64,000 bases of DNA from Trissonchulus latispiculum (Eukaryota; Nematoda; Enoplea; Enoplida; Ironidae). Location: positions 1 through 64,000 of the forward strand of contig JASAND010008410.1 in NCBI GenBank assembly GCA_030248195.1. The letters are read 5' to 3'. The position numbers and the translations under genes were made by a program. Positions 1 to 64,000 of the stretch are shown here, piece by piece; position 1 is the stretch's first letter, and every line of letters begins with the position of its first letter. Under the pieces are notes generated by a model. The model did not search any database. It was not told the DNA's origin and saw only the letters and a list, made by a program, of their open reading frames with translations.

Positions 1-497
1 TACTTCGTTCAGTTGTGTATTACTCCGTAGGGAGAAAAGACTTTTGACAGGTTTGAGTCCTCAGTGTGTTATTCCTATGAGCCTGCTAGAAGGCTGCTAA
101 TAGGGAGAGAAAGACTTTTGACAGCTTCTGAGTCCTCAGTGTGTTATTCATATGAGCCTGCTAGTAGGAGAGAAAAAATTTTAAAGCAAGCAGGCAGCTA
201 ATGAGAGAACGACTTTTGACAGGTTTGAGTCCTCAGTGTGCTAAAGATATGAGCCTAACGCTAGAAGGCATCTAACATCAGTATACTCTGAAGTACGTAA
301 CTAACAATCTTGTCTTCTTTAAGTGTTTGTTACATGTCTTCTGTTTCAAGGTTAGTACAAAGGTCCAGATGAAGAAATTCAATAGGAGACAAGAAATAGA
401 AAATTTTTAGTTGATAAGGAAGAAAATTTTGCAATAATATTTTTGGTCTATACGATGCTGAGGTAGGTAGGTAAGAGGTAGATAGATAAGAATCTAT
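1..497. repeat. Minisatellite block, left copy, duplicated at 16,138-16,617
   Basis: Tandem copies of a unit of roughly 75-100 bp built around GAGTCCTCAGTGTGTTATTC, at about 54, 138 and 226. An AT-rich tail ends with a GTAGGTAGGTAAG-type run. Positions about 28-497 match 16,138-16,617 in the same orientation. At 498 the sequence switches abruptly to an inverted copy of the CARD gene 3' end, so 497/498 is a rearrangement or assembly joint. I see no gene here. Confidence 0.8.
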
Positions 498-562
498 TGG
501 CAAGCGGAATGTGCCTAGGGTTCGTATCCCCATGGAATCACCAAAACTGCAAAGAACATTTA
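498..562 (+). pseudogene. Fragment of CARD-protein gene 3' end
   Basis: Inverted copy of the last ~20 codons of the CARD gene at 14,591-15,286. It differs by a small deletion that shifts the frame and by loss of the terminal stop codon. The rest of the CARD gene is absent on this side, so this is only the edge of the duplicated block. Confidence 0.7.
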
Positions 563-830
563 CAATTATTGACAATATAGCTTTGCTAATGTGTAACCAT
601 TCACTATTACTATAATTACCATTAATGCATAACACTGTAAGCCATTATTATTCAATAACAGTGCAGTATTGCATAATCACCTAGACTGATAAATATTAGA
701 GGGTATATTATTACTATATGGTATTAGATACCGTACTACGTAGGTAAACCATTGCATAACACTGGTATTAACACTGTAAATTTATAAATAAACATGTTAC
801 AAACAATGCACTTTGGTAAAGGTCAGGCAG

Positions 831-1215
831 TTAAATGAAAACACGGTTTTTGAGCATTTCTGCTTCTAGCCAGTACAGCATATTGTAGATAGGTTGAATA
901 CTTCTGCGATATCTTTTGTATTCGTAGGTCTCTCTCATCTTATCCCTGACTGCATCAATTTCGTAGATATGAGGTCTTGGTGGTAGTCCGCATTCACGTC
1001 TGATCAGATGTTCGTCGCCGTGACATAACGTGCCGTAGGCTTTACGAGATACCTCCTCAATGGCAGTACGTGGATCAGGACATTGTGAGCTTGTCCAGGA
1101 CTCACTGCCTATAGTCATGACTGCAACATAATGACCGGTAATCTCAATGCGAATAGGTGGACTTTGTCGCAGTACCTTTTTGTAACAGTTCGTACAACAG
1201 GCTTCGGGCCGACAT
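831..1215 (-). pseudogene. Frameshifted copy of the 128-codon ORF at 13,908-14,294
   Basis: Mirror copy of the ORF that follows the TBP-like gene. The ATG at 1,215 is conserved. One extra A in the poly-A run near codon 13 shifts the frame, so only codons from about 1,118 downward remain in the original frame. The product is otherwise near-identical to the right-arm protein, with a different C-terminus. This is either a decayed duplicate or a homopolymer sequencing error. The 563-830 stretch before it is AT-rich and shows no gene. Confidence 0.7.
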
Positions 1216-1221
1216 GATGCA

Positions 1222-1709
1222 CTAATGAACTTTAAACCTTATCACCTTCTTATTAACTAAAGTCCTTGCATCTGATAGGGCAGACTCACTTCGAGCGCCA
1301 GTTAATATGACCTTGCCAGTGTGAAAGATGAGTGCAGTGACTTTGGCAATCTTACCGATGAGACCATTAAATAGCTCTGGTTCATAGCAAACTTGATGGG
1401 TATGCCTGATACTTTCATATAAATGCCTTAGGTCTATATACCTGCCAACTGAGAAGGATCCAACCAGGTTCACCACTTCGTCTTAATACCGACATTAAGA
1501 GTGCCTGCTAGTTGACGAATACACTGTTTAGCTCGTTCGATTGATTTACATCCGAGACAAACAAAACTACCTCTCGTGAACAGTTGGAAAGTTGCCTCTT
1601 CGTGCTTCAGACTACCACCAATAAATCCTCGATAGAGTCTAATGTTAGGAATGTTCGTTAGCTGAAGTTCCCTGTCAAAGCGTCCACTGAGAACAACATG
1701 AACAATCAT
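1222..1709 (-). CDS. TATA-binding-protein-like gene in two overlapping frames (left copy)
   Basis: Mirror copy of 13,414-13,901. The first ORF (1,709 down to 1,470) resembles TBP repeat 1, with the stirrup-like SFVCLGCKS segment followed by an amphipathic helix. The second ORF (from about 1,476 down to 1,222) resembles TBP repeat 2, with YEPELFNGL and FHTGKVILTGARSE. The two frames overlap by 7 nt and the second is -1 relative to the first, exactly as in the right copy. A TAG ends repeat 2, six nucleotides before the next ORF. TBP normally carries both repeats in one frame. See the right copy for discussion. Confidence 0.65.
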
Positions 1710-1758
1710 TCTTATCCCCTTGGTATCCTTATTAATATCACATCTCCCTCACTTATTA

Positions 1759-2055
1759 ATGTGGAACACTAAGGTATCACCCCACGTCTATAAAAAGCAT
1801 GGTAGTAGGGCTAATACAAAGACGGCATCTAAATTCTATGGTAATAAGAAGCGAATAGAGGTACTGTTAAAGTGCGCCGTACAAGATCCTGACTATGGCT
1901 ACTGGTGCAAATTCCCAAGAAGGGCATTCCTTTTTAAACTATACGAAACTCCAATTGGTCAAAGGAGTTCCCTGTATAATCATAAGCCTCCTCATAAAAT
2001 TTTTATTGTCTACGATTGTATTAGCGATTTTGTTGTCACAGCATACCCAGTGTAA
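1759..2055 (+). CDS. 98-codon hypothetical protein (left copy)
   Basis: The frame opens further upstream, but the first ATG is at 1,759. The product is basic and ends in a beta-rich tail reading KIFIVYDCISDFVVTAYPV. A histidine-lysine cluster (HVYKKHG) lies near the N-terminus. It faces away from the TBP-like gene with only about 50 bp between the two starts. The right copy (13,068-13,364) is almost identical. The His plus C-terminal ITAYPV-like pattern faintly recalls small nuclease-type domains, but this is a weak impression and no function is claimed. Confidence 0.45.
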   Translation: MWNTKVSPHVYKKHGSRANTKTASKFYGNKKRIEVLLKCAVQDPDYGYWCKFPRRAFLFKLYETPIGQRSSLYNHKPPHKIFIVYDCISDFVVTAYPV

Positions 2056-2189
2056 ACTACCACCACTGAAGGATTCGGTCACGGTAGACAATGCCATCTT
2101 TATTCATAATGGTTGGACTGAGCACTCAACGAGGTCGAAAACATACCTATACCGAATGTTAGCTCATTTGGTCGTTTTAAGAATGTTAA

Positions 2190-2480
2190 AATGATCCCAG
2201 AATGTTAAAAAGCACCAAAATAGCATATTTGGAAAGATTCATCTACTTTCATAAAGAATTGAATATAGGGTCAAATTTACACAAAAGGAAACCACCAACC
2301 GCCTTAACGTGAACAGAAAACCGCAAACTCAAAATTCGCATATTTTCTTCAAAAATGGCATGTATGATTCTGAATATCTGTAAAAAGTGGATGTTTGAAA
2401 AGAATAAATAATACCGTTGCTTTAGTAAAGCTTTTTCTGAAATTCGACAAGACTTAGCTTTTAAATTATTTCCAAAGTCT
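2190..2480. repeat. Interspersed repeat fragment with CCTTAA end
   Basis: The stretch beginning ATGATCCCAGAATGTTAAA and running through GGTCAAATTTACACAAA recurs at 7,020-7,330, 12,830-12,960 (inverted), 20,720-20,840 and 25,030-25,110 (inverted). The 20.7 kb and 25.0 kb copies lie inside DHFR intron 2, so this is a dispersed element and not only part of the duplicated locus. It has no coding capacity. The 2,481-2,740 stretch after it is AT-rich with nothing recognised. Confidence 0.6.
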
Positions 2481-2742
2481 TAATACCGTCAGCGTCAAGT
2501 AACAGTACAGAATGCATGAATTGCATTAATGCATTAATTAAAATAAAATAGTAATTTAAAACTAGTGTATAATGCTTTTACTTTAGAACTAAACATGCAG
2601 AAGTTACAAAAATAAGAGGTTAAAATAATTGTATAATGTCAGTAAAGCTACATATGTGTTGGCAAACATATATAAAGCTACAGTGGCACTGCAACATAAT
2701 CTGAACGGGTTTCATATAACTTACTGTACTAAACAGAACAGT

Positions 2743-2990
2743 GTAAAGTTAGAGGGGGGAAAAATATTTAGGGGGGAGGAAATATTTCACCATATTAGGG
2801 GGGAAAATATTTCACCTTATTGCTCCGAGGGGGGGGGGAAATATTTCACCTTATAGGGGGGAAAAATATTTGGGGGGAAGAATATTTCACGACACCGGCC
2901 TGTATCTGGTAGGCAGGCCTGTCACCGGCAGACCGGCCGGCCTGTCAACGGCCGGCCCATTCGGTGCACAACACTAGCTGCCGCCCCACA
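2743..2990. repeat. G-rich GGGGGGAAATATTTCACC array plus GGCCGG-rich flank
   Basis: Four to five imperfect copies of GGGGGGAAATATTTCACC are followed by a stretch rich in GGCCGG and GCAGGCCTG starting at CGACACCGGCCTG. The same module is at 7,600-7,800 and, inverted, at 12,150-12,360. The transposon at 28,504-30,317 has related ends. It is probably the subterminal region of a DNA transposon of that family. Confidence 0.6.
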
Positions 2991-4007
2991 GACTCCCCGC
3001 TCTTATCCTTACATTATTTCTCCTTTACGCCTTGGCCACCTATCTTAACTTGGTTAGTTGTTCCGCTACTACGTATGTATATACCTACGTACTCTTATGC
3101 TTAACATTTCTAGTTTTACTTATTTTATTTATATTTGCATTTTCCTTATTTAATAATTTCTTTGAAAATCCACCGCTAGGGCGAAGTTTCTTTAGCAAAC
3201 CCATCAAGTTAGTTCGATGTGGCAGTTGAAATTTCAAGGTAACTTTAGCAATTATTTGTACAAAACTTAGCCAATATTAATTTATTACAAGGCTAGTTTT
3301 TAAAAAATTTTTCGGCTTAGGCTTAGAGCCTCCGTTGTTCCTGTGGCTTGCGACGTCAACAAGAAAAGTGTGTCTTCGGTGACCCTTGCAAATTGCTAAA
3401 CTTTTTCAATCTGAAAGTACTAACTTTGACCAGCTGCTGCCTCATTTGGGTGTATGAACATGTGGGGGCCTTAAATATTTTATTAATTTCAAAGAATGTT
3501 CTGTAAAAATTCCACGAGTTGCGAAATAAAGAAATCTCTCAGGTTCTGGGGGGCTACGCCCCTAAACCCCCGCATGATTTTTGCGTTCCCCCACCCGAAA
3601 TTTTTTCTGGCTGCGCTTGTGCGCTAAGCAATAGACAACTATTATAATTTATTCGCATAATAACAAATTTTATTCCAATACACTAAAATAACGCGTTAAA
3701 TACCACTTATATTAGCGCTGCGCAAAATTTTAGATTCTGAACACAACTTTTCTTAGCTGGACACAAGTTTGACACAGTCCCGATTTTCAAAAAATCCTGA
3801 ATTCAAGGTGCTGGCATTCAATGCCTGGGCCCAACTCTATTTATGGGTAGTTTATGCTAGCGGCTAGCCCTAAAACATTCGTTCATTTCTGGTCTACATT
3901 TATTTTGCACTTTATTAACAATAAGACACGTTTCAAGTCGGTGATGTAATGGAGATCAAAATGTCAAAAGTGATATAATTGAGAGAATACGTCTATTAAT
4001 TAGTCAA
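2991..4007. other. Non-coding part of the duplicated DHFR-TBP locus
   Basis: No gene recognised. The stretch contains a short GC-rich hairpin-like segment (GGGGGGCTACGCCCC, about 3,547-3,562) in AT-rich sequence. It is repeated in the other copies at about 6,470-6,530 and 11,500-11,560, with a related version at about 8,160-8,190. It corresponds to the DHFR 3' flank. Confidence 0.6.
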
Positions 4008-4871
4008 TCAGTTAATCTTTTCGTAAACTTCGTATTTATAGCGGGTTCCATTTTCTTCTTGAATTTCTGAAGTTATTTCAGGTACACTGAAACAAAAATG
4101 ACAGTAATAACAGGATTTTTATGAAGCAATCAATGAATGCGCCAGTGATTGACCGGAGTTCCGGTTCTGGCTATTTTGACCGGCCCGGAACGTTTTGCTC
4201 ATTTTAAAATTTAATAAACAAACACAAAACTGCCAGAAATTTGTGATTTTGAACGTACTTAACGCAAACCAAGTGAAATACAAAAGTACGACTAAAATAT
4301 ATATGTTTATAATTAAAAAGCACAGTTGTCCCTGTCCGGAATCCAAAACCAAAACCTCACACTTTTGACTTCTCCCATACATAATAATTATAACTGGCTA
4401 TTGTTATATACGAAAAAATTATATCAAAGCAGAAATACCTAATCAATCGATATTGTGATTTGTCAAAATCAGGAAAGTAAGCATCACAGTCAAATTTGGC
4501 AAAAATCCTGGTTAGATAAATCCGTTTGCATGCGGGCGACGACAGAGCAGCCTAGAGTTAGTAACGAATATATATTAAATGTGGACGGGAGAAAGAGAAA
4601 TAGATAGATATGTTTAGCTGTCAGTCACGTTAAGTACAAGTTGCAAGAAAGCAACACAAGCAGTTTGAAATTTGCAGCAAGTCCAAGTAATTGTAACTCA
4701 AACTTCCAACTCGCAGACTTTTAATAACGTTGAATCCTGCTAAACTCACAGAGTAAACTTCGGCACCACCTAGGTTATAGATGGACTCAATCTGATCCAA
4801 ATAAGGAGGACTGTGAATCAAATCCAGAGCTTTTTCTAGACTCTCACAGACATGTTCAGCACCTTCGATCT
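4008..4871 (-). pseudogene. DHFR exons 4-6, copy A (partial gene, frames intact)
   Basis: Three exons of dihydrofolate reductase: exon 4 at 4,871-4,750 (122 nt, ending GGAEVYS before a GTGAGT donor), exon 5 at 4,551-4,439 (113 nt, with KRIYLTRIFAKFDCDAYFP) and exon 6 at 4,086-4,008 (79 nt, ending YEVYEKIN then TGA). All boundaries are GT-AG and the phases fit. This is the only copy whose exon 6 reads through without an indel. Exons 1-3 are missing because the sequence switches to an inverted copy at about 5,082. It is labelled pseudogene because it is incomplete as assembled; the coding parts themselves look functional. Confidence 0.85.
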
Positions 4872-5081
4872 CTCTAAATAATACAGGAAGACGTACAATT
4901 CATTAAATAACAGTAAAAGCTAAACATGTCGCAACAAAAACATGTCAGAAAGAAAATAAACAATGCCTTGCCGTGTTAATCGGTAAAATTGTTTATATAC
5001 ACAGAATAGAAAAATATATAACAGAATTGCCTGAGTTTACTTTGTGGATCTACTGAGAATTGGGTGAGTGGTAGGAGTAGG

Positions 5082-5103
5082 GTGAGGTAGTTAGTTGGTA
5101 CAA
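5082..5103. other. C-free filler joining DHFR copies A and B
   Basis: About 20-30 bases with no cytosine and many GGT/GAGT triplets separate copy A from its inverted repeat copy B. The sequence is absent from the equivalent place in the other copies. It resembles low-quality or gap-filling sequence at a join. Confidence 0.5.
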
Positions 5104-5169
5104 CCGTTAGTCTTCACCCTGTTAGCTTTTACTGTTATTTAATGAATTGTACGTCCCTGTATTTAGTAG

Positions 5170-6062
5170 AAATCGAAGGTGCTGAACATGTCTGTGAGAG
5201 TCTAGAAAAAGCTCTGGATTTGATTCACAGTCCTCCTATTTGGACTGTATTGAGTCCATCTTTAAACCAGGTGGTGCCGAAGTTCTATCTCGTGAGGTTA
5301 GCAGGCATCTTCCACCGTTATTAAAAATCTGCGAGTTTGGAAGCTTGATATAGCATTATTTGGACTTGCTACAACGTCAAACTACCTGTGTTTATTTGTT
5401 GCAACTTGTACTTAACGTGACTGACAGCTAAACATATCTATCTATTTCTCTTTTTATTTATTATTTATTATTTTCTCTTTCTCCTGTCCACATTTACTAG
5501 ATGTTCGTTACTAACTCTAGGCTGCTTTGTCGTCGCCCGCATGCAAACGGATTTATCTAACCAGGATTTTTGCCAAATTTGACTGTGATGCTTACTTTCC
5601 TGATTTTGACAAATCAGAATATCGATTGATTAGGTATTTCTGCTTTGATATAAGTTTTCGTCTATAACAATAGCAGTTATAATTATTATCTATGGGAGAA
5701 GCCAAAAGTGTGAGGTTTTGGTTTTGGAGACCGGACAAGGACAACTGTGCTTTTTAATTATAAACATATATATTTTAGTCGTACTTTTGTATTTCAATGT
5801 GGGTTACGTTAAGCATGCTCAAAATCACAAATTTCTGAAGTTTTTGCCTTTTTATTAAATTTTAAAATGAGCAAAACGTTCCGGGCCGGTCTAAACAGCC
5901 AGAACCGGAACTCCGGTCAATCACTGGTGCATCATTGATTGCTTCATAAAAAACCTCGTTGTTTGACTGTCATTTTTGTTTCAGTGTACCTGAAATAACT
6001 TCAGAAATTCAAGAAGAAAATGGAACCTCTATAAATACGAAGTTTACGAAAAGATTAACTGA
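5170..6062 (+). pseudogene. DHFR exons 4-6, copy B (frames broken)
   Basis: Exon 4 is at 5,170 to about 5,292, exon 5 at 5,521-5,633 and exon 6 at 5,985-6,062. Exon 5 is 113 nt and intact. Exon 4 has indels around the codons for HSPPYLDQ and GAEVY. Exon 6 is 78 nt instead of 79, which breaks the C-terminus. Splice signals are kept. The scattered single-base indels look more like sequencing noise or recent decay than selection. It lies head-to-head with copy A. Confidence 0.8.
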
Positions 6063-6683
6063 TTGACTAATTAATGTGACGTATTCTCTCAATTATATCA
6101 CTTTTGACATTTTGATTCCATTATCATCACCGACTTGAAACGTGTCTTATTGTTAATAAAAAAGTGCAAATAATGAGATCAGAAATGAACGAATGTTTTA
6201 GGCTAGCCGCTAGCATAAACTACCCATAAATAGAAGTTGAGCCCAGGCATCGAATGCCAGCATCTTGAATTCAGGATTTTTTGAAAATCGGGACTGTGTC
6301 AAACTTGTGTTCAGCTGAGAAAAGTTGTGTTCAGAATCTAAAATTTTGCGCAGCGCTAACTATAAGTGTATTTCAACGCGTTATTTTAGTGTATTGGAAT
6401 AAAATTTGCTATTATGCGAATAAATTATAATAGCATACTACTGTTTAATGCGCACACAATGTAGCCAGAAGAAATTTCGGGTGGGGGAACGCAAAAATCA
6501 TGCGGGGGTTTAGGGGCGTAGCCCCCCAGAACCTGAGATTTTTTATTTCGCAACTCGTGGAATTTTACAGAGCATTCTTTGAAATTAATAAAATATTTAA
6601 GGCCCCCAACAAACCCGAGGTCGGTTTGAAAGTAGTTGCAGACGAGACACATGTGGCGCAGACAGGGATCAGGAATTTTTAAA
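6063..6683. other. DHFR 3' flank, copy B
   Basis: Non-coding. It matches 11,092-11,720 in the same orientation and 3,400-4,007 inverted. It includes the GC-rich hairpin-like segment near 6,500-6,530. No gene supported. Confidence 0.6.
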
Positions 6684-6957
6684 AAGTTGGAGTTGTTGAG
6701 GGGTAAGAAATTAGGGTTTTAAAGAAATTTATAAGGAAAAAGTAAAACAGTGAGTGTGGTTTGAGTGACCGCTAAGACAGGGTGCGGGAAAGAGGCGCGG
6801 CGTAGTGGGGGGGGGGGGGGAGGGGGGAAAGTGGGTAGAGAGGGAATAGGAGGAAAGAAAGAGTAGTAGGGGGGTGTAAGGAGGGTTAATAGGGGTTTTA
6901 TATTTTTGGAGGGAGGGGGGGGTGGGATTAAGGGTAAATAGTGGAGGGGGGTGTGTG
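6684..6957. other. G-rich, C-poor filler between copies B and C
   Basis: Long G runs with very few cytosines (about 6,805-6,955) and no counterpart in the other copies. The change back to locus sequence comes at about 6,958. The apparent proline-rich ORFs on the reverse strand are only the complement of the G runs. Probably low-quality sequence at an assembly join. Confidence 0.55.
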
Positions 6958-7079
6958 AACTCAACGAGGTCAAAAGTCGAAACCATACCTATACCGAATG
7001 TTAGCTCATTTGGTCAAGTTTTAAGAATGTTAAAATGATCCCAGAATGCTAAAAAGCACCAAAATAGCATATTTGGAAA

Positions 7080-7322
7080 GATTCATCTACTTTCATAAAG
7101 AATTGAATATAAGGTCAAATTTACACAAAAGGAAACCACCACCTTAAGGTGAACAGAAAACGGCAAACTCAAAATTAGCACATTTTCCTCAAAAATGTCA
7201 TGATTCATCTACTTTCATAAAGAATTGAATATAAGGTCAAATTTACACAAAAGGAAACCACCACCTTAAGGTGAACAGAAAACGGCAAACTCAAAATTAG
7301 CACATTTTTCTCAAAAATGTCA
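7080..7322. repeat. 122-bp tandem duplication unique to copy C
   Basis: The segment starting GATTCATCTACTTTCATAAA and ending near AAAAATGTCAT occurs twice head-to-tail (about 7,080-7,200 and 7,201-7,322). Copies A and D have it once. It is non-coding. Confidence 0.75.
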
Positions 7323-7599
7323 TGTATTATTCTGAGTATCTGGGAAAAGTGGATGTTTGAAAAGAATAAATAATACCGTTTGCTTTAGTAAAACTTTTTC
7401 TGAAATTCGACAACCATTGACTTAACTTTTAAATTATTTCCAAAGTATTTATACCGTCAATTAACAGTACAGAATGCATGAATTGCATTAATGCATTAAT
7501 TCAAATAAAATAGTAATTTAAAACCAGTGTATAATGCTTTTACTTTCGAAGTAAACATGCAGAAGTTACAAAAATAATAAGTTAAAATAATTGCATAAT

Positions 7600-7800
7600 G
7601 GAGGGGGAAAATATTTAGGGGGGAGGAAATATTTCACCATATTAGGGGGAAAATATTTCACCTTATTGTTCGAGTGGGGGAAATATTTCACCTTATAGGG
7701 GGAAAAATATTTTGGGGAAGAATAGTTTCACGACACCGGCCTGTATCTGGTAGGCAGGCTTTATCACGAGAGACTATCACTTGTCAACGGCCGGCCCATT
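7600..7800. repeat. G-rich ATTTCACC array, copy C
   Basis: Same module as 2,743-2,990, slightly shorter and with part of the GGCCGG flank changed. Non-coding. From here to 8,480 the sequence follows copy A (about 3,000-3,650), and I see no gene in it. Confidence 0.6.
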
Positions 7801-8485
7801 CGGTGCACAACACTAGCTGCGGCCCCGCAGACCCCCCGCTCTTATCTTTACATTATTTCTCCTTTAGGTCGCCTTGGCGACCTATATATCTTAACTTGGC
7901 TAACCCTTCCGCTAGTACGTATATAAGTATGTACCTACGTACCCTTATGCTTAACATTTCTATTTGTACTTATATATTTTATTTACATTTATATATATTT
8001 AACTTCATTTAATCCACCGGAAAATCCACCGAAATTTCTTTGGTAAGCCCATGAAGTTAGTTCGATTTGGCAGTTGAAATTTCAAGGTAAGTTTAGCCCT
8101 TATTCGTACAAAAATTAGACAATATTTTCGTATAAGGCTTGTTTTTAAAAATTCTTCTGCTTCTGGGGGGCTCCGCCTCCCAGACCCCCGTTGTTCCTGT
8201 GGCTTGCGATGCGACGTCAACAAGAAAGGTGTGTCATTGGTGGTCCTTGCAAATTGCTAAAACTTTTTCATCTGCAAGTAGTATATACATAGTTTGACTA
8301 GCTTCTGCCACATTTAAAAACGTGTATGAACATGTGGGGGTCCCTAAATATTTTTTAATTTAAAAATTCTTCACGAAAAAGAAAATCGCTCAGCTTCTGT
8401 GTCGCCCCGACCCCCCCCCGAGATAAAATTTTTGCGTTCATTTTTCTGGCTACGCTAGTGCTATGAACAATAGACAACTATAAAT

Positions 8486-8742
8486 ATATATATCTAGCCA
8501 ACCCAGCTACCATTCTTAATTGCTCGGTAAATGGGTACCACTATTGTGGGAAGGTAACAGGAATCCGTGTAGGGCTTAACCCTGAAGGCCAGCCCCCTCC
8601 CGGATGTAGTCATTTTTGAGGTCGTTCCCCCACCCGAATCTACGGCTGTGTATCCGGGGATGAGCACCGGCACCCCTTGTCCCTGAAGCAGGGATGAAGA
8701 TATTCTCCAGGGGTCACCTTTACCTTTACCTTTTTTATATAT
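8486..8742. mobile_element. SINE-like insertion with CTTTAC tail, only in copy C
   Basis: About 255 bp interrupting a sequence that is continuous in copies A, B and D. The inserted stretch is more GC-rich than its surroundings, contains GGTAAATGGGTACCACTA and ends in repeats of ACCTTT/CTTTAC followed by a T/A-rich tail. Short tandem tails like this are typical of tRNA- or 5S-derived SINEs. TATATATA-type sequence flanks both sides, so the target duplication cannot be placed exactly. Confidence 0.55.
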
Positions 8743-9087
8743 AACAGTCGCATAACAAATTTTATTCCAACACTAAAATAACGCGCTAAGTAACACTTAT
8801 ATTTGTGCTGCGCGACATTTTAGTTTCTGGACACAACTTTTCTTAGCTGGACACAAGTTTGACACAGTCCCAATTTCAAAAAATCCTGAATTCAAGGTGC
8901 TACATTCAAATTTGCCCAACTCTATTTATGGGTAGTTTATGCTGCTGCAGCCCGAAACATTCGTTCATTTCTGGTTCACATTTATTTTGCACTTTATTAA
9001 CAATAAGACACGTTTCAAGTCGGTGATAATGGAGATCAAAATGTCAAAAGTGATATAATTGAGAGAATACGTCTATTAATTAGTCAA

Positions 9088-9959
9088 TCAGTTAATCTTT
9101 TCGTAACCGTATTTATATTAGTTCCATTTTCCTTGAATTTCTAGTTATTTCAGGTACACTGAAACAAAAATGACAGTAATAACAGGATTTTTATGAAGCA
9201 ATCAATGAATGCGCCAGTGGACTGAGTTCCGGTTCTATTATTTTGACCGGCCCGAACCGTTTTGCTCATTTTAAAATTTAACAAACAAACACAAAACTGC
9301 CAGAAATTTGTGATTTTGAACGTACTTAACGCAAACCAAGTGAAATACAAAAGTACGACTAAAATATATATGTTTAGAATAATTAAAAAGCACAGTTGTC
9401 CTTGTCCGGTCTCCAAAACTAAACTCGACTCCCTTATTTTCCCATAGATAATAATTATAACTGCTATTGTTATAGACGAAAAACTTATATCAAAAAAGAA
9501 ATACCTAAAATCAATCGATATTCTGATTTGTCAAAAATCAGGAAAGTAAGCATCACAGTCAAATTTGGCAAAAATCCTGGCTTAGATAAATCCGTTTGCA
9601 TGCGGGCGACGACAAAGCAGCCTAGAGTTAGTAACGAAATAATTGCAATGTGATATAAGAGAAAATAATAAATAATAAATAAAAAGAGAAATAGATAGAT
9701 ATGTTTAGCTGTCAGTCACGTTGGGTACAAGTTGCAACAAATAAACACAGGTAGTTTGAAATTTCAGCAAGTCCAAGTAATTGTAACTCAAACTTCCAAC
9801 TCGCAGATTTTTAATAACGTTGAATCCTGCTAAACCCTATAGTAAACTTTGCACCACCTAGGTTAAAGATGGACTCAATCTGATCCCAAATATGAGGACT
9901 GTGAATCAAATCCAGGTGTTTTTCTAGACTCTCACAGACATGTTCAGCACCTTCGATTT
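9088..9959 (-). pseudogene. DHFR exons 4-6, copy C (frames broken)
   Basis: Exon 4 is at 9,959 to about 9,841, exon 5 at 9,621-9,505 and exon 6 at 9,158-9,088. Exon 5 is 4 nt too long near its donor and exon 6 is 8 nt too short. Exon 4 has lost part of the GGAEVY segment and its GTGAGT donor. It is the most damaged of the four copies. The copy ends at a run of 15 A at about 9,994-10,008, where it joins copy D head-to-head. Confidence 0.75.
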
Positions 9960-10198
9960 CTCTAAATAATAAAGGAAGACTAACGTTGTTCTAAAAAAAA
10001 AAAAAAAGCAGTAGATTCACAAAGTAAACTCAGGCAATTCTGTTATATATTTTTCTATTCTTGTGTATATGAAACACTTCCTACTCGATTAAATACGGCA
10101 AGGCATTGTTTATTTTCTTTCTGACATGTTTTTGTTGCGACATGTTTAGCTTTTACTGTTATTTAAATGAATTGTACGTCTTCCTGTGTCATTTCTAG

Positions 10199-11091
10199 AA
10201 ATCGAATGTCTTGAACATGTCTGTGAGAGTCTAGAAAAAGCTCTGGATTTGATTCACAGTCCTCCTTATTTGGATCAGATTGAGTCCATCTTTAACCTAG
10301 GTGGTGCCGAAGTTTACTCTGTGAGTTTAGCAGGATTCAACGTTATTAAAAATCTGCGAGTTGGAAGTTTGAGTTACAATTACTTGGACTTGCTACAAAT
10401 TTCAAACTACCTGTGTTTATTTGTTGCAACTTGTACTTAACGTGACTGACAGCTAAACATATCTATCTATTTCTCTTTTTATTTATTATTTATTATTTTC
10501 TCTTTCTCCTGTCCACATTTACTAGATGTTCGTTACTAACTCTAGGCTGCTTTGTCGTCGCCCGCATGCAAACGGATTTATCTAACCAGGATTTTTGCCA
10601 AATTTGACTGTGATGCTTACTTTCCTGATTTTGACAAATCAGAATATCGATTGATTAGGTATTTCTGCTTTGATATAAGTTTTCGTCTATAACAATAGCA
10701 GTTATAATTATTATCTATGGGAGAAGCCAAAAGTGTGGAGGTTTTGGGCTTTGGCGAATCGGACAAGTGACAACTGTGCTTTTAATTATAAACATATATA
10801 TTTTAGTCGTACTTTTGTATTTCCTTACTTGGTTTGCGTTAAGTACGTTCAAAATCACAAAATTTCGGGTAGTTTTGTGTTTGTTTATTAAATTTTAAAA
10901 ATGAGCAAAACGTTCCAAGCCGGTCAAAATAGCCAGAACCGAACCCGGTCAATCACCGGCGCATTCATTGATTGCTTCATAAAAATCCTGTTATTACTGT
11001 CATTTTTGTTTCAGTGTATCTGAAATAACTCTCAGAAATTCAAGAAGAAAATGGAACTTATAAATACGAAGTTTACGAAAAGATTAACTGA
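10199..11091 (+). pseudogene. DHFR exons 4-6, copy D (exons 4 and 5 intact, exon 6 shifted)
   Basis: Exon 4 is at 10,199-10,320 (122 nt), exon 5 at 10,546-10,658 (113 nt) and exon 6 at 11,015-11,091 (77 nt instead of 79). Exons 4 and 5 are open and carry GGAEVYS, LTRI and FDCDAYFP. A 2-nt insertion in exon 6 followed by a 4-nt loss breaks the C-terminus. Exon 4 reads IECLEHV where copies A and E read IEGAEHV. This copy leads in the + direction into the TBP-like/CARD cluster, which fixes the real gene order as DHFR, then TBP-like, then CARD. Confidence 0.82.
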
Positions 11092-12150
11092 TTGACTAAT
11101 TAATAGACAGTATTCTCCAATTATATCACTTTTGACATTTTGATCTCCATTACATCACCGACTTGAAACGTGTCTTATTATGTTAATAAGAGCAAAAATA
11201 AAATGTAGGACCAGAAAATGAACGAATGTTTTAGGGCTAGCTAGCATAAACTACCCACAAAAGAGTTGGGCCCAGGCATTGAATGCCAGCACCTTGAATT
11301 TATGATTTCTTTGAAAAATCGGGACCACGTCAAACTTGTGTCCAGCTAAGAAAAGTTGTGTTGTGAATCTTAAAATTTTGCGCAGCGCTATTATAAGTGG
11401 TATTTTAACGCGTTATTTTAGTGTATTGGAATAAAATTTGTTATTATGCGAATAAATTATAGCAGTTATCGATTGCTTAGCGCACAAGCGCAGCCAACTC
11501 GAAAAATTTCTGTGGGGGAACGCAAAAATCGGCAGTAATTAGGCGTAGCCTCTCAGAACCTGGAGAGAGATTTCTTTATTTCGCAACTTGTGGATTTTTT
11601 ACAGAGCATTCTTTGAAATTAATAAAATATTTAAAGTAATCCCCCACATGTTCATACACCCAAATGAGGCAGCAGCTGGTCAAAGTTAGTACTTTCAGAT
11701 TGAAAAAGTTTAGAAATTTGCAAGGGTCACCGAAGACACACTTTTCTTGAGCTGACGTCGCAAGCCACAGGAACAACGGAGGCCTCCAAGCCTAAGCCGA
11801 AAAATTTTTTAAAAACTAGCCTGTAATAAATTAATATTGGCTAAGTAGTGCACAAATAATTTACAAAGTTACCTTGAAATTTAAACTGCCACATCGAACT
11901 AACTTGATGGGTTTGCCTGAGAAAACTTCGCCCTAGCGGTGGATTTTCAAAGAAATTATTAAATAAGAGAAATGCAAATATAAATAAAATAAGTAAAACT
12001 AGAAATGTTAAGCATAAGAGTACGTGGCATATACATACGTAGTAGCGGAACAACTAACCATGTTAAGATAGGTGGCCAAGGCGTAAAGGAGAAATAATGT
12101 AAGGATAAGAGCGGGGAGTCTGTGGGGCGGCAGCCGGGTGTTGTGCACCC
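11092..12150. other. DHFR 3' flank, copy D
   Basis: Non-coding and AT-rich, mirrored by 3,000-4,007. It includes the hairpin-like segment near 11,500-11,560. Reading frames here are short, differ between copies and have no recognisable domain. Confidence 0.6.
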
Positions 12151-12365
12151 CATGGGCCGGGCCGCTGACAGGCCGGCCTGTCTGGCTGTGACAGGCCTGC
12201 CCACCGAGTTGCAGGCCGGTGTCGTGAAATATTCTTCCCCCGCAACATTTTTTCCCCCTATAAGGCGAAACATTTCCCCCCCCTCGGGATGCACTAAGGT
12301 GAAATATTTTCCCCCTAACATGGTGAAATATTTCCTCCCCCAAATATTTTTCCCCCTCTAACTTT
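12150..12365. repeat. C-rich GGTGAAATATTTCCCCCC array (inverted copy of 2,743-2,990)
   Basis: GGCCGG-rich segment then repeated GTGAAATATTTTCCCCC units, starting near GGCCGGTGTCGTGAAATA at about 12,217. That start matches the TIR start of the transposon at 28,504 (GCCGGTGTTACGGTGAAA), so the array is probably one end of a related element. The 12,366-13,067 stretch beyond it is non-coding. Confidence 0.6.
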
Positions 12366-13067
12366 ACACTGTTCTGTTTATGTTGAATAAAGGAAATATG
12401 CATGAAACCCGATCAGATTATGTACAGTGCCACTGTAGCTTTATATATGTTTGCTAACACATATGTGCTTTACTTACTGATTATACAAATTATTTTAACC
12501 TCTTATTTTTTGTAACTTTGCATGTTTAGACTTAAAGCAAAAGCATTATACACTAGTTTTTGAAATGGCCATTTTATTTTAATTAATGCATTAATGCAAT
12601 TCATGCATTCTGTACTCGTTACTTGACGCTGACGGTATTAAGACCTTGGAAATAATTTAAAAGCTAAGTCTTGTCGAATTTCAGAAAAAGCTCTCCTAAA
12701 GCAACGGTATTATTTATTCTTTTCAAACATCCACTTTTTACAGATATTCAGAATCATACATGCCATTTTTGAAGAAAATATGCGAATTTTTCGAGTTTGC
12801 GGTTTTCTGTTCACGTTAAGGCGGTTGGTGGTTTCCTTTTGTGTAAATTTGACCCTATATTCAATTCTTTATGAAAGTAGATGAATCTTTCCAAATATGC
12901 TATTTTGGTGCTTTTTAACATTCTGGGATCATTTTAACATTCTTAAAACGACCAAATGAGCTAACATTCGGTATAGGTATGTTTTCGACCTCGTTGAGTG
13001 CTCAGTCCAACCATTATGAATAAAGATGGCATTGTCTACCGTGACCGAATCCTTCAGTGGTGGTAGT

Positions 13068-13364
13068 TTACACTGGGTATGCTGTGACAACAAAATCGCT
13101 AATACAATCGTAGACAATAAAAATTTTATGAGGAGGCTTATGATTATACAGGGAACTCCTTTGACCAATTGGAGTTTCGTATAGTTTAAAAAGGAATGCC
13201 CTTCTTGGGAATTTGCACCAGTAGCCATAGTCAGGATCTTGTACGGCGCAGTTTAACAGTACCTCTATTCGCTTCTTATTACCATAGAATTTAGATGCCG
13301 TCTTTGTATTAGCCCTACTACCATGCTTTTTATAGACGTGGGGTGATACCTTAGTGTTCCACAT
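13068..13364 (-). CDS. 98-codon hypothetical protein (right copy)
   Basis: First ATG at 13,364; the frame is open a little further upstream with no ATG. It differs from the left copy (1,759-2,055) by a single codon (LLNCAV against LLKCAV). A basic N-terminal half with HVYKKHG is followed by a tail predicted as beta strands (KIFIVYDCISDFVVTAYPV). It is transcribed away from the TBP-like gene across a 49-bp gap that is AT-rich (TATTAATAAGG). An overlapping frame also stays open in both copies, but it is shifted relative to the more plausible frame and the copies are too similar for that to be evidence. Function unknown. Confidence 0.45.
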   Translation of the reverse strand: MWNTKVSPHVYKKHGSRANTKTASKFYGNKKRIEVLLNCAVQDPDYGYWCKFPRRAFLFKLYETPIGQRSSLYNHKPPHKIFIVYDCISDFVVTAYPV

Positions 13365-13413
13365 TAATAAGTGAGGGTGATGTGATATTAATAAGGATAC
13401 CAAGGGGATAACA

Positions 13414-13901
13414 ATGATTGTTAATGTTGTTCTCAGTGGACGCTTTGACAGGGAACTTCAGCTAACGAACATTCTTAACATTAGACTCTATCGAGGATTT
13501 ATTGGTGGTAGTCTGAAACACGAAGAGGCAACTTTCCAACTGTTCACGAGAGGTAGTTTTGTTTGTCTCGGATGTAAATCAATCGAACGAGCTAAACAGT
13601 GTATTCGTCAACTAGCAGGCACTCTTAATGTCGGTATTAAGACGAAGTGGTGAACCTGGTGGGATCCTTCTCACTTGGCAGGTATATAGACCTAAGGGAT
13701 TTATATGAAAGTATCAGGCATACCCATCAAGTTTGCTATGAACCAGAGCTATTTAATGGTCTCACGTGTAATATTGCCAAAGTCACTGCACTCATTTTCC
13801 ACACTGGCAAGGTCATATTAACTGGTGCTCGGAGTGAGTCTGCCCTATCAGATGCAATGTCTTTAGTTAATAAGAAGGTGATAAGGTTTAAAGTTCATTA
13901 G
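13414..13901 (+). CDS. TATA-binding-protein-like gene, repeats 1 and 2 in overlapping frames
   Basis: ORF a (13,414-13,653, 79 codons, ATG start) resembles the first half of the TBP saddle: a beta strand opening (VNVVLSGRFD), then FQLFTRGSFVCLGCKS and a helix. ORF b (13,647-13,901) resembles the second half, with VNLVGSF, CYEPELFNGL and LIFHTGKVILTGARSES, which is the most TBP-like part. ORF b is in the -1 frame and overlaps ORF a by 7 nt; the second tryptophan-stop boundary is at GTGGTGAA. A TAG stop then separates it by two codons from the next ORF in the same frame. The lesion pattern is the same in both arms, so it is unlikely to be a random read error. I see no classic slippery heptamer. 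No intron is visible. TBP halves are known in host genes and in some large DNA viruses; I cannot tell which this came from. Confidence 0.65.
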
Positions 13902-13907
13902 TGCATC

Positions 13908-14294
13908 ATGTCGGCCCGAAGCCTGTTGAACGAACTGTTACAAAAGGTCCTGCGACAAAGTCCACCTATTCGCATTGAGATTACCGGCCATTATGTTGCA
14001 GTCATGATTATAGGCAGTAAGTCCTGGACAAGCTCACAATGTTCTGATCCACGTACTGCCATTGAGGAAGTTTCTCGTAAAGCCTACGGTACGTTATGTC
14101 ACGGCGACGAACATCTGATCAGACGTGAATGTGGACTACCACCAAGACCTCATATCTACGAAATTCATGCAGTCAGGGATAAGATGAGGGACCTACGTGA
14201 ATACAAAAGATATCGCAGAAGTATTCAACCTATCTACAGTATGTTAGACAGGCTAGAAGCAGAAATGCTCAAAAATCCGTGTTTTCATGGCTAA
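13908..14294 (+). CDS. 128-codon hypothetical protein, possibly dsRBD-like
   Basis: ATG at 13,908, six nucleotides after the TAG of the TBP-like ORF b and in the same frame, so readthrough would fuse the two. The N-terminal ~65 residues show a helix (SLLNELLQKVL), three short strands (IRIEITGHYVAVMIIG) and a second helix (AIEEVSRKAYGTL). That order resembles a double-stranded-RNA-binding fold, although the usual basic KKxAK patch is missing. The C-terminal half is rich in Arg and Tyr (YKRYRRSI). The left copy is frameshifted. The assignment to a fold is a guess. Confidence 0.5.
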   Translation: MSARSLLNELLQKVLRQSPPIRIEITGHYVAVMIIGSKSWTSSQCSDPRTAIEEVSRKAYGTLCHGDEHLIRRECGLPPRPHIYEIHAVRDKMRDLREYKRYRRSIQPIYSMLDRLEAEMLKNPCFHG

Positions 14295-14590
14295 CTGCCT
14301 ACCTTATACCAAAAGTGCAACTAATGTTATCCGTAACATTTCGTTTATTGTATGCAATGATTTACAGTGTTATGCAATACTACAGTGTTATGCAATGGTT
14401 TACAGTAGTGTTATCTAATACCATATAATAATAATAATACCATATAATAATAATAATAGTCAATGGTGATTATGCAATACTACACTGTTATTCAATAATA
14501 ATGGCTTACAGTGTTATGCAATAATGATAATAATAGTAATAGTCAATGGTTTACTGTACATTAGTAATGCTATGTAATTGTCAATAATTG
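14295..14590. repeat. AT-rich microsatellite region
   Basis: Runs of ATA/ATAATA and repeated TGTTATGCAATA-like words between two convergent genes. No gene. Confidence 0.6.
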
Positions 14591-15286
14591 TTAATGTTCT
14601 TTGCAGTCTTGGTGATTCCATGGGGATACGAACCACTCAGGCACATTCCACTGCTTCACCATAGAATTTCCAATCCATTCGATGAATACGACGGCACGGT
14701 TGTCGCATCCCAAGGGTCCAAGGGCCACCGCTGCGTCCAGTCTCGCTGCTTGTACCGTAGGGAAGGTGTCCTGGCTTTCTCTTAGCAAATATTTGCTCTT
14801 TGTGTAAATCTTCCATGTGACTCCTTTCTCCTTGGATCCTCCTTCAAACAGTTTGGCCAAGTTGTACTGCTTCGACTTCACTAAGGCTTCGTGGAGCAGG
14901 GGCACGATATCTTTGCTCCGCTTCAGTCGCAGTAGGAGATCAAACACTCCATCGTATCTTGTTTCGGACTTGATGATATCTCGATAATCCGGGGTTATGC
15001 GCCGATGTTCAACCATGTAGTCTGCCACTGGAGCGGGATCCATTTCATCACAAAGAATAACCAAATTATCAATGATCTTCTCCACAGATGGTGAACCTGA
15101 AACATTAAAGCAACAAATAATGCTTAGAAAATATAAAACTATGAAATGTTCAAACTGTAAATTGTAATGTTTAAAATTGTAATATACAAGAATTCAAAAA
15201 TTTGAACGACTAAAAATACAACGGATAAAAATACAACTTTTAAAAATGCTACAATTAAAAATCTTACCAGTTTCAACGGAATTCAT
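14591..15286 (-). CDS. CARD-domain protein, two exons
   Basis: Exon 1 is 15,286-15,268 (ATG, 19 nt), followed by a GTAAGA donor. Exon 2 is 15,096-14,591, after a TTTCAG acceptor. The joined frame is 174 residues. Residues about 11-90 form a helical bundle like a caspase-recruitment domain: VEKIIDNLVIL, then PAPVADYMVEHR, then ITPDYRDIIKSE, then YDGVFDLLLRLKR and IVPLLHEALVKS, ending YNLAKLFEG. CARDs mediate homotypic interactions in apoptosis and innate immune signalling in animals. The ~80-residue C-terminal tail has no domain I recognise. It is convergent with the 128-codon ORF. Only its last codons are present on the left arm. Confidence 0.75.
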
Positions 15287-15960
15287 TGTCGTGGTGATGT
15301 AAAATCTGGTGATTCAAATGTCAGTAAGGTTAATAAACCGACCAAGCTTACAATTTATGTCTAAACTTTGCAGCATTCTTGTGCTAGGTTTCATAAAATA
15401 CCTTGCATACCTCTGTCTTGCATACTCTTGTTCAGTTACTAGTTGATTATTGAACAAATGTTGTATTGTCCTTTTCCTTTTAACCTTTAGCCTGTTCCCA
15501 ATTATCACATAATTGTTGTCATATTCATTACACACAGATTTTTCGAGTCATCTTTAATTAATTATTAACTAATTAGTTAACCTATAATTACCAACAAGTG
15601 ACCGAAGTTGGTTCATTATTAGTTTATTACACAGGCACCATAATTAACCTAATAGGTGTCAACAATCTTACGTAATTGGAGGCATAAAATTATAATCACC
15701 CATTTTCAACCAATTTTCATAGTAAACTTTAACCAATTATTACTAACTAATTAGTTAACTACTAAACAAAATTAGTTGACCGAAGTTAGTTTATTGTTTG
15801 CTCTTTACGTTGACATAAAGATTAATGTGATAAGTGTTGCCAATATTACGTAATTGGAGACATAATATCTTCATTTTCAACCAATGTTTATTGTTTACGT
15901 CTTTAATTTCAATGAGACAGGTGCAATCAAGCTAGATAAGGCGAATTGGTAAGCTTTGGG
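15287..15960. other. AT-rich upstream region of the CARD gene
   Basis: No gene. AATTAGTTAAC-type words (for example at about 15,570 and 15,745) and TTACGTAATTGGAG occur twice about 190 bp apart, so this is a partial tandem duplication. Any CARD promoter should be here, but no clear TATA element decides it. Confidence 0.45.
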
Positions 15961-16617
15961 AGACAGGTTAGAGTCCTCAGTGTGTTATTCATATGAGCCT
16001 GCTAGTAGGGAGAGAAATTTTTGAAGCAAGCAGGCAGCTAACAGGGAGAAAGACTTTTGACAGGTTTGAGTCCTCAGTGTGTTATTCATATGAGCCTGCC
16101 AGTAGGGAGAGAAATGTTTGAAGCAAGCAGGCAGCTAGTAGGGAGAAAGACTTTTGACAGGTTTGAGTCCTCAGTGTGTTATTCCTATGAGCCTGCTAGA
16201 AGGCTGCTAATAGGGAGAGAAAGACTTTTGACAGCTTTGAGTCCTCAGTGTGTTATTCATATGAGCCTGCTAGTAGGGAGAGAAAAAATTTTAAAGCAAG
16301 CAGGCAGCTAATAGGGAGAACGACTTTTGACAGGTTTGAGTCCTCAGTGTGTTATTCATATGAGCCTGCTAGAAGGCAGCTAACATCAGTATATTCTGAA
16401 GTACGTAACTAACAATCTTGTCTTCTTTAAGTGTTTGTTACATGTCTTCCGTTTCAAGGTTAGTACAAAGGTCCAGATGAAGAAATTTCAATAGGGGACA
16501 AGAAATAGAAAATTTTAGTTGATAAGGGAAGAAAATTTTGCAATAATATTTTTGGTCTATACGATGCTGAGGTAGGTAGGTAAGAAGGTAGATAGGTAAG
16601 AATCTATTGGCAAGCAG
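15961..16617. repeat. Minisatellite block, right copy
   Basis: Five units around GAGTCCTCAGTGTGTTATTC at about 15,971, 16,068, 16,167, 16,241 and 16,339 (period roughly 75-100 bp). A unique tail ends at 16,617, exactly where the match to 28-497 stops. The short reading frame through the array is a by-product of the repeat. Confidence 0.8.
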
Positions 16618-17030
16618 TCAGGTAAATAAAAAAGTTTGAAAAAAGTTTGAAAATGTTACTTAATTAATTTACGTACTTAATTAGGCATATAATTAATAAA
16701 CACTAATTAGGCAGGTAAACAAACTATAGTCTAGCTAACTACATAAATACGTAGGCACTAGACAAATACGTAGGTAAAGCAAAAAACACTATTACAAATT
16801 TTAATACACTGTTACAAAGCTTAAATCCAAGCTAAGAAAATTGGCCAATAATGACCTTGAAAGACATCTGCCTGCATGATTAATGACCTTACCTGTATGA
16901 TTAATGACCCTATATCTCCTCCAAAGATACACCTGTACAAACTGCGGTCATCTGTCGGCTCCTATACTATTTGTAGTCATGTCTTCGGATCTATTTGCAG
17001 CATAAATTATGCTGATAGCTGCGTCCAGTA
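16618..17030. other. Unassigned AT-rich sequence
   Basis: No gene or repeat recognised beyond short GTAGGTA and CTAATTAG words. Confidence 0.4.
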
Positions 17031-17567
17031 CTTCTCAGCGTGCCAAACGGGACCCTCGAACCCCGAATTTCACAAAACAGCGATTTTTAAAATTTTTCAA
17101 AATATGGCATATTGTACATTAATCGATAGCGCTCATTGCAGGGATGAATTCTTCTCATAGAACTATGGGCCGGAAATGCTTCTATTTTAAGTTAACAGCT
17201 GTTAAATGTTTCATTACATCAGGAGGACCAAGGGCCTTGTTTCTCCGAGAAATTCTTTATAGAAGCTTCTGATCAAGCTCATCAGGCTGGAAACTGTACG
17301 AAAACGCTTTTCTTAATAGTTTTAAAGGTGTATAACAAAATAAGCTAAAAACATAGAGTTGATTTGCGAAAATTTGCCTCATCTGGCTGCAGCACCATTG
17401 TGCTCGCGCTCATATTCAAATTGCACATAGTTGATGGCTCGTAACTTACGGAGAACTGAACAAAACAACTCAAAATTTAAACTTGATATGCACGACATAT
17501 GTGGCTAACTTATGTGTGAAAACGAGCGAAATCCGTCGCCTAAAAATTTTTCACGATGGACCCCCCC
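17031..17567. mobile_element. Fragment of TTAA-flanked element upstream of DHFR
   Basis: The right end reads GAGCGAAATCCGT then, 30 bp on, GGACCCCCCCTTAAG. This matches the right end of the element at 21,147-22,372 (GAGCGAAATCCGT, then GCGACCCCCACCCCTTAA). The left end is not clear. The TTAA at 17,568-17,571 leaves only 60 bp before the DHFR start codon, so the element end lies in the promoter region. Confidence 0.5.
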
Positions 17568-17631
17568 TTAAGTGGTTTCCTTTTCTGTAGTTTAGGATCC
17601 TGTTACGACCTTGTGTCAGTTCTGAGCAGAT

Positions 17632-20600
17632 ATGAAGAAAATTCCAATGTATTTAATAGCTGCTGCAGATGAAAACATGGGAATCGGCAAAAATAATTGG
17701 TTGCCCTGGAACTTGCCGTAAGTAACTTATATATAAGTATAAACCGAAATTAGATATCATTGGAGAAAGACTGATCATTGCAAACTGAATCATTTCGGAC
17801 CAACGGAGCAACGATGGACATGACAGGTGCTGTATAGCGTCCACTCTGACACTATTTTAGAATGTCTATTTAGTGTTTAAATTTAGTACTTTTAATTTTT
17901 AGTGACTTAATATTTCATAAATTTTTAACATGACATATAACACTTAGGCCCTATTTCTTTAAAGATTAAACCGATTAGATTAAAATTAATCCGCATTAAA
18001 GAAATAGCACCTCGGATTAAACGGATTAAAATTTAATCCAGCTAGTTAAACGGATTAAATTTAATCCTATTTCTTTAATGCACCTAGGATTAAAATTTTA
18101 GTTTAATCCTGTTTCTTTATTCACACTTCGGATTAAAAACTCAACGAGTTAATCTTAATCCGACCTGCTCAATCGCTGTTTCTTTAAAGATTAATTTTAA
18201 TCCGTTTAATCCTTCGCCTGCATTTTCAACTAACCTTTAATCCTCGTGCAGCTACGCGGATTAAACGAATTAAAAGTTGGCGGATTAAAATTTTTAATCG
18301 CTGTTTCTTTAATGGCGGATTAAATGGATTAAAATCAACTCGTTTAATCCGCGGATTAAAAATGGTCGGATTAAACGAGTTAATTTTAATCCGTTTAATC
18401 CTGCATTAAAGAAATAGAAATTAAAATTTTAATCCGGCTGCTTTTTAATCCGTTTAATCCGACCATTTTAATCTTTAAAGAAATAGGCCCTTAGTGTTTC
18501 TGTTTTTTCAGAAATGAGTTTAAACACTTCGTGAGTGTAACGAAACATACAAATGACCCGAGTAAGCCAATTCTGCGTGTGTTGTGTTGTTGTATAGCTT
18601 TGCAGTAAGTTGCTTTTGAACAATCATCAGAATATAATATACAGTTTGTTTTGATTTTGTGTTGACTAAATTTGGTTAATGATTTTATGGTGAGGGTGAG
18701 ATGAAAGTGAAGTTGCGATAGCTGTCTTGATTTAAACGAAGTGGTGCTGGTATCGTTTTGTGCAGTGCTTTTGTGCGTATTTTTTGAAACGCCATAACTT
18801 TCGCAATTTTGTGAGTTGGAAAGAGATTTATACATTATTTTAAAGCTTATAATCTGCAGATTCTCATGAGAGTACGAAACTAGTAAAAATCCGCAAAAAA
18901 TAGCTAAAATTTTCTGACATACTGACATCGGACAGGCCGAATATAGACCAAAAATTTTTGAACATCGATTTCTCAAAACTGTGAAATCGGCCAAAATTTT
19001 TTCTTGTGCTATCCTATAAAGGACATGTGGGCCGAGGGACATTTTTTTGGATTTGGCTCAGCAGGTCTTAACGGTCAAGAAAATCCATTAAATGTGCGGT
19101 GACACGAAATTTCGCAACTTTGCATTGAGTTTTCTCGCAACTGGAGATGTTTTAGCTCAATCCAAGAAAAATGTCCCTCCGCAATAGTGCGAATTTCTTT
19201 GTGCCAAAAATCACGCGAATCTATTGGGTAGTTTTTGAGAAATCGATGTTCAAAACAAAATAATCCAGTTTTGCCAAAATGGTTTTTCGGCCAAATCTCT
19301 AGCTTAGAGCAACAAACTCTAAGCTAATAGGCATTGATAAAATGTGCAATGAGACTGTGAATCGATCGAGTATAAATAAACCAAAATTGTGCGTACGATT
19401 TGGCAGTAATTTTGAAAAAACTGATTTTCTCGAAAACGGCCATTTTTGGACCCCACAAATCGTTTTTGCTTATACTGACTTAACCACTAGAGATAGCTCA
19501 AACGTTGTAAAAGCAAAAATGTTCATTTTGGTGCCCTCCTTCCAGCCATACCAACCAATCTGGTGCCTCGACTATGGGCCGTATTCACCAAGTCGTGGTA
19601 GCCCTACCAGTGGTAGCCTTACCAGTGGTAGGGTTACAGACGGTAAGAAAACCAATTGGTTAGCCGGGCGTATTCACAACCAATTGGTTAAGTTACCGGT
19701 GGTTTACCAGTGGTTACAGAGGATAGAAACTGAGCATTGTTTAACGTATGTTGACACATGCTTCTCTTCTTATTAACACTTACGTACCTACGTGCACCTA
19801 ATAATTATTTAATTAGTGGCAATAAATCTAGTCTAATTAATTATATCGTTGCTGAAAAATTTTTTATTGTAGTCGTTTCCTATATTTCTTTCAATTATTT
19901 TGTGAATTACTTTAATCTGGTGAATCCTCCGGGGGATATATTTTGTCAGATAATTTGCAGCATAATCTCGATGCGACTGGTGTTCAGCTATAAAAACGTA
20001 GCTGCAGTTAAAGATCCACATTAAATATGGTCTTATATCAGTTCTTGTACACAAGGAAGTATTTTTAAAATAAAGTAGTAAAGATGCTGTAGTTGAAGAA
20101 AACAATCAGCAGCGTAATAATTTACAAAACCAGACAGTGGTAGAGCTGCTAACTACACAGTTAATCAGATCAAAGAAAAATGAAACCACTTAGAATGCAA
20201 GCCGAGAAAAATTGCAGCTGCGTCTGCGGCCTCAAATTGCAAGTGTGCAATTGTTGGAAATTTAAAACTGAAGATTTTGGGATTTTACTTCCAGAAAGTA
20301 ATCTCTAATTTGTAATCTGAGAAAGTCTATAATCTTTCGAAAAAGTATGATGACATATTTTTCTCCCCATTTTTCGCTTGATATTTATAAAAAGTGCTAC
20401 TACATACAGTGATGGGCATTTTTTGTTTTTTCTGTCGAAAAATAACAAGAAAATAAGCATCTATTTCTAAAAGTATGCACTGCAAACAACGCCCAAGGAT
20501 GGTTTGCAAAATAACTCTCGGTAAGCTACCAGTGGTATGCTACCACTGGTTAGAAAATGTTGGTGAAATGAGTCTCTGTAACTAACCAATTGGTTTAACC

Positions 20601-22603
20601 ACTGGTAACCTTGAAAAGCTACCAGTGGTAGGCTACCAGGGTTTGGTGAATACGGCCCTATGTGCTGAGAGAATAATGGCAAAAACCAAAAATTTCTTAT
20701 CTCTGCACCTAAAAATGCGGGACTGGTCCCAGAATGTTAAAGAGCACCGAAATAGTATATTTGGAAAGTTTCATCCACTTTCATAAAGAATTAAAGCCTA
20801 TAAGGTCAAATTTACACAAAGCGATACCAGCACCTTAAGCTGCTCATTCTTTGAACTGTACTGAGACAGTAGCAGTCTTTCGTATTTCTGATCTTACTTT
20901 AGATTTTAATTTTTCTGCGAAACGTTTCCGGTGGATCTGGGTGGATATCTTCTTGTTTTTCTTGTGCTGTTTCAGATAAGCGAAATGCTATTATTGTTGG
21001 CCGAAAAACGTTTCTATCTGTACCAGTAAAACATCGCCCGTATAAAGGAAGACTAACGGTTGTTCTCAGTAGATCCAGAAAGTAAACTCAGGCAATTCTG
21101 TTATATATTTTTCTATTCTGTGTATATAAACAATTTTACCGATTAAGGAGGGGGGGGGTCGCTTTTTGGCCGATTTTTCGACCATCTCCGATTTTGCTCA
21201 TTTTCATATATTTTGTAGTCCTAATGGGTCCTCAAAACAAGACAAGAGCGTTTTGCGTAATATTGCTTCTATCGTGCTGTAGAGCCCTTCAAATGTGACC
21301 TCGACTCGACATGTGTTAAACATAGGAAAATGAAAAAGTTAGGTTGAAAAGCTTGTGGTAGAAAAATTTTTCGCTGTATGCAAGATACATTGCTACAACC
21401 TGGTTGTGCATGTTAAGGACATATCAGAGAGTGCAAATAACCCTTCTGGAACAATTCTGTTGAGTGTCAAATTTTTAGCGATTTTTCAAAGTCAAAATTT
21501 GGTAAAATTGATGTCTTTTGTACCACGAAAAACAGGACCAGCGAAACATTTTCGCCTCTGCTGGTTGGCAAAAGCTACAGAAATAGCTTATAGATAGTTG
21601 CACTCTACGCATAGACAGAATTCTTATCTTATGACAGTAGTTTCAAATTTCTACCATTCGTAGTGCTCTCAAAAGACTTGCCGCAAAAGGGGCTAATTTT
21701 GCCAAAAATCATCATTTTGCACAATTTTCACGGTTTTTTAATAATTTCTCACTCGTTACCCATTCGAAAGTCACCGAAATTGGCACATAAAACTCCTGCC
21801 TGACATTATGGTAAAGACAAATGCTTCAAGGTAGAACTTTTCTGTCGTGTCGACTCCTTTGATCTCTTATAGGTAACAAAAGTCAATTTTTGAAATTTGC
21901 AAAATATAGACAAATTGTGTATCATTCGATAGCTACTGATGAGCTGAACAACTTTTCTAATAGAACGATGTATCTGAAATGTAGTATCTGAAAGTTAGAG
22001 CAAGTTAAAGTTTGAGGGCACAGTTAGCTGAAAAGGTTCAGTTCGCAATTGAAGAATGTACTGTGAACGAATGGATGGATATTCCTATGGATATAGAGTC
22101 GCTTTAGCATTAAAATATTAGCCAAACCCACAGAATTAATTTGCCATATTAGTTGACCCAAATTTCGCTGCCGTTCTGTTGCAACATGACCTTGGAGGGC
22201 AAATCACAGTGATTTTCAAATTTTCCAACTTTATAGCTGAATATCTCTGTCACTGTTTGGTTTCGAACTCTAATGTTTTGTCTTGTTTTTGAGAACGTAT
22301 GCACCTATTTTGTTTTGTGAAAATGAGCGAAATCCGTGACTATCGATTTTGACCCAAAGCGACCCCCACCCCTTAACACGGCAAGGCATTGTTTAAGTTT
22401 CTTTCTGGCAGGTTTTTGTTGCTACATGTTTAGCTTTTACTGTTATTTAATGAATTGTACGTCTTCCTGTATTATTTAGAGAGATCGAAGGTGCTGAACA
22501 TGTCTGTGAGAGTCTAGAAAAAGCTCTGGATTTGATTCACAGTCCTCCTTATTTGGATCAGATTGAGTCCATCTATAACCTAGGTGGTGCCGAAGTTTAC
22601 TCT
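17632..22603 (+). CDS. DHFR: Dihydrofolate reductase, exons 1-4 (copy E, 3' part missing here)
   Basis: DHFR reduces dihydrofolate to tetrahydrofolate with NADPH for thymidylate and purine synthesis. The exons are 17,632-17,717 (86 nt), 18,512-18,561 (50 nt), 20,976-21,068 (93 nt) and 22,482-22,603 (122 nt). All introns are GT-AG (donors GTAAGT, GTAAGC, GTAGAT; the exon-4 donor is GTGAGT) and phases match, giving 117 open codons. Visible hallmarks: ENMGIGKNNWLPW near residues 14-26, the catalytic acid Glu31 in PNEFKHF, the cofactor-binding GRKT at 54-57 and GGAEVYS at 111-117. Exons 5 and 6 exist only in the copies at 4.0-11.1 kb; adding them gives 180 residues, the usual family length. The exon-3 donor and exon-4 acceptor are less certain by a few bases. 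Introns 1, 2 and 3 each hold a transposon. After 22,657 the sequence turns into an inverted repeat of itself. Confidence 0.9.
17947..18490. mobile_element. MITE in DHFR intron 1, TTA target duplication
   Basis: Ends are inverted repeats of GGSCCTATTTCTTTAAAGAT, flanked by TTA at 17,944-17,946 and 18,491-18,493. The inside is almost wholly made of GGATTAAA/TTTAATCC words in both orientations, so it can fold into many hairpins. A 3-bp TTA duplication and short TIRs fit a Harbinger-type non-autonomous element. It has no ORF. The mirrored copy is 27,355-27,887. Confidence 0.7.
18880..19560. repeat. Dispersed intronic repeat with AAATCGATGTTCAAAA motifs
   Basis: Non-coding sequence containing GAACATCGATTTCTCAAAA, CGCAACTGGAGATGTTTTAG and CGAGAAAATCAG-type words. 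A clearly diverged inverted version fills the palindrome centre (22,680-23,390), and a close mirrored copy lies at 26,275-26,960. It is therefore a dispersed family. The 183- and 157-codon frames over it are not supported as genes. Confidence 0.55.
19576..20658. mobile_element. 1.08-kb TIR element in DHFR intron 2, TAT target duplication
   Basis: TIRs of GGGCCGTATTCACCAA at both ends, flanked by TAT (19,573-19,575 and 20,659-20,661). Subterminal regions contain many ACCAGTGGTAG/CTACCACTGGT words in both orientations. The internal 800 bp is AT-rich with no transposase. The mirrored copy is 25,174-26,257. Confidence 0.7.
21147..22372. mobile_element. TTAA-flanked 1.2-kb element inserted in DHFR intron 3
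   Basis: TTAA at 21,143-21,146 and 22,373-22,376. Ends are inverted: GGAGGGGGGGGTCGCTTT on the left and, reversed, GGGGTGGGGGTCGCTTT on the right. The empty site, GATTAACACGG, is seen near 4,975 (reverse strand) in copy A, which confirms insertion with TTAA duplication. That target is used by piggyBac and Kolobok transposons. No transposase, so non-autonomous. Confidence 0.8.
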
Positions 22604-22657
22604 GTGAGTTTAGCAGGATTCAACGTTATTAAAAGTCTGCGAGTTGGAAGTTTGAGT

Positions 22658-23490
22658 ACCCGAAATGAATCAATTTTTGCAATTTGAATATGAGCCGAGA
22701 CACTTTGAGCTAAGAAACAGGATCTCCATGTGGTTAAGTCATTTTGTTATACAGCTTAAAAATACGAGTTTTGTGAGTCCAGCCTGAGAAATAGAAGCCA
22801 TGTTTTCGGAGGAAATCGGTTTTTCAGAATTACTGCTAAATCTTACGGACAATTTTGATCATTTATACCCAATCGAAAGACAGTCTGATTGCACATTTAG
22901 TCAATGCTTATTGGCTGAAGAGTTCATTGCATTAAGCTGTGAGATTTGGCCGGAAAACCATTTTGGCACGCTGAAATTGCCATTATTTTGTTTTAAACAT
23001 CGATTTCTCAAAACCTGCTAGACGGATTCCAGAAATTTTGGCAGAGTTGGAAATTCGCACTTCTGCGGAGGGACTTTTTTCTTGGTTTGAGCTAAAACAT
23101 CTCCAGTTGCGAGACAATACTGCCAATTGCGAAGCTGCGATTTAACTTTTAACGTGTTTCCGTACATTTGTAAGGGCGGGTTTTCTTGACCATTTAAGAT
23201 TTGCTGTGACGAATCCAAGAAAACGTCCCTCGGCTATATTTGTTCCTTCATATCGTGTCACAAAATCGTTGCTGAAAAATTTTTTTTTGGTCGATTATAA
23301 AGTTTTGATAAATCGATGTTCAAAAAATTTTGGTCTATATTCAGCTATAAACTAGCTTTTTTTTTTTTTTTTGATGTCAGCAAGTAAAACATCAGAGTTC
23401 GAAATTTACAAAACCAGACAGTGGTAGAGCTCTAACTACACAGGATATTCAGCTTAAATTGAAATCTTAAATAAAAACAATAGAACAAAA
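22658..23490. other. Centre of the second palindrome
   Basis: Unmirrored spacer. Most of it is a diverged inverted version of the 18.9-19.5 kb repeat. It includes a run of 16 T at about 23,355 and a piece of the TAT-flanked MITE (CAAAACCAGACAGTGGTAGAG, 21 bp repeated at 20,127). No gene. Confidence 0.6.
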
Positions 23491-23505
23491 ACCTGATTTG
23501 TGAAG

Positions 23506-24692
23506 TGGGGGTCCTTTGGGTCAAAAATCGACCGTCACAAAACAAAATAGGTCATAGTTCTCAAAAACAACATGAGTCGAAACCAAACGTGACGAGATAT
23601 TCAGCTATAAAGTTGGAAAATTTGAAAATCACTGTATTGCCTCAATGTTGATTGGTCAACTAATATGGCATAGGAATTAATTCTGTGGGTTAGCTACTAT
23701 TTTTTTTCTAAAGCGACTCCGGGATATCCAGCCAGAAGGTCACATTACATTTTTCCATGTCCTGATTTTTTCACTACTGTGCCCTCAAACTTTCTTCAAT
23801 TTCAGAACTACATTTCAGACAACCTTTTCATCTAGCTGTGCCCTGAAACTTCCACTTGCTCTAACTTTCAGATACTACATTTCAGACATATAGTTCTATT
23901 AGAAAAGTTGTTCAGCTCATCAGTAGCTATCGAGTGACCCAATTTGTCTATATTATGGACATTTCAAAAATTGACTTTTGTGACCTATAAGAGATCAAAG
24001 GCGTCGACACGACAGAAAAGTTCTATCTTGAAGCATTTGCCTTCACCATAATGTCCGGCAGGCACTGAGAGTTTATGTGCCAATTTTGGTGACTTTCGAG
24101 CGGTTAACGAGTGAGAAATTATTAAAAGAACGTAAAAATTGGACAAAACGATGATTTTTGGCAAAATTAGCGTATCTTATGGCAAGTTGTTTGGGAGCAC
24201 TACAGACGATAGAAATTTGAAACTACTGTCATTAGAGTTCTGTGTATGCGTAGAGTGCAACTATCTATAAGCGATTTCTGTAACTTTTGCCAATCGTGCA
24301 AGAGAAGCGAAATTGCTTCGCTGGTCCTGTTTTTCGTGGTACAAAAACCACCATTTTTACAAAATTTTGATTTGAAAAATTGAATTGAACAGAATTGTAC
24401 CAGAAGGGTTATTTGCACTCTCTGATATGTCCTTAACATGTACAACAAGGTTTAGCGCTGTATCTTGCATACTACGAAAAAATTTTCTGCCAGAAACTTT
24501 TTAACCTAACTTTTTCATTTTCCTATGTTTAACACATGTCGAGGTCACCTTTGAAGGGCTCTACAGCACGATAGAAGCAATATTACGCAAAACGCTCTTG
24601 TCTTGTTTTGAGGACCCGTTGGGACTACAAAATATGTTAAAATGAGAAAAATAGGAGATGGTCGAAAAATCGGCCAAAAAGCGACCCCCACT
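23506..24692. mobile_element. Mirrored copy of the TTAA-flanked element
   Basis: Inverted counterpart of 21,147-22,372, ending GCGACCCCCACTG. The flanking TTAA is degraded to GTAA on the right, and the left end merges into the palindrome centre. Confidence 0.65.
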
Positions 24693-24775
24693 GTAATCGG
24701 TAAAATTGTTTATATACACAGAATAGAAAGGAAAATATATAACAGAATTGCCTGAGTTTTACTTTCTGGATCTAC

Positions 24776-27332
24776 TGAAACAACCGTTAGTCTTCCTTTA
24801 TACAGGCGATGTTTCGGTACAGATAGAAACGTTTTTCCGGCCAACAATAATAGCATTTCGCTTATCTGAAACAGCACAAAGCAAGAAGATATCCACCCGA
24901 ATCCACCGGAAACGTTTCGCAGAAAAATTAAAATCTAAAGTAAGATCAGAAATACGAGAAGACTGCTACTGTCTCAGTACAGTTCAAAGAATGAGCGGCA
25001 AAAGATTGGTATCGCTTTGTGTAAATTTGACCTTATAGGCTTTAATTCTTTATGAAAATTGAAACTTTCCAAATATACTATTTCGGTGCTCTTTAACATT
25101 CTGGGACCAGTCCCGCATTTTTAGGTGCAGAGATAAGAAATTTTGGTTTTGCCATTATTCTCTCAGCACATACGGGCCGTATTCACCAAACCGCAAGCTG
25201 CTTCCACTGGTAGCCGCCAAGGTTACCGGTGGACAAGCCAGAAGTAGTTAGTTACAGAGACTCATTTCACCAACATTTTCTAACCAGTGGTAGCATACCA
25301 CTGGTAGCTTACCGAGAGTTATTTTGCAAACCATCCTTGGGCGTTGTTTGCAGTGCATACTTTTAGAAATAGATGCTTATTTTCTTGTTATTTTTCGACA
25401 GAAAAAACAAAAAATGCCCATCACTGTATGTAGTAGCACTTTTTATAAATATCAAGCGAAAAATGGGGAGAAAAATATGTCATCATACTTTTTCGAAAGA
25501 TTATGAACTTTCTCAGATTACAAATTAGAGATTACTTTCTGGAAGTAAAATCCCAAAATCTTCAGTTTTAAATTTCCAACAATTTTGCACTTGCAATTTT
25601 GAGGCCACAGACGCAGCTGCAATTTTTCTCGGCTTGCATTCTAAGTGGTTTCATTTTCTTTGATCTGATTAACTGTGTAGTTAGCAGCTCTACCACTGTC
25701 TGGTTTGTAAATTATTACGCTGCTGATTGTTTTCTTCAACTACAGCATCTTTACTACTTTATTTTAAAAATACTTCCTTGTGTACAGGAACTGATATAAG
25801 ACCATATTTAATGTGGATCTTTAACTGCAGCTACGTCTTTATAGCTGAACACCGTCGCTTCGAGATTATGCTGCTAAATATCTGACAAAATATATCCCCC
25901 GCAGGATTCACTAGATTAAAGTAATTCACAAAATAATTGAAAGAAATATAGGAAACGACTACAATAAAAAATTTTTCAGCAACGATATAATTAATTAGAC
26001 TAGATTTATTGCCACTAATTAAATAATTATTAGGTGCACGTAGGTACGTAAGTGTTAATAAGAAGAGAAGCATGTGTCAACATACGTTAAACAATGCTCA
26101 GTTTCTATCCTCTGTAACCACTGGTAAACCACCGGTAACTTAACCAATTGGTTGTGAATACGCCTCGGCTAACCAATTGGTTTTCTTGCCGTCTGTAACC
26201 CTACCACTGGTAAGGCTACCACTGGTAGGGCTACCACTGACTTGGTGAATACGGCCCATAGTCGAGGCACCAGATTGGTTGAGTATGGCTGGAAGGAGGG
26301 CACCAAAATGAACATTTTTGCTTTTACAACGTTTGAGCTATCTCTAGTGGTTAAGTCAGTATAAGCAAAAACGATTTGTGGGGTCCAAAAATGGCCGTTT
26401 TCGAGAAAATCAGTTTTTTTTTCAAAATTACTGCCAAATTCGTACGCACAATTTTGGTTTATTTATACTTCGATCGATTCACGAGTCTCCATTGCATTTT
26501 ATCAAATGCCTATTAGCTTAGAGTTTGTTGCTTCTAAGCTAGAGATTTGGCCAGAAAAGACCATTTTGGCAAAACTGGATTGATTTTGTTTTGAACATCG
26601 ATTTTCTCAAAAACTACCCAATAGATTCACGTGATTTTTGGCACAAAGAAATTCGCACTATTGCGGAGGGACATTTTTCTTGGATTGAGCTAAAAACATC
26701 TCCAGTTGCGAGAAAACTCAATGCAAAGTTGCGAAATTTCGTGTCACCGCACATTTAATGGATTTTCTTGACCGTTAAGACCTGCTGAGCCAAATCAAAA
26801 AGAAATGTCCCTCGGCCCATGTCCTTTATAGGATAGCACAAGAAAAAATTTTGGCCGATTTCACAGTTTTGAGAAATCGATGTTCAAAAATTTTTGGTCT
26901 ATATTCGGCCTGTCCGATGTCAGTATGTCAGAAAATTTTAGCTATTTTTTGCGGATTTTTACTAGTTTCGTACTCTCATGAGAATCTGCAGATTATAAGC
27001 TTTAAAATAATGTATAAATCTCTTTCCAACTCACAAAATTGCGAAAGTTATGGCGTTTCAAAAAATACGCACAAAAGCACTGCACAAAACGATACCAGCA
27101 CCACTTCGTTTAAATCAAGACAGCTATCGCAACTTCACTTTCATCTCACCCTCACCATAAAATCATTAACCAAATTTAGTCAACACAAAATCAAAACAAA
27201 CTGTATATTATATTCTGATGATTGTTCAAAAGCAACTTACTGCAAAGCTATACAACAACACAACACACGCAGAATTGGCTTACTCGGGTCATTTGTATGT
27301 TTCGTTACACTCACAAGTGTTTAAACTCATTT
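24776..27332 (-). pseudogene. DHFR exons 2 and 3 on the mirrored arm (copy F)
   Basis: Exon 2 at 27,332-27,284 (49 nt, one base short) and exon 3 at 24,865-24,776 (90 nt, three short), with AG acceptors and GT donors kept. Exon 1 lies outside the palindrome and is therefore not duplicated, and no exon 4 follows. This arm cannot make a product as assembled. Confidence 0.8.
25174..26257. mobile_element. Mirrored copy of the GGGCCGTATTCACCAA element
   Basis: Same TIRs as 19,576-20,658 in mirror position; the flanks read ATAC and ATAG rather than a clean duplication. Confidence 0.65.
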
Positions 27333-27354
27333 CTGAAAAAACAGAAACACTAAA

Positions 27355-27887
27355 GGCCTATTTCTTTCAAGATTAAAATGGTCGGATTAAACGGAATAAA
27401 AGCGGCCGGATTAAAATTTTAATTTCTATTTCTTTAATGCAGGATTAAACGGATTAAAATTAACTCGTTGAATCCGACCATTTTTAATCCGCGGATTAAA
27501 CGAGTTGATTTTAATCCATTTAATCCGCCATTAAAGAAACAGCGATTAAAAATTTTAATCCGCCCTTTTTAATTCGTTTAATCCGCGTAATACACGAGTT
27601 AAAGGTTAGTTGAAAATGCGAGCGAAGGATTAAACGGATTAAAGAAATCTTTAAAGAAACAGCGATTGAGCAGGTCGGATTAAGATTAACTCGTTGAGTT
27701 TTTTAATCCGAAGTGTGAATAAAGAAACAGGATTAAACTAAAATTTTAATCCTAGGTGCATCGAAAATAGGATTAAATTTAATCCGTTTAACTCGCTGGA
27801 TTAAATTTTAATCCGTTTAATCCAGTGCTATTTCTTTAATGCGGATTATTTTTAATCTAATCGGTTTATCTTTAAAGAAATAGGGCC
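27355..27887. mobile_element. Mirrored copy of the TTTAATCC-rich MITE
   Basis: TIR GGGCCTATTTCTTTAAAGAT on the right, a slightly damaged partner on the left, TAA-type flanks. Counterpart of 17,947-18,490. Confidence 0.65.
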
Positions 27888-28020
27888 TAAGTGTTATATG
27901 TCATGTTAAAAATTGGCGAATATTAAGTCACTAAAAATTAAAAGTACTAAATTTAAACACTAAATAGACATTCTAAAATAGTGTCAGAGTGGACGCTATA
28001 CAGCACCTGTCATGTCCATC

Positions 28021-28503
28021 AAACAGTACCCAGTCGGCCGGAGTCTACGCGGTCGAACATGCACTAGACCTTTTAAGGTCTCCTGTGCCACCACACCAAG
28101 TCCAAGACCCAAGCCAAAACGGGACATGAATCTAAGGGACCAGTCCCGCACGAAAAAATGGCCAAGCAAATCATGAAACTGACGACCGACGACCCAACAG
28201 GCCGACAACCGTCAGAAAACCAGGCCCAAGGAAAGGAACCTCACGACCAACACCAGGGGTCGAACCCAACCAGGCACTAAGTGGCCGAAATGGAACTGCC
28301 AATCGTCCTCAAAAAGGGCACCAAATCAAGATGGAAACCAAATCAAATAGCACAGCCCACCGAAAGACCAATAATTTGCGAGTCGAATGCCACAGCCAAG
28401 TGGCACAGGCTGCAAAAGTCAAAGTTTCCACAGGCCAGGAAAGACAACAGTTCCTGAGGCCGGCGCGTAACCTGAGGCCGGCGTATAAACAGACCGGCAG
28501 AAG
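28021..28503. other. Unassigned sequence beside the palindrome
   Basis: GC content rises here and CCAAG/GGCCGGC words are frequent. No open frame with a recognisable domain. Confidence 0.4.
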
Positions 28504-30317
28504 CCGGTGTTACGGTGAAATTTTTCCCCCTAGAAATTTTCCCCCCGGAAAAATATCACCGGTGAAATCTTTCCGGGGGGAAAGATTTCACCGTTCAGCT
28601 GTAATTAAATTTTTAACAGCAGTTTTCAACTTTCCAACTAATAACTTTCTTTTCTCAGAAGATATATATTGTCTTTTCAATTGACGAAGTTTTATAAACG
28701 ATTGTTGCCCAACGTAATTAACAATATTTTTATGAAGTTATTTCATAAGGACCCCTGCTCCTGTCAAATAATAAAATCCTCAAATCTAAGAATAATTTAT
28801 ATTTGCCCTGAATTCTTCCGTTTTAGAGAGGCAACATAATTTTTAGTAAAGTTACAATTATAGAAGTATTCAACAAGCAAGATTTAACAGCTGCACTTGA
28901 TCATTACTGCATTATATCTATGCGTATTGTCGTGTTCCTTTACACTTATTTGTGGATTCGATTCCCGAAATTCAAATATTCAAATGGATCAAAAAAAAGA
29001 GAAATAGAGGAAAAATTAAAGTAGAACTGTCTGTGTGAAAAATGAGTAAGTAAACGACCAGTAAACTGTATACGCTTCTGGGAAATTTTCAGGAAAGAGT
29101 GCAGAGAGAATAGTAGAACAGAGTTAAAATTAATCTTTTTAGCTCGTTTAACTCAATTTAGGGAAACGAAAAACGGGATGATTTTCCGTGCGCCAGAGAA
29201 ATGTTGCCAATGACAAAACAGCAGTCCAACGGGGTCTTTCCCATTACCCCCCCACAGCTCTGAAGAAGTACTGAAGAAGCACAATTTTACTGTGACTGAT
29301 TGAGTTGAAATTTGGTGGAGTTAGGTTTTCGGACCTGCTGATTTCAAAAATGCAAAAGTTTTAAAATTTAAAAAAAATTTTAAAAATTTAAAAATTTTAG
29401 TTTGGTTACCAAAAATTAGTTTAAAAGAGTTAAAATTACCAAGGGAAACCGAAAATTTTTTGTCCATGATTTTGCTGAAAACTTTCACACAGTGGTTTTC
29501 TGGGGCGCTGATCACGAATCTGATATCAGTTTTTCGATTCAGCTTTTCGTTGGCTTAACATGGGCTAAAGTTTTAAGCTTAAGATGTAAGCTTATCCTGA
29601 GCTAACGAAAAGCTGATTCGAAAAACCGATTTCAGATTCGTGATCAGCACCCCAAAAAACTCCTGTGTGCAAATTTTCAGCAAAATCATGGACAAAAAAT
29701 TTTTCGGTTTCCCTTGGGTTCAGTTCTACTTTAATTTTTTCTCTATTTCTCCGTTTTTCGATCCATTTGAATTTTTGAATTTCGGAAATCGACTCCGCAA
29801 ATACGTGTAAAGGGCTACAATGAACACATAGGTGTAATACAGTAATGATCAAGTGCAGCCGTTAAATCTTGCTTGTTGTTAAATATAAACTTCTATAATT
29901 GTGACTTTACTAAAAATTATGTTGCCACTCTAAAACGGAAGAATTCAGGGCAAATATAAATTATTCTTAGATTTGAGGATTTTATTATTTGACAGGAGCA
30001 GGGGTCCTTATGAAATAACTTCATAAAAATATTGTTAATTACGTTGGGCAACAATCGTTTATAAAAATTCGTCAATTGAAAAGACAATATATATCTTCTG
30101 AGAAAAGAAATTTATTAGGTAGAAAGTTGAAAATTGCTGTTAAAAATTTAATTACAGCTGAACGGTGAAATCTTTCCCCCCGGAAAAATTTCACAAGTGA
30201 TATTTTTCCGGGGGGAAAGATTTCACCGGTGATATTTTTCCGGGGGGAAAGATTTCACCGGTGAAATTTTCCGGGGGGAAAAATTTCTAGGGGGAAAAAT
30301 TTCACCGTGACACCGGC
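28504..30317. mobile_element. 1.8-kb foldback-type DNA transposon
   Basis: Ends are inverted repeats starting GCCGGTGTYACGGTGAAA and continuing through CCCCCTAGAAATTTT and CCGGTGAAATCTTTCC modules. Arms of over 500 bp (28,504 to about 29,027 and about 29,727-30,317) are followed by a second inner inverted repeat around 29,567. Nearly the whole element can fold on itself. There is no transposase. Similar modules occur at 2.7, 7.6 and 12.2 kb. GGCCGG-rich sequence flanks both sides. Confidence 0.75.
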
Positions 30318-32289
30318 ACTCACAACCAACCGGCCGGCATGGCGGCAAGACAACGTGTCCAGACACAAACACCGAAGGACTGGCCGGCAACCTCCGAAAC
30401 CCGAGCCATCTGAGCCACCAATCCTAAGGAGGCACACCCGACACTACGATGAAGGGTCGGCACCGGTATAGACAGAGAGGAGTTAACTAGAACACAAAAA
30501 AGACAAAACTTATGGCAACACAATAAAGCACAACAAGAATCATGTTAAGAAATGGCATATTGCAGCCTCACCTATGACTGTATGATCTCTGGAACCCATA
30601 GAAATACCGCAGCACCGGTTACAGCCTAAGGGTCTGTGCCAACTAAAAAGAATCTCCAAGGCTATAATGAAATGGAATTAAAAAGAAAAACAATGTTCAA
30701 AGACGTGCGACCCACTTTCCCGGTGTGCGGAGACCGGAGCGCCCCACAACTTAACACTCCAAAACGGCGTGTGGAAATGGAATTTAGACGTACTAAGATG
30801 TATCAACACACATTGAGCAATAACCTTCTTCTTGATGCCCTTCCAAAATGTTGCATGAATATGTACATATTTTGACCTCTGCTGCTTCTTGCAAATCTTT
30901 TAGGACTTTAAAATTTTTGCAAAGTGTCAGCTGGCACGACCATCCGTAAATTTAATCAGAAAAGTATCAAGATATCAAAATTTCTGAAGGAAAGACATCC
31001 AAAATTTGGGAAGCATTAATCAAGGAAAGAGATACGAACAATTAGAGTATTAAAAGAAAACAGAACCCACACAACAGATTAAAAGTTAAATGTAAAAAGT
31101 TAGAAACAAAAAGGGATACCTCCCGCTCCCACCCTCCTAGATTAAAACATTAACGAAAGAAAACCTGATAAAATAATTTTGATGCTCCAATTTCAGTTCC
31201 ACCCGTTAACTGCGAATTTTCAATATGGACGGATTGATCTACCCGGTATTTTTGTCTAGGTTCTGCTCTGCCGTTATGGTGTCTGGGGTCCTCTCCTTCG
31301 CACGCTCTAGACGCTTTGGATTCTCCCCTTTGTCTTGTGTTGTGCTTCTGTTGTGATTTCGCATTCCGTTGTGTCAGCATAAATGATGGGGGGTTGTTGT
31401 TTGGTGGGAGGATCCCTATGCAAATTTCCCTAGTGCTATTTCAGATAGTGTGCGTGCCCCATCCATATCTTTCTTTGGTAGCCATCCGCGGTAGTTAGAT
31501 TTTCAGTTTTCCGTTTTGGCCATAGTTTGCCATTTATGTTTCTTGTCTTCATTTCTTACAGCTCTACTGCCTTATAACAATATAACAATTTTTCAATTTT
31601 TTTGTGATGTTTGTTGCCTTCTTGTTGTATTAATCTCTACGCATAATCGCCACCATGACAGTATATTTGTATTTTTGTATTCTGTGAACGTCTTTTATGA
31701 ATGGGGTTTCTGTTTAGTTAGTTTCTATTTTTGAGTAGTATATGTGTTTTGGAGCAGGGAAACCTGGTGCGTTCTGTCCCCTTGGTATCCCGTCTTGTCT
31801 GCCGTGGCTCCGTTGTTTTGGGATCTACTATAGGTGTACTATGGTAATGTTGTTTCACGAATTTACGTAGTAGTTTTGTTTTGAAAAGTTAGGAGTTTGT
31901 TTGTCTCGTTTGTCGGTTGTCTGTTGGTCTGTCTAGTTAGTTGAGTTTCGGTCACAGCCGCTACAGTTTTACCCAATTCCGGATTCGTCTGTCAGCCGCG
32001 TTGATCGCAGGCGGTGGAGATCGTTTGGCTCCACCTTTACTTTAGCTAGTTTTACCTCACGTTTTACCTGTAAAAATACTACTTGAGCGCTTAAAACTAA
32101 TGTAATCCCGTTTTAGCTTTCCTTAACCTTCTGGTCACCTGTGGTAGTAGCCGCGCGGGGTCCGGCGGCGGAAACGTAGGGGTATTTTGTGGGATATTAC
32201 TCCCTCGTCCATTGATAATTACCTGCGCAGCAGCGCAGCAACAAGTTAAATTGGTGCTATCTTCATGACTGAAGCACAAAGTGCGTCTA
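30318..32289. other. Unassigned 2-kb stretch
   Basis: No gene, TIR or LTR boundary recognised. Several short frames, none with a domain. There is a GC-rich segment at 32,140-32,170 (GCCGCGCGGGGTCCGGCGGC). Confidence 0.4.
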
Positions 32290-35200
32290 GATTTACTAAA
32301 TTATTCAATTTAGCGCAACTTTGAATTTGCGTCATAAACGATAAATATTATTGGAGTAGCTATGGCACTACCTCGAAAAGTATAAAAGGGAGTGAAAATG
32401 TGTTTTTGGAGGAATGTGTATAGATGGGTTAATAAAAGGTCATAATTCGTTCGTTAGTAGCATGGGATAATGTTAATTGGTGTTCATAAGTGTTAGTTAG
32501 GCATAAATTGCATTAATTAGGTAGTAATTAATTAATTTGTGAGATTTTTGGCAAAAATATAAGTTAAGCTTATCTGAAAGGCAATTCTTTTCTGATCCCG
32601 AAAATCCAAACCCGGTCTTTTAACTCCCAATATTGCGAAAGATATAAGCAAAAGAAGTTTTGGTTAGTTACGTTTTAATTTCGTAATATTGGCCTTTATA
32701 GTGACCTTTACAACAAGACGTAACAATCACGTGTTGTTAAGCCCATTCACCTTTCATTCATCCGGGTGGGCCTCTGTTGGCTCTCTCCCAGCAAAGACTT
32801 GCCTCGCAGAGGAGTTAGTACACACCTTTAGGTGTAGTAATACGTTCGGAGGGGGCCTAACTCCCTCCCAAATAAATAGAATAAAATGAAATTAGTTAGT
32901 CTTAGGTAGTTTCGTACGTAGAATAATAGTATCTAATTTTTAGTCTGTTAAAAATTACGTAGTTTCTTGTATGCACATTTTTGCGCAACAATTGCCCTCT
33001 TGATTCATGTGCTGGAAACATAGAAGTTCCAGCAAGGGACAGCAATTTTGCTAGGATTAACGAGCAGCTTCTCTTGTCTTCGGCCGAAAGGTCACGCCCG
33101 AAAGGAAAGAAAGGGGCTTGGAAACAAGGAAGCGCCTGAAAAATAATAAACATAAAATTTACTAAATGTTACGGTCAGACTAGCACTTAATATCTATTTT
33201 TTCATAACGAGCCCCGAGAGGCCTTTACTTTGTACAATTTTGTTTTTCAATTCATGAAAATTAAGTTTTTAAGCAGAAAATTTCCCCTTTGGTTACCTTT
33301 ACGTGTTAACCAAAAAGTCTGCAAAGTTTCCCAAAATTCAGCTTGGGAAATTCATCAAAAAGGGGTCAGTTGGAGTGCCATAATTCCTTTTTCTCATTAA
33401 TCTCTCCTCCAACGGACCAGCCGCCTCGCCAGCCCTCGTCGGGCACACACTTTAAGATAGGGAGCTTCCAGAAAATTCTGGAAGCTCCTTCGAAAATCAA
33501 AGGAAATCCGACAGAGGTCAAAACACCAGTGAGCTGTCAGACTCCTGTCAGCTCACTGGAAATTTAGAAATTTTATTCAGTGTTTGTTTCAGGTACGACC
33601 GAGAGCGGTCGGGTTTTCCCCAAATTTAAGTGTGTCTCCCGTTATGCCAGCGATTTGGCTGGGAATAAAGGCATACTTTTCCTCTTTAGGACACGAGTTA
33701 GGGACCTCCTCTGACCCACACAGGTCAGAGGAGACGATCTGAGCCAACACAGCAAACACCACACGCTGAGGGCCAATTGAGCGCATTATGCTCGGCCAGA
33801 ATCACACCAGGAACGCAATTCTAGGGATTTTCTAAGAGGCCCCTTTGGCCTAGAAATTCACCTTTCTTGGCCTTCGGGCCTTAAATTAAATTAATTTTGT
33901 TTAACCAAGCCACGGTCTAATTGGCCTTTTACTTCTTGTAGGGGCTTTATGCCCAGATCTTTTGTACAATTGTCTTTTTTCGGGGGTTTTGTAAAGAATT
34001 GGGATTTTGAGTGGGGACCCTCCCCTGAGTTGAGTTAGGAGGTCCCTTGGTTACGACCTCAAATCAGAACTGAGTTAAGTTTAGTAACCAATTCTCCCCA
34101 CAGCCGGCAATTAAGGATTGTCGGCCATATTCGTCAGGAAGGCGCTCTAAAATCAAGATTTCATATTTAATTATAACTGTGTTATTTTAGCTTTAGGTCG
34201 GCTTATCCAAAACTATTAGGATTTAAAAATCAGAATTGTTTTCAATCAATTAATTATTGAGTTATCTTGAGGGGAATGGCCGACTTCTCCATAGTTAATT
34301 TAATCCAGCGGAAACTGTCCTTAGCGGAATGTATGTGTGTAGTTGTTCTATAGTAATAATTGCCTGAGCAATTATTACTCGTTCTGCTTTCTAAAGAGCT
34401 GTCAAAGTTTTAAAATTCGTAGTCTCTGTCAAAGTTACAAAGTTCATGAATTTCAAAATAGAGATGGAAGTTAGTCAATTCCAGAATTAGAACAAAATGT
34501 GCATACAATAGGTAGTTAAGTTGTTAAGGAGTAGCTAGGATTTGTTATGCTTGTATAAATTGTATGAGTAAATGTTGGTGTGATAGTAATTGTGTGAATG
34601 GGATCCCCAAATTTACGTAAGCGGCTCCTTGGGTAAACCCCTCATGGGTTGTGAGGTCAAGAGTAGCCCCATTTCTAGAGTGTGATTTATAGACCAAAAT
34701 TGGGTAATTGTGAGTGTGAATGAGGGCATACCATGTAAACCCCCTTTGTCCGATAAGGGTCTTGGACTGCCAGAATGAATGTGTAAATATTCAGATATTA
34801 GGCAGGAATTGGGCCCAATTGAGTAGCAATTTGGCCCCTAACCATGAATAATTAGAGTTCCATTACGTTCAAAACTTGGCTGCTAGTTTGACGCGAAAAG
34901 GTTGTTTTTCGGAGTGGATGTAGTGTGAATTATGCCTGGAAACAGTGGGATATTTCGTGGTTTAGAATAGGTTTGCAGCCTAGGGTCACGGGGACCCCGA
35001 ATTAGGACTGCAATTCTGTTGGGTTTCCGGTCATCCGTGTAGGTAGCCCTGCGATTAGGGGACGGATGATCTGGGGGACATTCATGGAATCCAGAACCAG
35101 CCGAATCAAAACTATAACGGGAGTAATGCACTCAATAGCATGAAATTTGTTACAATTAAGTATTTCACAGTAAACGTCCGATTAGCGGATTAACAGGTAA

Positions 35201-38200
35201 TTCGGTTTTAATTCAGGAAAGCAATTCTAGTCGTGTTGTGCTGGTAAATCACTAGTTAGAAAAAATGTTTACTCGGTATAGCTTTAGTTAAAAATGAGCG
35301 TACCAATTATCTTGTTTGAAATGGTTATTAGTTCAGGGTTCGCAGCGTTAATTGTTTAAATTACATTGGTTACAATGTTCAGTTTCTAAACCCAAAAGAA
35401 TGAACCAAATTAAAAGAAAAGAAATAAACCCGTACTGAGATTCGAACTCAGGACCTTCGGCGAGCTGGGCCGATACTCATCCATTGAGCTACACGGGCTA
35501 TGGTTGGAACTAGTTCAAGCTAGCTTACATACGACGGCAAATTGGCAACCCAGCACGTGTGCCTTGAACTAATACATTATATGTACAAATTACGTATATG
35601 TGGAGGTTAACTTTAATTACGATTTTCTCATTAACACCTGGACGGTTTGATCTGTTTCAAAAAGCAAAATGTTCAGCTCTTTGAGCTCTACAAAATGATG
35701 TAACTTTTACCCCAATTAATTTTCATTAACTAATTAACGTAACCGAGTTAACGTTAACACAGAAATGCTAAGCCTGCGCGGATCCCAATCTGCGCAGGTA
35801 TTACCTACTTTTTTTAATTATGTTTTTCTCACTAATTATTGAATATTTTTTGGTACTGTAAGCGTAATAAATGTCCAGTTTTTCAAGCTCTACAAGAATA
35901 TGTAACTTTTGTCCAAATTCGTGTTCATCAAAGTTTTGCTAATTTATATGCCAGCTTTGCACGAGTACTGACATGTGCTCGTGTGAAAGGGTGGTTGAAC
36001 GTGCGACTTCCACTCGGCTGGCTGCCGGGGTTGCCAGCGCCGGATCGAATAGCGGTTCGGTACGTCCCCTGTTAGGGCACTAGGATAGGTGGTAGGTAGA
36101 TTTAGAAGTAGAAGTAGTTCGGTAGGTCGGTAGGTCGGTAAGTAGGGACTGCGTAGAATGGAGACAGTGAGTGAGTGAGTTTTTGCATTTTTGGCATAAA
36201 CTAACTAAAATTAACTATATGCGAAAACTCACTCAAAATCAGCCAGTTAGTTTTAATCTAAGTTAATTAGTTCATTCCGAACAGGAAAATAATTAATTAA
36301 TAGGGATTTTAAATCAAATAACCAGACAGTATTGAGTTTTAGCTTTAATATTACGTAGGCTTTAGCTGTTTAGCATAAGTAAGTAGATAGGCATCAATTA
36401 ATCCAATTACTAAAAGTGTTTAGCAATTGACCATCTTCCAATATCAGAAATTCACTGAAAATGTCAAGTTTAGCATATAACTGGGCTAACTTGCTAGCCA
36501 CGGGAAAGGAACCCATTTCCCGTGGCAAATCAACAAAATTAGGCCAGAAACAGGCCGAAAACATTAATATTGGCCAGTCATATTGTTTGCCCGAGAGATT
36601 ATGCAAAATTCAGTCAGATTCAGTTCATTTCATTTCAAAATGGCCCTAGAAGGCCAGTTTGTGAAAGGAAAAGGCAAGCGCAAATGAATTCCGAAAATAG
36701 GTTGCAAGCAGTGCATTTTGTACGTTTTTAAGAGTGTTTTGCCTAGCTGCAAGTTCATTCAGGCCCACCTGGGCCAAAAGTGGAAACTTTACGAATCATT
36801 TCGTCCAAACAAGGAATTACATCAGGTTCAGCCAAATTCTGCAAAATACAAGCTAAAAATGGCCAAGAAGGCCCACTTGGTGACAAGAAATCACCAGAAA
36901 CGGTTAATATTGTCAGAAAGGCAATAACCAATGATTTTGAGTCATTTCGGCAATTTACAAGCTCAAATGAGGCTCAAAATGCACATTTTGGGCCTGGAAA
37001 GCAAAGGAACGAGTAATGGTTGCTGGGTTCGATTCCCGCACCATAATTTTGCACTAATGGGTTTTAACCCATTTGATTCAGGTGCGGAAACGAAGCTACG
37101 CTGCTCTATCCAAATCTGAACTGCCCGTGGATCTCAGTCTTGCGTCAGATTAGTTGCTCGTTGATGGACCGTAGAAGTCCCGATCAGTCATTTCAGTTGT
37201 CAGTCAGAGAGTTGGATCCAGTCGATTTTGGAAGGTACATAGACGGCCTGTATTGATGAGTAGTGGATTAAGCGAGCGTAGTGTACTGCCTGATCAAAGT
37301 GGGAACTTAGACCTAAGCCCAAACGAAAAGTTATCTCTAATTCTTTTATTTGAAAAACTAACAATTTCTTTTATTGAACTGAGCATGGTTTCCAAGATTT
37401 CTCTCTCCAGTTTCGTGTCGGGAGGCGTTTCTCCCCTATCTCAGGCCTAATAGTCGGTCACAACTCCTAAAGAAGAATCAAGATCAGCGATATAGTTGAA
37501 CTTTGTGTGTGTAATTGTGCTAATTTTCGTTAATTAGGAATAAGTAAGACCGAACCAGGAAATTCCCCACTTTCTATCTCTCCTCAAAAGATATTTCCGT
37601 ACAGTAACCCTGTCTAAGTGTTGGAGCGGACCTTCGGGAAAGCAAGTGTCCAACATTCGGGGACTGACCCATAGACCGACCCCAGGTTTAACTTAATTAA
37701 TATTTGCTGATTTGTAGTTTTATTTTTTTTGTAGTTTTGTAATCCGTTTTGTAAGGATGGATAAAGAGTCGCACAGCACAAGCATATAGGCGCACGAGAA
37801 AGCATATAGGTATTAATTAGCAGAGTGTTGGAGACAGTGTAATAATTAGGTAATCGAGACCAAGTTTGAGAAAGAGAAGAAGAAGAGGTACCACTAAACC
37901 TTGTCCCTAAAATACATATAAATTGGGTAATATTATCCTAAATTAGGATAATATTAATAGTCAACTAAAGACGGTAACTGGCAACTCTGGTACAGTAACT
38001 GAACACTGTACTGAACTGTATCTGTATCTGTTTTTGCACAGCTTGTAACGACCCCTAGTAATAACGCTTGTTGTATCGTAATTGTCATTCTTTTAAAAGT
38101 GTACCTGTCATAACTGTCTTAATCCTGATAAATAGCTGGTGTGTCAGACTTAGAGTCTTAGAGTTGCATGGAGAGGCGCGATTGTCTCTGAAAGCCAGGC

Positions 38201-38527
38201 GCGATTGCCATACAAGGAATTCACATCACAAGGATTGGATCAGGACTGATTAAGGTAAGTTCTGATCAGGAATTGGAAGACTCATCACCAATTCGGCGAT
38301 CAAATCAAAGCAAGTGCTGACCCCTCTTGATGATCTGCTGGAATCCAGTGCATCAAACGAACTCACCAAGAAGAACCCTACAAAGGTTGGCTGCAGGGAA
38401 TCTCTGATTTTGGAACACCACCTTTCGGAGATCCAGTGCCTAAGTCTGCTTCGATAAGTGGACGCGCTAACCTTCCGTGTGATCAAGTCTAAAGTGGATC
38501 GAGATTCAGATCTCACTAACTTCATTA
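32290..38527 (+). mobile_element. Solo long LTR, inverted relative to the element at 41.4-64 kb
   Basis: Aligns along its length with the reverse complement of 41,411-47,132: the AGAGGAGTTAG/CTCTGCGAGG area at 32,800 with 46,600, the GACGGATGATC area at 35,060 with 44,240, the CCACGGGAAA hairpin at 36,497 with 43,622, and the end CTTCATTACA at 38,518-38,527 with 41,411. It is more diverged (roughly a quarter of sites in the first part, by eye) than the two LTRs of the intact element are from each other. No internal ORFs follow it. The left boundary is approximate. Confidence 0.65.
35427..35498 (-). tRNA. tRNA-like gene, anticodon loop reads CCAGCTC (Ala AGC by position)
   Basis: A complete cloverleaf can be drawn: acceptor GCCCGTG with TACGGGT (two G-U pairs), D stem GCTC/GAGT, anticodon stem TCGGC/GCCGA, T arm CTGAG-TTCGAAT-CTCAG. 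The reverse strand continues into TTTATTTCTTTTC, a Pol III type terminator. The base before the anticodon is C instead of the invariant U, so it may be a tRNA-derived SINE head or a decayed gene. It lies in a ~900-bp stretch of the solo LTR that is absent from the 3' LTR. Confidence 0.6.
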
Positions 38528-38868
38528 CACATGGGACGGGCTCATTGTTCCCTGGATGTCCTTAATGGGGAGCTTGCATTATCGGTTCTCCTGAGTTCAC
38601 TTTTCAACCAATCCTTTTCAAACATTCAGCAATGGTAGTTGCAAAGTATGACTAGTCAAGTGCTTGGCTTGCGACTTTCACAACAGGGATAAGTTGAAAT
38701 TTTTAAAACGGTGTCACTCATTAACTAATTAAATAAGTTCAAATTTTGCACAAATGTATAAACAAACGCAGGTGCAATTTCTTCAGTTTATTTATTTATG
38801 CAGTTTTTAATGTTTAATGAATATTTGAAAACTTTGGAAGTCAATATCTCATGGAATATACGATTTAA
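38528..38868. other. Unassigned sequence after the solo LTR
   Basis: It begins CATGGGACGGGCTC directly after the LTR end, not the leader found at 61.7 kb. No gene. Confidence 0.4.
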
Positions 38869-39846
38869 GGTGGTGATTCCCTTTGGTCACATAAAGTTTC
38901 ACCATTATTACTCATTCATTACTTAGAGTTAAGAAGCCGTTTTTATATCAAAATGCAGCCTGACATTTTCTCTTTTTAATGCATACCACGAAACCAATGT
39001 TGCTTTTCCAAAATATTTTTAGCACATTTTAGAAGAAGTATAATTTTCCAGATTTTTTGCAGACTCAAGCAAATTATTTCGCGAGACATCGGTTATATCA
39101 TTCGATACCTCCATCAAATAGCTGGGGTCGATTTTTTATTCATTGTGAAATCGCTCTTCGTTATGGAGAAATAAGCTGAAATGTGCTCGTAACCTGTATT
39201 TTGCCTACTTTTTCCAAATTTGTCAAGAAATTACTTCAGCTAGAAAGCAGTAATTGAGGCAACTGAAAAACGTCCCTGGGTATATTTGTGCAGAACGCAT
39301 TTGTTAAGTAGCAGCCCTCCAGCTTGCATGGTGAATGATCCACAATCTTTGGAAAAAAATTGGTGGTGTTTTTGCAAAAACTACATTTTTCATGATAGCA
39401 GGCTACATGATAGCTGTTGGACGACGATCATCCATCGGATAATTTGCCCCTGTCAGACCTTCAGATCGACCCCCTTAGTTTGATTTCAGGCTTGTGTAGT
39501 TCAAGAAATGATGGATTATTTGATTTCTGCAAAAATGACAAGTTTTCGGCTACAAAACCAGAAAATCGGCTATATCGCGCGCTAGAGAAAAGCTAGAAAC
39601 TTGCTTTAATAGAAAGCAAGAATGTGAAGCTCAACGAGATCTTTCCAGTGAATATAGTCATTACTGTATAGCTGCCGCCAAACTTCCAGAAATTGGGAAA
39701 AATCGCCCTGATCGGAAATCTAGAATTTTTGAACCGGGATTGCCCGGAGGGTGTTAGAACGCTAAAGCTATTTCGTAAAGTTTCGCCAAATTTCATCCTG
39801 ATTTGCGCCGCCAACCAACAATTTGTGCCCAAAAGGATTCACCACC
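38869..39846. mobile_element. TTAA-flanked 0.98-kb element
   Basis: TTAA at 38,865-38,868 and 39,847-39,850, with inverted ends GGTGGTGATTCCCTTTGG and GGTGGTGAATCCTTTTGG (reversed right end). No transposase ORF. It is a different family from the GGGGGTCGC element, but with the same target. Confidence 0.75.
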
Positions 39847-40355
39847 TTAAACAAAAACAAAATTGCCCCTCCGTACCCAACAAATTGACGACATACAAAT
39901 TTTGAGCAACTTTGGTCGAAGCATTAATGAGAAAATTGATTTGGAAAATTTCGCACTGGTGGCTTCTGTTTTGCGCATACATTATACTTTTAATAAGTTG
40001 CATAGAGTATTTCATAAAATAATAAACAATGCCACACAAATGCCATGAAATGTCCTGTAGAGTTCATTTTCGAACGATTAGATTTTATTTTGCTATACGC
40101 ATTGGGAATGGCCAAAGTAGTTTTGCCATCCTGTACTTTCGATAGACATAACTTAGAGCAGAGATATACACATCGTGGTAAACCCTTTTTATGCTCTTTC
40201 ATCTAGTGCATTTGAATTTATCATACGAAGCTTTAATGAAATTTCGATTTTATAATCCTTATGGCATAAGGGAGACTCACTCATTACACCAGCATCTTTC
40301 TCTAGGCTACCTTCTCTTATATGTCCGTAAGTAACAATTAAAAAACAAATATTAA

Positions 40356-41070
40356 CAGGTACGTAATAAAGTATTTAGTGTTATAGTCGGACCAGACAAC
40401 ATTCCTCCGATAGTTCTTAGGAAACTCCGAAATGTTTTAGCTGACCCTTTACTAAATTTGTTCCGTATGTCTCTTGATCATGGTAAACTGCCCAAAACGT
40501 GGAAAGATGCAACAGTTGTACCAATTTTCAAACGGAAGGGTTCCCCTTCTTCTCCAAAGAACTATCGTCCTATAAGTTTGACCTCAGCATGTTGTAAAGT
40601 TTTTGAACGTATTCTGAAAGAAGCTATTGTAGAATTTTTGAATGCCAACCGATTGCTTTGTGATTGTCAACATGGTTTTCGTAGTCGAAGGTCAACTTTG
40701 TCTAGTATTCTACATACACTTAGAATATGGTTTGCACAGAAAAACGAACAATGGAACACCTATTCTGTTTATCTCGATTTTGCTAAAGCTTTCGACACGG
40801 TAAGCCACCAAAAGTTATTACATAAACTATTCTGCTACGGAATTAGGGGTAAAGTACTAAATTGGATCAAAAACTTTCTGGAAAATAGAACACAAAGTGT
40901 AAAAATAAACAACACTTTATCCGACTATCAAAACGTTCTAAGTGGAGTCCCACAGGGAACTGTTCTTCGACCCTTGCTTTTCTTGATATTTATAAATGAC
41001 ATGCCCGATGTAATAACCCATTCAGATATTAGTTTATACGCAGATGATGCAAAAGTTTACGCACCCTAAA
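40356..41070 (+). pseudogene. Truncated non-LTR retrotransposon reverse transcriptase
   Basis: Open frame from about 40,356 (no ATG until 40,458) to a TAA at 41,067-41,069. RT motifs are in order: GPDNIPPIVL, NYRPISLTSACCKVFE, QHGFRSRRST, the catalytic DFAKAFDTV, SGVPQGTVLRPLLFLIFIND, and the YADDAK box at about 41,037-41,054. This order fits the CR1/Jockey group of LINEs. Both the 5' endonuclease and the 3' part of the RT are missing. The break is at the G-rich filler that starts at 41,071. The leucine after GTV is followed by Arg where most relatives have Gly. Confidence 0.85.
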
Positions 41071-41405
41071 AAATTTGTGGGGGTTAAAAAAGTGGGCCGG
41101 GGGTGTGGGGGGGGGTAAAAGGGGGAGGGGGGGTGTAAAGAAAAATGTGTGGGGTGTGTGTTTGGGGCGGAGAAGGGGCGCTCATATTTTTTGGAAAAAT
41201 TGATGTAGCGTGATGTGTGGGTTTTTGGGAAATTTGGCGTGGGGAAAAAAAAAAAAAAAAGGGAGGTGTGGGGTGAAAAATGTAGTTTTATAATAATTTT
41301 TTTTTTTTTTTTTTTGTTTGGGGGGGGGGGGGGGGTTTTTTGTTTGAGGGGGGGGTATAAAAAAAAGAGAAGAAAAGAAGAAAGGGGATGTAATTAAAGG
41401 GATTG
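41071..41405. other. G-rich, C-poor filler before the LTR element
   Basis: Homopolymer-rich G/A/T sequence with almost no C, including runs of 13-16 identical bases. Same character as 6,684-6,957. It hides the true left flank and target duplication of the LTR element. Confidence 0.6.
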
Positions 41406-42904
41406 TGTGTTATAATGAAGTGAGCAAGATCAAAACTCTGATCTGTTCCAAACTCTACTTTCTCTAAGCTCTTCTCCTTTACACGGAAGGTCAGCACGTC
41501 TGTTCGCAATGAAGCAGACTTAAGCACCAGATCTCTGAAAGGTGGTGTTCCAGAATCAGAGATTCTCTGCGGCCAACCTTGGTAGGGGTCTTTGTCGGTG
41601 AGTTCGTTTAAGGCTCCTGAGTTGATCTTCTGTCGGACAGCAAGAGGGGTCAGCACTTGCTTCCTTGATGATGATTTCCAATGGTACAGCAAGCGGGGTC
41701 AGCACTTGCTTCCTTGATGAGCACTGGATTTGGTTGAGTTCTTCCTCACTGGATCTTCGGTTCTTTCTCGTTTGTACGGTAAACGCACCGTGTGTGAAGG
41801 CTAACGCGCCTGTATTTGCTTGTAATAAGCTGGACGGTAAACGCACCGTAGTTCAAGGCTAACGCGCCTTTGTTGCTTGTAATAAGACTCGGTAACTAAC
41901 AAACTGATTATTTAATGTAGACACTACAATTACTATTGGTACAATTCTTTGCGTTCAAACTAGCAATTACTACAGCACTAATAATTAGCTTACAATACAA
42001 TAAGATACAGTACAGTACAGTTTACTGTACCAGAGTTGCCAGATGCTTTCCCTTTTTAGGTTATTATTAATATTATTCCTGTCTGGAATAATATTACAGA
42101 CTTTGATTAAGTTATTGGGGACAAGGTCGATACTCTTTCTTAACGCCTTTTACACCCTTTCACTCTACTAACTCCTGCTAACTCGATTTCCCTATATGCT
42201 GTGTGTTGCCCGATATGCTTGTGCTTTGTTACTCTTTATACGTCCCCTTACAATAGGACTGTCAAACTAGTATCACAATAAACTAAGTTACTAATTATTA
42301 ACCTAGGGACGGTCTTTGGGTGAGCCCCTGAAAGTCGGACACTGCTTTCGCTCCGACACTCAGTTCAGGGATGCTATGTGGGATAGAATTTGAGGAACGC
42401 GAAACAGATGGGAGTTGGGAGGTCCTTCCTTACTTATTCCTAATTTGGTCTAAGTTAACACAGTTATGCAATAATGGTCTTCTAATCTTCTGGACAGGAA
42501 TCAAAGCTGGAGGGCCGGGGTAATGGTTTTAGAGATGCAGGAAGTTGACATTTTAGACTGAAGAGTACACTTGGGGAATCAACGAAAGTTCGCTCTAGAT
42601 AGGGTTTTAGGTATAGCCCAACTTTGATCAGGTTCTGATTGCTGCCGCTGCTTCCTTCTCCAATCACTGAATTAGCACAGCTGATTGACTAATGTACCTT
42701 CTGACAATACTGACTGACTGATGCTACTGAGAACTGATTCACAAACAGGACGACTTCCGGTCCACTGATACCAAGGATTACTAACTGAGCAGGAAATCAC
42801 TATCTATCGCAGCTAACGTCTAACGATCCAGATGGGCAGCTTCGCAGTCAAATCCGCACCTGAATCAAATGGGTTAAAACCCATTAATACAAGGTCACGG
42901 TGCG

Positions 42905-42915
42905 GGAATCGAACC
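42905..42915 (-). promoter_or_regulatory. tRNA B-box-like sequence inside the LTR
   Basis: GGTTCGATTCC on the element strand matches the Pol III B-box consensus exactly. It is kept in the 5' LTR (63,206-63,216) and the solo LTR (37,026-37,036), set in a tRNA-like T arm ending CCCGCACC. No full cloverleaf is seen. It may be a relic of a tRNA or an internal Pol III signal. Confidence 0.4.
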
Positions 42916-45314
42916 CAGCAACCATTACTCGTTCTTTCGCTTTCCTGGCCCAAAATGTGCATTTTGGGCCCTATTTGAACTTGTGAATTGACGAAAAAGG
43001 AAATTGAGAGAAGAATGCTGAAGAGGCGCAAGGCCGCGAAGCTACTGACATTTAGACAGAACCTTTTAACAAGCTGAGCCCTTGCTCCACCTAACCTTGA
43101 GAGGCCATGATACCTCGGTGACAGTGGAGCAACAATTCAGCGAGGGTGAATTAAAGAGTTGGATTTGGTCAGTAGCTTCTGCCCGCTCTCTTCACTAAAG
43201 TGAAAGTCACTTAGACTTCTTCCATTGCTTCGCTTCACAAAGTACTATGTGATTTCCTGTCACAAAACCGGCCTTCTTGGCCCTTTTTAGAGCACAACTT
43301 GTTGTTTTTGATTAAACTTGCGCTAATTCTTCGCGCAGACAAAATGGTTTGTAATGTTCTCACATTTTAGACCCAAATCGGGTCTTAATGACTTGCAATT
43401 AGACGAAACAACTCTTAGAAAACGTGTAATTCTCGCTATCTCGTACAGTACTTGAAAATCTTGCTGGTTTCTGTCCTTTTCTTGCACAAACCGGGCCGTC
43501 CGGCCCGTTTTAAGTTAATACAAACAGATCCTGACAGAAACTCACAGGTTTACTTGAACAGATTAACTAATCGAACAAGGTTTGTATTTTTGGCCTGGTT
43601 CTGGCCCAATTTCGTTGATTTGCCACGGGAAACAGGTTTGTTTCCCGTGGCCCGCTGCTATTCTTGGGCGTACACAAAACATGATAAGCTTTTGATGTTG
43701 GAAGATGGTCAATTAACTATAGTTTACTACAATTAACCTAGCTACTGCCTATCTACCTAAGTACATTAAATTAATAAACCAATATAATGGTAACTTAATA
43801 CTTATACTTATTTATACAAATTAATACTGTTGTTTGTTTGATTAGACGTTCTATGGCTAATCAGCTTTCCTACCCATATTGGCAAAGTTAAAATAATGGG
43901 CTGTTTCGTGGGTGAGTTTTTGCACATAGTTAGTTTTAACTCTTTTCTTACCAAGGATGCAAAAACTCACTCACTTACTATCTCAGCAGCCATTTTATGC
44001 AGTCCCTACTTACCGACACCAAGACTGCAGCTATTTCCCTACCTAGAACTGATTTAAACTGTCAGTCCGCTAATCGGACATTTATTACATACTTAACCTA
44101 GCGCTAACTAACCATCAGTCCGCTAATCGGACATTTGTTGCGAGATTCTTACTAATGACAGATTTCTACATATTTTATTCATTATTTACTTGTCTAAACC
44201 GGTTAGTACTGGATTCCATAATTGCGGCCCATCCGTCCCCTAATCGCAGGGCGACCTACACGGATGACCGGAAATCCGGCAGACCTGCAGACCTAATGGG
44301 GGTCCCCGTGACCCTAGGCTGCAGAATCTGCCCTAACCGTCAAACAGAACAATTTTAAACAGAATTTTACCTTGCACTCACTCCGAAATTAACAATTTTA
44401 ACATCAAACACGCATTTAAACCTAAACTGAAACAAATCCCTGATTATTTGTAATTAAGGGCCAAATTGCTACTCAATTTGGCCCATTTCCTGCCTAATAT
44501 CTGAGCAATTACACATTCATTCTGGCATTTCCAAGACCCTTATCGAACAAAGGGAGTTTACATGGTCTGCCCTCAATCACACACACAGTCACACAATTTT
44601 GGTTTAGAAATCACACTTAAAAGGGGCTAACTTGGAACCTCATCATCCATAAGGAATTTACCCAAGAAGCCAAGTACGTAAATTTGGGGTTCGCATTCAC
44701 ACAATAATAATCGCGATCACACCAATAACAACACAACAACTACATAATACAATACAGATTCTAACACTTCCCTACCTAAACCTACCTATTCTTTGTATGC
44801 ACTTTTTTATTGTGTTTTTTGGAGATTAACGGGTCTCCGTCGGGAGCCCAAAGTTTGTAAGTTTGCACTTTTAACGAGGACTTTAAACTTTGAAACTTTG
44901 TGAATTTTGCAGGAAAGCCAACGAGTAATAATTGCCCGGCAATTATTACTAAACAACAACCGTTAATTCCGCTAAGGACAGCTTGGTTAGATTAATATAG
45001 GGGAAGCCGGCCATTCCCCTTGAAAAGGCTAAATAATTATTAATTAAAACAGTTTCTGAGTTTTAATTCCTATTAGTTTTGGGTAACCGACCTACACAAA
45101 TAGCATAACACGATTACAGACAATAGTTTTAACATCGGTAGAGCCTAACTGTACGAACATGGCCGGCAATTCCTAATTGCCGGCTGTGGGGAGAATTATT
45201 TCCTAGACTTAACTCAATCCAGAATACGAGGTCATAGCCAAGGGACCTCCTACCTCAACTCAAGGGTGGGTCCCCGCTCAAAATCCCTTCATTACTAAAT
45301 AACCCCAAAAGTGT

Positions 45315-45505
45315 AAAAAAGGTAAAAAATATCTGGCCACGAGGGCTCGCTGACAAGAAAGACAAAAACTGGCCACGAGGGCTCGCTAGTTGAAAAAGGT
45401 GTGAAAAACTGGCCACGAGGGCTCGCTGATTAAAACACAAAAACTGGCCACGAGGGCCCACTGGATAAAAGCAAAAGTAAAAAGACTGGCCACGAGGGCT
45501 CGCTA
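45315..45505. repeat. Tandem array of CTGGCCACGAGGGCTCGCT
   Basis: Five copies of the 19-bp core separated by 20-35 bp of A-rich spacer. Present in the 3' LTR and not seen at the matching place (about 33,900-34,000) of the solo LTR, so it expanded in this lineage. Confidence 0.75.
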
Positions 45506-47132
45506 ATTTTGAATGAGCCAAAAAGGGCTGTAATTTGATTAAAAATTAAAGGCCCGAAGGCCGAAAACAAAAGTAAAAATAGGCCAAAAAGGGCCTTCTA
45601 AAACCTAGAAAAATGCGTTTTCTGTGCGTCTGGCCGAGCATAATACGCTCAATGGCCCTAGTTCGTGCTGGTCTTGCTTCGTGTTCGCTCATTTCTTCTC
45701 CTCTGACCTGTGTGGGCCAGAGGAGGTCCTAACTCGTGGTCCTATGGGGGGGTCTAAATGCGCTGGGGATTCTCCGGCCAAAACGCTGGCACACCAGGAG
45801 AACGCATTGAAATGGAGGGGGGATACACGGCCGCTCTCGGCCGGAGCTGAAGCAAGACTGACTGGAAATTTTGAATTTCCAGTCAGTCGACCTCACGCCT
45901 GTTGGCGGTTTTCTTTGAGGTGGACGGGATTTCCAGATTATTCTGGAAATCCCCTTTGTGGGTGCAGACCCGACGTGGGCTGTTTGCACGCCTGGCCCAC
46001 CAAGATGGAGATTTATGGGGGGTCTGGCTTTATGACCCCTTTGTGTGCAAAATTTTCGGAGCTGAATCTCCAGAAACTTTCCAGACATTTTGGTTAACAC
46101 ATAAAGGTAACCAAAGGGGAAAGTTTCTGATAAAAATAAAAATTCTCTTAAAACGAAAAATGAAAAAGGACAGAATAATGGCCTCTCAGGCCCCAATATG
46201 GAAATATAAAACTTAAGTGCTATTGTTGCTGTAAACTTTTGTAAATTTTATGTTTTGTATTTTTCAGGCGTTCCCTTATTCACTGGCCCCTTTCTCTTCC
46301 TTTTAGTGACGATTTCTCGGCCAGGAACAAGGGAAGCCGCCTTGTTAATCCCAGCAACAATTGCTCTCCCTCACTAGCGCTGGAGGTTCCTACCGTAAGA
46401 ACGGGAGGGCAATTGTTGCGCAAAAGTTGTGCATACAAAGAGCTACGTAATTTTTTAGCTAACAAAAACTAAATATTATTAATCTACGTATGAAACTACC
46501 TAAGGCTACTTATTTTCGTTTTATTTAAATAATTTGGGAGAGGGTTATGCCCCCTCCGAACCTATTAACACCTATGAATACACGTTAAGTTTCTTCTCTG
46601 CGAGGCAAATCTTCGCTGGGAGAGGGCCAACAGAAGCCCAAGAATGGATAGGGATGAATGAAAACATGAATGGGCGTAACAACAAGTGTTTGTTACGCCC
46701 ACTTGAAGAGTTTACGTAAGGTTAAAATTGAAGAATTAAAATTTTAAAGTACAAAGTTATTTTAACCCATAACTTTCGCAATATTAGGAGTTAAAAGACA
46801 GGGTTTGGATTTTTGGAACCAGGAAGAAATTGCCTTTCAGATGAGCCTAAGTTATATTTTCACTAAAAATTGTCAAAATTCATTAATTATTGCCTAATTA
46901 CCACTAATTAGGCCTAACTAGCACATATTAGTGCTCCAAAACCATTTTCATGAACCTAGCTACGGATATTAAGGTTTAAATGACCCATCTTCCAACGTAT
47001 GACCGTATATTTTACTTTTAACTGCAAATTCTGTAATAATTCGTGATTTCTAGGATGGTAACTTTTGATAGCTTTCTTCTTCACTAATGTAAGTTTGCTT
47101 TAAATGAAACTTTGAACCATTTTTCAACAACA

Positions 47133-48046
47133 GGAGGCCCGCTGAGGCCTGGGGAAGAGTAACGACTCCTCCGTTAGTTGATCAAAGGCTATAGTTGGGG
47201 GCCTATTACTGACCCGGGGAGTGGTAACGACCTCTCCGTTAATGGTTAGCCCTGATCAAACCTTATTAGCTCATATTACGCTGGGTTCCTATCCTATTCT
47301 GGCACTACCTATGTAGATTATAACGCTCTTTTCAACCTCATTTCTGGCATCTAGATTCTATTGAATTCCTATTCTCTTCTCGCGCTGTTTATTCGTGTTC
47401 TAACACTGTTATAAACCTAGTTTCTTAACCACGCTAGAACCTATGTCCCCTTTTGTAAGGTTTGAGTGATTTGAATTATTTAAACCGGCTGGCAACTCTG
47501 GTATTCACAAGAACATAAAATAATGACAAATATTGCTTGGACGTTCACATACTGCACACTAGGTTCTGAATAACTGTTTCCAAGAACAACCACCAATAAC
47601 AATTCCGATTCCGATCACGATTCACGATTTTAATGAAGTTTCTTAACTTTTTTGGCTTTTACTTCATCCGTAACATTACAACCTCCACAAGTAAAAGGGC
47701 TAGGTTTTTGACTATGGGGGAAGAACCAAAAGTAATAAAATTCCCCAGATATCTTCCGTCGCGAAACACAATATGTAACTACTTCAATACAGTACCAAAT
47801 CAGCTAATAACTGGCGATTATAGCATATTCAACATATATTTTACTTCACTGGAGACGGATAAAGGAATGCGTGATGCGTTCTGTGCGATGAGTTCGTAAT
47901 TCCTATCTTAACAACCTATGACTGGTAATGTGTCCTATAACTACTATCTCTATGATTCCATCAGCAACCAACCTAAAGCCATTCTAGACCTTGCCTTACG
48001 TTCCGCACTGTTATGGCTAAATCTCTCACTACAACCAATTACTTAC
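47133..48046. other. Internal non-coding region next to the 3' LTR
   Basis: A ~70-bp unit with GTAACGAC and CTCCGTTA occurs twice (47,150-47,250). No ORF with a domain, and no convincing polypurine tract beside the presumed LTR start. Confidence 0.45.
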
Positions 48047-48365
48047 GCTGGGCGGGGTCCCATCAGGATCACCCTGTCTTACCCAGAACCTACTATACTT
48101 ACTTGATTCTTCTAGCTGGGCGGGGTCCCATCAGGATTACCCTGTTTTACCCAGAAGCCTTCTCTCATCGCTTAGCTCTTCTACTGGGCGGGGTCCCAGC
48201 GGGATTACCCTGTCTTACCCAGAACTTACTACACTTGCTTAATTCTTCTACCTGGGCGGGGTCCCATCAGGATTGCCCTGTTTTACCCAGAACTTACTAT
48301 GCTTACTGACTTCTCTTAACTGGGCGGGGTCCCATCGGGATTACCCTGTTTTACCCAGAGTCACT
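48047..48365. repeat. Five-copy tandem repeat, period about 66-71 bp
   Basis: Units start with CTGGGCGGGGTCC at about 48,048, 48,115, 48,184, 48,253 and 48,320 and contain GATTACCCTGTTTTACCCAG. Each unit can pair CTGGGCGGGG with a downstream ACCCAG. The reading frames across it are by-products of the repeat. Confidence 0.85.
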
Positions 48366-48494
48366 ACTTCTACTTCTTCTGAATCTCTAACTTCTCTGGC
48401 GATTCCGCTCTATTATTACACTCTATATTACACTTTCTTAACTACTGATCCTGTCTATCTACTAATCTACCGATAATGTGGTCACATGACCGGT

Positions 48495-48585
48495 CGTTAG
48501 CCAATCGCGGCTCTGACCTGCGTTCTGCCAATCGCGGTTTGAACGCCAGCGTTCTGCCAATCGCGGTTTGAACGCTCATAACGCG
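48495..48585. repeat. Three copies of CCAATCGCGG
   Basis: GCCAATCGCGG occurs three times about 40 and 35 bp apart, followed by TTGAACGC in two. CCAAT-type words near the 3' end of the internal region could be binding sites. The remaining stretch to 49,601 is A-rich, with ACAATACAA-type repeats and no gene. Confidence 0.5.
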
Positions 48586-49601
48586 CTTCGTACCTTGTCC
48601 CTTAGATAAACACTGAAATACCGGATACCTTTTAATGATCCCGTTCTACATACTCGTACACAATGATTCCTTCAATATGGCACATCACTTACAAGAACTT
48701 AGATTACTTCTGACTAATACTCAAATATCATCTCTCCGTCGAAACTATCAATTCCCAGTTTTTTGAACTCCTCCATTAACGACAGACAAGGTTACAAATA
48801 AAACAATACTGACCATTACACCTCTGATACAAAATACAAAATCATAATAACTGTTCAATCTTGGATGCGATCTTTCCCTTAGCATACGAAATCAGTGTTC
48901 ACTGGGTTTTAGAAACGTATCTGAAAGTCTTCTCGTCTCCTTCTATTAGAACCGTCACAAGCATACAATACAAGATACAAACCACCACCATATCCTAGCT
49001 AAACAAGTTCAACAAATACAAGGTACAACCCATCACCATATCCTAGCTAAACAAAGTTCAGAAATACAATACAACCAAGCCTGTACACAGTGCAAAATTC
49101 CTTACGTAATAGCCGCTTGGTGACAATTACAAATATGAACAATAGTCAAACAAATATAGTAAAACGCAAAGATACAAGTTAGCCAAATATAACATAATAA
49201 CAAAAGACGACACTAAATATTTATGACCTACAACCTGACTAGCTTTCTACAGGAACTTTGAGTTGCTAATTCGATTCATAACAAGTCTTGCCATTACCGT
49301 TCACGCTTAGTTCATGAGTCAAATCGCTGACTTCCCTTCCCAACCATGACCAATTAATAACATAACATAACAAACAAATATCCTGTACAACAAGACACAA
49401 ATAAGCTAATCTTTACAATCTTTGGCAATTATGGCCCAGTGACAAACAATAACAAACAATAACAAACAAATAGCAAACAAATAATTACGCACAACAATCT
49501 TTTTGGATTTTCATATATGTCATTTTTTTGTATATTTTTGCAATGATATGACTTTTTACTTTTTCAGCATTATACGTCAGTATTTACAGTTTCATTGTCA
49601 A

Positions 49602-51044
49602 CTAATTGCACCGTGGGGACACTGCATTTCCTGAGCTGTAAGGCTCAGGCAATTCCAATAGGCGACAGAGGTAGTTCTCCATCATTTCCTCTGGCGAGAG
49701 AGAATCTGAGCGAGTGAGCTGATCTTTTGCTCGTCGCCGTTCCATCTCCTCCTGAGCCCGCTGATGGCACAGGATACGGAGCTCTCCAATTTGGCGCCAA
49801 TATTCCAGGACGGGAATGATTTCCGCGTCCAAACAGCTTTTCAGTGCCTTCAGCTCGCGCCGAATATAGGCGGGAATCTTTCCTGCCCACTCTTGAGGCA
49901 GCAGGGGGGCGGCTATATCCAGTGGAGGAAAGGGATCCAATTCTAGATCCTCAGACTCAGGGCTGAGATATCTATCTAACAGATTCAACAGTTCCTCGTC
50001 AGTTCTGTAAGGCCTTGGCACAGGTGCCATGGGATCTGTTACAATGGTGGCGTACTCGAACATCCAGCTAGGGGCATTGGCTGGAACAATGACGTCCGCG
50101 TGTTCAGGGATGTTTGGATTCCGGAATCGCCGAGAGATTGGAGGAGGTGAAGTTTCCTCACCGTCCCCGGTTCCTCGACCTGAACTTTGATCGTCATTAT
50201 CTTGATCCTCCCCATCCTCATCACTCCGTTCCTCCCCCGCTAAAAAGGGGATGGTTTCCGACTGGGGGGTCTGATGAATCTGGCGCGAAATGGGGCCATC
50301 TGGGTTGGCAAGAGTAGGGTAAGGGGCTTCCAGCCCGAAAGGTGGTTCTGGATAAAGTGGGGTCTCAATCCGAAACGCCGGATTATTAACGATCTGCAAA
50401 ATATCCTGCCGCAGCTCCTCCAGAGCGACGGCGTACAAGGCCTCGTCCGCTTCTGTGAACCGTTCCAGATGCAACCGCTTGTGAAAATAGCGGAAGGCCG
50501 ATTGGATCTGGTCAATAGGGGTCATTTCCGGCGTTGGTTTGATGCAGTTTTCCAGCTGGATATTGGTCGTCCGAAGTCGGAGACCAGCTTCATCGGACTT
50601 AGCCTGATAGCCCGGGTGCTGCATAAAAGCTGGGTATTTAGCGCCTTCCGATATGATTTGCAACAACCGTTGGGCATTGTAAAATGCAACGGTATGATGT
50701 GGGTGGTTATTTAAGTCTTTTACAACAGTGTAGGTTCCAATGGCATGAGGGACTTTGACGGGGCAGGAGGTTGAGGCCTTCTTCTGCCCTGGAGCGGCAA
50801 ACGGTGTTCCGCATTGCGGACAGACGTCCGGTTTAGCATTTGGGGTGGCCACAGTAATTGGCCGGAATCCCACAAACGGGATCTTGGGGACTGGGGCTCG
50901 AGGCCCTATTGGCCGACCGGCCATCATTGGGGCAGGGACACGAAGTCCCGGTAAAACCATTGGGTTGCGGAAAGCTGGATTTACCGCAGACATGAGAGGC
51001 GAGTAGGATCGCGGTGCTACTCCTGTTGACTGACTTTCCGCCAT
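49602..51044 (-). CDS. ORF3 of the LTR element, unknown function (480 residues)
   Basis: ATG at 51,044, TAG at 49,602. The N-terminal ~60 residues are rich in Pro, Ala and Arg. Next comes CPQC at 75-78 and a further Cys at 94 with His at 100, a possible small zinc site. The middle is predicted helical. An acidic run (EERSDEDGEDQDNDD) lies near residues 273-287, and a Glu/Arg-rich helical segment (EEMERRRAKDQL) near the C-terminus. I find no RT, integrase, protease or known viral domain. A candidate splice acceptor (GATTTTAG) lies about 10 nt before the ATG, suggesting expression from a spliced RNA. It could be a structural or accessory protein of the particle. Confidence 0.75.
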   Translation of the reverse strand: MAESQSTGVAPRSYSPLMSAVNPAFRNPMVLPGLRVPAPMMAGRPIGPRAPVPKIPFVGFRPITVATPNAKPDVCPQCGTPFAAPGQKKASTSCPVKVPHAIGTYTVVKDLNNHPHHTVAFYNAQRLLQIISEGAKYPAFMQHPGYQAKSDEAGLRLRTTNIQLENCIKPTPEMTPIDQIQSAFRYFHKRLHLERFTEADEALYAVALEELRQDILQIVNNPAFRIETPLYPEPPFGLEAPYPTLANPDGPISRQIHQTPQSETIPFLAGEERSDEDGEDQDNDDQSSGRGTGDGEETSPPPISRRFRNPNIPEHADVIVPANAPSWMFEYATIVTDPMAPVPRPYRTDEELLNLLDRYLSPESEDLELDPFPPLDIAAPLLPQEWAGKIPAYIRRELKALKSCLDAEIIPVLEYWRQIGELRILCHQRAQEEMERRRAKDQLTRSDSLSPEEMMENYLCRLLELPEPYSSGNAVSPRCN

Positions 51045-51123
51045 CTGGATCTAAAATCATTGCATCAGATGAGCAATTTACTGAAGAAACATTCTGTTAC
51101 TTCCGTGTTGCGTTAGCGTCTTT

Positions 51124-51210
51124 AGAGTACCGACTCAGTGACTGCTACTCTCGCGCTGTAGAGTACCGACTCTGTGGCGAATTAATTATCTTTGAAAAGA
51201 GTACCGACTC
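51124..51210. promoter_or_regulatory. Three spaced copies of AGAGTACCGACTC before ORF3
   Basis: Exact 13-mers at 51,124-51,136, 51,160-51,172 and 51,198-51,210, spaced 36 and 38 bp. They lie just upstream of ORF3 on the element strand. The even spacing suggests protein binding or a small repeat expansion. Confidence 0.55.
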
Positions 51211-51440
51211 TTTATTTTCCATACAAGATCCATGGCTTCCAGAAACAGGGGAATGGTGCAATTAGTGATCAAACGCGATCTTGCTTTGTACAACAATTAT
51301 CTAAAACTTCATCTTTTTGTTGGAAAAACGCTTCCATTTCTAGGTTTGGTTAAACTTCACTTTACAATACATAAGGACATGACACAATAACAATACACTG
51401 CTTACGTACGACAAATAATAACAATTTACACAAATACAGT

Positions 51441-53093
51441 TTATAGTCGCTCAGACGGAAATTCATATCTGGACCGTTTCTCGGACGGCGGTCCCAACGA
51501 CAGATTGAATAGTCCGGGTGTCGGAGGTGACACGCGGGGACACTGGCAGCACTGGCAGTGGCCTGAGGTCGCTTCCTGCCTCGGAGGACTGGGCAGTTTC
51601 TGCTGATGGCGGGCCGGACTGTGGCGCCGCTCGGATCGGCTGCCATTCGGTTGATTTCGGCGGTCGGCTCTCGGGCGCCATTGCTGACGCCGGCCAGAAG
51701 ATGACGAGCCGCGAGAGTCCTGGCGGCGGTTCCTCGCAGGTCCGGAACCACGGGAGGTTCCTGGCACAGGCAGAGACGGGTGTCTCGGCTTGAAAATAGG
51801 CGAATCGGCGTGCGGCCTCTTCTTCTGCGCCTCCTTATAGGAGTGACGCTTGAGGTCCGTCGCCCTGATGGCTTCAGCCACCCGCTGGTAGGTGTCCGGG
51901 GCATAGGCAAAAGTCTGCCCAGACAAGACGGCGACCGGGTCCTGCGGTCGGAAGTGGGTCCCGTCCGGCCTGATGTTATAGCAGGTCCAGACCAGGGCAG
52001 CCCACGCAGGGTCACGCTTCATTTCAGCTGTGGCATCCACGCATGGATGGACATAAATCAGGGTGGGGAACGCCCGCACCATAGGGATGGACTCCGTATA
52101 TTTCGGAGCCTGGGAAAAGGCCTCTTTCAGCTTATTGGCTTCCAGCTGATAGATCGGCCCGGCAGGTTTGTCCTCCGGGACATGGATTTCAGGAATGACC
52201 AAAATCTTGGTCAATAAGGGCGATCTGATGGCCATGGCCACCCGCAGACATCTGACGGGAGTGGCCATGTAGATGGGTAAGAGGATCGGGTCGGGACAGC
52301 CCGCAACCTCCTTGATCAGGTCCACGCACTGATTGTTCTGAAGGGCACTTCCGCCGATTATCACCACGCGAGGGGCAGTGGTGTAAAGCCCCTCCGGATT
52401 CTGAAAGTAGGAGCGATAAAACTCCAGCTGCTGGCCCAAGACGTTCGTGGCCAGGGTCGTTTCTGCGTTGGTGGAGATCCACCGCTTGGTGGCCTCCTCG
52501 GACGTACGGAATTCGCGGCAGCGAATTTCCAGATGCTTGGCTGCTATGCCCCAGAAGGCATCTGCCGTCGCTTCCATGAGGCGGCGATTTCCAGTGCTGA
52601 GCAGCTCTTTCTGGAAAAATGGCATGGAGTACTTTGCGAACAGCACTCCACCCATCACCAGAGCTTTCAGGATGTTGTAGGAATGCGGATGCGTCAGCAG
52701 CCGCTCCAGCTTGACGATTCGCTGCGCTTTCGTCTTGACGTCCACCGCCTTCCGTTCGCGCAAGATTTCCTTGCTGGCCTTGAAGGCTCCGGTCAGGTCA
52801 GCCAGGACGGCACAATACAGATGCTCTGACGTGAGCCCGTCCTTCTTCATGTGCCGGATTGTGACCGGCTTGTTCCCATCCTTGGGGTGCTTGGCAAAGT
52901 TCGACAGGGTCCTGTACTCCGTCGAGTCGCTCCGGAAGTACAGGAAATCCTCCGATGGTGCCGGAGTGTAGGGCAACTGGAATATGGACAGCTTCTTCAG
53001 CTGCTCGATCGCGCTCTGCTGCAGTTGCAACTGGTTCATCTGAAATAATTTAAACAAATAAGCACCCACTAATTTTGGGCTCGCAACGGCCAT
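51441..53093 (-). CDS. ORF2 of the LTR element: NADAR-domain protein (550 residues)
   Basis: The first in-frame ATG is 53,093; the frame is open 12 nt further. Residues about 50-230 match the NADAR (YbiA/DUF1768) family in order: TLSNFA, TSEHLYCAV, the MGGVLFAKYS helix, FFQKELLSTGNRRLMEAT, the signature DAFWGI, and NVLGQQLEFYRSYF. NADAR proteins act on NAD/ADP-ribose-linked compounds, and characterised members cleave N-glycosidic bonds. A second region (about 243-400) starts with a strand and glycine turn (RVVIIGGSAL) and may be a Rossmann-like or SGNH-like domain. The last ~110 residues are rich in Arg, Ser, Pro and Gln, a likely RNA-binding or particle-packaging tail. It lies between ORF1 and ORF3 on the same strand. 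Confidence 0.85.
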   Translation of the reverse strand: MAVASPKLVGAYLFKLFQMNQLQLQQSAIEQLKKLSIFQLPYTPAPSEDFLYFRSDSTEYRTLSNFAKHPKDGNKPVTIRHMKKDGLTSEHLYCAVLADLTGAFKASKEILRERKAVDVKTKAQRIVKLERLLTHPHSYNILKALVMGGVLFAKYSMPFFQKELLSTGNRRLMEATADAFWGIAAKHLEIRCREFRTSEEATKRWISTNAETTLATNVLGQQLEFYRSYFQNPEGLYTTAPRVVIIGGSALQNNQCVDLIKEVAGCPDPILLPIYMATPVRCLRVAMAIRSPLLTKILVIPEIHVPEDKPAGPIYQLEANKLKEAFSQAPKYTESIPMVRAFPTLIYVHPCVDATAEMKRDPAWAALVWTCYNIRPDGTHFRPQDPVAVLSGQTFAYAPDTYQRVAEAIRATDLKRHSYKEAQKKRPHADSPIFKPRHPSLPVPGTSRGSGPARNRRQDSRGSSSSGRRQQWRPRADRRNQPNGSRSERRHSPARHQQKLPSPPRQEATSGHCQCCQCPRVSPPTPGLFNLSLGPPSEKRSRYEFPSERL

Positions 53094-53171
53094 CTCTGTG
53101 ACCACTTTACAGTGCGTTCTAGCAATTGCAGATTGAAATCCGTGTGTCTATCATAGCTGCCAAGGCGTCTG

Positions 53172-53284
53172 TTTGGTAACGACCAGTGCGACTTTCTCTG
53201 TTCCCTTGCAGGGATCTAGACTCAGTTTGGTAACGACCAAGTTCTCTGTATTCTCAAGAATACGGCTAATATGCTGGTATCGAC
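53172..53284. promoter_or_regulatory. Repeated TTTGGTAACGACC upstream of ORF2
   Basis: TTTGGTAACGACC at 53,172-53,184 and 53,226-53,238, with a variant GGTATCGACC at 53,275-53,284. The GTAACGAC core also occurs twice near 47,159 and 47,224 and is close to the ORF3 motif GTACCGAC. Confidence 0.5.
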
Positions 53285-53293
53285 CAGACAAAG

Positions 53294-54050
53294 ATTCCGT
53301 CATCAATCTAAGAAATTCCGTTCACATTACAAAGCATGACATAGGTAAAATTATACAACATTTATGAACACATTAAAGTAGCTTTTACCTCTCTTACAAT
53401 AATTAATCTAAAGAACAATCACTTATTAATAATATATTACAATTAGCAGTACATATCTTACATGTGGTCATGGTGGGTAGAACGGAGGGAGCATTTCTCC
53501 CTTGGCAACTCTGGTTTACAAGAATAACACGCATTTGATAAATAACATACAGCCTTAGCCAATATAACACAAAACCATCTCTCTTCTGTACATCCTTTAC
53601 TGATTTCTCTTCACCCTTTACAGCTAATTCCAACCATTATTAATGACTTCTTATATAACTTCGAAATGCATTACTTTTCCCTTTAACGTACTACTACTTA
53701 TTTTACACACGAAACGTTGCTTTTTTTATAATACATTTTCTAACATTTTATACTTTTTTTGTAATTTTCTTTGTTATCAAGCTGGGAACGAATGGTTGAG
53801 GATACTTTATTAACGAAATGCTTAGTATGTATATATATATATATATATATGTTTATATTATAATTTGAAGATGCTCGTTTTAGGGGTGCACACCATGTAT
53901 ATTGCTTTTAAGACCAAAAACTTCAGAAACGTACTTGCATATTATGATTAACTAATATTACCTACTTCTTTTACTCCCCAACTACTCGTTCCCGGGGCGA
54001 GAACTTGCATTGAGTTCTCCCCCTACCCTTAACAATATAGGGCACACTAA
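53294..54050. other. AT-rich spacer between ORF1 and ORF2
   Basis: No gene. It includes a TA microsatellite at about 53,826-53,851 and long T-rich runs at 53,715-53,775. Confidence 0.6.
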
Positions 54051-57000
54051 TTAGTGTAGATGCCTTCGCAGAGAAGGCTCTCCCGGATCCCGAGGCCGGG
54101 ATGCTCCTGATTGGTAGCGAGCTCGCTCGCGCACTGGCGGCGCTATGCGTTCGGCATCCGAGCGCGCACGTAGAGTAAGGTGATCCAGAGGCAAAAGAAG
54201 GTCTTCTTGGTCAGGATATCCTCCTCCGGATCCCAGTGGGGTGATCGTTTCTCGTGCAGTTTCCCAGTGGCTGGGATCTTTCCGAAACCTGGGAGGGATG
54301 GTCCTCGGAGCCCGGGGTCTGACTGCTGGCGGCTTCGTAGGCGGCTCCGGGGGTGCAGTTTGCTGATCTTCGGTAGGCAGACGCTTTCCTTCCGCCAAGG
54401 CTGCTAGGTGCACTTGATAGTGCCTTTCTCCCGCCAAGGCAGCTAGATACAAATGGTACAGGCTTTTTGTGGTATCAGGATACATTCTGGTCCGATCACG
54501 TACCTCGCTTCTAAGTCCGGCAATGAAGAGCAGACTGAGGTAGGCGTCAGTGGCGTCGTCGGTTAATCGTTCCGCATATACTTCTCCAGCAAACGCGAGC
54601 AGCCGTAAATAGAAGTGGTCTATGGACTCATCCTCTCTTTGCTCAATGGTACTCAGCATCTGTTTACTGGCACGGTGGTCCACACCGGATAGAGGTGCCC
54701 TCACTGGCCTGGTGGCCCCGGTCAAGGCGGGGGTGTTGCGGTCCCCTCGCGGGTCAGCTTCACCCGGGGGCAGAAGGACTCGACCGTCCTTCCGGACCTC
54801 ATCCTCAACGGAGAGAGCCAACAGGTACAGCTCATCCAAGTGGCCTGAGGTGGAGGGTATTTGGAGTCGTATGTCTCTTCGCAGTCCAAGTAGGAAGTTT
54901 CTTCCCAATCTTAGTTTCACTGCCTCTGACTCTGCCTGAGCACCGTACGCGATGGCGGCTTGATCACAGAACCGATGATAGTATTGCCATACGGTTTCCG
55001 ACTCTGTCTGGTTGACTGACGCTGAGAATACCGTGGCGGGAGGCAATCCTACAGGGTGCAGGGCGTGTGCGCCGGCTCCCCGCGATCTCTCATCTTCGAT
55101 AGATGGTAAGGGATGACGCTGAACAGCTGGGGGTGCATTCCCATCTGAGGGAGTTCCTGCCGCGGCCTCAAACAAGTGGTAAGGTGTTGTCAAGGGTATG
55201 ACGTAGGCCGCGGGTAGAGACGTAGGGCGTATCTTCAATTCCCTCGTAGCGAAGGATATTTCGAAGGAACCGCTGAATTTTACCAGCACATCAGTTCCCA
55301 GCAGGATCACTGGAGGTAGGCTAGGATTGATGAAGATACCATGTGAAATAGGTGGATGACTGGGACATCCCGGGAATGAAATAACGGCCTCAATTTTCTT
55401 GGTGATGTTCAGTTGATGTCCAGTAGCCGAAGAGCTCTCACGTGGGCATTCCAGATCCACCAGGGTGAACCCATGCTTCTTCGCTACGCTTTCTGACATT
55501 ACCGTGATAGTAGCTCCTGTATCTAGCACGGCCTCAATTATAACGCCTTGAATGGCTACGTCTATGCACGGAGTGGAACTGCCAGCGGGGAGATCCTCCG
55601 CTGAGTATTCAGGGGGCTCCATCAAACACCAAACTCGGTCTCTCCGTCCTGTGGACGAATCTCGGGACCGGCTTGCTCGGTCAGTTCCATAGGGCGGCGG
55701 AGTGCCAACTCCGCCCCTTCCTTTTTCCTCTTCAGGACTCGGAGCGCGGGCCCGATTTGCACGCTCGTCTGTTTCGTCTTCGTACCGCCGAAGTAATTGA
55801 AAAGGCTCTTCCTCCAGCCGGCGTTCTTCTAGTCCAGAAAGCAAAGGTCTTCTAGGCCGGACAGCGAGGGACAGCTCAGGTAGCGGGGGCGATGGCGACA
55901 TAGGCTTCAGGAGGTCATCCTCGAATCGTATCTGCCCGCCGGACGGCTGAGCGTATGAGTGTGGCCGGGCACCACCACCATACCGGTTACCCGAGGTAGG
56001 GCGCATCAGATGCGCCGGCTGTTCCAGCAGGGGTGATCGACTTCGGAGTTCCGGAGGGCTGGAACGGGCATGTTGAGAAGTTGGCTCTACGGCGATAGTT
56101 CTCTGGTTCCCCATGGCCAAACGGCTCAATCGCAGTCCCAAACCGTGGAACGATTCTCGGCCCCGCTGGACAAGATTTTCTCTGACTTCCCCAAGACAAG
56201 GCGAAAACCAAATGGTAATTATCACGCCCACAACTATCAAGACCAGGACGATCAAAAATCCGGTCCAAACATTCATGTTGAGCGGGTGAATCAGCAGCGG
56301 AGCGGTGCGGTGATGCTCTTTCAGGATTTTCTTCACAGCCCGGTTCTCGTATTCCGCCCGCTCCAAATCAGTGAACTGGATGGGGGTTATATCCAGTTTG
56401 GGAGCTTCAAATGGTACTCGGTACGTTACCAACGGGGCTGAGTACTGCACGACTTCAATGGCACTGGTCAGTACTAGATCATTTATTATAATATGGTTAT
56501 AAGTACCGTGCTCCAGCCAAACTACTCCGTGACTGGGTACGGCAATAGTTTCTCCTCGTGATACATGCTGTAACTGAGGAGTCTGAGTTACCATGATTTC
56601 TGGATGGCTCGTCCTGATCAGTACTCCCGCAGGCGTAGAAGCAAAGTCTGTATCCGGGGTCATGGCCTTGACCATCATCTGCTGTCGGCAGTTTGCGGCG
56701 TCAATAGGCGCGGCTGACACAATAGCCCTGAGACACGCGGATTGTGGAGTGGCGACTAACGCGTCGGGTCCACAAACCCATAATCCTGGAGATGCTTGAC
56801 ATTCTGATAGCTTGATTTCCGAAAACTCGGAATTCTTGTGAGTGGCTTCATGCCTCACATATCGCGGAACTGGAGCTTTCATTTGTGCGTGACTAGTTGG
56901 ATCATTGTAGCCAACATTACTGACTTCATAGACGGGTGCGACATCTTCCCTTGTAGGGGTAGGTATCTCCATGATGAAACCAAACAGCAACTTCCGGATG

Positions 57001-60000
57001 TCCATTCGGACAGGATAGATTTTCCCAAATCTGTAGATCAAGCTAGGCTCATCCCGCAGAATTGACTGATTCAGCTGGGCATGGCCGTGAACTATATCTC
57101 GGATGATCTTGAAATTAATCAAACTTGGGGATATTCTCCCGTCAAGTCCAGCTGCCATAACACTGTCAATGCTGTGTTTCAGCGAATGCTCGAAGTTTGA
57201 CACAATCAATGAATATTGCACTTGCGTATTCATTGTCAAAGCCTCGCATCGGGCTGAGTTGATCAATCCCACAAGTTCTTGCAATGAATAATGCATGAAT
57301 GAATAAACATTCTCATTAGCTTCCACCAGCTTCTCAAGAGACTCTTCGTGGGCAATTACCTGTTCATCCAACTTCTGTGTAGCTTCAATGAGTGCGTTGA
57401 CTTTGTTCTTCATGGCTCCCAGATGCACTGTGTTAGAAATGGACAATCCCAATCCAACCACTCCCAGTATGGCTCCAATTGCCCGTTTATCTCGGCGCAA
57501 AGGGAATTTGGACTGTACATGCTGATAGCCATGGTCGGCGTACAGCGATTCGTTGTAATGCTGATACTGAGGTGTGGAGGTGTTGCACAGGATGGGACTC
57601 TTGTCGCAGATGATCTTCATTACAGATGAATAATATCTCGTGTTCAGGATCCCACCATACATATCATGATATTCTTCTGTCACATTGCGGACCAATCCAT
57701 CCAGGTGCGGCTCGTGCGGGCAACCACTTATGGTCTGATCGCGGGGTGTGTCGCACTTCTTGCATTGGTGTTGCAACTTCTCGGGAATAGATGAGAAGTC
57801 GCCCCCGCAGAGCGAGCAAAAGGAAAGCCAGGCTCGCATTTTAGCTATATGCGGTGGCTTAGGCATCTTCATGTGGATCAGGATTGGAACATATTCCGTC
57901 TTTGTGTAGGTGGCCATCAAGCCTTTCGGTGATAGGGCTAAACCCCAGTTAGTAGACACCATAGTGTTCATTGCCTTTGCTCTTTGCGTAAAATAGTCAT
58001 CTCCACCCTGACTGTTAACGCAGGGTATTAGCATGGCAATAGCCAGGCCAAACACGGCCCACATCAGCAAAATGGGCACAGGAAGAGCTCGTATGCCTTT
58101 AGCTTTTCCGGTTGCCTTTGGGTCAGGTCCTTTCTTTTCTTCGGCTTTAGGAATGACTTCTTTAATCTCCGCTTTTGGCAATCGCGCCACGGCGGGAACG
58201 GAACTAGATCGGAAGGCGCTTTGATGAACCGGAGCAGGCGACTTCCGCTTCGGGCTGGGTGGCACGTCCGTAGTGTGCCTGACAACATTCATAGCTTCCA
58301 TTCGGGCTCTAGCCCGCAGAAATCGCTGTTGAGCTTCCCAATAACGCTCTTTCTCCTGTTTCATTTGCCACTTACGTCGCTCTTCCTTTTGAGCACGTTT
58401 TCTTTCCTTAGTTCTGACATCTTTCAGAAGTCTGCGCAGAAACTTGATGTCCTGGGGACACAGGTCAGATTTAGGAATCTGCACCTCCCCTAATACTTTC
58501 TTTATTTTCTTGATGACCTTCTTACGCTTCTTCTTGCTTCCACGGTTCTTCTTTGTCTTGATCGTGACAGGCTCAATGGCGTTCAAGTTTACGCGAATCC
58601 TGTGTGCTTGGAGTTTGTGCACTGCATTTTCCAAATCTTCATCTGTTCCGTCTGAGCTGTCAGAACTTATAGATTCATCAGAACTCTCGTCCGGTGAATC
58701 CAGCACCATGACTCCATGCTGACCCAGTTCCTTCATTTCCTCTATCAAGGAATCAGCATCTTCTTTGTCAGGTTCCGTCTGCTTCCAGGTCAGAGGCATG
58801 GATGGGTTAAGGAGATTCTCAACCCACAGGTCAAGTCTGCCAGCATGAGGTGAATCCTCAGAGGCTTCCAAAACATCACTGTCCAAACTGCAATAAAATT
58901 GCTCATCAGTCACAGATTTCCCAAGTCTTTTCAGGATTCGCCGAGTGACCTCGTAAATAGCCTCTTGATCAATGATTTTGAATCTTCCCCGTTCCGGATA
59001 TTTGATGAGGTCACTGATCCGGTATTCCATCTGGCGTGAAGAATTAGGACCACCCTGGGTCATGAAAATGCTGGGGTCCAGGGCCCACCTCAATTCCTCT
59101 TCTGAGACCTTGACTCCCAGTCGGTCCAAGACTCGTTTGGCAAATCTCATAACTGGGCCCATCTCAATGATGTTAGGCGTTTGCTGAACTTCTTTCTTTG
59201 GTTCCGCGGAGTCGGTCTTTGTCATTTCTTCCTTCTGGCCATTTTGACCCAGTAGTTCCTTTTCGGAGACTAAAGGAGCGCGTAACATGTCCATTATCAT
59301 GCTACCCTGAGCAAGGACCTTCTGTGCGCTTTGCATGATGGACGGCATATCTGCAGCCACCCTGGGCTGCTGGTCGGATCCTACCGACATTATCTGAGAT
59401 GGCGGGACCAGTTTCTTTTGCTGGTCCAGAATAGCCTCTAGTTGAGGGGCGGGTGACAACCCGAGCTGCACGCGAAATTCCCGTACGGCTTCGCCAAGTC
59501 CGACAGTTAGGGAATCTGGCGGCGGTACTGACTGAAAACGAGGAGCGGGATAGCACTGAGTCAGATCCTGGCTCCAGGGACTTCTTCTCAGTCCGCGTCC
59601 ACGTCCTAGTGAACGTCCTCTGACTTGTGTCGGTCTTCCCTCAGGAATCCGAGCCGGGGGCCTCCAACTTGGGCCACTGAGCAGTTTTCCCGGTTCTTCC
59701 GGCTGTTGACCAGTTGGTTCAGACGCTTTCTCTTCCGCTGGATAGGTCTGCTGTGCAGATTCTGTGCTCGATTTCTCAGATGAGCAAGAGCTTTCTCTTT
59801 CCGAGCTCCCTCCAGTGATTGGACGGGCAGCCCCTGATTCGGCGGATAATCTCCTCTTCACATGAGAGGGATAACCGTATTCAATGGTCTGTGGCTCCTC
59901 CAACCGATGTGTCCTCGGATACGTGACGGACATCGGCTTCTGATACATAGGCAAGGCATGGAGCTCACGATCCAATCTTTCTGTCTCAGGATCCGCTGCC

Positions 60001-61496
60001 TCTTGATCTGTGTTCAACGTATACGCAGTCTTACCTTTCGGCTGTTCCATCTTGACGTAGGGAGGAGTAGCGAAATACTGGCCTCCTAGATCCTTGATTT
60101 CCTGTTCCAACTGCAAGATCTGAATAGGCAATTGGGTTGCCCCCGGGGGGAAGTACCCTGACTTCCCCTCAGGTTCGGCAGCTATTGTCTGGACCAGGGC
60201 AGGCCCACCTCGGGGCTGTCCAACGTCAGCAAATCGTGATCCATATGGGGCATTCACTGCCTCCACGGCATTTCGCCCCTCATTCCGGTTCCACTGCGGC
60301 CTGGGCTGTGGATACTGCTGATTCTGGTTCTGAGGTCCAGGTCTGGGTGGATAACCGCCGTTCCGGTTTCTGTCTCCTCCGTACCCATTGGACGGGTACC
60401 GGGGTGGTCCATTGCTTGGGCGGAACTGGTTCGGATTCCCATTGTTGCTGTTGAATCCATAGTTAGGACGTGGAGGTCCAGGATAGTCGTTTCTGTTCCG
60501 GTAAGCTCCGCCTCCCGGAGACCGGCATTCGCGTTTCGAGTGCCCTGCTCGTCCGCAGTTGAAGCATCTGAAGTCATTCGGGAAAGGGATTTTATCGTTC
60601 CCCTTCTTAGGCTGCGGGGCAGGTCTGGGCTGTTCTGATCCAGCAATCTTGATTCCTTTGATCTCGTTGGCCAACAGGGCCGTGCTCTGTACCAATGATG
60701 TGATCGTATTCAGCAAGGCTGGGCCTGTCAGGCTCGTGCTCGGAACCGCAGCCTCAGGATCCACCTCTAAAAAGGCAGGCGTTCCCTCTCCGGGGTACAC
60801 GCCTTCTGCTTGCCTTGCCTTTGTGAAGGCCACTGAATACTCTGTTGTGTCCATCGGGACATGCGGCTTAAATTCATTCCTGAGTCCAATCAGGAAAGTC
60901 TTCAATTTCAGATTTTCCAAGAATTCTGGATCTCCTCGGTCATCCCAGGCTATGCGGGCATACTTCTGTAGCCGCAAGGAATAATCCGCCACCGATTCGT
61001 GTGGCATCTGCCGAATGCTCAACAGCTTGGCAGTCGCATGCATGTCAGTGAGCGGGGGAATCATATGTTCCCTGAGGGACCTCACAGAGGCGTCCCAATC
61101 GTCTTGCTGCATAGCCCCCCTGGGCATGCACTTGTAGATTTCTGCCGCTCGACCTCTGAGGGTAGAGGAGAAATTCATCACTTTCTGATATTCGTCCAGA
61201 TTAAGCCTCTGACTGAATCTCTCGTAGTTGGCAAGATGATCATCAAAGTTTTCATGATCTTTTCCTGAATAGCAGGGCATATCCCGGTATGACGCTGCTA
61301 TGGCTTGATTCTGAATGCTATCGCGCAATTGTCCCAAGAGATCCTCCACATTTCCATTGTTGAAATTTGGCCATTGATTCCATTGCGGCAGGATCGGATT
61401 AGGCTGGTGGCCAGGCTGGCCAAAGCCAGGTGCCACAGGCGGAGGAATGTTCGGGGGTCCATCCCCATTTCCATTGAGTTGTTCAAGTTGATCCAT
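54051..61496 (-). CDS. ORF1 of the LTR element: Gag / envelope-type glycoprotein / protease / Gag-like polyprotein
   Basis: Frame open from 61,604; first ATG at 61,496 gives 2,481 residues. Numbers below count from 61,604. Gag capsid-like domain at about 108-265, zinc knuckle CFNCGRAGHSKREC at about 346, then a Pro/Gln-rich region. A duplicated helical module at about 813-932 (KRVLDRLGVKVSEEEL and RRILKRLGKSVTDEQF). Lys-rich stretch and charged coiled coil at 1,011-1,105. Hydrophobic segment like an internal signal peptide near 1,175-1,195. A CSLC/CKKC ectodomain, furin-type site RRDKR at about 1,370, then a fusion-peptide-like run (AIGAILGVVGLGLS) and a heptad-repeat helix. Transmembrane anchor about 1,777-1,800. 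Retropepsin-type VLDTGATITVMS near 2,022. Two Gag-like helical repeats at about 2,199 and 2,318. No RT, RNase H or integrase. The reading frame is unbroken. Confidence 0.85.
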   Translation of the reverse strand: MDQLEQLNGNGDGPPNIPPPVAPGFGQPGHQPNPILPQWNQWPNFNNGNVEDLLGQLRDSIQNQAIAASYRDMPCYSGKDHENFDDHLANYERFSQRLNLDEYQKVMNFSSTLRGRAAEIYKCMPRGAMQQDDWDASVRSLREHMIPPLTDMHATAKLLSIRQMPHESVADYSLRLQKYARIAWDDRGDPEFLENLKLKTFLIGLRNEFKPHVPMDTTEYSVAFTKARQAEGVYPGEGTPAFLEVDPEAAVPSTSLTGPALLNTITSLVQSTALLANEIKGIKIAGSEQPRPAPQPKKGNDKIPFPNDFRCFNCGRAGHSKRECRSPGGGAYRNRNDYPGPPRPNYGFNSNNGNPNQFRPSNGPPRYPSNGYGGDRNRNGGYPPRPGPQNQNQQYPQPRPQWNRNEGRNAVEAVNAPYGSRFADVGQPRGGPALVQTIAAEPEGKSGYFPPGATQLPIQILQLEQEIKDLGGQYFATPPYVKMEQPKGKTAYTLNTDQEAADPETERLDRELHALPMYQKPMSVTYPRTHRLEEPQTIEYGYPSHVKRRLSAESGAARPITGGSSERESSCSSEKSSTESAQQTYPAEEKASEPTGQQPEEPGKLLSGPSWRPPARIPEGRPTQVRGRSLGRGRGLRRSPWSQDLTQCYPAPRFQSVPPPDSLTVGLGEAVREFRVQLGLSPAPQLEAILDQQKKLVPPSQIMSVGSDQQPRVAADMPSIMQSAQKVLAQGSMIMDMLRAPLVSEKELLGQNGQKEEMTKTDSAEPKKEVQQTPNIIEMGPVMRFAKRVLDRLGVKVSEEELRWALDPSIFMTQGGPNSSRQMEYRISDLIKYPERGRFKIIDQEAIYEVTRRILKRLGKSVTDEQFYCSLDSDVLEASEDSPHAGRLDLWVENLLNPSMPLTWKQTEPDKEDADSLIEEMKELGQHGVMVLDSPDESSDESISSDSSDGTDEDLENAVHKLQAHRIRVNLNAIEPVTIKTKKNRGSKKKRKKVIKKIKKVLGEVQIPKSDLCPQDIKFLRRLLKDVRTKERKRAQKEERRKWQMKQEKERYWEAQQRFLRARARMEAMNVVRHTTDVPPSPKRKSPAPVHQSAFRSSSVPAVARLPKAEIKEVIPKAEEKKGPDPKATGKAKGIRALPVPILLMWAVFGLAIAMLIPCVNSQGGDDYFTQRAKAMNTMVSTNWGLALSPKGLMATYTKTEYVPILIHMKMPKPPHIAKMRAWLSFCSLCGGDFSSIPEKLQHQCKKCDTPRDQTISGCPHEPHLDGLVRNVTEEYHDMYGGILNTRYYSSVMKIICDKSPILCNTSTPQYQHYNESLYADHGYQHVQSKFPLRRDKRAIGAILGVVGLGLSISNTVHLGAMKNKVNALIEATQKLDEQVIAHEESLEKLVEANENVYSFMHYSLQELVGLINSARCEALTMNTQVQYSLIVSNFEHSLKHSIDSVMAAGLDGRISPSLINFKIIRDIVHGHAQLNQSILRDEPSLIYRFGKIYPVRMDIRKLLFGFIMEIPTPTREDVAPVYEVSNVGYNDPTSHAQMKAPVPRYVRHEATHKNSEFSEIKLSECQASPGLWVCGPDALVATPQSACLRAIVSAAPIDAANCRQQMMVKAMTPDTDFASTPAGVLIRTSHPEIMVTQTPQLQHVSRGETIAVPSHGVVWLEHGTYNHIIINDLVLTSAIEVVQYSAPLVTYRVPFEAPKLDITPIQFTDLERAEYENRAVKKILKEHHRTAPLLIHPLNMNVWTGFLIVLVLIVVGVIITIWFSPCLGEVRENLVQRGRESFHGLGLRLSRLAMGNQRTIAVEPTSQHARSSPPELRSRSPLLEQPAHLMRPTSGNRYGGGARPHSYAQPSGGQIRFEDDLLKPMSPSPPLPELSLAVRPRRPLLSGLEERRLEEEPFQLLRRYEDETDERANRARAPSPEEEKGRGGVGTPPPYGTDRASRSRDSSTGRRDRVWCLMEPPEYSAEDLPAGSSTPCIDVAIQGVIIEAVLDTGATITVMSESVAKKHGFTLVDLECPRESSSATGHQLNITKKIEAVISFPGCPSHPPISHGIFINPSLPPVILLGTDVLVKFSGSFEISFATRELKIRPTSLPAAYVIPLTTPYHLFEAAAGTPSDGNAPPAVQRHPLPSIEDERSRGAGAHALHPVGLPPATVFSASVNQTESETVWQYYHRFCDQAAIAYGAQAESEAVKLRLGRNFLLGLRRDIRLQIPSTSGHLDELYLLALSVEDEVRKDGRVLLPPGEADPRGDRNTPALTGATRPVRAPLSGVDHRASKQMLSTIEQREDESIDHFYLRLLAFAGEVYAERLTDDATDAYLSLLFIAGLRSEVRDRTRMYPDTTKSLYHLYLAALAGERHYQVHLAALAEGKRLPTEDQQTAPPEPPTKPPAVRPRAPRTIPPRFRKDPSHWETARETITPLGSGGGYPDQEDLLLPLDHLTLRARSDAERIAPPVRERARYQSGASRPRDPGEPSLRRHLH

Positions 61497-61614
61497 TTCT
61501 TCTTCTTGTACCGGTCGGTATGGACGAAGTTGACTTCTCGTCAGAGTTAAGGTTGATCCTCGCTTGAGCTTAATTCTTCTTCTGTTGGGTCGTGATGTCC
61601 TCACTGGACTACTT

Positions 61615-61618
61615 ACCT
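61615..61618 (-). promoter_or_regulatory. Candidate major splice donor in the leader
   Basis: AAG|GTAAGT on the element strand at about 61,620-61,611, between the LTR and the ORF1 ATG. It could produce spliced RNAs for ORF2 and ORF3, as retroviruses do for env. Confidence 0.45.
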
Positions 61619-61662
61619 TATTTCCAATTCCTCTGTCTTTGTTCAGGATTGATGAGAATTGT

Positions 61663-61680
61663 TCCTCACTGGGGGCTCCA
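61663..61680 (-). other. Candidate primer-binding site
   Basis: TGGAGCCCCCAGTGAGGA, 16 nt after the 3' end of the 5' LTR on the element strand. It begins TGG as expected for pairing with a tRNA CCA end. The implied acceptor stem is GCCCCCA; I cannot name the tRNA. The gap from the LTR is longer than usual. Confidence 0.4.
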
Positions 61681-61696
61681 AATCTTCAGTTTACCG

Positions 61697-64000
61697 TGTA
61701 ATGAAGTGAGCAAGATCAAAACTCTGATCTGTTCCAAACTCTACTTTCTCTAAGCTCTTCTCCTTTACACGGAAGGTCAGCACGTCTGTTCGCAATGAAG
61801 CAGACTTAAGCACCAGATCTCTGAAAGGTGGTGTTCCAGAATCAGAGATTCTCTGCGGCCAACCTTGGTAGGGGTCTTTGTCGGTGAGTTCGTTTAAGGC
61901 TCCTGAGTTGATCTTCTGTCGGACAGCAAGAGGGGTCAGCACTTGCTTCCTTGATGATGATTTCCAATGGTACAGCAAGCGGGGTCAGCACTTGCTTCCT
62001 TGATGAGCACTGGATTTGGTTGAGTTCTTCCTCACTGGATCTTCGGTTCTTTCTCGTTTGTACGGTAAACGCACCGTGTGTGAAGGCTAACGCGCCTGTA
62101 TTTGCTTGTAATAAGCTGGACGGTAAACGCACCGTAGTTCAAGGCTAACGCGCCTTTGTTGCTTGTAATAAGACTCGGTAACTAACAAACTGGTTATTTA
62201 ATGAATACACTACAATTACTGTTTGTACAATTCTGTGCGTTCAAACTAACAACTACTACAGCACTAATAATTAGCTTACAATACAATAAGATACAGTACA
62301 GTACAGTTTACTGTACCAGAGTTGCCAGATACTTTCCCTTTCTAGGTTATTATTAATATTATTCCTGTCTGGAATAATATTACAAACTTTGATTAAGTTA
62401 TTGGGACAAGGTCGATACTCTTTCTTAACGCCTTTTACACCCTTTCACTCTACTAACTCTTTCTAACTCAATTTCCCTATATGCTGTGTGTTACCCTATA
62501 TGCTTGTGCTTTGTTACTCTTTATACGTCCCCTTACAATAGGACTGTCAAACTAATATCACAATAATCTAAGTTACTAATTATTAACCTAGGGACGGTCT
62601 TTGGGTGAGCCCCTGAAAGTCGGACACTGCTTTCGCTCCGACACTCAGTTCAGGGATGCTATGTGGGATAGAATTTGAGGAACGCGAAACAGATGGGAGT
62701 TGGGAGGTCCTTCCTTACTTATTCCTAATTATGGTCTAAATTAACACAGTTATACAAAGTTAATAATGGTCTTCTAGTCTTCTGGACAGGAATCAAAGCT
62801 GGAGGGCCGGGGTCATGGTTTTAGAGATGCAGGAAGTTGACATTTTAGACTGAAGAGTACACTTGGGGAATCAACGAAAGTTCGCTCTAGATAGGGTTTT
62901 AGGTATAGCCCAACTTTGATCAGGTTCTGATTGCTGCCGCTGTCTCTCCTTCTCCAATCTACTGAATTATGCTGATTGACTAATGTACCTTCTGACAATA
63001 CTGACTGACTGATACTGCTACTGAGAACTGATTCACAAACAGGACTGGGACTTCCGGTCCACTGATACCAACGAATTACTAACTGAGCAAGGAACTCACT
63101 AGTCTATCGCAGCTAACGTCTGACGATCCAGCATGGACAGCTTCGCAGTCAAATCCGCACCTGAATCAAATGGGTTAAAACCCATTAATACAAGGTCACG
63201 GTGCGGGAATCGAACCCAGCAACCATTACTCGTTCTTTCGCTTTCCTGGCCCAAAATGTGCATTTTGGGCCCTATTTGAACTTGTGAATTGACGAAAAAG
63301 GAATTTGAGAGAAGAATGCTGAAGAGGCGCAAGGCCGCGAAGCTACTGACATTTAGACAGAACCTTTTAACAAGCTGAGCCCTTGCTCCACCTAACCTTG
63401 AGAGGCCATGATACCTCGGTGACAGTGGAGCAACAATTCAGCGAGGGTGAGTTAAAGAGTTGGATTTGGTCAGTAGCTTCTGCCCGCTCTCTTCACTAAA
63501 GTGAAAGTCACTCAGACTTCTTCCATTGCTTCGCTTCACAAAGTACTATGTGATTTCCTGTCACAAAAACCGGCCTTCTTGGCCCTTTTCAAGGCACGAC
63601 TTGTTGTTTTTGGTTAAACTTGCGCTAATTCTTTGCGCAGACAAAATGGTTTGTAACGTTCTCACATCTGGACCCAAGTCGGGTCTTAATAACTTGCAAT
63701 TGTACGAAACAACTCTCAAAAACGTGTAAACCTCGCTGTTCGTACAGTACTTGAAAATCTTGCTGTATTCTGTCCTTTTCTTGCACAAACCGGGCCGCCT
63801 GGCCCGTCTTAAGCTAATACAAACAGATCCTGACAGAAACTCACAGGTTTACTTGAACAGATTAACTAATCGAACAAAACTTGCATTTCTGGCCTAGTTC
63901 TGGCCCAATTTTGTTGATTTGCCACGGGAAACAGGCTTGTTTCCCGTGGCCCGCTGCTATTCTTGAGCGTACACAAAACTTGATAAGCTTTTGATGTTGG
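61697..64000 (-). mobile_element. 5' LTR of the giant LTR element (partial, runs off the window)
   Basis: The + strand edge TGTAATGAAG at 61,697 is the LTR 3' end CTTCATTACA. It matches 41,411-43,740 with only scattered differences (for example near 62,205-62,260), so insertion was fairly recent. It includes the same hairpins (63,248-63,271 and 63,921-63,950) and B-box-like sequence (63,206-63,216). The remaining ~3.4 kb expected is outside the window. Confidence 0.85.

What the first reader, a model, noticed from the sequence alone, without database searches (positions are those of the whole stretch)
41411..64000. Giant LTR element with intact Gag, envelope and protease but no reverse transcriptase or integrase
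Directly repeated LTRs bound a ~14.5-kb internal region whose three long ORFs are unbroken, yet none shows RT, RNase H or integrase motifs, and the gaps between ORFs are too short or too AT-rich to hide them. Non-autonomous LTR elements normally keep little coding capacity. One that keeps particle, envelope and enzyme genes but not copying genes suggests a partnership with another element or a helper virus.
Basis: partly seen in the sequence, partly recalled or inferred. Interest (0 to 1): 0.9.

Follow-up and report, generated by a model that had tools for sequence, protein, structure and literature searches.

The report
Giant retroelement missing its copying genes
This is a very large virus-like mobile element in an unidentified, probably animal, genome that still encodes a particle protein, a cell-fusion envelope and a protease but no genes for copying or inserting itself, so it probably borrows those from another element.

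Summary
On the minus strand, direct repeats 20.3 kb apart bound an internal region of about 14.5 kb. One unbroken 2,544-codon ORF encodes Gag, a paramyxovirus-F-type envelope and an aspartic protease; a NADAR-domain ORF and an unknown 480-aa ORF follow. Pfam scans of all six frames found no RT, RNase H, integrase or tyrosine recombinase, though the method recovered a LINE RT just outside. The Gag-Env-PR order matches planarian Burro elements as described in print, but Burro continues into RT-RH-IN and this ORF stops. One distant public protein (P0003) shows the same order without pol, so a one-locus deletion is not the only reading; its contig could not be read. New: eight small hairpins with a shared U-CGNU-A loop cluster upstream of both accessory ORFs and the 3' LTR, suggesting regulated subgenomic expression. 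The host assembly could not be searched, so copy number, target-site duplication and an autonomous partner are untested. Verdict: a pol-less, probably trans-dependent variant of a known giant LTR-element plan.

The parts
61697..64000 (-). 5' LTR, inner part only (cut by window end); ends ...CTTCATTACA at 61,697
41411..47132 (-). 3' LTR; inner (5') end uncertain, between about 46,990 and 47,150; 96% identical to the 5' LTR over the 2.3 kb seen
61663..61680 (-). candidate primer binding site TGGAGCCCCCAGTGAGGA, 16 nt after the LTR end; tRNA not identified
   Evidence: inference
61616..61617 (-). candidate splice donor AAG|GTAAGT in the leader, upstream of the first ATG of ORF1
   Evidence: motif judged by eye
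54051..61496 (-). ORF1 from first ATG (codon 64 of the 2,544-codon open frame): Gag-linker-Env-PR-Gag-like repeats
60942..61172 (-). Gag: Retrotrans_gag PF03732, aa 172-248, E 4.8e-9
60522..60569 (-). CCHC zinc knuckle, aa 373-388, E 0.0013 (19.1 bits, just under the Pfam cut-off of 20.8)
56196..58064 (-). Env: signal-like hydrophobic stretch, furin-type site RDKR|AIGAILG (RDKR at 57,483-57,494), C-terminal TM (hydrophobic windows aa 1801-1834); class I F type
55368..55565 (-). aspartic protease, aa 2041-2106, motif VLDTGA, PF13975 E 3.8e-7
54855..55094 (-). Gag-like repeat X (aa 2198-2277), resembles the Gag domain
   Evidence: score 75, shuffles mean 27, 0 of 200 as high; BLASTP of ORF1 against itself in the same call listed no internal repeat; region to Retrotrans_gag E 0.072
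54465..54680 (-). Gag-like repeat Y (aa 2336-2407)
   Evidence: vs Gag 64, vs X 84; 0 of 200 shuffles each
51441..53093 (-). ORF2: NADAR-domain protein (PF08719 E 1.2e-9); GC3 0.71 against 0.52-0.53 in ORF1 and ORF3
49602..51044 (-). ORF3: 480 aa, no Pfam or NCBIfam match
53174..53287 (-). three hairpins upstream of ORF2 with loops CGAT, CGTT, CGTT (loop starts 53,282; 53,235; 53,181, the last 88 nt before the ATG)
51125..51213 (-). three hairpins upstream of ORF3, loop CGGT (loop starts 51,206; 51,168; 51,132, the last 88 nt before the ATG)
47153..47237 (-). two hairpins just before the 3' LTR, loop CGTT (loop starts 47,229; 47,164)
48047..48359 (-). 68-bp tandem array, 4.6 copies, in the 3' untranslated part
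32421..38530 (+). diverged relative of the LTR (63-72% in four permissive blastn blocks), ends CTAACTTCATTACA; no internal element sequence found beside it: solo LTR

Best explanation
A giant (about 26 kb), envelope-bearing, gypsy-type LTR element built on the Burro plan (Gag-Env-PR in one frame) that lacks the whole RT-RNase H-integrase block. Most likely it makes its own Gag shell, F-type envelope and the protease that cuts the polyprotein, packages its own LTR RNA, and has that RNA copied and inserted by RT and integrase supplied in trans by an autonomous relative. Downstream of the protease, where Burro has pol, it carries a NADAR gene and an unknown gene, probably made from spliced or otherwise subgenomic RNAs whose 5' borders carry hairpin clusters. 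Shown: LTRs, domains, absence of recognisable pol, intact frames, hairpin-forming sequences. Inferred: trans supply, particle formation, packaging, splicing, and NADAR as a counter to host ADP-ribosylation.
For: LTRs, a second diverged LTR of the family in the window and a leader with PBS-like and donor-like sequences. Domains Gag, CCHC, Fusion_gly, protease and NADAR in intact frames. An Env profile from three sequences hits solved fusion glycoproteins over positions 5-403 of 447, best 3.2e-10. No pol in six frames, with a working positive control. Printed precedents for gag-keeping, pol-less elements and for Gag-Env-PR order. P0003: distant protein with the same order and no pol.
Against: No partner element, second full-length copy, target-site duplication or transcript was seen; the host assembly could not be queried. 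A single locus cannot show recent mobility. The PBS does not match a tRNA that I could name, and no clear PPT was seen. P0003 and ORF1 match significantly only in Env; P0003 Gag and PR pieces did not hit ORF1. P0003's own Fusion_gly and protease matches are under Pfam's cut-offs (24.9 against 29.8 and 19.7 against 28.2 bits) and its protease-like stretch reads VDPAAD rather than D-T/S-G, so shared descent of the architecture is not proven. The Fusion_gly score for the whole of ORF1 is 0.1 bit under the cut-off, though the Env piece alone is above it (33.3 against 29.8).
Confidence: 0.5

Rival explanations
1. One-locus derivative: an autonomous Gag-Env-PR-RT-RH-IN parent lost pol here, the gap being taken by the NADAR and unknown genes; this copy never moved again.
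For: Burro has pol exactly where this ORF stops. The NADAR ORF has a different third-position GC (0.71 against 0.52), as expected of a foreign piece. Pol loss is common in LTR elements.
Against: All three ORFs are intact. If the seen LTR differences are post-insertion, about 5 nonsense and 29 frameshift mutations would be expected in 10.5 kb of coding sequence. Those LTR differences are clustered (dispersion 3.0, 0 of 20,000 simulations as high), which points to LTR exchange, so this clock is weak. P0003 also lacks pol in its ORF.
Confidence: 0.27
2. Bipartite lineage: structural genes (Gag-Env-PR plus accessory genes) and copying genes (pol) have long been on separate elements that share LTR or leader signals.
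For: A second lineage, whose Env is about 22% identical, shows the same Gag-Env-PR polyprotein with about 440 aa after the protease-like domain and no RT.
Against: P0003's contig (18.6 kb) has room for a separate pol ORF that I could not read. Only one such protein was found, and a search with P0003 itself found no other. Gag and PR similarity to ORF1 not significant; two of P0003's domain matches are under Pfam cut-offs.
Confidence: 0.13
3. Domesticated locus: the host keeps the Gag-Env-PR or NADAR proteins for its own use.
For: Frames intact despite LTR differences.
Against: LTR differences are clustered and 400 bp of inner LTR is identical, so the insertion may be young. No orthologue was tested. 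Both LTRs and all three ORFs remain.
Confidence: 0.05
4. Pol is present but unrecognised, or the assembly is chimeric.
For: About 800 aa of linker and ORF3 match no family; two structure models failed (pLDDT 33 and 39).
Against: RT and IN are among the most conserved retroelement domains and Pfam scans show none; no YxDD-type motif lies in any element-sense frame. RT, RH and IN pieces of P0004 hit none of 1,518 window ORF fragments, but this is a weak test: the RT piece also missed the LINE RT of the window.
Confidence: 0.05

Closest known systems
Burro giant gypsy elements of planarians (PMC6431247, section 7 read)
   Same: Very large; Gag then Env then PR in one frame; Env with kinship to mononegavirus fusion glycoproteins; long polyprotein with extra domains; accessory ORFs
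   Different: Burro has dUTPase, RT, RNase H and integrase after PR; here the frame ends after two Gag-like repeats. Here a NADAR gene and an unknown gene follow. No sequence comparison with Burro was possible
TelKA and TelKA2n of bdelloid rotifers (PMC5408684, passages and section 9)
   Same: Paramyxovirus-F-type env with furin site; TelKA2n is non-autonomous, keeps env and lacks most of pol
   Different: TelKA env is an ORF3 downstream of pol; [quoted passage not shown]
Gag-keeping non-autonomous LTR families of barley, e.g. RLG_WHAM, RLG_Sabrina_A, RLC_Giselle (PMC5738225, passages)
   Same: Potentially intact gag, copying genes missing or fragmentary, proposed mobilisation by a related autonomous family sharing the PBS region
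   Different: No envelope mentioned; plant; no accessory NADAR gene mentioned
P0003, unnamed public protein (2,160 aa, ENA)
   Same: Gag-Env(F)-aspartic-protease-like in one ORF, no RT/RH/IN; Env 22% identical over 569 columns
   Different: Gag and PR not detectably similar; protease motif differs; rest of its contig unseen
P0004, unnamed public protein (1,646 aa, ENA)
   Same: Related F-type Env (22% over 304 columns)
   Different: Conventional RT-RNase H-integrase-Env ORF

Membership tests
LTR retroelement | Two directly repeated LTRs bounding an internal region | tested here: met
   96.0% over the 2.3 kb seen of the 5' LTR
LTR retroelement | Target-site duplication | not testable with these tools
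   Outer end of the 5' LTR lies beyond the window; the genome search did not complete
LTR retroelement | PBS after the 5' LTR and PPT before the 3' LTR | tested here: inconclusive
   TGGAGCCCCCAGTGAGGA 16 nt after the LTR end, tRNA not identified; no clear PPT
Ty3/gypsy (Metaviridae) | RT-RNase H-integrase of the gypsy clade | tested here: not met
   none in six frames
Ty3/gypsy (Metaviridae) | Retrotrans_gag-type Gag with CCHC knuckle and clan AA protease | tested here: met
   knuckle E 0.0013, under its cut-off
Burro | Env in frame between Gag and PR | tested here: met
   definition
Burro | dUTPase, RT, RH, IN after PR in the same polyprotein | tested here: not met
Burro | Sequence relationship to Burro | not testable with these tools
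   no Burro sequence at hand
Class I F-type envelope (Fusion_gly, PF00523) | Profile match, furin site followed by fusion-peptide-like stretch, C-terminal TM | tested here: met
   Pfam 2.2e-8 on the Env piece; PDB F0 3.2e-10 with the three-sequence profile; RDKR|AIGAILG and TM
NADAR (PF08719) | Profile match | tested here: met
   1.2e-9, 39.1 bits against cut-off 35.1
NADAR (PF08719) | Conserved Glu with Lys seven residues on (E43/K50 in PMC11543638 numbering) | tested here: inconclusive
   By eye SEHLYCAVL: Glu kept, Lys position is Leu; not aligned to a structure; a PDB sequence search found no NADAR chain
LARD / TRIM | Internal region with little or no coding capacity (definition recalled) | tested here: not met
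   10.5 kb of intact coding sequence

The most novel reading that the evidence does not exclude
A multipartite endogenous retrovirus lineage in animals: one element carries the particle, fusion and protease genes plus a NADAR gene and hairpin-marked subgenomic units, while polymerase and integrase reside on a separate element. The two cooperate in trans, as segmented viruses do.
Probability: 0.13. Interest if true: 0.9.

Novelty: new variant of a known kind. Interest (0 to 1): 0.55.

Why it matters
Non-autonomous LTR elements often keep signals and lose genes. This one keeps what is needed to build and fuse a particle and lacks only what is needed to copy itself, which makes a test of trans-dependence, and of division of labour between retroelements, possible by genome search alone. 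A NADAR gene in an LTR element would extend to retroelements the idea, so far argued for RNA and DNA viruses (PMC9503650, passages), that such enzymes counter host ADP-ribosylation. The hairpin clusters give a concrete cis-signal to look for in relatives.

Tried and rejected
Host assembly: the genome search was asked the same question 25 times and never answered, so copies, TSD, PBS tRNA, host identity and an autonomous relative are untested. That the host is an animal is an inference from the kind of element and a sub-threshold CARD match.

Related DNA: six scans of viral contigs (Gag, Env, NADAR, P0003, Env alignment, P0004) and one of genome contigs (P0003) gave no confirmed relative. Protein search with the Env piece found none, with the whole ORF1 two, with P0003 only itself. 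Searches scored only the 8,000 candidates sharing most words, so relatives may have been missed.

Structure: Env (3 sequences) pLDDT 32.6 and ORF3 (single sequence) pLDDT 39.2 are too poor to use; no fold search was made. A glycosylation list printed had an indexing error and is not used.

Age from LTRs: rejected as a clock, because the 63 substitutions counted in 22 bins are clustered. One search took 63 substitutions and 18 gap events per 2,200 bases by hand (17 gap events lie in those 22 bins); limited to quiet bins it still expects about 15 disabling changes, and with the identical inner 400 bp none.

Rejected readings: RT hidden in another frame; pol in the LTRs; LARD/TRIM (coding intact). 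The motif scan also gave one chance-like CCK-type hit in a minus frame and one each of FLDD and LPFGL in stop-rich plus frames. The LINE RT at 40,356-41,069 is outside the element and on the other strand, not its pol.

Hairpins: the loop class was noticed first by eye and then tested, so the 0.03 expected is post hoc. Allowing any loop with one free position (AT-repeat loops left out), 60 shuffles gave a mean of 2.6 and at most 4, against 6 observed. In the pair count, two of five measures are not unusual (pairs changed on both sides, 55 of 500 shuffles; further pair types, 182 of 500), and the structure slid by +1 scores 0.340 against 0.375. MFE of the three clusters is not lower than shuffles (z 0.48, 0.07, -1.05). 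In the MFE of the ORF3 cluster the hairpins are partly replaced by other pairings, although its centroid shows all three; of the two ORF2-side hairpins folded, only the 53,235 one forms.
Full report
What is there. The element lies on the minus strand. Its 5' LTR begins beyond the window end and its inner edge is at 61,697; its 3' LTR begins (reading leftwards) near 47.0-47.15 kb and ends at 41,411. The 2.3 kb of the 5' LTR that can be seen is 96.0% identical to the 3' LTR. The last 14 bases read CTCACTTCATTACA in the 5' LTR, CTCACTTCATTATA in the 3' LTR, and CTAACTTCATTACA in a diverged related LTR at 32.42-38.53 kb on the plus strand. Beside that third copy no internal element sequence was found: tblastn with the three ORFs gave nothing in 1-41,400, and blastn gave one 81-column match that lies inside the LTR itself. 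It is therefore a solo LTR. So the element belongs to a family with LTRs of about 5.6 kb, and the whole element should be about 26 kb. A TSD could not be tested.

Coding content. ORF1 is open for 2,544 codons (first ATG at codon 64, 61,496), where the other five frames have 82-139 stops. Pfam finds Retrotrans_gag (4.8e-9), a CCHC knuckle (0.0013, under its cut-off), Fusion_gly (2.7e-7, 0.1 bit under its cut-off) and aspartic protease (3.8e-7), in that order. The Env piece alone passes the Fusion_gly cut-off (2.2e-8). It has a hydrophobic signal-like stretch at aa 1197-1225, RDKR followed by AIGAILG at aa 1398, and TM-like windows at aa 1801-1834. A profile of this Env with P0003 and P0004 hits solved fusion glycoproteins, best over positions 5-403 of 447 at 3.2e-10; 98 distinct sequences reached E 1, and the 60 listed are fusion glycoproteins by name; that the best ones are of paramyxoviruses and others of pneumoviruses is recalled. 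After the protease come two stretches that resemble the Gag domain and each other; in each of three comparisons 0 of 200 shuffles scored as high, but BLASTP of ORF1 against itself listed no internal repeat, and the region's Retrotrans_gag match is weak (0.072). ORF2 has a NADAR domain (1.2e-9) and a third-position GC of 0.71 against 0.52 (ORF1) and 0.53 (ORF3). ORF3 matches nothing.

What is missing. Scans of six frames of 47,133-61,696 and of 41,411-47,132 gave no RT, RNase H, integrase or tyrosine recombinase. The same procedure found the LINE RT at 1.5e-26 about 340 bases outside the element. RT, RNase H and integrase pieces of P0004 hit none of 1,518 stop-to-stop fragments of the window, while its Env piece hit ORF1 (8.7e-15); that RT piece also missed the LINE RT, so this second test is weak. 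The gaps between ORFs are 903 bases at about 34% GC and about 390 bases; a further 2.47 kb at about 40% GC lies between ORF3 and the LTR.

Relatives. A search of ORF1 over its whole length scored 8,000 candidates (a capped list) and kept 2. P0003 (2,160 aa) has Gag, F-type Env and a protease-like domain in the same order and no pol; its Gag match just passes Pfam's cut-off, its Env and protease matches (7.7e-6, 0.0013) do not. Its Env is 22% identical to ours over 569 columns, 6e-42 in a direct comparison. P0004 is a conventional RT-RH-IN-Env ORF. A search from P0003 scored 5,291 candidates and returned only itself. The Gag and PR pieces of P0003 do not hit ORF1, so only Env homology is established; the common order is suggestive. 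The P0003 contig is 18.6 kb and may hold pol in another ORF.

Comparison with print. Burro elements have Env in frame between Gag and PR, described there as the first such case, followed by dUTPase, RT, RH and IN (PMC6431247 section 7). [quoted passage not shown] Barley has pol-less families with potentially intact gag, thought to be cross-mobilised through a shared PBS region (PMC5738225 passages). NADAR is described in RNA and DNA viruses, with a role against ADP-ribose-based defence proposed; in that paper's main text the word stem retrotranspos and the word LTR do not occur (PMC9503650). My searches for pol-less Gag-Env-PR elements or NADAR in LTR elements (listings only) showed no such report; they do not prove absence.

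Hairpins. On the element strand, 7 of 44 TCGNTA sites in the window have perfect stems of at least 4 pairs, and all seven lie in the element's noncoding gaps; on the other strand 1 of 45 does, at 4,448. An eighth, at 47,229, has a 3-pair perfect core extended after one mismatch. They form three clusters: three upstream of ORF2, three upstream of ORF3, two before the 3' LTR; the last loop starts 88 nt before the ATG in both ORF2 and ORF3. For loop CG[TG]T, 6 with stem at least 4 were seen in 3,964 noncoding bases against a shuffle mean of 0.03, at most 1 in 500. Counting pairs on the seven used for the alignment, percentage paired, covariation score and cells with both sides changed were reached by 0 of 500 shuffles, two other measures were not unusual (55 and 182 of 500), and the structure is above all six slid versions, the +1 slide closely (0.375 against 0.340); the set was chosen by its stems. 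A covariance model found its seven members at E 0.001-0.055 and nothing else in the window better than 0.67. No Rfam family reached its gathering score there. Downstream of two clusters lie acceptor-like TTGCTAG (53,119) and TTTCTTCAG (51,081); the leader has AAG|GTAAGT at 61,617. My reading is that the hairpins mark the 5' borders of subgenomic messages for ORF2 and ORF3; packaging signals or internal initiation are alternatives.

How it most likely works. LTR-driven RNA makes the Gag-Env-PR polyprotein; the protease separates the parts; Gag packages the LTR RNA; RT and integrase come from another element. All steps after the sequence itself are inference. The insertion's age is unclear: under neutral decay at the mean LTR difference the ORFs should hold about 34 disabling changes (with counts taken), but the LTR differences are clustered, so a young insertion with exchanged LTR tracts is as good a reading as selection.

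Verdict. It is a new variant of a known kind. The cheap decisive tests are the host assembly and the P0003 contig.

Noticed in passing
53,174-53,287; 51,125-51,213; 47,153-47,237 (-): Eight hairpins with a shared U-CGNU-A loop in three clusters, upstream of ORF2, ORF3 and the 3' LTR, with compensatory stem changes; the last loop starts 88 nt before the ATG in both ORF2 and ORF3.
   Followed up: yes
51,441-53,093 (-): NADAR gene inside an LTR element, with third-position GC unlike its neighbours; the Lys seven residues after the conserved Glu appears to be Leu.
   Followed up: partly
54,465-55,094 (-): Two extra Gag-like repeats after the protease, so the polyprotein seems to hold three related Gag-type stretches.
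   Followed up: partly
48,047-48,359: 68-bp tandem array (4.6 copies) near the 3' end of the internal region.
   Followed up: no
41,200-41,411: Flank next to the 3' LTR is rich in long homopolymer runs (C, A and T on the minus strand), possibly low-quality assembly or a fast-evolving simple repeat.
   Followed up: no
40,356-41,069 (+): Fragment of a non-LTR (LINE-like) reverse transcriptase, RVT_1 1.6e-27.
   Followed up: no
35,426-35,499 (-): tRNA-Ala (AGC) inside the region of the diverged solo LTR, perhaps a tRNA-derived insertion.
   Followed up: no
14,591-15,193 (-): 200-aa ORF with a sub-threshold CARD match (E 0.14).
   Followed up: no
18,491-19,057 (-) and 26,779-27,324 (+): Two inverted copies of a near-identical sequence sharing about 160 aa of open frame, seen in the ORF list.
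   Followed up: no
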